From assembly GCA_941918925.1 (NCBI GenBank), contig OW799236.1, forward strand, positions 88,841,716-88,905,715: DNA of 64,000 bases. Direction: 5' to 3'. The notes beneath the pieces are model-generated. The model was not told the DNA's origin, did no database searches, and was given only the letters and a program-made list of their open reading frames with translations. Shown here piece after piece: positions 1-64,000 of the stretch (position 1 is its first letter; the number at the start of each line of letters is the position of its first letter). The translations under genes and the position numbers were made by a program. This DNA comes from Phyto melanocephala. Its lineage: Eukaryota; Arthropoda; Insecta; Diptera; Rhinophoridae.

Positions 1-1160
1 AATTTTGCCAGAATCTTTCTTATAGACAAGGTTTGTTTGGTATTGAAAATGGGCTAAATCGGAATATTAGGAAGAGAGTTATAGCTCGAAAAGCAAGAGT
101 AGGTCGAAAAAACCGTGTCCTACGAACATCGAATAAAATGGAATTGTGTCCAAACGGATTAACGTAGACTCATGAAACTTCGAATATATATTTCCTGAGT
201 AAAAACAATATTATTCCCCGAAAATTATCTAAATCTATGCATTAGGAGAGGAGTTATCGATCAAAATGTACGAAAATTTATATCGCACAGTGTATTTTTC
301 GGTATATTTAAAAACAAAAACGTCATAAAAGCAACAAACTTGGATGTACGACTCTGAAATTTTGCACACTTTGCTTTTTGGTGAGGGGCTTTTTTGTAAC
401 GGAAAATAAATATGCCACGCCCACTTTTACGCCCACCTCCCATATAACGTTTTAGCTAAAATTCATATAATTTCTCTATTAATAAAGATTTTGGAATAAT
501 AAAGGGCTATATTGAAACATCTAAGCTGTACTCATTCGCAAAAACAACTTTGACACGCCTACTATAACGCCCACTTTTCACGTTATCTACCGTTAATAAA
601 ATTTAAAAGTTCATAAAACCACCAAAATTAGAGGTATGATGATCAAATTTGCTACGTATAGCCCCCTAGGCAATGTCATTACTGTGCCAGAAAATTAAGG
701 GGCCACGCCCACTTTTACGCCCACCTCCCATATAACGCTTTACCTAAAATTCATATAATTTCTCTATTAATAAAAATTTTGGAATAATAAAGGGCTATAT
801 TGAAACATCTAAGTCGTACTCATTCGCAAATACAACTTTGACTCGCCTACTATAACGCCCACTTTTCACGTTATTTACCTTTAATGAAATTTAAAAGCTC
901 ATAAAACCGCCAAATTTAGAGGTTTGATGAGCAAATTTGCTACGTATTTCCTTCTAATCAATGTAATTGTTGTGCCAAAAAGTTTATGTGACGCGCTTAC
1001 TTTAACGCCTACCTCCCAACGGTTTATCTTTAATTCATGTAATTTCTCTATTGACAAAGTTTTTGGGAAAATAAAAGACTATATTGAAATATATATGAGC
1101 TGTATTTATTAGCAGAAACTCTATTGACACGCCTACTTTAACGCCCACTTTCATTGAAAG
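1..1160. repeat. Tandem array of ~288-bp dimeric units, intron DNA of TEP-I
   Basis: The segment rich in CCACGCCCAC recurs at about 415, 703 and, diverged, 989, so the period is 286-288 bp, with a further diverged unit upstream. Each unit contains two related halves of roughly 140-150 bp, both carrying CGCC(C/T)AC motifs. No coding potential is seen. Short motifs such as GCAAAAACAACTTTGA and CTAAAATTCATATA also occur, as variants, in the 142-bp array at 51461-52930, so the two arrays may share an origin. The array lies in the TEP-I intron that precedes alternative exon A. Confidence 0.65.
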
Positions 1161-2267
1161 ACTACATTTACAAAAGCATTTTTGTAGCATATCGAAGTAT
1201 CTGATGGTCCAAATTTTCAATGACAATGTTGATGCTAAATTGCTGGGCATAATGATGAGGCGATGTTGGCTGCTCTTTTGCCACACTATCGCAAAAACCA
1301 GCAGTGGTTCCCATTCAACGAACTAAGAAGGCAGGATAATGAATTTTCCTGAAGATGCTACACGAAGGAGTTGCGAAATATTGAGAATTTAAATACAAAA
1401 ATTGGATATTTAAATATGAAAATTTAAAAAAAGAGATCAAATAAAATAAATAATTAAACCTGAATAACTTTAGCGCGTTGCTCATTTAGGTATCTTTCCA
1501 CTGTTCAAATTAAGTTAGTCTGAGATTGCGAAATGTCAAATGAAATGCAAAAAAAAACTTGTTGCTTATGTGTGGTTCACCTTCAACAGGGGCCCCTAAA
1601 AATTAACCACCCTCTATAAAGAAAGTAATACATATATTATTTTAAAGAGATTATTCCATAGTGATTAACAAAATAATAAATAATGTACTTTAAATGTACA
1701 CAAAATTGGTGGTGGGTATAAAAGATTCGGCACAGCCGAATATAGTGCTCTTACTTGTTACTAATAATAAAGCTTAGGTAGCACTTTTTTAGGGCTTCTA
1801 TTCGCTTATCAAAAGCGATTTTATCGTTTTTATAATCTTGACATAACTATGTACAAGATAGTCAAGCATACATAACATTCGGGACGGCTGAATATAAAAC
1901 TGTTACTTGTTATACAATCGCTTGTTTTTCGCATAGAAGAATTCTTGTAGTGTTGAAAATATGGGAAAAAAACAGAAGCAGTCTTGTTGTGACGCGATAG
2001 TGCTAGATTTTAATAGAGAATATTTTTTAACGTTGATTTCAACTAACACACGGACAGACAGATACTGTTTAATAAACCCTCCTAGTCATAAACTTTCAGA
2101 AGATATATACTTTATTGTAAAAATTTTGCATGGAATGACAAAGCTATATATACCCTTGATACCACAGTTGAAGGGTATAAAAAATAAATATATAATCAGT
2201 ATATGGAAACAGGTTTTTTTATAAGTATGCGGTATGTATAAAATAAGTTTAATATCGAAAGTTTCAG
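1161..2267. other. Intron sequence with dispersed-repeat fragments
   Basis: At 1707-1758 and 1880-1912 are ends of a dispersed element (here DR-1/DR-2) with the form GATTCGGCACAGCCGAATA followed by a CTTACTTGTT end. At 2045-2185 is a 3' fragment of DR-1, recognised by ACACGGACAGACAG, the ATATACTTTA segment and a terminal GAAGGGTATAA. The rest, 1161-1700, shows nothing I can assign. The intron ends in GTTTCAG at 2261-2267, the acceptor of exon A. Confidence 0.6.
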
Positions 2268-2502
2268 ATTTTCGACCAATACGATTATATAAATTAAACT
2301 TTGAGGATCGAACACTCTTCTCAGCAGCTCCGCCTCGAAGTTTTGGAAATAATATGTTAAGGACGAATATTCAACATAGGAATAAAGTATCACATAATCC
2401 TACTGTAAAACTTGGAACTACAGTGGCTGAATCTAATACAAATGTTAAAACAAAAATTCGTAAAACATTTATTGAAAATTGGATATTTAATAACCTTAAC
2501 AA
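2268..2502 (+). CDS. TEP-I alternative exon A (bait-like region)
   Basis: The acceptor is GTTTCAG ending at 2267 and the donor is AA|GTACGAG at 2503. The exon is 235 nt, entering with two bases that finish a codon and leaving with two bases of the next, giving about 78 residues. The first half is rich in Arg, Asn and aromatic residues (starts FRPIRLYKLNF), and the middle reads like an unstructured bait segment. The end is the conserved anchor KIRKTFIENWIFNNLN, matching the sequence that follows the bait in alpha-2-macroglobulin family proteins. It is the longest of the eight variants. An upstream ATG in the same frame lies in the intron and is not a likely start. It should be spliced only as an alternative to exons B-H. 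Confidence 0.8.
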
Positions 2503-2696
2503 GTACGAGTATATGGTTGCATATCCCTCATTTGCGAAAGAATAGGGTTATAACTTGAAATCTGTACATTGGAAATTAAGAACTACAAACAGTTTGGCTT
2601 TCGATTGAGTTAATGAAGTTTCAAAATTCAAAATCATTTTACCTTAAATTACATTTTTATTTTTTAGTTATCACCCTATTATTGCTTATGAACAAT

Positions 2697-3078
2697 GGGC
2701 CAATTCAAAGTAGACTCTCATATTGTACTATGTCATATAATTCATATTAATATGACTAGTGACTTTGAACACCTTTTGTTAACAAATTATGTATTTAATA
2801 CAAGAAAGAAGACAAAGAGATGACGCTGTTAAAAATTGTATGTATACAGGAAAGAATAAAATATAAAATATTATCTCTGAGATGTGAGAAGCGAAGAAAT
2901 TCTCTCTGAGAGACAGTATGGTTAAAAGTATAACATAAACAATTTCTTATACATAGGAAACAAATGTGTAAAGTCATATTATTTTTTTTGTATGGAAATT
3001 ACTAACAAAAATTTTATGCATACATAAAACAATATTTGTACTATATATGACTGATATGCAACCACTTTGAATTGGCCC
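2697..3078. mobile_element. MITE, 382 bp, TIR GGGCCAATTCAAAGT
   Basis: A perfect 15-bp terminal inverted repeat begins GGGCCAATTCAAAGT at 2697 and closes with its reverse complement at 3078. The interior is AT-rich with no coding content. The superfamily is not clear; the flanking AAT on both sides may be a short target duplication. It sits in the intron between alternative exons A and B. Confidence 0.7.
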
Positions 3079-3799
3079 AATATGTTTTTTAATTTATGTT
3101 GTTTGTGTGAAAGTGTAATGTCTTTGTTATTGTGAGTTGTGAAGTTTTCTTTATTTATACGTTTACAATTTGTAAAGAAAAGTGTTTTTTTGATGAATAG
3201 AAACTATGCAAAATGAATATAAAACTTTAAAAAAATTTATAAATTTCAGTGAACCAAAAAAGTCTACGCACACCTAACAAACCCAAAGAATACTGTATTT
3301 TACAATTTTTTTTACAATTAATTGTCTTCATTATTTTAATTGAATTTTATAACAGAATCTTAATATAAATAAATTTTATAAAGGAATCTTTTAATAATGC
3401 CATTTGAAAGGAATTTTTCTGCTGAAGTGTACAATTTAATTTAAAATTGTTTCAGTATTCAAGGAGCTACAATATACAAAAGCGATAAAAGTTGTAACGA
3501 ACACATGCTCAAACGCTATATACCCTTTAGCTAAATATTTAACTAGTAACGTTTTGAACCAGTCACATAACTAGTTGTAACTATCCAATCAAATTGACCA
3601 AAAAACATACTCACCATTGCAAAATTGAAGAGCTCTTTGTTTTTCGCACCCTACAGATAATATTGGACTACGTGGTCCATTTTAGCTAAATTGACTACTT
3701 ACAACATGGTCCTATGTTATGCAGTCTTAAACCATATCATTTTTAAACAAAAGATTGTAGTTAAACGACAAGTGTTCGTATTTTAACGATTACATATGG

Positions 3800-4345
3800 G
3801 CAATTCCATGTCATCGTACGTGACATTTGTACTCATATAAAGTGAAGTAATTTTTGCAAAAGTTAGAGTAACTGAAACAAAATTAGATCTTTATGTTCCA
3901 TTCATATATATTCATATTTATATTCCATTAAAAAAAAATTAATTATATTCGAATCACTGTTGTCTAAAATATCCACCAAAATAAGAATAAATCGTACGTG
4001 ACATAAAACAGAAGTGATTTTGAGGTAAATATGGAAATATGAAAAAATCTGCGAATCTTGGGAGGTATTTTTTCTTTTTTTAATTTCTTACACTAAGCCA
4101 AATATTTTTCATTTAAAATCACTCATACTTAATTGAAAACAATTTTGAAATGATTTTGTAATAAATTCAATTTTATATCGTTCGTGACATATCGTACGTG
4201 CCAGGTTTTTCTTTAATGGTATTCTTAGGTAAAAAAATGTATATTATGGTAAGAAAAAAAGTTAGTCTAAATTAGGTGCTCTTGCGACTGTTTAAATACG
4301 AATGACGGAGGCAAATAATGTTTTTGCACTACGTACGTGACATTA
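3800..4345. repeat. Cluster of CGTACGTGACAT motifs
   Basis: Five close copies of (A)TCGTACGTGACAT occur in about 530 bp, near 3815, 3993, 4181 (CGTTCGTGACAT), 4195 (CGTACGTGCC) and 4333. The spacing is irregular (about 178, 188, 14 and 140 bp). The sequence between is AT-rich with no reading frame of note. This could be an interior of an unknown transposon with repeated binding sites, or a regulatory cluster. It lies in the A-B intron. Confidence 0.5.
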
Positions 4346-4539
4346 AAATAACATCCAAGGGAAATCGAAAAAAATTCCGCTAGTTTGACTCTATATTTTC
4401 TTTTTTCTTATGGATCTTGTTAATTGTTGTTTTTACCTGAATTTCAAAGCATATTTACAGTTACAATTTATTTTTACAATTTAGTCGCTGGAAAAGAAAT
4501 AGTTGATTGCAATTATTTAAAATATTTAAGTCAAAGAGA

Positions 4540-4920
4540 TAATCAAATTAAACTCTTATTATTGCTCTTAAAATAATTCAATAAGCTCGTAATACCTGCG
4601 TTTTTATGCCAAGAGTTTTTATTTTTACAGTCGTGGTTGACATATTCATGGAAATGCCCATATGTTGTTGTTAAGGCGGGTATATTGGTCGTGTAGGTAC
4701 TCCATTGAGTAGTGACAAAGAGTAGTTTTGAGACTACTCCGACAATCTTCGTCGTGAGTAGTGATTCCAATTCTTCATTTTCAAACTTTTTCGGCTGACC
4801 AGGCCTCTCCTTATCTTCTGTGTCGAAATCACTATTTTTAAATCGCGCAAACCATGGTTTACAAATGATAATGTCTGATAACCCCTAAAAACATCTTGTT
4901 TAGGCACAAAATTCGACATT
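4540..4920 (-). pseudogene. Mariner transposase N-terminal remnant
   Basis: On the minus strand a start at 4919 gives MSNFVPKQDVFR, like the first residues of mariner transposases. Further along, in shifted frames, come pieces resembling the DFDTEDKERPG...KKFEDEELE linker region, and a HKNAGI-like piece similar to the KAMGMI segment. Several frameshifts are present and no DDD catalytic part is seen, so this is a dead fragment of the DNA-binding half. It lies in the A-B intron in antisense orientation to TEP-I. Confidence 0.55.
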
Positions 4921-5335
4921 TTTATTATTATAGCGATTGAAATAATGCGTGTTTACACTTTGGCGTCTATCGAATGCTAAATTATAATGACAGATGTTTA
5001 CCCTCCAGAATATCATATTTTTTATTATTGACACAAACCATATGTGATAGTTATGTCATAAGTTGTCCAAATTGACATTATTAACTTGTTCATCCAATAG
5101 TTGAAAATTAATGCTTTAAAAAATAAAATATCTAACATATTTTAAAAAGCTAACATGAATAGTGTGTATGAGATGTGTATTACTCACTCTTTGGTATTAG
5201 TTATCCTAAGATTAAGATAATTACAGAACATTGACATTTAACAGTATTAAGTAAAACACAAAATAATAATAAAATAATTTTGGCAGATACACCTACATAT
5301 ATGTATGAAAACATACTAACATAATCACCTTTCAG

Positions 5336-5546
5336 ACTTTCCTCGATTTCCTATTTATAGACCAGTGTTTGGTCAATTTGGTGTACCGGTACCACTAAAC
5401 TTTCCACAATCTGCCCTTGCATTTCGTCCACCACCAGCAGTATTAAAACAAGAAGAGCTTTTATCTAGTCCCATCGGTGCCAATATTGTAGAACCAAAAA
5501 TACGCAAAGAATTTATTGAAAATTGGATTTTCAATAACATAAACAA
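5336..5546 (+). CDS. TEP-I alternative exon B (Pro-rich bait-like region)
   Basis: The acceptor is CCTTTCAG ending at 5335, with a good branch-like ACTAAC upstream, and the donor is AA|GTATAA at 5547. At 211 nt it encodes about 70 residues. It begins FPRFPIYRPVFGQFG and is rich in Pro, Phe and Val. The end is KIRKEFIENWIFNNIN, almost the same as exons A and E. Exon E has identical length and the same FP-IY--P-F start, so B and E look like recent duplicates. The phase is identical to the other variants and allows only one of them per transcript. Confidence 0.85.
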
Positions 5547-7506
5547 GTATAAACGAATAAGTCAAACAAATTAAATAGTTGATAAATATTAAGTTTTAAC
5601 AAAATTGCTTATTGCTACTAACAAAAAATGAGGTGAATTTAAATATTGTTTGCAAGTTAAAGTAAGTAAATAATTAATAATTTCATTCTACATCGATAAT
5701 AAATTATTTTAATCACATATATTTTATAAACATACAATATGTACATATAAACGATTAATATTGATTGAATACATTCTTAGCTGCCAGGTGATAAAAGGTT
5801 CATTCGTTTACCATAAGAGAGTATTTTGTACCGGGTGATAAAAGGTTCATTCGTTTGATTCTTTTGTTAACGAATACACTCTTGTAAAACTAGGTAACAA
5901 ATTAAAAATCTTTTGTGTAAACAAACGAACATAAAGATAGCCAGCCATCTTTAGTATGAGCTAGTAACTTTGTTAAATTTCAACAGATTAAGCAAAATCA
6001 ATGAGAGTTCGAAGACTTGCAAAAAGAAAATGTTTTTTAAAATCCCTTTAATATTTAACTGATTTAATTAAATGTATTAAAATAATAATAAGAAAAAGGT
6101 AAAAGATTAGATATTCACTGTGTAATGCACATATATATTTAGCGCTAACATCGAAAATAACGTAACTGACTTAATTTTCGAAATTGAATTTTTGACAACT
6201 TATTTCAATTGAAAGATTTAGTTAAATAAATTAAATGGCCTAGTTCAATCTTGTAGTTTAATTAGGCTCTTAGTTCTCTCTTTAAAATGTACAGCAAAAT
6301 TAATTATAAAAAAGGTAGAGGGCGAACCTCGAATTAAGCTGTTCATGTGAACATAGTACCATGATAAATCTGTTACTAATACACACATGTACACATGGAA
6401 AAAATCAACCGCGATAAAAAAACTCGTGCTCACGATTTACGGAAAAAATAAAATTATTGAAATCATTTCAAAATTTTTACTATCAAAACTTTTTTAAATA
6501 TTTTATGTAAACTTATTTCCAATAATAAAACTTTTTTATGTAAGTTTAATGATTTTCTGGTTGATCTTAACGCTAGGTCTCCACGTAGCAAATTTTCATT
6601 GCTAAGCATAAGAAAAAACGTCGGCAGAATAACGGCACTTTATTGCTAAAGTGTATTTATTTTCATTGGGTGGAGAACACGACACAAGTAATTTATTTTT
6701 AAAATTTAATATTTTTGTTGTAACTTTTATGGTTTTTTTTGGAATACCTCACTCTAAATTATTACCAGGTAAAATTATTTTAATTTTCCTTTGTTTCTGC
6801 AAAGAAAAACAAAAAATTCAAAGAAAATTAAACGATTTTGACAGCTAATTGCGGCAATAATTGCTTAAGCAATTAGCAGAGCAATGATTGCGCAATGAAT
6901 TGCTACATATAGCAATTTGCGGTCTACACGTCGCAATCTCTATTGACGCAATCAAATTTGACAATTGCGGTAATAAATATTGCTACGTGGAGACCGGGTC
7001 TGGATCGGGTAAGGAATAAAGAATACAAAATCTTAACAACGCTTGTTTTGACTTGTAATCTACAGCTTGACTGCAGCGAAGCTGAAAAAATTCGACTTTA
7101 TATTTTATATTAATTTGTGAATTACTTTAATTTTGATTACCGCAAAATTAAATGAGGTTATTAAAATACATGTTGAATTGAATCTGACTTGGTAAAAAAA
7201 AATAAATTTTAAAAACCTTTTCATTTAACTTTTCTCTGTGTTATTTTCACGGTTACATTTAGTCTAACCGGTTAGAAATCTAGACGACAAAAATAACATA
7301 ACTGAAAAAAAAATCTTTATAAACAATTAAGGTAAAATAAAGTTTCATAGGACATTGGCAGAATACATTTAAGTTTTCGTAAAAAAATCCTAGGCAATGT
7401 GGCAATATTTGTTTTGTGAGTTACGATATTTACTTATGGTTAAGGCTCCATATGTATGTATGTAATTTTGTTTTCATCAAGACAATTAAGAATTTTTAAA
7501 TTTCAG
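5547..7506. other. B-C intron: direct repeat, nothing coding
   Basis: A segment GGTGATAAAAGGTTCATTCG occurs twice, near 5787 and 5833, 46 bp apart. A MITE sits at 6576-6995 (separate entry). The remainder is AT-rich with no recognisable gene. Confidence 0.6.
6576..6995. mobile_element. MITE, 420 bp, TIR GGTCTCCACGTAGCAA
   Basis: GGTCTCCACGTAGCAA at 6576 is mirrored by its reverse complement ending at 6995, so there is a perfect inverted repeat of at least 16 bp. The interior holds further TTGC/GCAAT repeats near both ends and no reading frame. Superfamily unknown. Confidence 0.7.
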
Positions 7507-7705
7507 CACGACGAACCGGCAAAAAAATGAAACAGTTCATGAAAGAAGATGTCGATACTCGCAGAAGTTTTGAAAATGTTTCTACTAAGTCATTTTTACA
7601 ACATGTAAAAATAGAATATGAAGAACATAAAATTACAAATGTTGTACAACATATCGAAATTCGAAAACACTTTGCAGAATCCTGGTTTAACGAAAATATA
7701 AAAAC
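7507..7705 (+). CDS. TEP-I alternative exon C (Lys/Arg-rich bait-like region)
   Basis: The acceptor is AAATTTCAG ending at 7506 and the donor is AAAC|GTAATT at 7706. At 199 nt it encodes about 66 residues. The start RRTGKKMKQFMKED is strongly basic with clustered dibasic sites, followed by a mixed-charge stretch. The end is EIRKHFAESWFNENIK, a diverged form of the anchor that keeps the Arg-Lys, Phe, Glu and Trp. Because the exon ends in AC, the junction codon with the constant exon is ACT (Thr) rather than AAT (Asn). Clustered basic residues would be natural targets for trypsin-like proteases; that is inference. Confidence 0.8.
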
Positions 7706-8168
7706 GTAATTGTTAAAAGAAGTTGACATAAATATCTGAATCTTGGCCTGTCCAATGCATTTGAAAATAGTTTAGCTCATTATTACAAGCTTTAATAAAA
7801 TCATTTGTTATTTTAGTTGTAAATATTGTTAAACGAAACTGTTATAAGAAGCATGTATTATGTATATGATTTCTTTTTTTATCGATTTAAAAAACTAATG
7901 TTAGCAGGATCTAATATTAAAACAAGATGGGGTTATAATGTCAAATCAGATTTTGTGTCTTGTACTTATGCCAGCTAAATAGTTTATTGGTTTTGACCTC
8001 CTCCTTTTTGGGTTCAGAACGTCTTATAGCAAGATTCTACTGACGTGTTTTCGTTTAAATTCTTCTTTGCTTCAAAGAACGTATGTTTCCAATTGTTTTC
8101 CCATGCAAGTTTCTCAGGACCAATGTTTAGCTCTAGAACAAGCTTTTTACAACACTGCGTTATTGTTT

Positions 8169-8715
8169 ACTAGCTGATCCAGCAAACGTTGTTTTGCCAT
8201 ATAAATTATATCTACAAAATATTTTTACATTAAAAAAAACGTAAACCATATGTGTTCTACGGTATGCAGATCTATCTTAGTTTATAATTTCATCGCAGTC
8301 GTTACGTTATTTAGGTGAGGCATAAACTGTCCCTTGGGGTAACTCACCCTTAATATTCAGGAGTATGAAAAATAGATGTTGACCGATTCTTAAACGTTTA
8401 TTTCTGCTTTGGCTGGACTATAAACTGTGTACAATGTAAAGAAAAATTATAAAAACTATATCGATGCAAGTACATAATTAAAAAAGTGGGCGTTAAAGTA
8501 GGCGTGACAAAAAAGTATCCTATTAATCATACCAGAGTCTTAGTTATAAAATTTGAAAATTTCATGACGATCGGTCCAGCAGTCTGGCTTACCTGAGGGG
8601 GTGTGAAAAAAGGCGTGGCGTTAAGAAGTATGAAAAATAGATTCATGAAAATCGGTCGAGCCATTTCGGAGGAGTTTAATCACAAACACCACGTTACGTT
8701 ACGTTATTAGATGAT
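8169..8715 (+). mobile_element. Helitron-like non-autonomous element
   Basis: It begins ACTAGCTGATCCAGCAAACG, a terminus typical of widespread arthropod non-autonomous Helitron/HINE-like repeats. The interior has two copies of CGATCGGTC(C/G)AGC-type text and motifs AGTGGGCGTTAAAGTAGGCG and GGCGTGGCG, shared with the arrays at 1-1160 and 51.4-52.9 kb. No Rep/helicase coding is seen. The right boundary (ACGTTACGTTACGTTATTAG) is approximate. Confidence 0.5.
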
Positions 8716-9800
8716 AAGCAATGCCACTCCATGTAATTCGTTATTGTGAATGTAAAATTCGTAAAAAATAAGGGATCATCCTGGATACGCGCTTAACACA
8801 AAACAACAATAAAAAAAGAAAAAAACTTAATGCAAATTAAATTTCAATTTAAACATAAAAACAAAAAATTATTATGTAATTTTCTCAAAACGACTTGCTA
8901 TGGTTGTAGTGAGGTGTGAAAGACGTACATGTTTTTAGCAGCACATGTACTCTTTTATATACAACGCCTTAAACAGTACGCAAATGTACTGATTTTTACT
9001 CTTTGCACTTCTTTGAACTGGAATCCAGCCTGATCCCGATTTCACCTCAAGCTGTTCCTATAATCAACGATTGTTCATATTAAAAGGAATAAGTGTGAAA
9101 TATTCTTGCACGAAATATATCAGACCAAGGCGAATTGACTATAAGGTCAAAACAAAATAATGAAGAAAGTTAATGACATTAACACTGCACTGTATAGCAC
9201 TTTTTAAAGTCAAGTGTGTACTAACAAGAACAGCGAACTTGAATTTGACACCTCAGACCATGCGACTTATGAATATGGAGAAGTATTCAAACGGATGCCG
9301 TTTAATTCTTGTAAAAGTTTATCTTGAAAAAATATCCTATCTGATAATGCTCCTACATCTTATAAGTAAATTCACTACGCGTGGTCAATTGGCTTGGTTC
9401 GTTGCACTAATTGAATCTTGTTCGCGTAAAAAGTTCATTGCATAGCGCTGCTGGAAATGTTTATTGCCGAATGGAAATTCCCGGCCACACATTTTCTCAC
9501 TGCGATTATATTTTATAGTGAACGACAAATACTAGGACGAACAATGGCCTCCTTCTTCATTAGTGTAAATTTGGTCTTAGATATTGTAACTAAACGTCTA
9601 ACCTTCGATTCATTTGGCACATAATTACTACCGAAAACTTGTCGTTATTGGCGAGCTGTTATGGCAAAACGTTGACCATAATTACAATGTGTTTCTACAA
9701 TTATTAAATATTGTTTGTCGCGTGGTCTGTACGTGATAACTGTCAAAAGAAATCCTTTAGCAGTTATGTGTGCGTTAATAAAATGTTTCTTCCTATTTAT

Positions 9801-10896
9801 TAGGGTTATCGACTCGGTATAACAACCGGTGGAAAACCCGGTTTTTTCCTCTTTCAGCTGGCGGTTTTTTCTAAATGTTGATTTTTCGAATATCGAATAC
9901 ACCGGTTTTTTTATCCGAAAAAGCCGGTTTTTTATCTTTTTAAGTTTATTTTCATATATCTTTGTAACCAATCGTACCATAGTATATTTAGTACGCGAAA
10001 AGTTTCCAAAAATTAGAAAATAAAAACTACTAAATATTCTTCCATAATATTGTAAGGAATTTATTTGTTGTTTTAAAAACTAAATGTAAAATAAGAAAAA
10101 TAATTGAGCTTAAATATTATTTTTTTATAGGATATAAACCTAACGTTAAAAGTTAAAGGTAATTGAAGAATAAACTTAGCTAATCGATCACTTTTAGGTT
10201 AAAAGTGTAGTTACAATAAAGAAAAACCAATAACCCCTGTTTCCAGATCCTAATTGTAATTAATGCCATTGAGTATCTGTCAACTCAAATTTCAATTAAA
10301 TCATCGAACAAACTTGTTTATGCCTACATTTGTATGTCTGTCACGGGTATAAGAAAGAATTTTTAAAATGAGATTTTAAAGATTTTACCTTTGGCCTTTA
10401 AAATGTATTTCAAATTACAGAAATCATTTCAAACAAAATACGTTAGTGCATATTAGTTTAAAAGATCTATTTAACATTAAAAAAATTTACAGAAGGACAT
10501 ACAAAAAATAATAACAGCCTTATAAAAAGTCTTATTTATTTATGTATTAATTTATTTTACTTGTAAAGAGTACCTTTTGTCCCTTAATTCAACTAATTAA
10601 AACTAAATTAGTCAACTGAATTCATGTCAGTTGTTACGTAATTGTGCAGCCAAACGTATATATTTAAACTGTAAAAATTTCATATTTAGATATAATTTTT
10701 ATTATTATTTTTTTATTATTTAATTTTTTTAAATATTTTTTAATTTTTTTTTTAAGGAATTATTTTTTATATATTCGAACCGGTTAACCGGTTTTTTCTC
10801 AAATTTCAAAATATCAACCGGTTTTTTTTTTAAATTCTAAATTTCAAACTATTTGAAAACCGGTTTCTTAGAAAAGTCGAAAAATCGATCACCCAA
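9801..10896. mobile_element. hAT-like non-autonomous element with ACCGGTTTT repeats
   Basis: Imperfect terminal repeats are TAGGGTTATCG at 9801 and CGATCACCCAA ending at 10896. The flanking 8-mers CTATTTAT (9793-9800) and TTATTTAT (10897-10904) match at 7 of 8 bases, as expected for an old hAT target duplication. Both subterminal regions carry many copies of ACCGGTTTTT, likely former transposase-binding motifs. No transposase is recognised inside. Confidence 0.55.
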
Positions 10897-11985
10897 TTAT
10901 TTATACTGTTTTTTTTTGACGTCGGTGTACTGTTTTCCGAATTTCAAATCTAACTACCCTAGTTGTAGTGGATATGCACTTTTATAAAAAAACATTTTAG
11001 TTTTTGAAAAATATAAATTCGTACCGAAGAATAAATTGAAAACTGAGTAAGCCGTACCAATTACTTATTTGACTTCGACTTAATTTACGAATGTTTAGAT
11101 TGACCTACGGAAACTAAACCAATAGAGCTCTCACATGCTCTTACAAACTCTTGAGTTTTTGGTAAGACAGAAGGAGAGAATAGGCGAAAATACAAAGTTA
11201 GTTATTTTAGAAAATTTCTTATGTGTTTCTCATATGTACATCAACATTTATACAACCACACTTGATAAATAAAATTTGTCAAATGAAAATTTCCCAAGAA
11301 AATTTTAAAGATAATTCGAGAAAATTTGTTTAAAAAAAATTTGTGTATCTGAGTTAAAGAAAAAATAAGAAGAAGAACAGATTAAACAACAAGTGATAAA
11401 TCTGGCTTCAGGAAGTATCGCGTAATGAGAAATCGCAAATAAAAAATTTAAAAATTTTCTACAAATTTTAATCCTATGAAAGCATTTGACATATTTTACG
11501 TGTAAAGTTGAAGTTCTTTTAAGAATTTAAAATCCTCTGTTAATGGTGGCTTAATTGTCATGTTTTTTTTTTATCATACAATTATCCATTTGAATAGCTC
11601 TTTCCTCTATATTTAACTTTTATTTTTTTTCTTAATGATGTAACGATTTTTTCTTCCTTTCGAACTCCTGTTTTTTCACCAAGCTTGCCACTTGCTTAGA
11701 ATTTACACTATTTATATAACAGCATTTCACATATTTTGCGTGTCACATATTTAAAAATGGTCCAACTTAAAGTTTACTTTTTTATCTAAATATAATAACA
11801 CACTTGTTAATAAGAGGTTTTTATTTTAAAGATATTTGTAGAAAAGCCTTCCGACTAGTATCGACATATTTAATAAAATATTTATGTATAAAAATAATTC
11901 AGTTTCTGTTGAAAATATAATAATTAGGTTTTAGCCATTTTTCTTTCATCTTATTTACATGAAACTCATTAATTTACTTTTTTAG

Positions 11986-12157
11986 CCCAACGATCTGCAG
12001 AAGATATAGACGATGAAGATTTCGAAGAACTTATTTCGGAAGATGAAACCGATTCTTTTGATTATCATCATTTTACAACAGAAACTCAATTGAAAAAGTT
12101 TATTATTAAAGAACGTAAAAACTTCTTGGAAGTATGGCTTTCGAATATAAATCTTAG
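11986..12157 (+). CDS. TEP-I alternative exon D (acidic bait-like region)
   Basis: The acceptor is CTTTTTTAG ending at 11985 and the donor is AG|GTTTGT at 12158. At 172 nt it encodes about 57 residues. The first 30 residues are extremely acidic (SAEDIDDEDFEELISEDE), followed by a His/Thr patch, then a Lys-rich stretch and the anchor KERKNFLEVWLSNINL. There is no ATG near the start, so it is easily missed by simple frame searches. The phase matches the other variants exactly. Its last two bases AG give a Ser codon at the junction instead of Asn or Thr. Confidence 0.8.
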
Positions 12158-13114
12158 GTTTGTCTGCATAAACTTGTCAACGTAAACTAGTCGGCAATGT
12201 TTTGAAATTAATCAAAGTTTAATTTGGATTGCTTATTAATCATTTTTTTGATTTGAATTATCTCAGTGTATATGTTAGTTTTATTAAAACAAAGTAGACT
12301 TTGTACATTTATTTATTTCGTACTGAAATCTTAAAATTTTAATTTTTGGACACCTTTACACAAGGCATATTCACATGGTAGTTTCGTCGCAACAGCGGAA
12401 AAGCATAATGTCAAAAGTTGTTAAATTTGCCATTGTTTATTTTCTTTTGCTGGGATGGAAAGTAAGAGTATATTCGGTATTATAAAATTTAAATAAATTA
12501 TTTTTTAACTAAAATTGCTACACTTATTTATAATGTTGTTTCTATATCTTTCATTTTGGATTTAACAAATATATCTCCTTTTCTAAATCAAATAGTAATT
12601 ATTAAAATAAATTACCACATCTTTTACATCTGTGTTATATGAATTAACTTTGACAGCAATTATTTGTTGCAATTCGCCGTTGCACACACCTGTATGAATA
12701 TGCCTTGCCTTCATACTTGTTGTATACTACTTATACTTGAGCTGTCGCTTTTGCTGTTTATAAATTCTTTGACACAAAGTCCGTTAAAATTGTCATTTAG
12801 ATATATTTTATTAATCGTGCTATCAAACGTATTTTTATAAATTTATTTAAAATAACTAATGTTTGTTTTGAATGGCTAAAGTCAGAATAAAAACCTAGGA
12901 AATAGTTAAACCAAAATTGTTTCGAAAGTGAGTGACTTGCTTTATCTGCTTAGATTTTCTTTTGATATCGTTAAATAGTATTATTTTTTTGCTACAAAGC
13001 ATTGGGTGTATTTTTCTATGTGTAAGGCAAATTTATGGCAATAGCTGGTTTTAAAGGTATTTACAAAAAAAAAAACTACCTTATTCATAAAAAAATACTT
13101 CAGGTTTATTAAAG

Positions 13115-13512
13115 CCCAGCAAAAAAAAACATGTAAAAGAAATAGTGAATGCATGAGTTCAACCCATGATGAAATGGTCGAATTTAGATGGAACATGCAT
13201 GATTTTAATATTAACGATTGGTTTTAAAATTTTTACAAACACATGTATGAATATATTAACAAAATTTACTTCATTCTAATAAGTTCATAGAACGCATGCA
13301 AAACGCATGAAAAAAAACCCATGGTTCATGAGTTAATAATGTTTGCTTCCATGAATTGTTTAAAATATTTGACATGTATTCTAAAGCACATCATTAATGG
13401 CTAACTATTTTGGATTTGGAGAAGTCATTCTTCATGCCTCCTATAGCACTTATGAATAAGAAGTCGTGAAAACTTTTGTTCACATTGAACTAATGCAAAA
13501 ATTTTTGCTGGG
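13115..13512. mobile_element. MITE candidate, ~398 bp, TIR CCCAGCAAAAA
   Basis: CCCAGCAAAAA at 13115 and its reverse complement TTTTTGCTGGG ending at 13512 form an 11-bp inverted repeat. The interior has several GCATG(A/C) words and no coding frame. The short terminal repeat makes the call tentative. Confidence 0.45.
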
Positions 13513-14031
13513 AGATTAATTTAACAGATGTACAAAAATTTGTAAAATAAGCCTTCGATAAGCCTTAAATATTTTTTATTAATATAACAGAAAGTCTTTT
13601 TTATTTGTTCAAAAGTATGGTATTTTTTACAAACTTTTAACAAATTACGATGCCTCAATAACGATGAGTATGTCAGCTATTTTTGTTACTAAAAATTCTG
13701 TAAGATTATTTTGCACTGATTTTGAGTTGTGCACATTTGCTCAAGTGAAGCAAATTAAAGTTTAACATGCATTTGGTTTTTTTAGTTTTGCAAAAGTCAG
13801 ACTTGCACGATTTGCACAGTATCTAGTTTGCAACGAAGAGTTAGTTCCGCATTTGTATTTTTTATCCGTGGCATAATCAAATGAGGTTAGAACGCAGACG
13901 CAAAGGATTTTTCGTCTCTCTTTTTTTAAGCCATTCGCACAATAATATAATTAGAGGGATTGATTTAGCTAAGTCCGTCTGTCCATGTGTATGTTAAAAT
14001 ACACTTTTTGAAGCCCCCACGTATACTTAAT

Positions 14032-14145
14032 GCCGTATTTATAAAAAATATTTTAGGTTTATAAAAGACTTATTTGACAGATATTGTACAGGAATTTGTC
14101 AAATAAGCCTTCAATAAACCTAAAATACTTTTTTATAAATACGGC
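14032..14145. mobile_element. Foldback MITE, 114 bp (family copy 1)
   Basis: Nearly the whole 114 bp is one imperfect palindrome: GCCGTATTTATAAAAAATAT at the left is mirrored by a closing ATAAATACGGC, with inner arms around TTATTTGACAG and TTGTCAAATAAG. A related copy lies at 24037-24146 and a partial one near 13540-13600. Transcribed as part of the intron it would form a long hairpin. Confidence 0.75.
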
Positions 14146-14527
14146 AGTTAATACTCTTTTAATTATTAATATATCAGATCAGTGAAAGAACACAATTGCC
14201 TCTGTTTTTTAATCAGACAAAATCAGATTATGCAGCTCCAACGAACTTTGTTTGTAACAAATATATAAAATATGTACCATAGGCAATATTTACAGCAAAT
14301 CTTGGTCTAGTGGATCAACTACCGAAAAATATATCGACGAAAAAAATTTTAAGAAAATGTCAATTGAAAGTTAAAATTGTTTTGGTTAGTGTTTTGTTAC
14401 TGTGTGTAGTGTATACTACTCTTGTATGGAGTTTGACAATTCTTTTCAAGTTTGATATACTTTGGGACACAAAAAACTATCAGCTTAGGTGGTAGCACTA
14501 CTTGTTTAAGTGTCCCCTATTTGTGTC

Positions 14528-14960
14528 AACTAGAGATGGGCACAAATATCGATACTTAAGGAAAAAATATCGCTATATATCGCCAATATTTCAAAAAACG
14601 GAATAATTATGCATCGATTCTTATTTACGAGTGCCGTTTTCAGTATCTTTTTCGATATTTTCAGAGCTCCATAAATTTTAGACTTTTTGTAATAATAATG
14701 GCTGGCATCACCGCATGCATCATATGTTTTTTCACCATAATTTATTTCTCAGTCGTATTAGAGCTCTGGTCGGGTCAAGAGCTCGCGCGTCATTGCCATT
14801 ATCTCTTAAGGGCAATCAGGCCGTCCTTTTCATCCGTCTTCGAAAGTTTTACGTCTCACTCTCGCGTGGATAATTGTGTGGCGTCGCGTAACTGTGCTTT
14901 GGATACAGTTTCCATACTATTCTACAATTAACCACGTGCATTTATTTTAATTGGATTAAC
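14528..14960 (+). other. Possible hAT left end and GC-richer leader-like region
   Basis: TAGAGATGGGCAC at 14531 resembles the terminal repeat of many hAT-ZBED elements, though no matching right end was found. A GC-richer stretch at 14698-14931 contains an open frame with no recognised domain. Confidence 0.35.
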
Positions 14961-15260
14961 TGGAGGAGTACCAACTAAACTCAAAATTTACAACTGGAGG
15001 AGTACCAACCAAACTCATTTTCGTAACTGGAGGAGTACCAATTAAACTCAATGCTAACTGGAGGAGTTCCATAAAACTCAGTATAATTATTTGTTCAGAT
15101 GTCTCCGAATTCCTATACAATGGTATAGGTCGACTTGCGGTAACTGAACTAACGTTTTTTTAACTGGAGGAGAATCATAAAACTCAAGCTGTAATTATTG
15201 TTCAAGTGTCTCCGACTTCCTATACAGAGGTATAGGTCGAGTTACGGAGCCGGAACCTAA
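14955..15260 (+). repeat. Nested tandem repeats of AACTGGAGGAGTACCAA
   Basis: The unit AACTGGAGGAGTACCAA followed by a short run ending AAACTCA occurs near 14958, 14991, 15025, 15055 (GTTCC variant) and 15162 (AATCA variant). After the fourth and fifth copies a longer module follows with GTCTCCGA, TTCCTATACA and GGTATAGGTCGA, itself duplicated about 110 bp apart. TCCTATAC and GTATAGG can pair as a small hairpin. The function is unknown; the repeats precede the hAT-like coding remnant. Confidence 0.65.
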
Positions 15261-15343
15261 GTGGAATACCCTGGCTATTTGGTCACGTACCTCTGCCAAA
15301 CAATCTCAGAGTCCAACAAAAAAAAAATTATTTCTATGACGTC

Positions 15344-15640
15344 TTGCTTAGCCATTCCAATTTTAAATTTAGTCCGTTAAATGACGCATCAATCATCTCC
15401 TTTGTCCACTTTAGGGTTTTTCTGGAAAATAAAAAAACATATTTTTCTTTCTCAATAGCCACCATATTGGACCCAAAGTTCAAGCGTATTCTTTTTACTT
15501 TTATAACAGCTGCCTCAAATGCTATATTAAAAATAAGCGATATTATTAGATTAGAACATAGTAAAAGGGGACAAGTTTCTCCCGCTTTAGGGTCTGCTTA
15601 AAGAAGCGGATTGACAGGGGATCACATAAAGCAAAGAGTA
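15344..15640 (+). pseudogene. hAT transposase remnant
   Basis: Translation around 15450-15500 gives FSIATILDPKFKRILF, resembling the ATLLDPRFK motif conserved in hAT transposases of the ZBED/Hermes type. The frame stops at 15601 and no dimerisation domain follows, so this is a short dead fragment. It lies downstream of a hAT-like terminus at 14531 and may belong to the same insertion. Confidence 0.5.
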
Positions 15641-16564
15641 CTTCTAATGTCCATATCCGATGAGTACAGGTTTGAATAATATGTAAGCGTATGGTGATGG
15701 TTTCGCTACTTATTTGATTCCATTTAAAATTTTGTCGTTTATTTTTTAAAGCTTAAATATGCGGAGCTGACAATATGTTTTTGTTGATTTTATTATTATT
15801 TTTTGTTCTTATTAAATTGTTTGTGGAAATTGTTTGCAGGGTAATTTATTCTGGTAGTGGTGACAATACAGCTAACTATTTTTAAGTGTCCAAGCATATG
15901 TCAAACTGCATATATAAAAAAGAGAGACAAAAAACTCTGCCTGTGCTCGCTATCACCTTTTACAATTATACCATGGCTATTTGTTTGACAATTTACATGA
16001 AAAAACCCGGCTCTGTTTCATGAGAGAAGTAGAAGTATATTTACTTTCAAATATAAGTGTACCCTGTGCCTACCAAAAACTAAATATTTATAACAAAAAA
16101 TAATCAGATGCTTTTTTAACAACACCATGATAGTGATCTGTTATTTTCATACCCTTCACCTGTGGTGACAAGGCTATACGTAGCCTTGCCATTTAATTTG
16201 TAATTTTTACAATATAATTTTCCGATCTCATTAAGTAAAGATATTTTTTAAAAGCTTATGAATAGGGTAGTCGATTGAACAATGACCGTTTGTCCGTGTG
16301 TTGGTTAAAATCAACTTTGAGAATTTACCACATATGGCAGACTCTGCGATCCATGGATCAGCATGTGGTACTAATCTTTTTCGGAATAAATCGCTATTAA
16401 AGAACAAAACAATCAGTATAAGCTTTCTAAAACACGAGCAAACAAACACGACTTCCCCTATTTTTTAACATATGTACATACATACGAGTATATATTTTTG
16501 TAATAGTTGGACTTATCGATATACCATTTCCTCAACCAATAATCCTGCAAATTACACTTTTCAG

Positions 16565-16775
16565 ACGACTTCCCAATATATTTAGATAGACCAATGTTTC
16601 TACCATTACTACCGGGACCTGTACTATTTGACAGTATTGACAGTGTAAGAGTAACTGCATTTGGATCAGGAGGTGCTTTATTCAGCATACCACAACCAGC
16701 AGTTGTACAAGCTGATGTACAACCAAAAATACGTAAAGAATTTATCGAAACATGGATTTTCAATAATATAAATAA
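16565..16775 (+). CDS. TEP-I alternative exon E (hydrophobic/Pro bait-like region)
   Basis: The acceptor is CTTTTCAG ending at 16564 and the donor is AA|GTACGA at 16776. At 211 nt it has exactly the length of exon B and encodes about 70 residues. It begins DFPIYLDRPMFLPLLPG, continues with Gly/Ser and Val/Ala-rich sequence, and ends KIRKEFIETWIFNNIN, the closest of all variants to the family ETW anchor. Identity with B at both ends and divergence in the middle suggest duplication followed by rapid change of the central segment. Confidence 0.85.
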
Positions 16776-17329
16776 GTACGATAAATTTTTTATTATGTGT
16801 AGATTTAACATGGTTAACAAATATATATGGTTTTCTGTTACTAATCATTGGAAAGTGTTATGGGAAACTGTTTTTTTTTTTTTTTTTTTTTTAATTATGG
16901 CAAAAATTTTTACTAACAGCTTACCATAAAAAACTATTAATTTAGTATCATTCATTTAGGTGGTTAAGATTTTGGTTTACTTATTTATTATTTAGGTTAA
17001 TATTAAAAATTATGATTTGATCCATCCAAAATGTTGTACACCTTTAAACAGAGGTTTAACAGAGTAATGTTTAACCTTGACCTCAAGTACCCTGGTCCAG
17101 TGTTTATACACTAGATCTCAGTTCATACCACTATAATATTGGAATGACAGTATTAGAAAATCGAAGATCGCAAACACCTTTTTAAATTTTTCTTTAGTTT
17201 AATGGCCCTTAGAGCTTTTAATATTAAAATTTTAATACCGAAAGCATAACAACAATTTTAAAAAGCGAAAATACTATTACACTACTCTCTATTTAGAGAT
17301 GTATGGCGAATTTATTTTCGGTATGGTTT

Positions 17330-17570
17330 AGGTAGGTAGGTAGGTAAGGCTGGTGCAAAGTTACCCTCACACCTTCACCCGGAGACCATTACGGTCCATT
17401 GTGACGCCTTAATAGAGAGAAGAATAGAATAAGAATAGAAATATTAAGGATAGAAGAGAAGAAGAAGCAGACCATTGCAGAGTCTCCGGCAGGAAACGAA
17501 CCCGCAACCCCCAAACAACTGACTTGTCCTTTTACCGACTAGTCCACAGGGGCACTATGGTTTGATGTAC
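17330..17570 (-). mobile_element. tRNA-derived SINE candidate
   Basis: On the minus strand, reading down from about 17562, there is GTGGACTAGTCGGT, which fits a pol III A box, and about 35 nt later GGGTTCGTTTCC, which fits a B box. The downstream part runs to a TACC-repeat tail at 17345-17329. The layout (tRNA-like head, unrelated body, short-repeat tail) is that of a SINE. No intact tRNA cloverleaf was established. Confidence 0.5.
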
Positions 17571-18059
17571 AGAAATATGAACTATATATTAAAAGTGATC
17601 ATTACAACGCCCACTTCTTGTATTCCAGCTCACATTTATTATTTTTGTATTCAAAGATTCAATCGTTATCATGAGATTTGAATTTTTAAATGCATCAACG
17701 GAAAAACTAAGCAGAAACGTTATTGTCTATAGATTGTTTTTGGATCAACCGATGTGGCGACAATTTTCTATTTTTACATTTTTCTCGTCACTATTTGTCC
17801 TTTTAACGAAAACAATGGTGGGTGTTTCTGTCCTTACTTTCCTAAATAGCTTGTATGTCTAACCATAATGGAAGATGTTAATTGTGAGTCACACCTTAAC
17901 GTAAAGTTTTTTTGCCAAACGTAATTTGACATTTCTTTGTGTCTAACAAATTCAACCAACCTGGAGCCGAATTACGGCATTCGATATCGATTGAAAATTC
18001 AATCGAACATGGACGTTTTCCTTGCATTTTGTATTGGATTCTCATAAAAATTCTATAAT

Positions 18060-18720
18060 TTTCGATCGATATCGAATGCTTAAATACGAAAAGCAGCGTT
18101 CAAATCGAAATGCATTTCGTGCACTTTGTGATTATTTTATATATATATATATGTGTTCCTCTAACTCCCATTGGAGCATAGGGCGCCAAAATTATTTTGG
18201 TCAGCATAATCGACCACATATATCCACAATCGCAAGAATTGTGCGCAAATTTCAGCATATGGGGTCTGTAGGAAATGTGAAAGCACGTGTGCATGCTCGC
18301 CCAGTTCGTTCTGCGTAAAATATAGCTGTTATTCACGATAGTGTTGGAAGAATTGTGAGCAAATTTCATGGTGAATTTACAAAGATAGTCATTTTCAGCC
18401 ACTAGTCACATTTTGACCTCAGTGAATTCGTTAGCAAGAAGAATTGCCGCATTTGGCCAAATGAGAATCCACGTGTTATTGGTAAAAAGCCGAAGCATCC
18501 ACAATAACTGTTTGGTGCGGCTTATAGGCTGTCGGCGACATCGGGCCGTAGTTCTTCGAAAATGAGTTCGGCCAAGAAGTTACCGCGAACTTATTGTGCC
18601 CAGAAACTGAGAATATGGACTTGGTCGATATTATATCTCAGTGTCGTTGAAAATATGGACCATTTCGGATAGAGGTAGGCCACCAAATCTATGGCGTGCA
18701 CTTGAAAAATATTTTGTTTT
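18060..18720 (+). pseudogene. Tc1/mariner-superfamily transposase remnant (N-terminal and middle)
   Basis: Translated pieces FRALCDYF and then, after about 55 inserted bases, GQHNRPHISTIARIVRKF and GSVGNVKARVHARPVRSA resemble the helix-turn-helix region of a common insect IS630/Tc1/mariner-like transposase. Further down, in another frame, come KNCRIWPNENPRVIGKKPKHPQ-like pieces from the catalytic half (given here as positions 18440-18500). Stop codons and frameshifts break it. The short insertion contains one arm of the 29-bp inverted pair at 18155 and 19533. Confidence 0.6.
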
Positions 18721-19982
18721 ACACAATCATGTGATCATAGATCGCTTTATAAAAATAAAAAATATTAAGATATTTCTCTGAAAACTTTTTGATTTATTTA
18801 CAGTTAACATCGTGCGTTTCGGTAGAACCACCCTTTATATAGTAGTGCTTTAATAATATTACATAAATGATAATTTTAGGGTCTCTTACTTTAAATAATA
18901 TTTATACAGTCTTGAAAATGCTCTTTATCGCCACTAAATAGTTCTTAAAAAAAATTCAATTGGGTACAAAAAAGATAGAAAAAAGGTGACACACAAGACG
19001 ACAGCAGGTCACCAACTACAATCTGCCAAAATTATAAGCACAAGTTTATATGAAAACGATTTTTTTAACACCATCACAGGTAAATACACAGCTACAATAC
19101 CACTTTGTGTTTGTACTCATGTTAGGCTTATTTCTACGTTCGTAACGTACGGTTCACACCAGCCATCGATTTGTTCAAACAACTAAAAATTTTTTGTGCG
19201 CACATGAATTTGCCTGGTGTGGACCCCTGTTGTCGATGTTTTGTTCTTGCTCAAACAGCGTTGTCAGAACATCTGTTTGAACAACGATGTCTGATATTAA
19301 ATGGCATTTTGAATATGAAAGAAAGAGACGACACATAAAAATAGCAACAAAATGCACTTTATACGTATTCACCATATCAAAAAACATGAACAAGTTTTTG
19401 ACAGTTTCTCTGCCGACGTTTTGTTCTAGTCTGAACAAATCAATGGCTCTTCTAGACGTAAAGTTAGATGTGCTCTTATCATAATGTCATAGCCATAAGA
19501 AACCCAAATTAAATTGGTTTCTATGGTTATAGCCCTATGTTCCAGTGGGAGTTAGAGGAACATATATATATATGGTTATAGCAACAGTCAATCATTGTTA
19601 CCCATGAGTTTGATTCAAACAGCTATTTTATATGGTTATTGTTATGCCACTTCTAATTTAAGCTTAAGGCATCTTAAATCAAATCCACGTAAATCTAGTT
19701 AATAAAAGTATATTTGTATACTTTTTTTTTGCCCCAGCCCAGACTTGTTCACATGAAATCCGTACGTACAAGTCTTAATATCCCTCTCATCAGGGTGTCT
19801 AATATCACACAAACTTTACAGGAAGCATGGTTTCACAAGGCTTATAATTTGTTTTGGACTTTCAGAGTTTTTCAAAGTTAGTAATGTTTCTTAAAATATC
19901 TTATAATTCAATTGTTATGTAAAAAAAAAACTTTAACTGTGCACAGATATATAATTAAGGATTCATAATTCAACTTTTACAG

Positions 19983-20160
19983 AAGATTACAACAATTTAA
20001 TTGACATCAGATTTGAAGAAGAACTTGTAAGCGGTATTGCATATCCTGAAACTATTGAACTCATAACAATAACTGAACAAATCTCGCCAGATATTGAACA
20101 AATCTCACCAGATATTCGTAGCAATTTCGAAGAAGTTTGGTTTTTCAAAATACTTATTAC
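19983..20160 (+). CDS. TEP-I alternative exon F (with internal EQISPDI duplication)
   Basis: The acceptor is AACTTTTACAG ending at 19982 and the donor is AC|GTAATG at 20161. At 178 nt it encodes about 59 residues. It begins DYNNLIDIRFEEELVSG and ends DIRSNFEEVWFFKILI, a strongly diverged anchor that still keeps Arg, Phe, Glu and Trp. The seven-residue segment EQISPDI is repeated in tandem just before the anchor, so the exon seems to have grown by a 21-nt duplication. The preceding exon cannot end in T, because the first codon would then be TAA; this constrains the upstream exon. Confidence 0.75.
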
Positions 20161-20992
20161 GTAATGTTTTTTTAGATTTTAGTACATATCCATTGTTTAA
20201 ATAGTGTCAGTCAAAATAACATCACCACAAAATCTGCCTGGCTTAATGTTCTAATGCGCAATTTCTACTAATTTATATATTTAAGCAAAAATTATGGGCT
20301 GAACAAAATTTTTTTTGGTTAAAAAAAATTTTTAGTGCAAAAAAAATAAAATCAAAAAAAAAGTCACAAGTAGAAAGGCCCTAACTCAAAGAATTGTAAT
20401 TTTTCAACAGAAGGTTAAAACGAAATAGAAACTGTATTAGCATAGTGTAACTTTTTTTTGTAAAATTGTTATTTTTGGTTAAATTTTTGTGCTAAGATGA
20501 ATTTGTATAAAATGTATTGGAATAACTACAAATCAAAAATTCGTAAAAAATTCCAGTTAGGACCTTTCTACTTGTGACCATCGACATAAACAAATTTTGA
20601 AAAAATAAAAACCTCTTTGAACTGCTATTACCTGATTGGTTAATTTGTCTTGGTTTGAATGAATATTCACTGCAAATTGTATTGGCACGGACAATTTGTA
20701 ATAAGACAATTGAATTTAGTAGATAATTGCTCTTGTTAACTTGGTGTTAATGTGTATCAAATATGACTTTTTAAAACTAATACTGGTGGAGCGTTTTTTT
20801 TTTTTTTTGTTAAAGAAAATATTTTTTCTGCTTTATTTTGCTTTTGCTTGCACATCTAATGGTACTTTGAAAAATGTTAATTAAGTCAAATAAAGCACCA
20901 CTTAAGAAATAATGAGGAAAAATTAAATATTTAGTTTTTATTTTAAGCAAAACTTTTACTTTTTCTAATTTTGGAGCAAATTTACAATTTTG

Positions 20993-21420
20993 TATACCCT
21001 TCACTGTGGTGCCAAGAGTATATATCTGTGGCTTGGAGCTAAAAGGGCCAATGTCACTTTATTCCTCTTTTGAGTTTATCATTGCATTAGATTTGTTTTC
21101 TTGCTCTATTTCATTATGGTAAAACAGCTAAAGTCATACTTAACCCAGAACAGCTTCATAAATAAAATGCTGGCCAATGTCACTATGAAAGCACCTATAA
21201 AAGTTAAAGTTCAATTCCAATTTTCTCACAAGTAAATATTTTGACATTGACCCTTTTAGCTCCAAGCCACAGATATATAGGTTTGTCATTCTGTGTGAAA
21301 TTTCTACAATTTTCATTTCCGACCCCGCAAAGTGTAGATTTTCTGGGCGCTTATAACTACCTAGGGGAGTCGATTGAGCAATGTCCTTCTCTCGTGCATT
21401 GAGTGAAGCACTAAAACACA
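20993..21420 (-). repeat. Dispersed repeat DR-1, split by a MITE
   Basis: Minus-strand DR-1 sequence is recognised by GTATACCCTTCACTGTGG at the left and, after the MITE, GGTTTGTCATTCTGTG, CATTTCCGACCCCG and GGGGAGTCGATTGAGC. Removing 21021-21278 restores continuity with the DR-1 copies at 26.4 and 38.2 kb. Confidence 0.7.
21021..21278 (+). mobile_element. MITE copy 1 (TIR ATCTGTGGCTTGGAGCTAAA)
   Basis: Terminal inverted repeats of at least 28 bp beginning ATCTGTGGCTTGGAGCTAAA flank about 200 bp of non-coding DNA. Insertion is at a TATA run (TA duplication), suggesting a Tc1/mariner-related MITE. A second copy lies in opposite orientation at 22652-22916 in the same intron. Confidence 0.85.
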
Positions 21421-21449
21421 TATTGAATTATATGTGGAATCAATCAAAT

Positions 21450-21975
21450 CTATTCAGAATTTCTAAGATATGAGCAAATAAACGTTATTGTCTCTAATTT
21501 TTTTAGGATAATTTCAACCTTATGATAAATGTAAATAGTAAAAGGGTTTTCAATAGGAGTGATGTATGACGTACATATGTCATGAATGGCACGTTCAATA
21601 TTGATTTGTAAAGCTTGAAGATAGTCTGGTTTATTTCGAAAGATCAATGACTTTAAATAAACCCACAAGAAATAGTCTAATGGTGTTTAATCACAGCTTC
21701 CTGGAGGCCATCCTATTTCACAATTTCTTGAAATAATCGAATCTCCAAACTTTTCTCGCAATAATTCAACTGTTGCATTTGCTGTGCGGCACGTAGCCCC
21801 GTCTTGTTGGAACTGAATGTTGTCAAGATTAACTTCTTCCAATTTTGGCCATAAAAGGTTGGTTATCATCGATCTATACCGATCTCCATTGACAGTAACG
21901 GTGTTACCAGCTTCATTTCGAAAGAAGTACCGTACCGATGATTCCACAAGACCGTAAACCACACCAAACTGTCAA
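21450..21975 (-). pseudogene. Mariner-superfamily transposase remnant (C-terminal half)
   Basis: The minus frame from 21962 contains NIQFQQDGATCRTANATVEL, the second catalytic Asp region (QDGA) of an insect IS630/Tc1/mariner-like transposase, followed by a GWPPGSCD segment. A TAA then replaces the expected Leu codon, after which PLDYFLWVYLKSLIFRNKPD continues to 21450. One nonsense mutation and missing N-terminal coding make this a dead copy. It is similar in type to the + strand remnant at 18060-18720, which covers the complementary half. Confidence 0.65.
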
Positions 21976-22259
21976 CTTAGGTGAATGTAATGGTTTTTCA
22001 GGAATAATTTGTGGATTTTCTTCGCAGCAGAATCGACAGTTTTGTTTATTTACTGCACCACTCAGATAAAAGTAAACCTTGATTTAGTAAAAAAAAAAGT
22101 GATCGAAAATTGGGTTCATCGAATTCATTCGAATTGAATGACGTTTTACTTAGAATTCAGTTGTATCGATTGCATTTCACTTAAATAAAAAACTTTTGAA
22201 TTTCCCTAACAATAAGTGTGTTGTTTTTAAAGAAATCATATCACTCTTATTGGAAAACC

Positions 22260-23270
22260 TTTTATATGTTGCTAGCTAGGGCTATTTGTGAACAGTTCTA
22301 GAAAGATCAGTGACTAAACGGCTAAGTTATAGACAAGCAATATCAGTACGAATATATAAAGTTTCTCTAGCTTCTTTGTAATTTTTTCACACACTATACT
22401 GATAGCAAATTAAACCATAGTCTCAAAAACTATTAGAGAGAAGAACAAACAAATCGGTTTAAAACTGACTGCGATATAAGCAGAGTAGTACAACTGCTTC
22501 GGATTTTCTTCTCAATTAACAAACAAGAATAATTTTTTTAGCTTAAACTAGAAAGACATCAAACAGGGTCACTATAAATATAGAATTAAAGAGCTTGACT
22601 ACAGTTAATATGCAAGATGGCGTCCTAAAAAATATTAAGGATATATGGGTCATATCTGTGGCTTGGAGCTAAAAGGGTCAATGTCAAAATATTTACTTTT
22701 TAGAAAATTGTAATTGAACTTTAACTTTTATAGGTGCTTTCATACTGACATTGGCCAGCATTTTATTTATGAAGCTGTTCTGGGTTAAGTATGACTTTAT
22801 CTGTTTTACCATAATGAAATAGAGCAAGAAAACAAATCTAATGCAATGATTAACTTAAAAGAGCAAAAAAGTGACATTGGTCCTTTTAGTTTCAAGCCAC
22901 AGATATACAGTAGTTACGACTTTTACGTCCTTTAGCCCCACAATATTGGTATCAAATAAGAAAGTTTGACCAGCAGAATACGGTAAACTATGAAAAGTGT
23001 AGAACCCAAGATGGCATCCCAGACAAAAAGGCGGATAATTTGTTGGTTAACCCTATCAATATGGGTGGCTGGTTATCAAATGGAAGGGCTTGACTAGTGG
23101 AATGCAGTTAACTATGTTAAGATTAATAATTACGTCGGAAATAATAAAGAAAAATGGCGTGTAATATTAAGTCTGAAATCTAGGCTACGGTACAATGTAA
23201 TGAAGAGTATTTGCAAATTCGGTACGACACAATGTAGCAGTGGCTTGTTGTTATTTTATTTATTAAACAT
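22260..23270 (+). repeat. Dispersed repeat DR-2, split by a MITE
   Basis: Contains repeated modules such as AAATCGGTTTAAAACTGACT, CAAGATGGCGTCC, CCCAAGATGGCATCC and the terminal AATTCGGTACGACACAATG. Related copies are at 28240-28740 (+), 48350-49440 (-) and 63060-63610 (-). No protein coding was found; the class is unknown. Confidence 0.6.
22652..22916 (-). mobile_element. MITE copy 2, inverted relative to copy 1
   Basis: The same terminal repeats as copy 1 bound about 255 bp, and the interior matches copy 1 in reverse orientation at nearly every position compared by eye. It is inserted in DR-2. Confidence 0.85.
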
Positions 23271-23450
23271 AAGGGCATGAAAAGGACCTTACAATCGACA
23301 TTTCGTTGACAGTTTTAGGGAATTAAATTAGCAAAATTGAAAAATTATTATAAAAGTCCTTAACGCTTCTACATACATTTAATTTAGCACTAACGTTTAT
23401 AGTTTTCTTTTTTTTTTTGCTTCTGTGTTAAACTCCTTAATTCATTCTAG

Positions 23451-23619
23451 ATTTGACAAACAAATTGGCACTTAAAAGACCACTTAGTATAGGGACACGA
23501 TTTGGTTCAAACATTCTCTCAACACTTATGGGCGGTGGCATTGAAATAAATAATGTGGGTTCAACTGTAAAAATACGAAAAAATTGTCTGCATGTTTGGA
23601 TTTTTCAAAATTTTCAAAA
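23451..23619 (+). CDS. TEP-I alternative exon G (Gly/Ser-rich, cysteine-containing)
   Basis: The acceptor is TTCATTCTAG ending at 23450 and the donor is AA|GTAATT at 23620. At 169 nt it is the shortest variant, about 56 residues. It begins LTNKLALKRPLSIGTRFGSN and has a Gly/Met stretch (STLMGGG). The anchor reads KIRKNCLHVWIFQNFQ: Cys replaces the usual Phe, and the Glu before Trp is missing. It is the only variant with a cysteine, so the product would gain a free or newly paired thiol. It could be a decaying variant or a functionally distinct one; the frame and both splice sites are intact. Confidence 0.75.
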
Positions 23620-24396
23620 GTAATTACAAAAAGAAAAACATCAAAACAACAAATTTTTATTTATTAAAATTTTTTCATTAAGATATCATGCATAATAACA
23701 GACTAATCCGAGTTTACCGATTCTCAACTAAATCGTTTAGAAATTTTGTATGAAAACTTTCAAACACAAATATATCGGTGGCCTTTAATAAAAAATGTGT
23801 ACTTTGATTTCGTTCGAAATCGCGTTTTTAACTTTTTTAACACCCGTGACAAATTTCATAACTTATGGTTAAGAATAAGGGATTTATAGTCACATAATTA
23901 AGCCAGACCTCACTTCATGCATTTAAGTTTCCTCCAGTTAAATCATAAAAAATCAAGTTACGCCCTTTTTATATTAGGCCACCGATATGTATTTCATTAT
24001 TATTATTGTTTTAAATACAAATCAAATATATTTAGGGCCATATTCATAAAAAATATTTTATTATTACTAAAGGCTTATTTGACAGATGTTGAACAGAAAT
24101 TTGTCAAATAAGCCTTCAATAAACTTAAAATATTTTTTATGAATTATTATACACAGATCTATTAATTTAATTTTATATGAAAATTTATAAAATTAAATGT
24201 TAAGAATATATAAAAAATATCGAAGCGTACCATACAGAATCTAATCAATTTAAACGTTTTGAATCTGTTAACCAACTCTAAAATATTTGGTGTGAAATTT
24301 TCTAAATTAATAAACTTCTTGTGCTTCTTTCTTTTAAATAAAGTTATAAGTATATTTTGCTTTAATTGTTGTTTTTAATAAATATGTATTTTTAAG
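23620..24396. other. G-H intron with foldback
   Basis: At 777 bp this is the shortest intron between variants. It holds the foldback at 24037-24146 and otherwise AT-rich sequence. Confidence 0.6.
24037..24146. mobile_element. Foldback MITE, ~110 bp (family copy 2)
   Basis: The left arm CATAAAAAATATTTTA pairs with TAAAATATTTTTTATG at the right, with inner GGCTTATTTGACAG and TTGTCAAATAAGCC arms. Same family as 14032-14145. It ends about 250 bp before exon H. Confidence 0.75.
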
Positions 24397-24604
24397 TAAA
24401 AAAAACTAAAAAATCAAAACCTGCATCATCTGAACAACACTACATACCTATAATGGGTGCCAGTTTACATTCTAAAACATCAACCACCGCAAAGCCTCAT
24501 AAATTGACATCTACAGAGGCCAGTCTAGATCGGCAGAAAAATGTCGTCTCAGTAAGAACAAATTTTCAAGAAACTTGGTTATTTTTGGAGGAATATTTAC
24601 AAAA
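24397..24604 (+). CDS. TEP-I alternative exon H (Lys/Ser/Thr-rich bait-like region)
   Basis: The acceptor is ATTTTTAAG ending at 24396, fixed by an in-frame TAA just upstream at 24393-24395. The donor is AA|GTAGGC at 24605. At 208 nt it encodes about 69 residues. It begins KKTKKSKPASSEQHYIP and is very basic at the start, then rich in Ser, Thr and Lys. It ends VRTNFQETWLFLEEYLQ, keeping the ETW form of the anchor. The acceptor has a weak pyrimidine tract compared with the other variants, so inclusion may need help from a splicing factor (inference). There is no internal start codon near its 5' end. Confidence 0.75.
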
Positions 24605-25324
24605 GTAGGCATACGAAGTTTTTTTGGTTTTTGTTTTTGTTAATAAAATATTTTTTAATTACTTTCTTGCCATATGTTTTGTAGACTTTATTTTTTTTTA
24701 TTTACTTCTATAAATAAATATGTACTTATGTATGTATGTATATACAAACGTGTTAAATTTCATATTATCTTTGTCTTCTACTTTATGTGTGTATGTAGAT
24801 ATGATTGATTTTAACTTATCATTATTTTTATAATATTGCGCTTCATATTTCTGTATGAGTAACTTATTGGCTACATGAACCAAGTCAAACATTTTCGAAC
24901 TTTGCGACAGTCGTACAAGTTTTCTTTTATTAAAAAATTACAGGTTTTTCATATCAATTTTTTTTAAGTTTAATATTTACCCAAGCCCCGATTTGCGTCG
25001 TTAATGGGGACGGGAAAAATGCGATACAAATCGAATAATTTTGGCTATCCAAATGCACTGGTTTTGATTAATTGGGAGAAAAACTAAAAAATTTTATAAT
25101 TATGTATGTACTTAGACAAGGCATATTTATTCATCATACTCTTGATTCGTAAGCTGATTATTTTTTTCAACACTTATTTTAATTTTCAGCTGTCAAAATG
25201 CATAAATAAAAAACAATATTCTCTCTTTTCTAATTTATTTTAAATGTCAAACTTTATATATAAAAAATATAAACAAAAAAATTCTGTCCAAACTGCAATT
25301 ACCTGATGAATAAATGTGCCTTGG

Positions 25325-26490
25325 TACTTAGATAAAAACAAGTAAGAGCGCTATATTCGGCCGTGCCGAATCTTATATACCCTTCACAACGTGTAGTCAT
25401 GCAATAACAGTAGTTTGTATCGCCATTCATCCCATATGAAATACGTACATACATATAAAAATATACATAAGTATATAAAAACATCCCATTGTAAAATTAT
25501 AAATTTACGTATGTATGTAAAAAAAACAAAAATTAAAAAAAAATTAAAAAAAAAATTAAAAAAAATGTAAAAAAAAATTATTAAAATATAAATAATAAAT
25601 ATAAAACGAAAAAAAAAATAAAAAAAAAAATTAAAAAAAAAATAAAAACAAGTAAGAGCGCTATATTCGGCCGTGCCGAATCTTATATACCCTTCACAAC
25701 GTGTAGTCATGCAATAACAGTAGTTTGTATCACCATTCATCTCATATGAAATACGTACATACATATAAAAATATACATATGTATATAAAAAACATCCCAT
25801 TGTAAAATTATAAATTTACGTATGTATGTTAAAAAAAATAAAAAAAAAAAAAAAATTTAAAAAAAAAAAGTAAAAAAAAAAATTTAAAAAAAAAATTTTA
25901 AAAAAATAATTAAAATATATATAATTAATATAAAACAAAAAAAAAAATAAAAATTAAAAAAAAAAATAATAAAAATATAAATAATATATTAAATAAAAAA
26001 TAAATAAAATAAAAAAAAAAGAATTAAAAAAAAAATTTAAAAAAAAATTTTTAAATATAAAAAAAAAATTTTTTTGGCTCAGCTGGGATTCGATGCCACG
26101 TTTTCTCTAACCAGTATACACGTTTGTATGTATGTATGTTGTTGTTGTAATGTTGTTTTTGTGAAAAAAAAATCGAGGTGGTCGTGGGTTTTTGCTCATA
26201 TCTCAGTTGTTTATGTACCGATGTTTCTGATTTTCAATAGCGATCTACTCCCGAATATTTCTGATATTTTAATAACTCACCCGGGTCCAAGCGATGTCGG
26301 GGGCTTCAAAAAGTTGATTTAAACTTACACACGGACAGACGGACAGACTGACAGAGCTTAATCGACTTCCCTATTCATAAGCTTTCAGAAAATATATACT
26401 TTATGGGGTCGGAAATGAAAATTGTAGAAATTTCACACGGAATGACAAACCTATATATACCCTTTTTCACTGTGTGAAGGGTATAAAAAT
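25325..26490 (+). repeat. Two tandem DR-1 heads, A-rich tract, one DR-1 body
   Basis: ACAAGTAAGAGCGCTATATT starts a ~310-bp unit at 25338 and again at 25648, nearly identical over more than 150 bp and each followed by an A-rich tract. The second runs into the DR-1 body (GGCTCAGCTGGGATTCGATG at 26076) and ends CACTGTGTGAAGGGTATAA at about 26488. The inner pair TATACCCTTCAC and GTGAAGGGTATA forms a 12-bp inverted repeat. Long minus-strand frames here are poly-Phe translations of A-rich DNA and not genes. Confidence 0.75.
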
Positions 26491-26569
26491 AATAAAAATA
26501 TAAATAATATATTAAATAAAATATTAAAATAAATAAAAAAAAAAACAAATTTTAAAAAATTAAAAAAAA

Positions 26570-26995
26570 ATTTTTTTTGGCTCAGCTGGGATTCGACGCC
26601 ACGTTTTCTCTAACCAGTATACACGTTTGTATGTATGTATGTTGTTGTTGTAATGTTGTTTTTGTGAAAACAAATCAAGGTGGTCGTGGGTTTTTGCTCA
26701 TATCTCAGTTGTTTATGAACCGATGTTTCTGATTTTCAATAACGATCTACTCCCAAATATTTCTGATATTTTAATGCCTCACTCGGGTCCAAGCGATGTC
26801 GGGGGGCTTCAAAAAGTTGATTTCAACATACACACGGACAGACGGTCAGACTGACAGAGCTTAATCGACTCCCCTATTCATAAGCTTTCAGAAAATATAT
26901 ACTTTATGGGGTCGGAAATGAAAATTGTAGAAATTTCACACGGAATGACAAACCTATACATATATACCCTTTTTCACTGTGTGAAGGGTATAACA
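26570..26995 (+). repeat. DR-1 body, second tandem copy
   Basis: Repeats the sequence of 26076-26490 with few changes, from GGCTCAGCTGGGATTCGACG to GTGAAGGGTATAAC. The head is missing; only the A-rich tail of the previous copy precedes it. Confidence 0.75.
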
Positions 26996-27232
26996 AGTCT
27001 TATGAATACGTTTTTAATTGTTTATATTCATTCAACAAACTTTTTAAAAGTTAGAAATAAAAAAATAATAAATTTAATTAAAAAAATAAAAAAATTTATA
27101 AAATTGATTTTTAGATATGTACATATGTATGTACATACTTATGTACTAAATATTCACATATCACATACATATGTACTTACAAACAGATGGAATGAATCAC
27201 TTGCATAATAGAATAGTTCATACATAAAAATA

Positions 27233-27243
27233 GGGAATTTCCC
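27233..27243. promoter_or_regulatory. Perfect palindromic kappaB-like site
   Basis: GGGAATTTCCC matches the consensus bound by NF-kappaB/Rel dimers (Dorsal, Dif and Relish in flies), which drive immune genes. It sits in a TEP-I intron 90 bp before the octamer-like cluster. A single 11-bp match can occur by chance; function is inferred. Confidence 0.4.
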
Positions 27244-27326
27244 TTTTGCATGCAAATTAAAAATTTCATATGTACATACATATGTACTTGGCTATGCCTC
27301 CTTAAAAAATCCAACCGTTTTCAGCG

Positions 27327-27470
27327 ATGCAAATCGAAATTAAAGTGTCGCAAATTGAATCGACGCAAATTGAGTCGATGCAAATTGAAATCACAACGAT
27401 CCAAGTCGGATTGTACCAATATTTAAATCACGACGCAAATCGAAAACACGCAAATCGGATAGACGCAAAC
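27327..27470. promoter_or_regulatory. Cluster of octamer-like A(T/C)GCAAAT motifs
   Basis: ATGCAAAT, the classic POU-domain octamer, occurs at 27327 and 27378. Variants are TCGCAAAT (27348), ACGCAAAT (27363, 27433, 27448) and ACGCAAAC (27463). Most sit in a repeating GACGCAAATYGA frame. The fly POU protein Nubbin/Pdm1 is known to act with Relish on immune promoters, so nearness to the kappaB-like site is suggestive. It may instead be a simple degenerate tandem repeat. Confidence 0.4.
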
Positions 27471-28239
27471 CGAGGCTTTTGTTTATATATATGTATATAC
27501 TCCTAAGAATCAACAATGGATGCTCAGTTTAATAAATTCAGGACATCCCTCTTTTCGACAGAATAAAATAAAATGGGAGTGGTTAAAGTCGGGAAGACAT
27601 ACAGAACAGAAATTTATTTTTTTGTAGTTAGGCCAGTAAACATACTGGTTTTGCAATAGAAAATACCACAATTGTATTTGTAAGTGGACCAAGTGAAAGG
27701 GTTGAAAAACACTATATCTCTGAAAAATCAAATCAGGACTGGATATCGTTTGGAGAGGAATCATAGATTCCAAAGAAAAACAAAAAAAAAGATTCAGCAA
27801 CAAAATGGAGAGTTCGGCAGCGACTTTCCAATTATCACACTCTGACATAACTAAATGATGCAGATCAGACAACATATCCCTACGATTCGCCAGGGAACTA
27901 GAAGAACAATTTTTTGCTCAGTTGTAACAAAGTTAAAGCGTCATGGCAGATGTTTTTTTTTTTTAATAAAATTACAATCCATTATGGATCACACTATTAC
28001 GCAATTATGCCAAGTTTAAGGAAAGCTAAATTTAACTACAGGCTTGAATACTTTAGAGATAATAGCGACAAGAAAAACACGAGACAAAATAACAATAAAC
28101 TGCTGAATCTTACGGCAACCTTTGCGCGAAAGCAACTATGACAAATCGTGTAAGATGGTGATGCAGCCAAATGCTCCCAAAAGGCGTAATGGAAAAAAAA
28201 ATTATTTACAAATACCCAGGATATTGTGTTAATTTAGAT

Positions 28240-28740
28240 ATAAAATGCCTCTAGAAATGTTCGTGAAAAATTTTAAAATAAATCGGTCACTTACCGGCAA
28301 AGTTATAGACAAAAATTGTTTGGAAAAATATATTTAATATTTATCAAATACATATATACCAAATTATTTACCGTATTTTCAAAAATTGTTTGTGAGAAAA
28401 TCTAACAAATCGGTTTGAAACTAACTGAGATATAAGCACAAAGATACAACTGCGTCAATGTTTTTCTTAAAATTTACAAACAGAAATCGAAATTTTTCAG
28501 TTTTTTATACTACCCAGAGATCCAATATGGGTATGAGATAAAAGAGCTTAACTAGTAGAATACAATCAACTATGTTAAAAGTCAAAATCAAAAATGGCGT
28601 CCGAAATAATAAAGAAAATGCCATATAACTGTGTATACAGTTATATAAAATCTAGGATGTGGTCATTATATCTATTTACATGATAGTGAAGGGTACTAAC
28701 AGATTTGGCATGGTCAAATATAGCACTCTTACTTGTTCTT
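28240..28740 (+). repeat. Dispersed repeat DR-2 fragment
   Basis: Shares AAATCGGTTTGAAACTAACT, AAAATGGCGTCCG and the terminal GATTTGGCATGGTCAAATAT...CTTACTTGTT end with the copy at 22260-23270. Confidence 0.6.
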
Positions 28741-29484
28741 CTTTTCAATTTCATTTTGTTATAAAATGAAAAAATTCGTCTCTTTAAACCGATAGAGTTC
28801 GAGTTGAACTTTTTGGTCGATTGGGCATTTGATGTTTTTCTGTAAAATTAATATATTTGATGACCAAAAACATAATTTTTTCCACCAATTTTAAAATTTA
28901 TATTTAAACATAAGGGTTAAAATAATATTAAAAAACAAAAGAACTATAAAAATGATTAAACAAACTTTACAAGCGAGGTTTTGTTTGTCCTTAGTTTGCT
29001 GTCATTTGTTTTTTTATGCCAATGAGACCAACTAAATACTTCCAAATATTATTACGTCCTTTTATAAATCATTATTGAATCATTTGTAAAACATTCAGTT
29101 GTCATATAACTGCGTTAATAATTTGTTACTTTCTTGGACTTCTAAACAGCATAATATTTTTCTAACATTTAAATCCTTCTCTGGAGAACTTCAATTAGCT
29201 GCTCCGCATTCTCAACTTTGCTTTTATAATATTCCTGTCACTATCTAATATCAACTTACTTTTCAAGAAACTTTTCTTGCAGCACTAAGAAAATTGTACA
29301 TAACCTAGCTTTTAATGCATGATTGTTTTAACATTTTTTAATTATTTTTAATAAATTTTGCACGTTCGATTTCATATATCATATTAATAATTGTAAAAAA
29401 AGCTTTTTATGTTGTGCTATACGTTATGTGTGTGTTTGGTTTGAAAAATATTTAATATAAATACATATAAAATAATAATAAAAC

Positions 29485-29536
29485 TCTTTCTCTTTTCCTT
29501 TCTTCTTAACCTTACTTCCGTGATAAAAATCTATAG
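29485..29536 (+). promoter_or_regulatory. Common 3' splice site of the variant block
   Basis: A pyrimidine tract (CTCTTTCTCTTTTCCTTTCT and onward to 29519) precedes the acceptor CTATAG ending at 29536. All eight variant exons must join here. The AG at 29536 gives the right phase: each variant's last two bases plus T at 29537 make Asn, Thr or Ser. An upstream GTG in the same frame is intronic. Confidence 0.65.
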
Positions 29537-30620
29537 TACTGATGAAAATGGAGTGGCGACTCTTACCAAAAATATTCCAGACACCATAACATCATGGGTG
29601 GTGACCGGATTTTCTTTGAATGACAAAACCGGCTTTGGTATGGTGGCAAGCCCCACCAATATTAAGGTGTTTCAGCCCTTTTTTATTAGCACCAACTTGC
29701 CTTATTCCGTGAAACGTGGTGAAGTTATATCTATACCCTTAGTTGTTTTCAACTACATGGATAAGGCCTTAGATGCTGAAGTGAGCATGGAAAATACCGA
29801 TAACGAATACGATTTCACAGAAGTGTCAAATGAAATTGAGGAAGTTGTTTTGGAGGATAAACAAAGGGTCAAACGTGTAACAGTGCCATCGAATAGCGGT
29901 AAAAGTGTATCGTTTATGATACGTCCCAATAAGGTTGGAGATATTACTTTAAAAATTAAGGCGGTTACTGCCTTGGCCGGTGATGCCATACATCAAAAAC
30001 TTAAAGTTGTACCAGAAGGTGTAACTCAGTATGAAAATCAAGCCATATTTATTACACCCTCCGGCTCCGAACAGCCTTTTAAGGAAACTCTTAGGGCTCA
30101 TATACCGAAAGAAACAGTTTTAGACTCGGAATATTTGGAATTTTCTGTAGTTGGCGATATTTTGGGTCCCACCATTAAGAATATCGATAAGTTAGTTAAT
30201 AAACCTTATGGTTGTGGTGAACAAAATATGGTAAACTTTGTGCCCAATATTTTGGTGTTGCATTATTTGGATGCCATTAAACGCGATATGCCTAAAGTTG
30301 TTCAGAAAGCTAAGAATTTTATGGAAATCGGTTATCAACGAGAATTAACATACAAACATAAAAATGGAGCTTACAGTGCATTTGGTGAGGGTAGTAGCGA
30401 CCCTAACAGTTGGCTTACGGCTTATGTGGCACGTTCCTTTATACAGGCTAGAAAATATATTAGCATCGATTCACAAGTCATTGATCAGGCATTGCAATAC
30501 TTAATATCGAATCAATTGGAAAGTGGACAATTCAAACAAACTGGACGTTTATTCCACCCATCCCATCAAAATAATGTTGGTTTTACAGCGTTTTCTCTAT
30601 TGGCTCTGCTAGAAGACATG
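29537..30620 (+). CDS. TEP-I constant exon 1: MG7, CUB and thioester region
   Basis: It encodes about 361 residues from TDENGVATLTKNIPDTITSW, the standard segment after the bait in TEPs, through a macroglobulin domain and into the thioester domain. The thioester motif GCGEQ is at 30210-30224 within KPYGCGEQNMVNF, so the Cys-Gln thioester that forms covalent bonds with targets is intact. Further on come DPNSWLTAYVARSFIQA and GRLFHPSHQNNVGFTAFSLL; the His in FHPSH aligns by position with the catalytic His of C3-like thioester domains (from remembered family sequence). The donor is ATG|GTAAGT at 30621, phase 0. The frame continues into the intron for 11 codons before a stop, which is not meaningful. 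Confidence 0.92.
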
Positions 30621-30699
30621 GTAAGTCGTAAAATAATTTTGTATTTTCCTTAACTCATTAAAATATCCAATTAAAAAATTGTTCCCTTTTTTAATGAAG

Positions 30700-31218
30700 G
30701 ACTACTCAAATAAATATAAAACCGAAATCGAGAAGGGTATCAAGTACCTGGTAGAAGAATTTGATAAAGAAAATGATACATATGCTCTTGCATTAGCATT
30801 GGTAGTCTTAAAAAAAGTACAACATCCCAGCGCTGGGACACTTATGGAAAAACTGGAAAAATTGGCACACGAAGAGAATAGTCTCAAGTGGTGGACAAAC
30901 TCAGCAAAGGATCAAAATAACGACATTGAAATCACATCATACATATTGGAGGCGTATGTTTACAGTGAACCGGCTGGTGAACTAATACCGATTATTAAGT
31001 GGTTAATAGGTAATCGTAATAGTAACGGAGGATTTGACTCCACGCAAGACACTGTTGTGGGTCTTCAAGCTCTAATCAGATTTGCTGAAAAGTATATTAG
31101 CGGCGGAGATGGTAAAATGACAATTAAATTTGAAGCTCAAGATGGTGAGGGTAAGGAGACAACTAAGGGTAGTTTTTCAGTGAATAAAGAGAATTCTCTG
31201 ATTGTGCAAACTCATGTG
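30700..31218 (+). CDS. TEP-I constant exon 2: end of thioester domain and second CUB part
   Basis: The acceptor is TTAATGAAG ending at 30699 and the donor is GTG|GTAAGT at 31219; 173 codons, phase 0 on both sides. The start DYSNKYKTEIEKGIKYLVEE continues the helical thioester domain, and NGGFDSTQDTVVGLQALIRF is the conserved terminal helix region of the domain (compare the NGGFxSTQDTVVALQAL motif of the superfamily). The final part moves into the CUB-like beta domain. The flanking introns are only 79 and 62 bp, in sharp contrast to the kilobase introns of the variable block. Confidence 0.92.
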
Positions 31219-31280
31219 GTAAGTTAGTTTATCATTAACCAAACCTGACTATGTGCCTTATATTATTGTCTCTTTTATAG

Positions 31281-31850
31281 CTTCCCAAGTCCTCTCGACA
31301 AATAACTATGGAAGCCGAGGGCCAAGGCTCATCATTGGTTCAACTATCTTATCACTACAATTTAGCTACCAAAGATGACAAACCTAGTTTTACTGTCAAG
31401 CATACAATTCAGTCAACTCCTCATCCAAATCTTTTGAAAATGGATGTTTGTGCCGAGTTCATTCCTGGAGCTAATAGTGACCTCAAAGAATCCAACATGG
31501 CCATTATGGAAATATATCTACCTTCTGGTTTTACTGCTGATACAGAAAAATTTGATGCCATTCATGAGACCAAACAAGTGCAGCGTGTTGAAACAAAAAA
31601 TTCCGATACAGCAATTATTATCTACTTCGATTTTCTTACAGCTGGTGAAGAAGTGTGCATTAATGTGAATGCTGAAAAAATGCATGCTGTTGCTAAGCAG
31701 AAACCAGCTGCTATTACCATATATGACTACTATCAATCAGAACAACGCGCCACTGTTTACTACGAAGTGAGGTCGTCGCTGTGTGATATTTGTGAAAAGG
31801 ACGAATGTGGCCAGGGCTGTGAAAATAAACCCACAAACAAAATACCATAA
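31281..31850 (+). CDS. TEP-I last exon: MG8 receptor-binding-like domain and Cys tail
   Basis: The acceptor is CTTTTATAG ending at 31280 and the stop TAA is at 31848-31850; 189 residues. The sequence LPKSSRQITMEAEGQGSSLV opens the end of CUB. MDVCAEFIPGANSDLKESNM and the following IYLPSGF belong to the C-terminal macroglobulin domain, the receptor-binding domain of the superfamily. The protein ends in a cysteine-rich tail, LCDICEKDECGQGC, typical of insect TEPs. Together the three constant exons encode 724 residues plus the junction. A polyadenylation signal follows 44 bases after the stop. Confidence 0.92.
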   Translation, partial: LPKSSRQITMEAEGQGSSLVQLSYHYNLATKDDKPSFTVKHTIQSTPHPNLLKMDVCAEFIPGANSDLKESNMAIMEIYLPSGFTADTEKFDAIHETKQVQRVETKNSDTAIIIYFDFLTAGEEVCINVNAEKMHAVAKQKPAAITIYDYYQSEQRATVYYEVRSSLCDICEKDECGQGCENKPTNKIP

Positions 31851-31893
31851 TTAATCGAAAATGATTTCAGCTTTTACTACATATTCTTATAAT

Positions 31894-31899
31894 AATAAA
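31894..31899 (+). terminator. Polyadenylation signal AATAAA of TEP-I
   Basis: AATAAA begins 44 bases after the stop codon in AT-rich DNA; the position is appropriate but such words are common here. Confidence 0.55.
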
Positions 31900-34800
31900 A
31901 TATTAATATAAAATAGATACAGTTACATAAAAACTCTATATATCCAGCAAAAACTAGATAATGACTTGCTCTTACTAAACAACATACTTTTCAATAACTA
32001 CTACATATCGTCTGTCTTACTTAGAAGTGTTTTAGTAATGACTTGTTTTATAATGTGATACATAAGTACTTTCAGGCGTTTGCCTAGATGCACACTCAAT
32101 ACAATTTCTTGACGCGAAATTTGCTAGAAGCAATTCAAATACAGCACTTTTTATAATTCTCATTAGGTTTAACACGCATAGGGTAAAGGTAATAATTATT
32201 TTGACAACAGCGGCAAAGCATTTCATTAAAAAAGTGCTGATTTTCACTGATTATCAAATTTCAATAATATAACCGAATTTTCGTCCTTAGAATAAACGAA
32301 CGACTTTTGTAAGTCCATAATAGTAATGGGTTATTTATGCTATTAAAATCAAGTACTTATATATTGCTATAAAAGGAAGTACTTATTTAAGTCCCTTTTT
32401 ATAAGCGACCGTAATAAGTACTTATATGAGCCCCTCTTTGTAAGCGAGGGTGGTAAGTACTTGCCTCCAATGACATCGCCGTGTTAAAATAATAAACCAA
32501 TTATTTGAAGGTAGTGATGAACTGTTTTCTAGTACTTTAAATTCACTATTTTGTAATGTGTTATCAAAACGTTAACAAAACATAACATTTAAAAAAAATC
32601 ATGTTTTTGCAGATCCTAACTTAATAACGTAGTTGTACCATTTTATTTTCAGAAATACCTAGGGGAGGTTATTGACCGATTTAAATTTATTGGTTTACTG
32701 CGTTTAGTACCGAACAATAATTAAATTATCTACACGTTATGAATCTACACGTTATGAATGGTATAAAAGATTCGCCACAGTCGAATATATAGCGCACTCA
32801 CCTATTTTATAATGAATTTGTACGTTGATATGAAGTCCCAAAAGTTACTTTTTTTATTTCTATGGAATTCTTTGTATTTTTTGAGTTTATTACTTTTTAA
32901 TTTTTTTTTTATTAGAGACTACTTATCCAAGATGAGAAGAAAATTTACACGGTGGAATTTTAAAATTGAGGGCTATTGAACCAATTTAAGATTGATATGG
33001 AAATCTGGATCAATATACTAGCGGAATTTTTAAATAATTCAGAAGGACAAATAGGTATTTTTGTAATGTAAACTAATTTTTACACCTTCTGAAATTATGA
33101 ATCTAAAAGTCGGAGGCATTGATCTTGGCTGAGTCAGAATATATTATAGGAGGCCCAAGAGATAGTTAATTTCATTTATTCAATTGTTTAATAAAACGGA
33201 CATAGAAAATAACTAAAACAAAACGAACTAAACAGTGACCTGCTATGCACAGCACTTTTTCTTTTTTCAAATAAAATTAACGAAAAATTATTTTGTATAT
33301 AAAAAAATGTCCCTAAACAGTTTGGTGTGTAGCTATAATAAAGGATTAAAGCGAAATATTAAATAATCATGTTGGATCAGAGATGATAATGTAGGTATGT
33401 ATGATTCAAAAGATGTGTTCTGTTTTCAAACACCTATAATTTAAAATATGCATTGTAATCCAAAAAATGTTTAACAAACATTATAAAAAACGTAACAATA
33501 CTTTACAATATTGTTTATAACTAAATTATTCGATTAATTTTAATATTCGTATTGTCATTTAAAAACATTTAATCGCATTATTATCTCATCTCTGGTTTTT
33601 ATTGAACATACCTCATTATTTACTATTGAGTATTTTCCCGATATGGCAACTCATTGCCAGTGAACAAAATGTCATCACAGAACAGCGTTGTCAACTTTAA
33701 AATTTCAAAAAGCACCTAAACCCCTAAAAAAGCGCGTAATTTTCATAAAAAATCACTGAGTTTAAAATGTGTACAAATTTAACTTTACATATGCTAATAT
33801 AATCATTACTTAAAAAAAATTAAAGCTTTTAGATGCCAGTTGCCCCCTAAAATAAATTATTTTACAAATGGCAATAAGACTGGAGTTTTGATTGATATCG
33901 ATAATCGAAATACAAGTCTAAAGATATTCTGTTCTTTATATTATTAGGCCAAAACATGCAAATGTACTACCAATGCAAATATTAACCTTATCAGGGTGTC
34001 AATTTGTGCTCTAAAAAATTTTAAAATGAAAAGTATTTGCATATTAATTTCTCCTTTTTTATTTTCACCAAGGTTTGATCAACTTGAAACTTTACTTACA
34101 AAATAAATTCTCGTAACAATTTCATTTTATAAAAAGTAGGTGGGTTATGTCTCATAAACCATACAGGATATCAACAAACCAGTATCGGAAATAAGTTACA
34201 ATTAATAATAGACAAGCAAAACACTCAAATAACAGAAACATTGTATACTATCAATCCTTATAATCTTCTTAATTATTAGTTTTAGTATCATAAGCTGAAA
34301 GTATTATCAACATAATATCATTTTACAATGAGTAAATATTTTTTAGCTTTGTTAAGATACAAAATACGTAAGGGTAATTAAAGATATTTACCCTTACAAA
34401 AATTGTTTTCAATTAAAAAAATTATTTTCAAATTTAGTATTTGGTGTCACCGAAATAAAAATAAAAGCACTAAAGACTTAAAAAAAAATCACCAAGCACT
34501 AACTAGCAATTTTTTCGCTTCCAAAATGTTAAAAATCACCAAAAACGGTGATAAAATCACCGAGTTGACAACGCTGTCACAGAACACAGATGTCATTTCG
34601 CAAACAAATTGGCGTGAGAATTTTTGCTATTCATTAAAATTAAAAAAATTCAATTTGTTTATAACATGGACCAAAATGCATTAAAGTTGTATAATATACC
34701 TGTAGAAATTTTTATATTCAAATGTATTTGAATTCCATCTTAAAATGTCCAGTGTTTTGGTTTAAAATACATAAGTAATTGAAGATTTAGAAAATGTAAT

Positions 34801-35112
34801 AGTCTGTAATTTAAAAATTTGTACCGCTCGTAGATTATTGTTTATTACTAACTAAATTAGTCTTTCTAATTCTATTAAAGATTACAGTAGATAACTGATA
34901 TAAGAAACAAAAATGCTACAATATTTTTTTTATATGCGTCTCATCACATAAAATCATTTTTATGTGTTGGTATATAATTTTTTTTTGTTTTAATAAAAGT
35001 ACTTACCTGTAATAAGTTCTATTATATCAGCTACTTACTGTAACAACTATTACTTATGTAGCTTATTTATTCAGTATGCTGAGATTACTGCTGATAGGCA
35101 GTGCATTTAATC
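31900..35112. other. TEP-I to UGT intergenic region
   Basis: The palindromic word AAGTACTTAT occurs at 32351, 32377 and 32416, with AAGTACTTGC at 32455. A DR-type end (AGATTCGCCACAGTCGAATA) is at 32760-32810. A hAT element occupies 33683-34576. No host gene is recognised; the open frame at 34403-34684 overlaps the hAT element's end and resembles nothing known. No clear TATA box was fixed for the UGT gene. Confidence 0.6.
33683..34576. mobile_element. Non-autonomous hAT element with perfect 8-bp target duplication
   Basis: Perfect 14-bp terminal repeats CAGCGTTGTCAACT (33683) and its reverse complement (ending 34576) are flanked by identical 8-mers TCACAGAA at 33675-33682 and 34577-34584. The 8-bp duplication and CA-N-TG ends define a hAT insertion of 894 bp. 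No transposase coding is seen. Confidence 0.88.
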
Positions 35113-35753
35113 ATGTGGGTTTTAAAGTTCTGGTATTATGCCTTAATTTCAATTGTGTTAACACAAGCTGAAACTAAACGAATACTGGGCATATTTCCAC
35201 ATTTTGGATACAGTCACTTTAAGGTATTCTATCCCTTATTGCGTAATTTATCGGAGAGAGGTCACAATGTCACCGTGATTACATATATAAAAGCTCCCAC
35301 TACAACTTCAACAAAAGATAACTATGAGGAACTGCTATTACAAGGCATGGAAGTAATCAATGTAGTGCCACTGGATGAGATGAAAGCTAGAACCTGGAAG
35401 GGATTGATTGATGAATATTTTGCATTACATAATGAGGGACAGAAATCTTGCGAGCGCTTCTATAAAAGTGGTCATGTTGAGAAGGTCTTAAAACGTCATC
35501 AGCAACAACCTTATAATCTTGTTATAACAGAATATTTCAATTCAGATTGCCAATTAGCTGTACCATATTTAATGAAGACACCTGTGGTTGCCTTAAGTAG
35601 TTGCCTTTTAATGCCATGGTATTATGATCGCATTCTAATGCCAGATACCCCTTCATTCGTTCAGTCTGAGTTTGTGGGTTTCCGTACACCGCTCAACTTG
35701 CGTGAACGTATAATGAATTTTGTGCAAGCAAAGTCATTGTCTTTGCTGTATCG
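35113..35753 (+). CDS. UDP-glycosyltransferase, exon 1
   Basis: The gene encodes a family 1 (GT1) UDP-glycosyltransferase, an ER membrane enzyme that transfers sugar from a UDP-sugar to small lipophilic molecules in detoxification, pigmentation or hormone turnover. This exon holds the signal peptide (MWVLKFWYYALISIVLTQAE) and the acceptor-binding half. HFGYSHFKVFYPLLRNLSERG carries the expected catalytic His (YSH), and ITEYFNSDCQLAVP the partner Asp. The ATG at 35113 is chosen because the signal peptide begins at once; a GTG 12 bases upstream is not needed. The donor is CG|GTAAGT at 35754. Exons join to 1632 nt, 543 residues, close to the usual 520-530. It lies between two TEP genes on the same strand. 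Confidence 0.9.
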
Positions 35754-35816
35754 GTAAGTAGACATGAAATGAATAGAAACAATAAATAATCGAAATTTGT
35801 TTTCATATTTTTTAAG

Positions 35817-36247
35817 TTATTACACCAATTATTTTGATAACAAAATAATAAAACATTATCTAAATATTGATGTCGATGTAGCTCAAATAGCAAAGAAAAA
35901 TACCCGTTTAATATTTGGTAACCAACACTATTCCTTAATGGGGGTAAGACCCTTTAACCAACAGTTTGTGGAAATTGGTGGCATACACATTAATGAACAA
36001 GAGGTCAATAATGAATTATCTATGGAAATCGATTTGTTTTTGAAAAATGTTACAAAAGATGTACTTTTCATTTCATGGGGTTCTATGATAAAAGGCTCTA
36101 CTTTAAGTGAAGATAGGTTGAAGGCTATATTGAGTGTTCTTACAAAATTAAATTTAAAAGTCATATGGAAATGGGAATCAGATGAAATTCCAATCAAAAG
36201 TGATCAATTTCTTTTTATTAAATGGGCACCACAACTAACTCTGATTT
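35817..36247 (+). CDS. UDP-glycosyltransferase, exon 2
   Basis: The acceptor is TTTTTTAAG ending at 35816 and the donor is ATTT|GTAAGT at 36248. It finishes an Arg codon with exon 1 and leaves one base of a Cys codon. It starts YYTNYFDNKIIKHYLNIDVD and continues to the start of the nucleotide-sugar half: FISWGSMIKGST is the first loop of the UDP-binding domain (FxSxGS in the family), and IWKWESDEIP and FLFIKWAPQLTLIC lead to the WxPQ...H signature. The intron before it is 63 bp. Confidence 0.9.
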
Positions 36248-36502
36248 GTAAGTTGAAAAATATTTGAAAAAAAAAGAAACAAATCTAATAGTTTTCATTA
36301 CATATTTATGTAAATTATATATTAACAAATGCTGGTTTTATCTATTATTTAAAATTTAAATAATGCTAAATTATAATTTTATATGTAAGCTAAAACTATA
36401 TTACATGTGGATACAATTCAGCTTCTCTAATAAACTATAAATTCAGAAAATGAGAAACATTTTAAAATTACTTAATAATCTTTCTTTCGTTTTATTGTTT
36501 AG

Positions 36503-37062
36503 GTCATCCAAAAATTACCCTTTTCTGGGGTCATGGTGGACTTTTAAGTACCACCGAGGCTGTTTACTGCGGCAAACCTATGCTAATAACACCAATTTAT
36601 GGTGACCAGTTTGTAAATGGCTTTGCAGTAGAAAATAGAAAAATTGGACGCATTGTAAGTTTTAACAATATTACAGAGGAAACACTGCAACAAGAGTTTA
36701 CACAAGTGCTTAAGCAAAAGTATGTAAAAGTAAATGATATTTGTGCCATGAAACTACAATTTTTTAACATTTGCAGCTATTCTTTGAAAGCTTTGGAAAT
36801 ATCGAAAATATTTCGCGATCGCGAATCAACACCTCTCAATACAGCTACCTGGTGGGTTGAGCATTTACTGCAACACAAAATCAACGAAGAGATTCTACAC
36901 TCATATGCTGTTGATTTAAATTGGTTTGTCTACAATTCATTGGATGTGATTTCCATATTATTAGGCATTTTTGTTATAATAATTCTGATAATAAGATTTT
37001 TATTAAAATTATTTTTCGTTGGAAGTATCAGCAATAAATATGATAAGTTAAAACAAAACTAA
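36503..37062 (+). CDS. UDP-glycosyltransferase, exon 3
   Basis: The acceptor is TTGTTTAG ending at 36502 and the stop ends at 37062. It encodes the UGT signature: HPKITLFWGHGGLLSTTEAV followed by CGKPMLITPIYGDQFVNG, with HGG, the Glu, and Asp-Gln that bind UDP-sugar. The residue before HGG is Gly where Thr is usual in insect enzymes (FITHGG), a small oddity. Near the end is one membrane helix (SILLGIFVIIILIIRFLLKL), then a short cytosolic tail ending KLKQN, which fits the KxKxx ER-retention pattern. The intron before it is 255 bp. Confidence 0.9.
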
Positions 37063-37186
37063 TAGTTTGCGGCAGAAACGTTTTTATACTATAATATAGT
37101 AATCAATTTATTGTACCTTATAACATTTAATTAAGCCATATAAAGAAACTGTTAGTATATAACAAAGTGTTTTTGTAAAATTATAA

Positions 37187-37192
37187 AATAAA
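37187..37192 (+). terminator. Polyadenylation signal of the UGT gene
   Basis: AATAAA lies 125 bases after the stop codon and is the first good candidate. Confidence 0.45.
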
Positions 37193-39345
37193 TTATTTAA
37201 CAATTTTTAAAATTTCTTTTTTAATTCCCTTTTCTCATACTTTTTTCTGCTATATATTTTAACCGAATTAACAATTAAAAATTAATTATTTAGAATAGAT
37301 AATATCTGACTTTTTTTAATAAAGGCAAACGTGATTAAAACAAGGGAAAAATTGAACTTTTTTTGTGTTGACTGGAACTTTATTGCAATTTTTACTAATT
37401 TGAGATCGCTGATTTCAAATCCAATCTCCGTTTTTCTTCATCAGCTTGCATTTTTAAGTTACAGATACTAATCGTATTTCTAACTTTTTTCCAAAAATTT
37501 AAAGTTCAATTAATTTTAACTTTACTTCTCATTTAGCGATCTTCAAAATTTCTTTTTTTGTTGATATAATGTTGGTTAAAAAAACAATCAAACTTTTAAA
37601 ATCACAAAAAAAACAAGTAAGAGTTCTATATTCGGCCGTACCGAAACTTATATACCCTTCACAACGGAATGTATTAATGAATGTATATTTAAAACAAATG
37701 AAAAAATTATAAAATACAAAACAATAAGGGCTTGAACTACGGGCCTTCGTTTTTTTTTCAATGGATCCCTCGTAAAATTATAAAATAAGTTAATATATAC
37801 ATTCCATATGTATAAATAATAAAAAATGAAAAAATATATAAAATTTTGTTTTTGCTCAGCTGGGATTCGATGCCACGTTCACTCTGACCAGTATACAACG
37901 TTTGTATGTATGTGTTGCATGTTGTTTTTGTAAAAAAACGAGGTGGTCGTGGTTTTTTCCTTATATCTTAGTTGTTAATGTACCGATTTTTATGATTTTC
38001 AATACCGACCTACATCCGAATATTTCCAATATTTTAATACCTCAGGAGGGTCCAGGAGATGTCAGGGGGTTTCTAAAAGTTGATTTCAACACATACGCCG
38101 ATAGATGGATAGGGCTTAATCAACTCCTCTATTCATAAGCTTTCAGAAAATATATACTTTATGGGGTCGGAAATGAATATGGTAGAAATTTCACATGGAA
38201 TGACAAACCTATATAGTATACCCTTTTTCAGTTTTGTGTGAAGGGTATAAAAATAAATTGTTTTACCAAGGATAAGTTTTGGCTGGAGTTCTGACTCACT
38301 CCTTAGTTTAAAACCATCTAAGTGGTATGCTTACAGTGGTTCTCTGATATTTTCTCCAGACTAATTTTTTTTCTTTAAAAAATCGAAAATTATTTCTAGT
38401 CCCTGAATTTGGTGCCATAAAAGTACATAAAATTGGTGCATCAAAAATTTGCACAGCCGAATATTGTGCTCATACTTGTTCATAATATTATTGTACTATC
38501 AGAATTACTCTCGACGACCATATTTTATAAAAGAACGAATATACATATATTTTGTAAATAAATTTAGATTCTCGGGAGATTAACAGCTAAAGAATAATCA
38601 CTAAAGTGGTTTGTCAGGGTAACCAAACGTAAATTATCATATTAAGTTGCCAAGATTGGCTTTATTTTGTATAAACTTAAAGCGTTAAGAAAGCTTAACT
38701 CAAACTAAGCTCATACTCATTTACAAACAAAATAAAAGTTAACAAGTTAGTTACAATTCGATGATACGACGGTCAACAACTAAAAGCGGATAAATAAAAC
38801 GGTTTCAAGTGGTATCGACCTAAAAACGCGCGTGATTGAGAAATAATATCTGCACATGTAGTATATATGTATAAATAGAAAATAGTGAGAAAGAGAGAGA
38901 AAGAAAATAAAAACAAACATAATAAATACGTGCTATTTGAAGCTAGCTGCTTGTCCATAAACAAAAGATCAACTCAAAAGATAAATAAATGCGAAAAAGA
39001 TATGATAACAACAATTGCTATATAGAATAAAAAAAATTAAATTAATTGACACAAAGTTGGATAAAAAGTCAACAGCCCACACATAAAACATATGCACACA
39101 AAGTGGATGATTAATATTTGTATTTAGTAAATTCTTTTTATATTAGTTGAATTTATCAAAGTGATTTCATTAATACATCTGTACGTACATATGTACGTAT
39201 GAACGTGCAAATTTGGAATGCAAAATTAAGTTTGTCAGTTGGTGAAAAAATAAAATAAAAATATTAATAAAAGTTTTTGTAGCTTAATGTTAATAAGAGC
39301 GCAAATAAGTTTTGCAACAACAATAGTAATAGCAGTCTGTATAAA
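37193..39345. other. UGT to TEP-II intergenic region and TEP-II upstream DNA
   Basis: Contains a full DR-1 element (37613-38250) and a DR-type end at 38430-38480 (TTTGCACAGCCGAATATTGT). The 860 bp before the TEP-II start codon have no recognised gene. A TATAAATA word is at about 38871 but lacks a supporting initiator, so no promoter is called. Confidence 0.55.
37613..38250 (+). repeat. Dispersed repeat DR-1, most complete copy
   Basis: Runs from ACAAGTAAGAGTTCTATATT through TATACCCTTCAC (37651), the GCTCAGCTGGGATTCGATGC body and GGGGTCGGAAATGAA to a closing GTGAAGGGTATAA, about 640 bp. The inner TATACCCTTCAC/GTGAAGGGTATA inverted repeat defines a core. No coding content; class unknown. Confidence 0.7.
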
Positions 39346-39407
39346 ATGTTATACATAAAGTGTTTAATAATTTTATCACTACTGGTGCATTTAAATTCCT
39401 GTCAAGG
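39346..39407 (+). CDS. TEP-II exon 1: signal peptide
   Basis: ATG at 39346 opens MLYIKCLIILSLLVHLNSCQ, a clear secretory signal peptide, followed by GG and a donor GTTTGT at 39408. The two leftover bases GG join T at 60534 to make Gly, giving a mature start G-LYSIIAPNTLRPN as in fly TEPs. The next exon is 21 kb away; no other acceptor with a fitting TEP N-terminus was found between. The pairing is inferred from phase, the signal peptide and the missing N-terminus of the downstream exons, and needs transcript support. Confidence 0.75.
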
Positions 39408-39848
39408 GTTTGTATTTTTTATATTGTAAACATAAGTATATGAACTCTTTAACTATTCTTTTAATGTATGTATGTACCTACATATGTAGTTTAAATATCG
39501 TTTATTACATTTGTTTAATATGTATGTATGATGTGCTTTGAAAACGAAATGATCTCATAAATAAAATGACAGAAATACAGGCAAAAAAAAAAATAACAAA
39601 ATCCAGTTTTTATAAACAAAATATTTGACGTAAAAAAAACCACAAATAAGTTTAAAAACCTCGCACTCGTTTATATGGATGTGTGTGTCATTAGCAAAAA
39701 TAAAAAAAATTTAAAAAATTTAAAAATACGAAAAACTTATCACATATAAGACTTAAGAAACGTAATTCGTTTACATTGTCTTTTTCTTAACACGGTCTTT
39801 TTTGGACATGAACAATAACAATCAAAAGATTTAAGACACATACATGTA

Positions 39849-40947
39849 CAGTGGCACAGAAAACTCTACATACCCCCTTATTTATTACAATTGCGGAAAG
39901 CCTGAGAAAGCTTTATAATAAAAAATTATAATAAACGATAACATTAGAATAATAAAAGATAAATCCATAAAATTATTTGTAAGTTTCACAGTTTTGTAAT
40001 ACAAACAACAAAATGGCCATTTTAGGGCACAGAAAAGTCTGCATACTGCTAACTTAACGTACCAATAATAATAAGCAACCATGCAAAATTAACAATGCTA
40101 CAAATTAATGTCAGCTCTTAAATATTTTACAGTTACTATTTCCGTGTTAATTTAAAGCAAATTTTTTTTCAAAAAAGTTAAAATTTAAAAAAAATCATTG
40201 AAAAAGGAAAAGAAACTTGTTTGCAGTTACAAATACTTATTATTAAATACTGCGAAAATGGAAAATCTTTACGGGAAACTGGCGAATTTGTAGGGCGTTC
40301 GAGGGCAACTGTACAAACAATAATTAGAAACTGTTAAGAAACAAAATGCTTTGAAAGTAAGGCAAGAAGTGGCCGTCCACCTAAAGTAACTCCACGTATA
40401 AAACGCCAGATTCTTGGGGAGATTAAAAAAAATCCAAGAAATACAAAAGTGGAAATTTCAAATAAATAATATTGTTTCAGTTCACCCAGAAACAGTACTC
40501 AGAAATAGCGAATATCATAGTCGCGTGCCCAGTAGGAAGCAATACATCAGCGAAATTAACAAAGCCAAACGTATAGAATTTGATATTTTGTGTTAAATTT
40601 GATATTTTGTTAATAAATGAATTGAACTTTATTTTTTAAATTTACTATTCTTAGCCGTGTTTATTACCACTTTATTAAGTAACAACTAAAATTCTTAAAT
40701 AAAATAGTTGATATTTACACACAACATTTGTAGCTCTGATCAAAAGAGTGCTGATGATGAAACCGTAGCTGGTTTCGAAAATGCATTCCACTCAGCTAGT
40801 ATCGGATGACTAACTTTTCCTAGATATTCTGTCATTATCACATAGAACTTATAGCCTAATATAAAAATATAATAAAATTCTGTAGGTTGGTTATAATATC
40901 CAGAATTGAAAAAAGTATGGGGGTATGTAGAGTTTTCTGTGCCACTG
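39849..40947 (+). mobile_element. Tc1-family transposon, internally deleted
   Basis: Terminal repeats of 29 bp begin CAGTGGCACAGAAAACTCTA and end with the exact reverse complement at 40947, flanked by TA on both sides (39847-39848, 40948-40949). On the + strand, 40245-40595 encodes broken transposase: CENGKSLRETGEFVGRSRAT, GRPPKVTPRIKRQILGEIKK and HPETVLRNSEYHSRVP with YISEINKAKRIEF in shifted frames. Coding stops before the catalytic core, so the DDE part is deleted and the element is non-autonomous. Confidence 0.88.
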
Positions 40948-41416
40948 TACATACATAATCACTTGCATTGACTTTACTCAATATTTCATAAAATTCACAT
41001 TGGAACTGGTTATTATAAAATTGCATTAAATGAACAATACTATTGCTGCGATTATAAAAATCAACTTTATATCTTTCAAACTATTTTAGATAATAAAAAC
41101 TTTATTCGAAAAAAAGGTTTGACAGAAATTTGGTATCTGGTATTTTTTAGTAAGTCCGTTAGCAGAGTAAAACGTGAAAATTATACTTTTCTACAAAAAT
41201 GTTATCTATACAAAAATTAGCCCAGACTTATTAACTGCATATTTATTAATAATTTAGAGCAATAGAAGATAAATATATGAACGTTAGAAATTTTTTTTAC
41301 ATAAATAAAATTTTTTTTTGCAAAACTTGTCACAAACAAATGTTTGCTAAAATGGAATACATATTTTGAAAATTTCAGTTAATATGGTACTTAATTTTTT
41401 TAATTATGTTTAAATA

Positions 41417-42888
41417 TGGAGGGTTCAGAGAGCTGAAGCGAACCAAGTCCCTAAAACACAATTCGAAGATATTTTGAGGTTTAGTAAATTAACTGCCATT
41501 AATTCCTGGAATGAATATTTCAGTTATACTAAAAACAGTTTTAAAGTTTATTCTCAAAATTGTTTAAAGATATAAATTTTACAAACTGCATTTGAAAACT
41601 TTTGCAACAAATTAAAAAAGAAAAAAAAAAGAGTGACTTGGTTCATTTTTACTCCGAATAATAGTTATTATTGACAACTATTGTAATTTTGTAGTAAAAT
41701 AAAAGTGTATAATTTTTGACAAAAGTAGTAAAAATTAAATTATTTAAAATTAATTAACAATATGTATATGGGAAAAAGTATTGAATTTTAAGGTTAAATG
41801 AAGGGTATAAAATATATTTACACATAAAAAAATTCGTCATTTTTAACTTCATCATTTTGGGACTGGTCCTGATAACAACGATCTCTTGTTTGACTAGTAG
41901 ATTCTTATAAAAACTATGGTACTCTGTCGGACTCATTCACCTGGCTGCTACATTTGTGTTTGCATCCACAATCGAAATTGCGAAAAAATGTTTTTACAAA
42001 AATGGTAAGACCTTATTGGTTCGTGTATTCCGTTCCACTGTTGCAGCCAAGCTTACCCACATTCTTATTCCACTTTGCCTTGTGCTTTTGTTTCTTCCTT
42101 CCCAGTCCTGCAGATGCAGATGATGGCCCAGCCACCGGCTCTACAGCCACATTTTCTTTTATAATAAATACAAAAAATAATAATTATAAAAAAATTCAAT
42201 TTAATAACCAAATGTTTAATTACCTTATAGATTAGCAAATCTATTACTGTCCGATGATTCCGATCCTGGACAATATTCCTATCCTCATTAGTAGAAAAAT
42301 CACTAGCACTACTATTACCACTTTCCATTTTAAATTAACACTGATTTCTTAAAATATTTATGAAAACTGAATAACTGTTGGGGGAAATGTTTTCAATTGT
42401 TTTGCACTTTTGGTTATCTATGAGTGGCAAATAATTTAAACAAACTCAAAAATCAAATCAATCAATGGTATAATTTTCTCATTTTCTTTAAACAAAGTTA
42501 TTTTTTACAAAGTATGAAATTAAATATTTTTTAATTAATAAAATAATCACGCTACACACTCAAGCAATACTTAACCGTTTTTTTTTTTAATATTTTTTTG
42601 GGTTTTAATGGGTCTTGTAAATTTTTTATTTATTTAATTTTTTTGTTATATGCAATATTTTATAAATGTTTTGTTCAATTCCAATTTGGATCACACTGAC
42701 TTGGTTCGTTTCAGCTTCGAAAATGAGAGCAATTGACTTGGGTTTTTTACCGCTACCTTAGGAACTAAACACTTTTTGACTTAGCAGGTTACAGAACTAA
42801 ATAGAGTTAAATTTTGCACAGCATTTGGCACTAATTTTGACATTTTTTATATTTTATGACTTGGTTCAGTACAGCTTTGAGCCCTCCA
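41417..42888. mobile_element. Unclassified inverted-repeat element, ~1.47 kb
   Basis: The left end TGGAGGGTTCAGAG and right end CTTTGAGCCCTCCA are inverted over about 30 bp with gaps, bounded by TA. The word ACTTGGTTC or its complement recurs in both subterminal regions (about 41448, 41635, 42699, 42858). Open frames on both strands at 41954-42328 resemble no transposase I know. Confidence 0.55.
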
Positions 42889-44779
42889 TATGTATGTCCA
42901 AAATACTTTTATATCCGTATTACAATTCAAATACATGTGTCACTACTTCAAACCCAATTTTACTATCTTGCTACTAGGTTTGATTGCACTTCAGAAATGT
43001 TTATATTTAGGCAATGTTTATACAAAAATATTAATCTTCATTTTGAAATCATTTTATATATTCCCTTACAGCTTTAGTTGTCTTTATTATCTCAATTGCA
43101 TATGGGCTAATCCGAAAATTCTTAAACCAAAGGCAGAAATTTAAAGTTGCCCAAAATCCAAATGTTTGTTAATGGAATAATAGGATACATATTCAAGCTT
43201 CAAAATATATAAGCACTACGGTTTTACAGTGGTTTGTTTGTCCTTGACAGAGGCTAACCTGAACGTACCTCTTGCTTTCATTGATTTTTGTAAAAAAGGG
43301 TATTTTTCATGGTCAAACAAGTGGGTAAAACAGTCGCTTTAGTATTTAGCGTTAAGCAAAACTGTAATCTGTTTAATTTTCTTTTATTTAAGATAAAAAT
43401 TATATTTGTAAGTTATCCAAAATATGTTAACAATTTGAACTAAAAATGGGTACACTGTGTGTAACGTCCGTAACGGAAAATAGGGCTTTTTAAGTTTAAC
43501 AGAATGAATTTTAATAATTTTGTTTTCCGAACTAGCTTTATAAACAGAGTTTTTTATGCACTTTAATCTGATGAAAAAAAAAAAAGAAATACATTTATTA
43601 CACTTTTTTTTTTAAATATAAATGACAAAGTGTGTAACGTCCGGCATGAAAATACTTAAAAATTTTATTTTAATATTTTGAGGTGGAAGTGTTGATAATG
43701 GATTTTCACCTGCTGAATCTGAACCTGGGCTTAAAATTGCTCTAGGTTGCCGAGAATTCGAAAAACTTCACCTCAAAGTAACAAAAAGTGTGTTTAAATA
43801 ACATGCGATCCCCTAATCTGCAACTTAAATTGAAATGAATTTCAAATTCAGCTGAAACCTAAAATAATTCCTAAAAATCAATAATTAGTAATTAATAATC
43901 ATGTTGTAAACAGTAACCCCGATGTCCCCCTTCAAATATTTGGCGGTACGCCCATGCATGTAAAGTTTACGTACGGATTTTCCGTTAGAAATTAGGAATT
44001 TTTTTGCTACTTCGCATGGAAAAGGAGCGATGGACGGTGTTGGTGCTGTTGTTAAGCGAAAAGTTTGGCAACTAGTAAAAGCCCAAAATCTCATCTTAAT
44101 AAAAGCTCGAGATTTTCACATATTAGCAACAAAAAAAATTTATGTGGGGTTTTCATGTCCGTCTGTCCGTGTGTCCGCGTAAGGTATTAAAATATCAGAT
44201 ATATTCTAGGTAAATAAACAACTGAGGTATTAGAAAAAAAACCACGACCACCTCGTTTTTCAAACAACAACTTAACTCATGATGAAGTGGTTCGATTTAG
44301 TTGAAATATGAATCATTTTAACATTTATGTGTCATTGGAGATCATGTATTTTTACAGCATGTTCTCAGATAGCTGCCAGTTGGTTAAATGAGCCGAATTA
44401 GTAATAGTTTTTTAAAGCCATCAAAATAATTTCTTATTGCCATTCTTTAAACAATTTTTCCTTTTGGTTTTCAATGTACATCAATTACTGACTCACTGTC
44501 TTTTTAGCTTCTTGTTTTCTTGTCATTTTGATTATTTTCGCTTTATTCATCTGATTCTGTTCATAATTTATTTTTAGCAATTTTTTTTGTAAGATTTATA
44601 AAATTAAAGCTTGTTTTAAAAACCTACGCATTGACTTTTAGTGGTGTTGTACATGCATATTTGTATTTCCTTTAGTTTACCTTGACTTGTCGGTATTTTT
44701 TGTTATTAGTATTTATTTAAGCGAATGTGTTTTTTTTAAATTTATTTACATTGGAATTAATTAGCTGTTTATGTATATA
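42889..44779. other. Intron segment without recognised gene
   Basis: TGTGTAACGTCCG occurs at about 43457 and 43631. A minus-strand frame at 43885-44094 is unrecognised. 44150-44260 is a minus-strand DR-1 fragment (CCGTCTGTCCGTGTGTCCGC and CCACGACCACCTCGTTTTTC). Nothing else seen. Confidence 0.5.
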
Positions 44780-45841
44780 CAGGTAACCCTTCTATAATGC
44801 GGTAGATAGGTTGATAAAAAAATGCCGCGTTATAAGAAATTGCGTTGAAGGAGGCTTTAACCAATCAGAGTTTGGTTCCAAATCGCAAAATTGATTCTTA
44901 TTACATTACATACATACATACATATAAATATATACTTCACATATATTTTTGTATTTATTTATTAAAACATAGATAACATATAATTTAATAATACATATGC
45001 GGTAAGGTTGAAAAGAGGGGCACTAAAAGTCCAAACCCACGAAAGGTGTACGTATGCCCAATTGGCTTGTTGTGCGCTTAATATATTATACATATATATA
45101 GTATGTACTTCCATTTTTTAAACAAAACAAAAAATAAATCTTAGTCTTCTTCATTACTTAGTATGATTTCAGTCTGTCTTGAACGTTTTATTTCTAATGG
45201 TGCTAATCCATTATCAGATTCAAATACCCTTTCGAGGAATACTTTAAAAAATCTTTTATTAAAGTCTGTTCGCTCTTGTTTTTTAAATCTCTATAAATTT
45301 CTTGATAGGGAGATAGGCTATTTTGAAAATTTCTTCCAAATATTTCTCATCTATTTTTTTAAGAATCATTTTCTAAAATGTATTCTTCCAACTGTTTTGC
45401 CATATTTAATACTTTCTTGATACATTTTAGTGAGAAGTTTTTTTCTTTTGTATGTTTTACATTAGAAAAATCGTCAAAGCTATCTCTAATCGATAACTTT
45501 ATTACTTCTTTGCTGTGAAGACTTAAAAAGCATAAATTCTGCAAATGACTTTTGATATTTTAATTACCGGGAAAAACCTGTTTTGACATAAAAATAGTAA
45601 ATGTTTGTCTTCTGAATTTTATTTAAGTGGAAAAATCTTTTTTTTTAAAATGAAAATATTAAATGTTTCTTCTTATTTCACTATTTACTATGAAAATATT
45701 AAATGTTTAAAAAAAATTACGTTATAAGAACATTTTTGCGAAAATAGCGTTGTAGGAGATACGAGTACCGTGCTATAGGAAAATTTATGCATTTTAGCGA
45801 AATCATGTTATAAATGTACCGCGTTGTACGAGGGTTACCTG
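44780..45841 (-). mobile_element. pogo/Tigger-like element, 1062 bp
   Basis: Ends CAGGTAACCCTTCTATAATG and, in inverse, CAGGTAACCCTCGTACAACG, flanked by TA. The minus strand from 45520 to 45150 carries broken coding (DSFDDFSNVKHTKEKNFSLK and KVLNMAKQLEEYILEND), similar to the C-terminal region of Tigger/jerky-type pogo transposases. Only the C-terminal part remains. Confidence 0.75.
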
Positions 45842-46649
45842 TACCTACATATATGTTATAATTCTTTAGAATTGTTTTTGTTTATTTAACATGTATTGCA
45901 TACAATGGCATTTACATATTATGTATATACATATATAAGTGCAATTATTCCATTAAAATTTAAAACTAAAACCGACATTCTGAGTCAAAGTAAACACTTC
46001 ATTTACTGCAGAGAGAAAAGTAAACTAATTACTATAATTCCTTGAATTAATCTCAACGTAATTCAAAGAATGGATATACAAATCAGAATTACGTAACTCG
46101 AAGTTAAATATTATTTATTTTTTTGGAGGTCATAAGTACATATTAGTAATGGCCTAAAAAATACGGAAAAATTTAATCTTAACAGCAAATTAATTAAGTT
46201 GTATTGAGAAAATATTTGAAGAATAAATTCGAAAGAAATCCATTCTGATGAGACCATAACACTCGTTGATAAAATGTAAGAATTTCACTAATCTAGTCTA
46301 ATCGGTAGCTGTGAGATATTTCAGTACATCATTTAGAACCGATTCATACAGCTCGGTCAGTATATGGTTGTTCATATTTTGTCTCATATTTTGCTGCATA
46401 TTTTTAAATGGGAGTCTAAGTCTACTCACTTGTGTTCTAAGCACCTAGTGACCCATAAGTACATCCAGTGACCTAAAAATATCCACGCGACTGTAGTTTA
46501 AAAGTTATATGCTGCGCTATGCATCAAGAGAGGGTCATATTGATTTGGCAACTTTACATGTATATAGGCTACGACATTACCTATTATAGGCCTTATAAAG
46601 AAAGTTTTTAGGGATGCTATTTTACTTAAAGAAATTGCGATGATTACCG

Positions 46650-46940
46650 AGTTTGATATTTTCAAAGTAGATTGAGCTCTGGCCAGCTCGTCCGCACGTT
46701 CACTACCATAGTGCTCTTCATGAGTAGAGACCTAAACTAAGGTGATGACAGAAAGTCTTTTGCGGTGATATAAGTGCTGCCTGACTGTCGACAAAGATGA
46801 CAATATTTCCACGAATATTGTTACCTTAGTAAGCTTCATTCGTACGAAAGTCATGGTGAGATACATAGCCCAAGTTCCTCAAAAGACACCACTGGATTCA
46901 CCGTCCATGTATATTCTGTCAATGTCACCTAAAAGGCTGC
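46650..46940 (-). pseudogene. Degenerate non-LTR retrotransposon RNase H fragment
   Basis: Minus-strand frames give YMDGESSGVF near 46900, IVIFVDSQAAL near 46790 and GSERADELARAQS near 46680. These are, in order, the TDGS, DSQAA and HxGxxGNERADELA regions of retrotransposon RNase H domains. Frameshifts and stops abound. Confidence 0.55.
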
Positions 46941-48349
46941 CCATTTTCCTTGAATATTCTATTAGAGTTTATATGTAGAAAAGCATAGTCAGTGGTTTGG
47001 TTGAGGACTAGGGACATTTTGTCAAGAATTCATGTATGCATAACATTTATTTTCACTGCACTGCAGAAATGGTAATTTTGTGAAGATGAATAAGAACGAG
47101 GTACAGTATAGTGTTCAGAACCTTTAAGGGACTAGTACGCAAAGCACTACTAATTTCTATCCAAGATTATCATATGTATGCATTTATGTATTATTTTCTT
47201 AACGGGATGAAATCGTCGATAGACTCTGACACGCAAATCGCCAATATTTCGAGACTCTAAGCACGCTAAAATACTCTATTACACAGTCAGTCTGAACTGA
47301 TCCGAGCCAAGATTTAACTATCTGCTAACTATTTATTAATTATATTGTTTCATTGTTTTTTTAAACAGCAATAATGCAATAACAGCTCCAAACAAATTAA
47401 TTCCACTCACAACCCAGAACAGACAATAAAATTCGGATCAATTGTAGCAATTAGTATGCTATTAAGCACCTAGCAGGGATATATCTTAAAATTACCAAAC
47501 AAACGGTTTAACACAACTTCAGTTTGTAGTGAGAAAATCAAAAGTTTTTAATATTTGTATAATCTTCAAACGGTTTTATAAACACGATAATACGTTGATA
47601 AACTACCAAACAGGCTTGTACAAGCTTAAAGTGATATTTTGTTAGACATGCCGCTTGTGTACTGTTTTTTTTTCTTTTTTTTTTTTTTGATAAATGCCCA
47701 TTAAGTTCATTATAGACAAAATTTCGTTTAGAGGTCATTCAGCAATTATTTATTGGGAAATTGATAGGTCTGCTTTTAGATGTTACTCTGCTGAAAGTAT
47801 TCATTTGGGCCAATTTAAAAACTAATTTTTATTTCTGGCGATTTAACAATAGCACAATCGTATAGTTATAATCCAAACAATTAACTTTATTACAATCTAA
47901 AGCCAACCTGAAATATTCAAAATTGATCCAGGTCGGATTTATGTAAACATTATACATAAAAAATAAGGTCATTAAGATGTTCGTTTACATTAGCATCTCA
48001 AAATATAAATTCATTGATATTTTGACTCTAATACATGATGGCATATTTAAAAATCTAAAAGGCATGACATTTACTCATATATCATGTGTTTTATAAGCAT
48101 TTTATCGTGTGTTTTATATCGTTTCTCACAGTGAACATTTTATGATGTTGCAATTTTACCATATTTAAATTTTAAAATACCCACTGTGAATACCTTCATT
48201 ATGTAAATCACACCAACTACCTCAAATGAAATGAAACCCAACAACTTTTAAACAAATAATTTTAACAATAAAAACGTATAAAATCATATGAAATAAATAA
48301 ATGAATGTGGTCACACCGGTCATAACAAATTTGACCATATGAGGCAGCA
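46941..48349. other. Intron segment, nothing assigned
   Basis: AT-rich DNA with no family, inverted repeat or reading frame that I can support. Confidence 0.4.
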
Positions 48350-49440
48350 TGCACCAGCATGATATAAGAGTGCTATGTCCGGTCCTGCCAAATCTGATAA
48401 TACCTTTTAGCCACCATGTATATAAGTATAATGACTTTATCATAGCGTAGCCTAATTTTAGCTTTAACGTTGTATGCCATTTGGCTTCGGAGCATATCTG
48501 TGATTTTGAATTTGTTTATGATTTAATGTACTCTACTTGTGAAGCCCTTTCATTTGATACCCAAATTGATGGGGTTAAGAAATAAAATTATTCGCCATTT
48601 TATTTCCGATGCCATCTTGAAGTTTATACTTCTTTTATAGTTGACTGCATTTAATGGGTGCACCCCTTTCATTTGATATCAATATTGTGGGATTTTATGG
48701 GGAGAAATCCGTAATAACTATGTTGTACCCATGTATCCCCTATTTGCTTAAGGACGCCATCTTGAATTTTAACTTTTTCACAGTTTACTACATTCATTTA
48801 ATGCAAATATTAAAGGGATTGAAGGGGCTAAATTTTTAATTACTATATTGGATTCATAATAAATTAATAGTACGCCATTTTGTAGTGCATTATATTTTAT
48901 CTAGAAGCTAAAGAGGATAAATTTTCGTATGCAAATTCTAGGAAAAACTCTGAAGCTGTGGTTTTTTGGTGCTTGTATCTCAGTCAATTTAAAACCGATT
49001 GATTAGTTTTTCTCAGAAATAATTTTTGAGACTACGGCTTGCAGTTCGGTGTCTTTAGCGTGTTAAAAAATTATTCAGCAGCTTAAGAAATGTATTTCAA
49101 AAAATATTATTTTGGCAAATAATCTCCAGCTATAACTTTGCCGATTAGTCATCGATTTCTCCAATTATTTTTTCAAATAGCTCTAGAGGCATATTATAGC
49201 TACGAATAGTACCAAACATGTCTATAAATTAACCTAAGGCTGAAAATGTTTGATTTTATTGGTAAAAATATGATAAAAAATCATAAGCAATCGTGATTAT
49301 ATCTCAGCAAGTTATAGGGCGAATTCATTTCCGAATATTTCCAAAAGATTGATACCACATACAGGGCTGTGCAATATTTGGGGCTTCTAAATTGTTCGAC
49401 TCCCCTTATCAGAAAGAGTGAGTCAGAAAAAACTTATATA
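48350..49440 (-). repeat. Dispersed repeat DR-2, minus orientation
   Basis: Begins GATATAAGAGTGCTATGTCC (reverse of the DR end) and contains GACGCCATCTTGAA modules and TCAATTTAAAACCGATTGAT, matching the copies at 22.3, 28.2 and 63.1 kb in reverse complement. Confidence 0.65.
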
Positions 49441-49569
49441 TACTATTCAATTATCCTTGGTAAAACAAATTATTATTTTTTAAGCACATTTTAGCTTCTA
49501 AAAATATGTCAGATATTATCTTTTCAAAATAATTCTCTTTCAACTGCTATTTCGGTAAATATGGACAGA

Positions 49570-50310
49570 GAAAAAAAGTAAGTGCAAACATAATAAAAGG
49601 CTTCAAACAAATTTTATATGGACTTTCAAAAACTATAGCCAAAGATTTGAAGGTTCTTTGTCACACTGTTTCAAAAGCCATTAAACAGTATAAGAAAGCT
49701 TTGAACATTGAAAGAAAATCTAGATCAGGAAGATAAAACGGTCTTACAGATAGTAATAAGGCTAAATAAGTCGAACAACTTTTTCGTAAAACATAAAACT
49801 CTTCTATCTGAAAATTTAAATGCTCAGATTCGTTTGTGGGCAGAGCCAAAGTAAATGCTGTGTTAAAATCGTTCCGAAGGTCCAGATCGCAACGCACTAA
49901 AGAACTTATAAACAAAAAAAACGTGAAAAAATATTTAAGTTAAATTTTATAAAAAAAATTCACCTGTTGTGAATTGGATGATGGAACTTATATACTGGCA
50001 GACATTTTATAACTTCTGGGTCAAGATTTTTTGTGGCTGATGAACGTGATAATGCTCAAGAACAATATCGGAGAAAAAAAAATGCCTCAAGAAATTTCTT
50101 GGGCGGCAAGCCATTTGCTATTTTGGGCACAAAAGCCAACCAATTGTGACATCAGGCACGATAAACACAGAAATGTATATTTCAGAGTTTCTACAAAAAA
50201 ACACCACAGAGTGCGCTCCCGATTTGGCTCCTTGGCCGACTTGGCTTCATTCCACTATGAAAAAAAGTCTCTTAAATTGTGTTCAAGGCGAATCTATACA
50301 GATTAATACA
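49570..50310 (+). pseudogene. Tc1/mariner-type (maT-like) transposase remnant
   Basis: Pieces in three frames give, in order, MDDGTYILADIL, DFFVADERDN, MPQEISWAA, a TSGTINTEMYISEFLQKNT segment, then LADLASFHYEKKS. The order and words match the catalytic region of maT/Tc1-like insect transposases (DDETY..., VTTGTINxEIYxxECLQK, WPDLASCHY). Many frameshifts; not functional. No terminal repeats were identified. Confidence 0.6.
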
Positions 50311-51144
50311 GCTGATGGCGAATGCTACTCATAAAAATTAAACAATAATCTTTTATACATGAAAATTTACAGAGAATATCACAGCAATTCGTCATTGCAT
50401 ATACCTGTATGAATATGCCTTGGTCGTGGAAAATTGTATACCACGGGAGACAAATTCACCCAATTGTAGAGAGCATCGGCCTGTGGAAAGGTATATGGCA
50501 CTTGTAAAGAAACAAAAATCATACGAAATGTATCCCAGAATACGTCCGATTTAAGGCGTAAGTGGGCGCAACTATAAAATCTTTAATGGGAGGGTTTTCG
50601 AAAAAAGTGGATATATTTATAAATACCAAGTAATATGCCAATATTTTAATGTTTAATGAATTTGTACAATATTTGAATAAATTTACTTATTTTTGAGAAT
50701 TTTTATATTGAACGGTAATTACATGTATAAGTTTTTTCTGGCTCACTCTTTAAGCTTTCAGATAATACAAATGAATATTGTAGAAATTACATACTGAATG
50801 ACAAAACAGTATAAACTATTAGTACTACAAGTGAAGGGTATACAAAGCTACCATATATATATATGACCACCTAATTGGGAATAAAAAAAACAACTTAAGC
50901 AACTAACCACCGACTCCACTAAGTACTATCAAGTCATACGACATAACCACAGCACAGAGTATAAAACTTAATGAAAAAGAGTCTTAAAGAATTAAAATGA
51001 CTGAGTGTGAGCGTAGATTATGATGGTAGTCAACGATGCATGAAACACTTTTAGTTTCTGTTAGAAATAATTATTCTAGTAAGGGAAAGCAATTTTGTAT
51101 ATGTATGTACATAAATAATATGCATAAAATTATTATATAAAGTA

Positions 51145-52935
51145 GATATCTATATATATATAAATCAATGTGTGTTTGTTTGTGCTTTATAGACGGTTAA
51201 ACGGCTGGACCGATTTCCTTGAAATTTTCACATAATCTTTCTTTCTTCTTTCTTTTTGTATGTCTGGAAGGAACTATAGGCTATACTTTGGTTTGAAATT
51301 GTAAGTGGGCGGGGTGCCACGCCCTATTAAAGAATAAGTATTAAATATTATATATAACGAAAGCTAATGCAGCTAGAGACTTCAAATTAAGTACGGTAAA
51401 CTTTGACATCCACACAAACATTTGGGTAAAAAATGGGCAGACTTGCAATAGTAGGCGTGGCCACATGAAATTAATACTAAAATTCGTATATTTGGAAAAC
51501 GATATCGATTAGAGTAGTAAAATTTTGCAAAAGCAACTTTGATATTCAAATAAACATTTATGGAAAAAATGAGTGCATTAACAATAGTGGGCGTGGCACC
51601 TACCATATGAATTAAATACTAAAATTCGTATATCTGCAAAACGATATCGATTAGAGTAGTAACATTTTGCAGAAGCAACTTTGATATTCAAATAAACATT
51701 TATGGAAAAAATGGGTGCATTAACAATAGTGGGCGTGGCACCTACCATATGAATTAAATACTAAAATTCGTATATCTGGAAAACGATATCGATTAGAGTA
51801 CTAAAATTTTGCAAAAGCAACTTTGATATTCAAATAAACATTTATGGAAAAAATGGGTGCTTTAACAATAGTGGGCGTGGCACCTACCATATGAATTAAA
51901 TACTAAAATTCGTATATCTGGAAAACGAGATCGATTAGAGTAGTAAAATTTTGCAAAAGCAACTTTGATATTCAAATAAACATTTATGGAAAAAATGGGT
52001 GCATTAACAATAGTGGGCGTGGCACCTACCATATGAATTAAATACTAAAATTCGTATATCTGGAAAACGATATCGATTAGAGTACTAAAGTTTTGCAAAA
52101 GCAACTTTGATATTCAAATAAACATTTATGGAAAAAATGGGTGCATTAACAATAGTGGGCGTGGCACCTACCATATGAATTAAATACTAAAATTCGTATA
52201 TCTGGAAAACGATATCGATTAGAGTACTAAAATTTTGCAAAAGCAACTTTGATATTCAAATAAACATTTATGGAAAAAATGGGTGCTTTAACAATAGTGG
52301 GCGTGGCACCTACCATATGAATTAAATACTAAAATTCGTATATCTGGAAAACGAGATCGATTAGAGTAGTAAAATTTTGCAAAAGCAACTTTGATATTCA
52401 AATAAACATTTATGGAAAAAATGGGTGCATTAACAATAGTGGGCGTGGCACCTACCATATGAATTAAATACTAAAATTCGTATATCTGGAAAACGATATC
52501 GATTAGAGTACTAAAGTTTTGCAAAAGCAACTTTGATATTCAAATAAACATTTATGGAAAAAATGGGTGCATTAACAATAGTGGGCGTGGCACCTACCAT
52601 ATGAATTAAATACTAAAATTCGTATATCTGGAAAACGATATCGATTAGAGTACTAAAATTTTGCAAAAACAACTTTGATATTCAAATAAACATTTATGGA
52701 AAAAATGGGTGCTTTAACAATAGTGGGCGTGGCACCTACCATATGAATTAAATACTAAAATTCGTATATCTGGAAAACGAGATCGATTAGAGTACTAAAA
52801 TTTTGCAAAAGCAACTTTGATATTCAAATAAAGATTTATGGAAAAAATGGGTGCATTAACAATAGTAGGCGTGGCACCTGCCATATGAATTAAATACTAA
52901 AATTTGGGGTGGCGAGGCACACCGGGTATTAGCTA
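51145..52935 (-). mobile_element. Helitron/HINE-like element carrying a minisatellite
   Basis: The right end GGGTATTAGCTAGT is the reverse complement of the ACTAGCTxAxxC terminus seen at 8169. The left flank (GTGTGTTTGTTTGTGCTTTA, then GGCTGGACCGATTTCCTTGA) is text typical of this class of arthropod repeat. The interior is mostly the 142-bp array. No protein coding. Confidence 0.5.
51461..52930. repeat. 142-bp tandem array with 426-bp higher-order period
   Basis: TACCATATGAATTAAATACT recurs at 51601, 51743, 51885, 52027, 52169, 52311, 52453, 52595 and 52737, exactly 142 bp apart, with diverged units at both ends (about 10 in all). Three diagnostic variants cycle: type 1 (ACGATATCG, ACTAAAATT, GTGCTTTAAC) at 51743, 52169, 52595; type 2 (ACGAGATCG) at 51885, 52311, 52737; type 3 (ACTAAAGTTTT) at 52027, 52453. 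So the amplified unit is a 426-bp trimer. Confidence 0.95.
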
Positions 52936-54727
52936 GTTATTTATAAAAAGTAAATTTAAAAATAAGAAAAATTTGATAAAATAAATTTGTGATTATATTT
53001 TAGATATTGAGATAATTTGTGACTATATTTTAGATAGTTTTTGATAAATTATTTATTTTTATTATTTAATTCAATGAATTCTAGGTGTATATTTAAAAGC
53101 TGCGTAAAATGTTCTAAAAGTTATGTGTTTTATTTTATACTACTACATCTTCTGCACAATATTGTAAATAACGAAACATTACTTTTACTAAAAGTTTTTC
53201 TTTTACAGCTTTGGCAGAGTTTGTATTTTTAAACAAAGAAGATCAAGGAAATCAAAATAAAAAGCTTACAATTAGCAAAAACATTAAGTACAATAGAACG
53301 TAAACGAATAAAACGTAAAAACTATTAAACAGCAATGTTACTAATTATATACATTTATGGCAATTAAAAGATAAACACTTATAAGAAATTTGTGTAATTT
53401 TGAACTCTTCTATTGTAAAACATTGAAATTTAAAGTCTTTAGTCTAGGTCTACTAGACCTAAATTTTTTTATCGTGTTTTAAATGTTCTAATTCAGTTTT
53501 AATATTTAATTTCATCTTTATTCTGATAAGCTTTTTTTTATTTCAACATTGTTCTATTTCAGTTTTGTTTTATTCTTTAATATTTTTATCGCAAATCAAA
53601 ACACACACACACACACATCTTTAATTAGAAAAGGTGAATGTTAAATATAGTCACAATTGGTCAATTGTAGAAATAGTTCGTGGATTTCCGTATTTGGAAG
53701 TTTATATCCATCAATCTAGTCAACAATTAAGAACAAATGTTTTTATTGTATTGTATTGTTGCTCTTAGTGCATTTAATTTTTCAAGTTAAATGCGAGAAT
53801 GTTTAATACTGAAACTTCACATGGGTAGTCTTATGATAAATTTAAACTCTTTTGCAAAAAATAAATTAGAACTACATAAGTCTTTATAACAAATATATAT
53901 CGTGTTAATTTTGTTAAGCAAAGATAGACCACACACAAATGTTATAAATTTTACAAGTAAGAGCACTACATTCGGCTATGACGAATTTTTGATTTACTAG
54001 CAAAAAAAATTAATATTTTTTTATTAACAGTTATTACGATGGAATTACTTGGCAACCCTTATAGTGGGCCAAATATATCATCTAGCAGGAAAGCATGCGC
54101 AAGACGTAATCCTTATTTCTATAATTTTGTCTAACATTACCCCCCGAATTGTCAAATTCTATACGCAACACAAGATATTAACGTGTGGAATACATATTTA
54201 GCAATAAATGTTATAATAAATTGCTGAGCAATAATCTTTTAACACAAGCTGTCAAATTCAAAAAAAATAAAATAACGGAATTCACTATTGGTAGCATTTT
54301 TGCAATTAGTGCAAATAGGCACTTATTTTTTGCTACCAAGCGTAAGTGCATTTTTTACGTGTCTTGCAAACTTATGACAACAGCTGATTTTTTAGGTATT
54401 TAAGGAACAACAAATCTTTTTTTAAATTAATTAGTAAGATTTTGTGTTTTAATATTTTTTGAAAATAAAGTTAATTAATTTAAAAAAAAAATTACAATGC
54501 TTACATCAACGGAAAAATATATCATTAATTTTTTGGTAAAAAATGCCGTGAATGAAATTTAATTTGTGGAGATCAAGGCATATCCATAAGGTAATATGCA
54601 ACGACGAATTGAAGGCCAATTCGTATATCAGGGATGGAAAAGTTGTTTTTACATATTAAATATAATAAAATTTCATTAAAATAAGGATATAAATTTTTTA
54701 AACACATTATTAATGACTCAAAAGCAA
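52936..54727. other. Intron segment with a CA microsatellite
   Basis: A short (AC)n run is near 53601-53617. DR-like end ACAAGTAAGAGCACTACATT at 53955. CAAGGCATATCCATAAGGTA at 54571 resembles reverse complements at 50400 and 12705, so it may be a MITE end without its partner. No genes seen. Confidence 0.45.
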
Positions 54728-54747
54728 CATATACACATACATACATG

Positions 54748-56108
54748 TAGGGGGAATATCGAAGCAGACCACTACTATCACGGGTCCCTTTTCGACCCCC
54801 TTCGCTCCTCAGTGATTTCGTGTCTACCGATCAGTATACCTTCAATCACTGAGTCCCGCGCCACAACCGGCGTTTGCTCTGGACTAGGAAAACGATTTCA
54901 CACTGCCGACTGGTGATTGTCGACAATCCTCATCGCACAGTCCTTTGTAATCGCCAGCATCTCCCTCAGACTAAGGTCCCCCATCGCACTCACACTTAAA
55001 GTGTGCTTGCCTGTGATCCTTAATCTTCCGCTCGCCAACGCCGGACACTCGCATACTACATGCGCTGCCGTCTCGACATCCTCCAGGCACATTCTACAAA
55101 TATCATCATCCACGATTTGCATCCTCTTCAGATGATATTTGAAGTTACCATGTCCTGTAATCAACGCAGTGATCCAGCTCATCATACTCCGATTAAAACC
55201 GAGTATCTTCACTGCACCCCTGCCAAGTGGCTCCCTGAGCACCATACGGGCCTGTCTACACGTGGTTCCCTCCATCCACCTTCGCAAGTTTATAGAGTTC
55301 ACCCATTGAAAGATCCTCGCCCGCACCAACCCATTACCCAGAGCAGTTCTGGGTTCCGGTCCGCAGAATGCAGCCTCAGACCCCTTCTTCGCAAGTTCGT
55401 CAGCAGCCTCATTCCCAGCTATGCCCACGTGTCCCTTAACCCACATCAGCGTTACCTCATTTGTAGAGGCACACCTATTGAGCTTTAGAACACACTCAAG
55501 CACCAAAGAGGAGTTCACATCTATCCGCTGCATACGTTTTATAACCGACTGGTTGTCAAGTGCAATAAGAATTCTCTTCCCATACATTCGACATTCCAAC
55601 AGGTGGTCCAACGCGTGCAGCAAACCAAGCATTTCTGCCTGATAGACTGACACGTACTCCCCCAGATTCAGGGTGCAGGATAAGTTCAACTCAGATGAGT
55701 ACACACCAGCACCTGCCCTTCCGTCCATAAAGGACCCATCAGTAAAGATACTGATGTCATTCTTCATGCACTCATCGTGCATGAATCCATCCGCCATAAG
55801 CGTGTGATGTAGCCTTTCGACCACCTTCACTCGACTCATGCGCTCCATCGGCATCTGAGCCTCCCTAACCTCTTCATCCACGAGGTCCAGGATTCTCCTA
55901 TGCCCCAAAACCGATCCAAAGCGATACCACATGACATAGCTTCGCATCCGAATCGCCGATCTTGCCGCCGTCTCCCTTACAAATAAGTCCAACGGCAGCA
56001 ATCCCAGCATTGCCTCCATCGCTTGCGTTGGTGTGGTACGTATCGCGCCACATATACCAATGCAAGCAATCCTTTGAACCCCGTCCAACTTCCGCCTAAT
56101 CGTCGCCA
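54748..56108 (-). mobile_element. 5'-truncated non-LTR retrotransposon (RT end plus RNase H)
   Basis: An open minus frame runs from 56154 to 54898. After about 18 residues from flanking DNA it reads RKLDGVQRIACIGICGAIRT and LGLLPLDLFV, the end of the reverse transcriptase. Then comes an intact RNase H domain: IFTDGSFMDGR with the first Asp near residue 139, the Glu in AEMLGLLHAL, LDNQSVI, and HVGIAGNEAADELAKKG. A zinc-knuckle-like CRMCLEDVETAAHVVCECPA follows near the end. RNase H suggests an I/LOA/Outcast-like clade. GC content and codon use differ sharply from the host introns. Similar (TACA)-rich runs flank both sides (54728-54747 and 56109-56130), possibly target duplications. The uninterrupted frame suggests recent insertion. 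Confidence 0.88.
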
Positions 56109-56307
56109 TACATATACATACATATACACATAAATTTAGCACATTTATTATCAAAAAAGTACAATCAAGTTAATTGTTTAACACCGAAACCAAAAACACA
56201 TTTCCTATCCCTGCAATAATAAATGAAATCAAGGCGAATTCAAACAATTTTACAAAAAGTTTCCCCATCAGCTGGGCTGATAATTTCAACTATATGAATT
56301 CGCCTTA

Positions 56308-56603
56308 ATGGAGATTTTAAATCCTGAAAGTAAGTAAATTTTTAAAAATGTATACACCAAAAACAATTTTTTTTTTGGATAAGTTCATCTACAGGTGAAT
56401 TAGTGGACAACATTTTAGATAATCTTATTGAAGGTATAATTTTAGTTGAACCATACCTTCGATGCTTTTATAATTTGGTTCCTAAATCGATGACATGGTC
56501 CTTAAAAATTCTTACACAACTGGATGATAACAGTTTTTTGCAAATGCTGAGAGTAAACAGACAAGATTTTAACGCTCTAGTATCTATAATTTCTGACGAT
56601 CAG
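56308..56603 (+). pseudogene. PIF/Harbinger-like transposase fragment, two exons
   Basis: ATG at 56308 gives MEILNPE and A, then a donor GTAAGT at 56330. A 65-bp intron ends TCTACAG at 56394. Exon 2 (56395-56603) continues SELVDNILDNLIEGIILVEP and later FLQMLRVNRQDFNALVSII, resembling the F-RMSRxxFxxLL helix at the N-terminus of Harbinger transposases, and ends at GATCAG|GTATTT. No DDE region follows within the next kilobase. It could be a truncated transposon or a captured exon. Confidence 0.45.
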
Positions 56604-58500
56604 GTATTTGTGCAAATTTGAGTGACATTAATTTGCACTGGTTTTTCGCTGCGCAAGTGATGCAAATTGCGCTTTAATATATATTTTTTTTGTAGTCGTG
56701 CAGAAGTTAAGTCGTGCACGGTCTGCACGACTTGCAAGGGTAGTTTGTATCAAAGAGTGAGTTCCGCTAATATAACAACAACACTAATGTATAAGAAAAC
56801 GCCACAAGAAGAGGAAAAGAATATTAAAATTAACATTGTTCTTATAAAAAATTTTTAGTTTTTATATATATTTAAATGTAATATGGCAAAGGAATCGTTT
56901 TAATTTAGTGGCTTTGGTGAAATTTATTTACATATAGTTTTTGTAAAATTTTCAATTACAGAACAATTTTCAGCATAATTTCCAATTTTAAAATATTTAC
57001 GTCTTCATCACCTAGAGATACAAGCTGGATCATTTGCAATTTGACTCCGTTATTCTGCCGGCTTTATTGCTTATATTAAGACATAAGCAATCGCTTGTGT
57101 GTTCGGGGGATAAGAGATTAAGTGATGAATAAATTTTGAATAAATTTCATTTATTTTTGCGAATTTTGTTCATACATACTAAACAAAATACAAGTCTCAC
57201 ATTCACGATTGAAAATTTTAACTAAATATTATTAAGCAACAAGCGGTTTGCTATGAGCTCAACTATTCTATTGTAGTTAGGAAATGAAGGAGTTAATAGT
57301 TCTAAAGTTTTAGTTGCAGTATGTAAATAATAAACAAAAATCATTAATCATTTTTTGTTTAACCAACAAGTATAATTTATTAAACTAAAATGATAGAAAC
57401 TTAATGTAACCGAAAATTAATGTTTTCAAAACTACGACCATAGTAAATAGTTTAGTTTTTTTTCTTTTTATTTTTGTGTGAAATTCTTTGTGAAGAAACT
57501 TATTTAGCAATTGAGGTAAACATGTTTTAAATTATAAACATAATTTTAAAAAATTTTTCTTTCAAAAGAGTATGACGGTAATTAAAATAATTAAGTTTAC
57601 TTTCTAATAATTTCCTAAGAAACTATGAAGATAAAGATAACTATTATCATTATGTTTTAAACAAACAGCCCATGGTTAAAAATTAAAAATTTTTTTTTTG
57701 TATTGTTACAGCATAGTCATCATTAACATCAAAGTCTTTTTTTGGCATCCTCATCATTTTTTTTTCTTTTTGCTATTGTGATAAAAAAAGTTGAATGACC
57801 TCCACGCTATGAGTGTAGAGCGACACAATAAATAAATAAAAAGTGTGAAGAAATAAAGAAACAATTGTTAAATTACATATTTTTACACTTTAAATAAATT
57901 TATCTTGTTCACCTACATCTGCATGTTACTTATACTTTTATCGCTTCCACAAACAAATTATTACTTTAGCCACAAAAAACAAAAATGATTTTGAAAATAT
58001 AAAAGATTTATTGTCTTTTGCTATTTATGAATGTATGTATGTATGTGTTTTTTCAAAAAAAAATTGTTTTATCCCTATTCATTTTGTTTTTACTGTTTTG
58101 TATAGTTTACTTCAATGCATATTCATTAATCTATCTTGGTTTACTTTAAAAAGTGTAATGATTTTTAATTTCTTTTGCTAGAAACATGCATAATAGACAA
58201 ATACAGGGTGGGACAAAAGAAACAATGGGGTTTAAATATTTAACAAGTTTTTCGTTTATATATTTTTAAGATTTAAAATATAAAAATTTAAACTTTTTCA
58301 CTGTTAGTATGGAAAATAATGTTTTGGAGCATTTTCTATAACATTGTCATGTTACAAGACTTTAAAATTTTTTTTTCCTTCCATTACCCTGATAACCTGT
58401 CATCTTTGTGATTGGGACACAGCTAGAACTCTCTCAATGGGCGTTGGCAAGCCTTAGAAATGAAGGTGTCTTATCATACCCAGATATGTTTATAACAGCG
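56604..58500. other. Intron segment without recognised gene
   Basis: 56640-56790 resembles 13720-13880 (GTGCACGGTCTGCACGACTT and GAGTGAGTTCCGC against similar text). ACAGGGTGGGACAAAAGAAA at 58204 looks like a Tc1/mariner terminus but no partner was found. The rest is AT-rich. Confidence 0.45.
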
Positions 58501-58529
58501 TCTATAATTAAACGTTAAACTTACAGTAG

Positions 58530-58860
58530 CATCGAATCCCAGCTGAGCAAAAAAAAAATTTTTTTTAATTCTTTTTTTATGTTTTTTTTTTATTATTTAA
58601 TTTTTATTATATATATTATTTATATTTTTTTAATATTTTTTTTAAACTTTTTTTATTTTATATTTATATTTTTATTATTTTTTTTTTATTTTTGTATTTT
58701 TTTTTATTAACATACGTAAATTTATAGTTTTACAATGGGATGTTTTTATATATGTATGTTTTTTATATGTATGTACGTATTTCATATGAGATGAATGGTG
58801 ATACAAACAATTGTTATTGTATGACTACACGTTGTGAAGGGCATAAAAAATTTTGCAAAA
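58530..58860 (-). repeat. DR-1 copy, minus orientation, with T-rich tract
   Basis: CATCGAATCCCAGCTGAGC at 58532 is the reverse of the DR-1 body start, followed by a T-rich tract and then ATTTCATATGAGATGAATGG and GACTACACGTTGTGAAGGG, the reverse of 25690-25750. Confidence 0.7.
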
Positions 58861-59104
58861 TATATAGTTTCTAGTGTATGGACTCCGGACGGAAAAGAGA
58901 TATTGATTGCTCCAGACTGAAACGGTTTTCTCCAAAACGGCCGTAGTAAAATGTTAAAAAAAATATTTCCCTATTTAACAATAAATCGTCACTGATGTCC
59001 TTTTGAACATCACATCTGATCATATAGTGAAATGTTCACAACTATTGTCTACTGTACAGCACCGGCTGTCAGGTATTGTGACTGATGTGCTGTTGCTGGT
59101 GGGT

Positions 59105-59250
59105 GTAGTACGCTAATGGAGGCTATATTTATCGGTGACTGATAATGACGATAGCTGATAATGGTTGCTGACGATGACGATAACTGATGATGGCAGCTGA
59201 CGATGATAACTGATGTTGATGTAGCTGATGATGTGTATATTAATGATGAT
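59105..59250. repeat. GCTGATGATG-type microsatellite-like repeat
   Basis: Degenerate repeats of GATAACTGATG and GCTGA(C/T)GATG, with period about 20-30 bp, run up to the left edge of the adjacent MITE. Confidence 0.6.
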
Positions 59251-59256
59251 AACTAA

Positions 59257-59569
59257 AGGCCATGACTGACTATCAGATTTAGTCGTTCGATATGTCAAAA
59301 ATTGTATGTGTGTTCAGAAAGTGTGATAGTGTGAACACAAAGTGCACATGTGTGACAGATTTTTTGACAAGTGTGTCCGATTTGATAATCTTTTGGAAAT
59401 TTTCATAAAATAGTAGTTTCTGTGCGATCAGAGTTGCTTTTTGTAAGCAAGTATGACAGTGTGGCATCCAATCACACATTTTGTTGCGATTTTTTCATGT
59501 AGGACAGAAAACTATCAGATTTTTATTTGACATAATCGCACGACTTTGTACGATAGTCAGTCATGGCCT
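59257..59569. mobile_element. Harbinger-type MITE, 313 bp, TAA target duplication
   Basis: Perfect 18-bp terminal repeats AGGCCATGACTGACTATC (59257) and reverse complement ending 59569, flanked by TAA at 59254-59256 and 59570-59572. A 3-bp TAA duplication is typical of PIF/Harbinger. Non-coding interior. Confidence 0.85.
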
Positions 59570-59572
59570 TAA

Positions 59573-60533
59573 GGCGTTACTGCGCATTTATTACACTGTT
59601 ATTTCTACTGTTAAGCAGCGATCTCTAGTAGTGGATAACATGATGGAGTATATGGACTGTATTTCCAGTAATGTAGCCTTTATAGTATTACTGTTATTGT
59701 AAATTTATATGTTGGTGTTGAATGTGGCTATTAGTGCTATTTTTTATTTTGGTCATAAGCAGAGATTCATGGACATGATATGCTAGTAGTCATGTAGTAA
59801 CATGTCCAGTAATTGTGTTTGGCCAAAAGTACAAAACATTACATAGCCTAGCATAGTGGTCTATTCATGCTGATAAGATGATTAATGGCTGTACAGGTTG
59901 GAAATATTGTTTCTTTTGGGTGACGAATTAGTTATGGGCTATTACTGCATTTGACTTATAGCTAATACAACTGGATTTCATTTAGAGTTGATCGAAAGCC
60001 GACTTTCGTTGCTTTGTAGAATATGAAATTATTCATGACGTTGCTAAAGCATCGTTCCGTTGTTGCGGTATATTTGTCTACATTTTTTAACATGATTTCT
60101 GCAATGTAAAGATTTTCGAATAACATTTTTTGTTCACGTGGATTTTAATTTCGTATTGTGAATTTCATAGGAATGAAATGACATAACTGGTAAATGACAT
60201 TTTTTTTAAATTTTCAAAATAGTTCTCATGAGAGCTTTTAAAAATAGTGGGGATTTTTTTTAAAACAGGCAAGATCACAAATAATTTTTCGTAGCTTTAC
60301 AATTCGGAAATTTTTACAAGATTTTTATTCATTATACCAGTTGTTCACAATTTTAAAAATTTCCATGTGGAATTTTATTCGTGATAACCGTGATTGATAT
60401 TTGTTTTTTTTTAACAAAAAAAAAACTGTACAACCTCGAAAAGTTTGGCAGATGTTTAAAGTCTATTATTTGAATAAAATTTTTACTTTTTTTTTCTTTT
60501 TAAAAAGTTATAATCTTCTTTCCTTTTTTTCAG
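59573..60533. other. End of TEP-II intron 1
   Basis: No recognised element. The intron closes with a strong pyrimidine tract and CAG at 60531-60533. Confidence 0.55.
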
Positions 60534-60711
60534 TTTATATTCAATTATAGCGCCAAATACTTTAAGGCCTAATTCACAGTATCATGTAGCCGTTAGCATA
60601 CACAAATCGCCAGAGCCTGCCAAAGTAAAAGTCGGTATAATTGGCAGTGATTATAGTGATTTCAAAACTGTCGAAGTCAGGCCATTTTCAACTGAAATGA
60701 TACACTTTAAG
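60534..60711 (+). CDS. TEP-II exon 2: MG1
   Basis: The acceptor is CCTTTTTTTCAG ending at 60533 and the donor is AAG|GTAAGA at 60712. One base completes the Gly begun in exon 1; then 59 codons, phase 0 out. LYSIIAPNTLRPNSQYHVAV is the classic mature N-terminus of fly TEPs and the first strand of macroglobulin domain 1; HKSPEPAKVKVGIIGSDYSD continues it. It lacks its own start codon, which supports joining to the signal-peptide exon at 39346. Confidence 0.88.
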
Positions 60712-60736
60712 GTAAGACTTATAAATAAAATAAATA

Positions 60737-61464
60737 CGGTAGACTCGCGGTAACAAAAACACTGCCTTACGTGAACACCGGATAAGATGAAAATAATTTT
60801 TTTTACACTGACTACTCTGTAGCGTGAACACAGTGAGAAAGCCTTATAACGTGAATAAATTTGTCGGTTATGCAAATCGTTTTGTTAAAAGGGGTTGCCC
60901 CGTAAATTATTGCACAGTTTGAGTTTAGAGCGCGCTGCTAATTTAGCATGATCTAATCTAAAGTTTTTCGTGAAAAATTTCACAAAAACTACCAAAACTC
61001 TAAAGTTAAACTAATTGTGATTGGAAAGGCAAAAAATCCTCGCTGTTTTAGAAATTTTGAATCTCCTGTGGACTACAATTGCTCCAAATGGATGACAGCT
61101 GCCATTTTTGGAAATTGGTTTAACTATTAATGGACGCTATTGGCTATTTAAATTCAACTTGGCAACGTCTTGAAAAGAAAACAATAGCAAAATGCTGGCT
61201 GCACATTTTTACCTCTTTAGGAGATGAAGAAGACTGTGAAGAGGATATCACGTTAGCTTTTTTGAAAGAAAAAAATTGTTCATCAATTAAAATTTAAAAA
61301 TTAAAAGATAAACAAAAAAAAGGTAACACATTTGTACATAACATTTCGAAATACAAAAAAATATATGAATTTGGGTTAAAGAGTTACACCTTCGTCAACA
61401 TGAACAACTTCGCAAACGTGAACACGCTCGGTTTTTAATAGTTCACGTTACCGCGAGTCTACTG
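60737..61464 (+). mobile_element. Tigger-like (pogo) element in TEP-II intron 2, 728 bp
   Basis: Ends CGGTAGACTCGCGGTAAC and, inverted, CAGTAGACTCGCGGTAACGT, flanked by TA. The + strand encodes, with one break, KVKLIVIGKAKNPRCFRNFE and VDYNCSKWMTAAIFGNWF, then MDAIGYLNSTWQRLEKKTIA and KCWLHIF. These match the central and C-terminal transposase segments of Tigger elements (IGKSKNPRCFK, AWMT--IF--WL, AW----TI-NCF). The 5' coding part is deleted. It differs from the element at 44780. Confidence 0.85.
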
Positions 61465-61513
61465 TATTAACTGTTTTTTGAGTTTAAATTTGTTTTTTTT
61501 TTAATTTTTAAAG

Positions 61514-61992
61514 ATACCTGCTCTGAAAAGAGATCGCTACCATCTGACAGCTGAAGGTCTGACAGGCATACGTTTCACTAATGAGACTCAAATCAATTTT
61601 GATGCTAAACAATTTACGGTAATGGTGCAATCCGACAAGGCCATTTATAAGCCTAAAGATATTGTACACTATCGCGTTTTAATAATGGATGCCAATTTAA
61701 AGCCTGCCTTTAATTATGGTCGTGTCCATATCACTGTTAGAGATGGTGGCAATAATATCATACGCCAGTACAAAGATGTAAGATTGACAAGTGGAGTTTA
61801 TGCCAATGATGTACAATTATGCGATTATCCAAAGTTTGGCGAATGGTCGGTAGAAGTTGAGGTTATGGATGAAACATATAAACGCACATTTGAAGTGGTT
61901 GAGTATATATTGCCGAAATTTGTAGTGGATATAGATACGGATAAGCATGTAATCTATAAGGGTGGCAAAATAAGGGCTCTAGTAAATGCTTA
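61514..61992 (+). CDS. TEP-II exon 3: MG1/MG2
   Basis: The acceptor is TTTTTAAAG ending at 61513 and the donor is TA|GTAAGT at 61993. It encodes 159 residues plus two bases, starting IPALKRDRYHLTAEGLTGIR. MVQSDKAIYKPKDIVHYRVL is the hallmark MG2 entry motif (xQTDKxxYKPGDxVxxR in the superfamily), and VEYILPKFVVDID marks the MG2-MG3 boundary (compare EYVLPKFEV). The true frame starts at 61514, not at the internal ATG. Confidence 0.92.
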
Positions 61993-62054
61993 GTAAGTTT
62001 TAAAGGGCCTTGTAAAAAGAGGTTTTGTTTAATTTTTTAATATATTTGTTACAG

Positions 62055-62385
62055 TTATGATTTCGGTAAACCCATAGTGGGCGAAGCTACTCTCTCCATT
62101 TATCCCACCTTTTTTGGTTCCTTACAACCTTTTGTCAATGATTTAATTACCCGTAAAGTAGTGCCCATAGATGGTAGTGCTTATTTTGAATTTGACATTA
62201 GAAATGAATTAAAACTGAAAGAAGACTATGAACGTGAATATTTATTGGATGCTTTAGTAGAGGAGACATCCACTAGTTCGGTACAAAATTTTTCAACTGT
62301 GATAACTGTACATTTGGATCCATATCGTGTAGAGGCAACAAAATTGCCTAGCAACTATATACCAGGTGTACCATTTGAAGTTTCG
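62055..62385 (+). CDS. TEP-II exon 4: MG3
   Basis: The acceptor is TTGTTACAG ending at 62054 and the donor is TCG|GTAAGT at 62386. The first base completes a Tyr codon; 110 further codons follow. YDFGKPIVGEATLSIYPTFF is the standard MG3 opening (Y-xGKPVxGxA), and the exon ends NYIPGVPFEV, the start of MG4. The intron before it is 62 bp. Confidence 0.92.
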
Positions 62386-62488
62386 GTAAGTGTTGGGAGA
62401 GAGAGCGAGAGAAAAAACTGTAAATTGCTCACCAACAAATTTTTTATCTAAATACAAATTAAATCTCTTTTATTGTGGTAATGATTAG

Positions 62489-62677
62489 GCTAAAGTTTTA
62501 CGTAATGATGGTGCTATGATGAGAGACTTCAAACCGGACTTAACGGCCTATTTAACAAATGTTTATGGCAGCAGTGAAATGTATAATAAAACGGTCTACA
62601 CCTTAGATTCGCGTTCTGAAATTAAAATGAAATTTACTGTACCCATTGGCGACAAAGATGAATATCACTCAGTTATT
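62489..62677 (+). CDS. TEP-II exon 5: MG4
   Basis: The acceptor is ATGATTAG ending at 62488 and the donor is ATT|GTAAGT at 62678; 63 codons, phase 0 on both sides. It begins AKVLRNDGAMMRDFKPDLTA and continues macroglobulin domain 4. Confidence 0.9.
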
Positions 62678-62740
62678 GTAAGTATTTGGTTCGCAAAACT
62701 TATTCAATTTATAATTGTTTTAATCGAATAAAATTCTTAG

Positions 62741-62835
62741 GTGGATTATCAAGGCATTATAACAGATATTGGAAGAGTACCGCGCAAGCATTTGCACAGT
62801 AAAAATTTCATAACAGCCAAAGTTTTAAATGACAA
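62741..62835 (+). CDS. TEP-II exon 6 (last in window): MG4 end
   Basis: The acceptor is AATTCTTAG ending at 62740 and the donor is AA|GTAAGA at 62836. It encodes VDYQGIITDIGRVPRKHLHS and, after 11 more residues, two bases of the next codon. Coding in the window amounts to about 444 residues of TEP-II. The thioester half and any alternative exons of this gene lie beyond the right edge. Confidence 0.82.
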
Positions 62836-64000
62836 GTAAGATAATTGATAATAAGATTTTAACTAGTATGTATGTTAATTATTTGCTCAAGTTGATGGTC
62901 GTTTTAATCTACTGAAGTGCTCAATTAAAGGCTAAACATAACTTAACAAATTAAAGAAAAAATCTAAAATCATAAAATACAAGGCATATTAGGTCTTGAT
63001 TCGTCAACCGTTTTTTTTTCTTCTCTTATTTTAAACTTCAGCTCTAATTCAAAACACAACTAAGTAAGAGTGCTATAGTCGGCCTGGTAATACCCTTTGC
63101 CATAATGACCTCAATGTAGAGTAGCCTAGATTTCAGATGTAATGATTTAGACCTTTTTGCTTTATTTTTTAATTTTTATAAAGTTAAATTTATTCTTCTA
63201 GTCAAGACCTGGAGTTAAGAAGAAAGAAGATCATGGCCTTTCATTTGATATTAATATTTTGGGGGTTAAAGGGGACAAATTCATAAATTCTATATGTGTC
63301 CCATATATTCGTCAATATTAATGGGGTTGAATTGGGTAATATTTGAATTACTTGATTTGACCCATTAATAAATTTAATTTGTAGTGGCGGCCATTATAGT
63401 ATTTAAATTTTTAATTAAAAGTGTATTTTAATTTGCTAGCAAAGTCCTTTCATTTTACACCTATGTTGACCCTCCCGGTTGTATAGAAGCTGAAAAATTC
63501 GATTTTAATTCTTAAACACCGAAGCAGTTGTATTTTGGTGCTTATATCTCAGCAAGTTTACAACCGATATGTTTGCTTTTTTTCAAAAGTAATTTTCAAT
63601 AATACACTGAGAAAAAAGGCGGGTCGAAAAAAAAAGTTGTGTCAGTCAGCCCCTTAAATGAAAAATATGTCAATGAAGTTTCTTAAACAGAAAAAAAATT
63701 TTTGCTACCCTTCAAAATACAGCACTTTTTTTTTATATATAACGCGCCGCCATTTAAAGTCTGATCTCATCATATCGCCATATCGTTGTTCATGGCTTAA
63801 CTATGGCTGGGTGACTTTTGAATCTAACGTCAAATTAAAGATGTTATGCATGATATCTCTGATCCTTTCCCTTTAAAGTAAAATTTTTTGCATTTTTTTT
63901 TAAATCTAAATTTCATATTTTCGGAACCACCGGGACGCTTCTAAACTGTGCAAATTTATTTTGAAAATCATTGCTCTGTTCGAAATACATATCGCACACT
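62836..64000. other. TEP-II intron 6 with DR-2 copy
   Basis: A minus-orientation DR-2 fragment covers about 63060-63610 (AAGTAAGAGTGCTATAGTCG at the left, GTTTACAACCGATATGTTTG near the right). No exon was recognised in 63610-64000. Confidence 0.55.

Follow-up and report, generated by a model that had tools for sequence, protein, structure and literature searches.

Common and variant exons at the locus

The window analysed here is a 64,000-nucleotide stretch of DNA from Phyto melanocephala. Three common exons lie on its plus strand. Common exon 1 (29537-30620) carries the rest of the A2M domain and the first part of the TED, with an intact thioester motif, GCGEQ (NKPYGCGEQNMVNF), at 30210-30224 (+). 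Common exon 2 (30700-31218) encodes the remaining TED, and common exon 3 (31281-31850) encodes the receptor-binding domain and a cysteine-rich C terminus, ending in the stop codon TAA. Pfam recognizes A2M, TED, and A2M_recep (PF00207, PF07678, and PF07677) in these exons, which match CD109, AgTEP1, A2M, and C3. The cysteine-rich C-terminal tail, SSLCDICEKDECGQGCENKP, is like the tails of the relatives, and such a tail is described as an insect-TEP signature in the passages on these proteins in PMC7016707. The common part is 82 to 87% identical to the best 13 entries, all from blow flies, and about 56% identical to the D. simulans entry P0074. The closest entries are called thioester-containing protein 2 in Cochliomyia and CD109-like or alpha-2-macroglobulin-like in the others, although these are names only and blow flies have several copies. 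Judged from its sequence, the locus covers about the 3' half of the coding region of a Tep2-type thioester-containing protein (TEP) gene, in a calyptrate fly that is probably close to the blow flies. A second TEP gene begins near 60514 on the same strand. Rfam gave no match in the window at gathering scores.

Eight variant exons, all on the plus strand, precede the common exons. Exon A (2268-2502, 235 nt) encodes a basic segment with a net charge of +8 before its anchor, KIRKTFIENWIF; exon B (5336-5546, 211 nt) is proline-rich, with the anchor KIRKEFIENWIF; exon C (7507-7705, 199 nt) has the anchor EIRKHFAESWFN, scoring 20.2 bits; and exon D (11986-12157, 172 nt) is acidic, with a net charge of -10 and the anchor KERKNFLEVWLS at 20.7 bits. 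Exon E (16565-16775, 211 nt) is again proline-rich, with the anchor KIRKEFIETWIF; exon F (19983-20160, 178 nt) is acidic (net -10), with the anchor DIRSNFEEVWFF; exon G (23451-23619, 169 nt) has the weakest anchor, KIRKNCLHVWIF, at 19.3 bits; and exon H (24397-24604, 208 nt) is basic and Thr-rich, with a net charge of +7 and an acceptor that ends in AAG and is weaker than the others. Every exon is bounded by AG and GT, has a length of 1 mod 3, is entered in phase 1 and left in phase 2, and has one open frame, with at least three stops in every other frame. An exon scan recovered all eight with the coordinates, lengths, splice dinucleotides, and shared phases given in an earlier note on this DNA. 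The introns between neighbouring variants span 777 to 4407 nt. Exon A could also be entered at an inner acceptor (2325 or 2328) and left at another donor 6 nt downstream, at 2508. Two extra donors were seen in the open frame of exon E (16854 and 16856), with no anchor match there.

A tblastn search with relatives found no TEP match in positions 1-2267, and the upstream constant exon lies beyond the window, as do the signal peptide and the N-terminal macroglobulin domains, so the entry phase was checked via the relatives' proteins. Eight is the count within the window, and more variants may lie further upstream.

Anchor, coding scores, and relatives' proteins

The anchor at the end of exons A to H has the form R-x-x-F-x-x-x-W. 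It is degenerate in C, D, and G, yet above chance, and in G it is broken, with NCLHVW where xFxExW is expected and the lowest anchor score of the eight. When a profile built from relatives only, without window sequences, was run over the six frames of the 64 kb, the matches of at least 8 bits on both strands numbered eight and were precisely exons A to H (19.3 to 37.9 bits); the terminal anchor claimed for all eight exons was found in each of them. The maximum in 40 first-order-Markov random sequences (29.5 kb, one strand each) was 14.3 bits. A strict scan of positions 1-29536 for anchor plus splice sites gave eight matches representing seven distinct exons, A being counted twice through its inner acceptors and H being missed because its acceptor ends in AAG; the same scan on 200 dinucleotide shuffles gave a mean of 0.005 and a maximum of 1. 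The codon scores of D and F exceed those of all 85 intronic open stretches, that of D being the best, and those of A and G fall within the intronic distribution, with one wrong frame of A scoring higher.

Two further candidates were rejected. On the relatives' profile the motif of a possible ninth exon at 19709-19850, NITQTLQEAWFH, has a score of -2.2 bits, and the stronger-looking acceptors for it (after 19737 and 19742, read by eye) have phases that do not fit. A candidate at 23741-23888 has no anchor match and was put down to chance.

In the relatives' proteins an alternative segment follows a constant upstream part and precedes the A2M core. Isoforms identical on both sides of this segment number five each in Rhagoletis and Anastrepha, six in D. 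albomicans, and two in Cochliomyia, and X1 and X3 of Lucilia sericata are another such pair. In 82 of 85 relatives a GNN codon specifies the junction residue, indicating a conserved entry phase, and with a leading G exons A to H give the junction residues D, D, A, A, D, E, D, and V. Exactly one anchor was present in 105 of 117 relatives' models; three (P0010, P0110, and P0117) have two, and two long models (P0009 and P0062) have none. In alignment, the anchor of relative P0001 corresponds to VRKHFPETWIW in CD109 and to YRTNFQESWLW in AgTEP1. An AlphaFold model of the Drosophila relative P0070 (pLDDT 71.2, pTM 0.54) has a pLDDT below 50 over residues 68-187, save 143, which correspond to the variable segment, the anchor, and the preceding stretch. 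The low values over the variable segment agree with an exposed loop in this predicted structure and prove nothing.

The individual variants are less easily traced. Among positions 1-31850, tblastn with 120 relatives (threshold 1e-3) matched only exons A, B, E, F, and H and the common exons; F had a single match (E value 1e-4), and C, D, and G had none from any of the 120. When the hypervariable part alone was scored against 104 targets with 200 shuffles (empirical p, uncorrected), exon E had a significant counterpart in Lucilia cuprina P0001 and exon H in the Cochliomyia hominivorax isoform P0008, and no significant counterpart was found among these targets for A (p = 0.10), B (0.09), C (0.30), D (0.08), F (0.77), or G (0.50). 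Resemblances of D to Bactrocera (SEDETDS) and of H to D. arizonae P0112 are therefore leads only; the best scores of A, B, C, D, F, and G do not beat the shuffles. Targeted protein searches returned 332 candidates for the C, G, and D segments, none at E values up to 10, and 355 for the H, F, and A segments, none at E values up to 1; as these searches missed even P0008, a match of H, their silence weighs little.

Proposed mutual exclusion and alternative readings

All 256 subsets of the eight exons, joined in order, were translated. Eight are open, precisely the single choices, and the 248 non-single combinations all carry a premature stop. The earlier note had proposed that none, two, or three variants would break the frame and that one, four, or seven would keep it. 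The first part and the single choice hold, but four or seven also fail: they restore the frame at 29537, and the inner exons are read out of frame and run into stops. With none or with two to eight variants giving a premature stop, the full thioester protein would come only from single-variant messages. This frame logic and the relatives' models suggest mutual exclusion, with one variant per full-length message, putatively also in vivo.

We consider it very probable that the locus is a Tep2-type array of alternative bait exons, with eight tandem exons of which one enters each full-length message. Each exon would encode one complete hypervariable (bait-like) segment, closed by the R-x-x-F-x-x-x-W stretch that is conserved in the macroglobulin fold. 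One variant would be spliced in after the upstream constant exon (phase 1, beyond the window) and ahead of the common exon at 29537, in phase 2, and the choice of exon would set a different exposed, protease-accessible segment before the same thioester effector part.

How the exclusion is achieved is a separate matter. It is possible, though we think it rather unlikely, that the exons are alternative but combine freely and that nonsense-mediated decay removes the wrong messages. The stops in every non-single combination fit such a scheme, and the introns between variants are too long for steric exclusion of adjacent splice sites. Nor did the 380-nt intronic flanks reveal docking or selector elements: in the window DNA alone, neither shared 9-mers nor complementary 10-mers exceeded chance. 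Against this, free combination of eight exons would presumably waste most transcripts, and 105 of the 117 relatives' models carry a single segment, though annotation favours open frames. The exclusion is probably enforced by the splicing machinery itself and not by decay of wrong messages.

It is somewhat less likely still that some of the exons have no function, C, G, and perhaps A being remnants of tandem duplication that are in decay and stay open by chance or because they are recent. The broken, lowest-scoring anchor of G, the intron-like codon scores of A and G, the lack of tblastn matches from relatives for C, D, and G, and the hypervariable counterparts that were not found would all be expected of such leftovers. 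However, all eight exons keep a length of 1 mod 3, an open frame, splice dinucleotides, and an anchor that outscores all the null values, whereas a decayed copy should lack at least one of these features, as the 19709-19850 candidate does, and D has the best codon score. All eight variants are probably used. It is very improbable that the region compresses a series of tandem TEP genes, with some variant exons belonging to other copies: the second TEP gene near 60514 shares the strand of this one, and two or more Tep2-like copies appear to exist in Lucilia sericata (P0003/P0007 versus P0006), but tblastn with the 120 relatives shows no TEP coding in 1-29534 beyond A, B, E, F, and H, the anchor profile in that region matches the eight variants alone, and from every variant the frame continues into the one common exon at 29537.

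Possible function and comparison with known systems

The segments of the proposed bait-exon array may act as protease baits or recognition loops, and a single gene could supply eight distinct baits. We speculate, with considerable reserve, that they form a frame-locked set of baits with opposing chemistry (strongly acidic D and F, strongly basic A and H, proline-rich B and E), in which tissue- or infection-dependent choice would retune the triggering proteases and a wrong splice count would turn the gene off. Strongly acidic segments recur in Eurosta, Rhagoletis, and Lucilia. Because E and H can be traced between species, it can be tested whether bait segments are conserved to suit particular proteases or turned over by selection. 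If transcripts confirm the array, it would be a clean case of an innate immune effector diversified within a single fly gene, with the rule of one variant or no protein.

In D. melanogaster, Tep2 is described as using alternative exons for its hypervariable bait-like region, giving five isoforms (PMC5489563 and PMC5584532), and the five variants given in the earlier note are borne out by these descriptions. Compared by published description, that gene likewise encodes a thioester protein with alternative bait-like exons, five versus the eight found here. The view of the present locus as an enlarged Tep2-type system stands as to type, through homology, position in the protein, and the relatives' isoforms; enlarged applies only relative to D. 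melanogaster, as BgTEP2 has 12 exons, Eurosta has 7 distinct segments among the annotated relatives, and isoform labels in the D. albomicans gene models reach X17. The blow-fly genes annotated as Tep2 or CD109 antigen-like (Lucilia, Calliphora, and Cochliomyia) share the segment boundaries and have several annotated isoforms, represented by 90% clusters that give no count of variants for each species; E and H pair with counterparts there, and the other hypervariable segments are unpaired. Six mutually exclusive exons in Chlamys farreri CfTEP and six variants in Fenneropenaeus A2M-2 are cited for the same region in PMC7016707, and both genes come from phyla other than that of this fly gene. In the mollusc Biomphalaria glabrata, BgTEP2 is reported to carry a 30-kb tandem array of 12 exons that are mutually exclusive (PMC7016707), in a family of genes described as having 35 to 43 exons; as described, it resembles the present locus in layout, with a conserved C-terminal part, and has more variants. 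The principle is not new, as it has already been reported in flies, molluscs, and crustaceans; what is new is this eight-exon array.

Eight exons and the likelihood of chance

We scanned positions 1-30000 for AG...GT stretches with a length of 1 mod 3 and, at the end, a Trp anchor; the conserved form of this anchor is R-x-x-F-x-x-x-W, degenerate in C, D and G. The scan recovered, with the coordinates and lengths reported earlier, all eight alternative exons (A to H, plus strand, between 2268 and 24604) of the Tep2-type TEP gene. It returned 13 donors: those of the eight exons, an alternative donor of exon A at 2508, and four others (16854 and 16856 in the open frame of E, 19850 and 23888 in two other places) that found no later support from an anchor profile. 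Each exon has one open frame, every other frame containing at least three stops.

A strict scan of 1-29536 gave eight hits, which represent seven distinct exons with A counted twice; H is absent because its acceptor ends AAG. The mean in 200 dinucleotide shuffles was 0.005 (maximum 1), and the strict scan found nothing in 32000-61000 or on the minus strand, which was searched over the whole window. A loose scan gave nine hits: A twice, the other six of these exons once each and a false one in the open frame of E. Its shuffle mean was 0.075, and it had four hits on the minus strand. The 12-residue anchor profile was built from relatives alone, the anchor being obtained in 107 of 117 segments (120 relatives minus three without the core motif). 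Across the six frames of the window, eight places reached at least 8 bits, and these are exactly A to H, with scores from 19.3 (G) to 37.9 (E). Forty random sequences of 29.5 kb, each read on a single strand and so a smaller target than the window in six frames, did not exceed 14.3 bits. Because of this five-bit gap and the eight-for-eight match, it is unlikely that the anchors arose by chance, despite the smaller control. In codon scores D and F lie above all 85 intronic open stretches and B, C, E and H above all but four, whereas A is exceeded by 21 and G by 20 of them; for A, one wrong frame outscores the true one.

The variable segment and its relatives

The three common exons downstream of the variants (29537..30620, 30700..31218 and 31281..31850, plus strand) encode A2M, TED and A2M receptor-binding domains, with GCGEQ at 30210-30224 (plus strand), and their solved relatives include CD109, AgTEP1, A2M and complement C3. 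As relatives we took the best 120 of 1595 proteins at E 0.001 or better (7984 candidates scored). Closest among the 120 listed are 13 Lucilia, Calliphora and Cochliomyia entries, with 82-87% identity in the common part, compared with 70-72% for the best Musca, Stomoxys and Haematobia entries and 56-57% for the four Drosophila entries examined. These values suggest that the host is a calyptrate fly and resembles blow flies most. In tblastn searches of these 120 against the window (E 1e-3), the matches fell on A, B, E, F and H, on all three common exons and, from 60544 onward, on a second TEP gene; C, D and G were not matched, no TEP coding appeared in 1-2267, and there was no further match elsewhere in the window.

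In the relatives, the variable part is the segment between a TNANYPY marker and a PDTITSW core. Since its end in the Lucilia cuprina protein P0001 lines up with VRKHFPETWIW in CD109 and with YRTNFQESWLW in AgTEP1, the variable exons hold a hypervariable region plus a conserved macroglobulin-fold stretch. Two papers equate the hypervariable region with the bait region of A2M (PMC7016707, PMC5489563). In Rhagoletis zephyria (5 annotated isoforms), Anastrepha obliqua (5), Drosophila albomicans (6), Cochliomyia hominivorax (2) and Lucilia sericata (X1/X3), the isoforms of a species do not differ ahead of the marker, nor from the start of the core onward; the seven Eurosta isoforms have an identical C part and an N part 96-98% identical. 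Exactly one anchor is present in 105 of the 117 relatives, and with the pattern applied here nine show none: in four of them the N-terminal part is missing (P0012, P0013, P0018, P0081), in three the pattern overlooked an existing anchor (P0011, P0076, P0082) and two lack one (P0009, P0062). The remaining three (P0010, P0110, P0117) have two anchors, and their gene models place two variant segments in one protein; these are possibly annotation artefacts or real double inclusion.

When only the hypervariable parts were compared, E matched P0001 (score 83 vs a shuffle maximum of 52) and H matched Cochliomyia P0008 (102 vs 47). Those of A, B, C, D, F and G had no match beyond shuffles, which means little because the clustering of the protein collection at 90% hides many isoforms. 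Net charge before the anchor is, from A to H, +8, +2, +3, -10, -2, -10, +4 and +7; strongly acidic segments (-9 to -11) are present too in Eurosta, Rhagoletis and Lucilia sericata.

Reading frame and exclusion

On entry, two bases of each variant complete a codon, and on exit two are left over, the third being the T at 29537 of the common exon; the junction residues from A to H are N, N, T, S, N, T, N and N. Provided that the upstream exon leaves a single G at its end, each variant must begin with a GNN residue. Of the 85 relatives that have the marker, 82 carry A, D, E, G or V at the junction (exceptions P0010, P0011 and P0117), and a leading G gives D, D, A, A, D, E, D and V on exons A to H. 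The flies listed thus have the phase lock in common.

All 256 ordered subsets of A to H were joined to the common exons with a leading G. Only the eight single choices were open to the final stop; the 248 others, with 0 or 2 to 8 variants, were not. The earlier note had held that one, four or seven variants keep the frame, and this arithmetic is right at 29537, but with four or seven the inner exons are out of frame and run into stops. An upstream A or C left the result unchanged, and with T seven singles stayed open and F was lost. With introns of 777 to 4407 nt between variants and 4932 nt from the last variant to the common exon, the distances speak against simple steric exclusion. The variant flanks contained no shared or complementary elements above chance. 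In the sequence, frame filtering is the only visible exclusion mechanism; splicing-level control is plausible but unproven.

Neighbouring features and known systems

The N-terminal exons of the second TEP gene lie at 60514-62728, on the same (plus) strand as the Tep2-type gene; they are about 32-54% identical to fly TEPs, with MG2 recognized by Pfam and MG1 just below the cut-off. Between the two TEP genes is a UDP-glycosyltransferase-like gene (35098-37059, plus strand); PF00201 matches its open stretches 35773-36264 and 36466-37059 but not the first one. A 423-residue open frame at 54901-56169 (minus strand) contains an RNase H domain and matches zf-RVT weakly, under the cut-off; it is probably a retrotransposon remnant. 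Two intronic open frames (4546-4884 and 21690-21971, both minus strand) had no Pfam match; read by eye, they resemble mariner-type transposase fragments.

Judged by titles and the beginnings of abstracts, neither the literature on Tep2 alternative exons in Diptera nor that on blow fly thioester-containing protein isoforms yielded a description of this locus. Drosophila Tep2 produces five isoforms by way of alternative exon 5 (PMC5489563, PMC5584532), with mutually exclusive exon events reported from RNA-seq (PMC11765297). Musca has 16 Tep1/2 members and a Tep tree in which isoforms are marked (PMC4195910). In Biomphalaria BgTEP2, twelve mutually exclusive exons extend over 30 kb, and the C-terminal part is conserved (PMC7016707). 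The eight-exon array is a sound further example of this known Tep-type arrangement of alternative exons.
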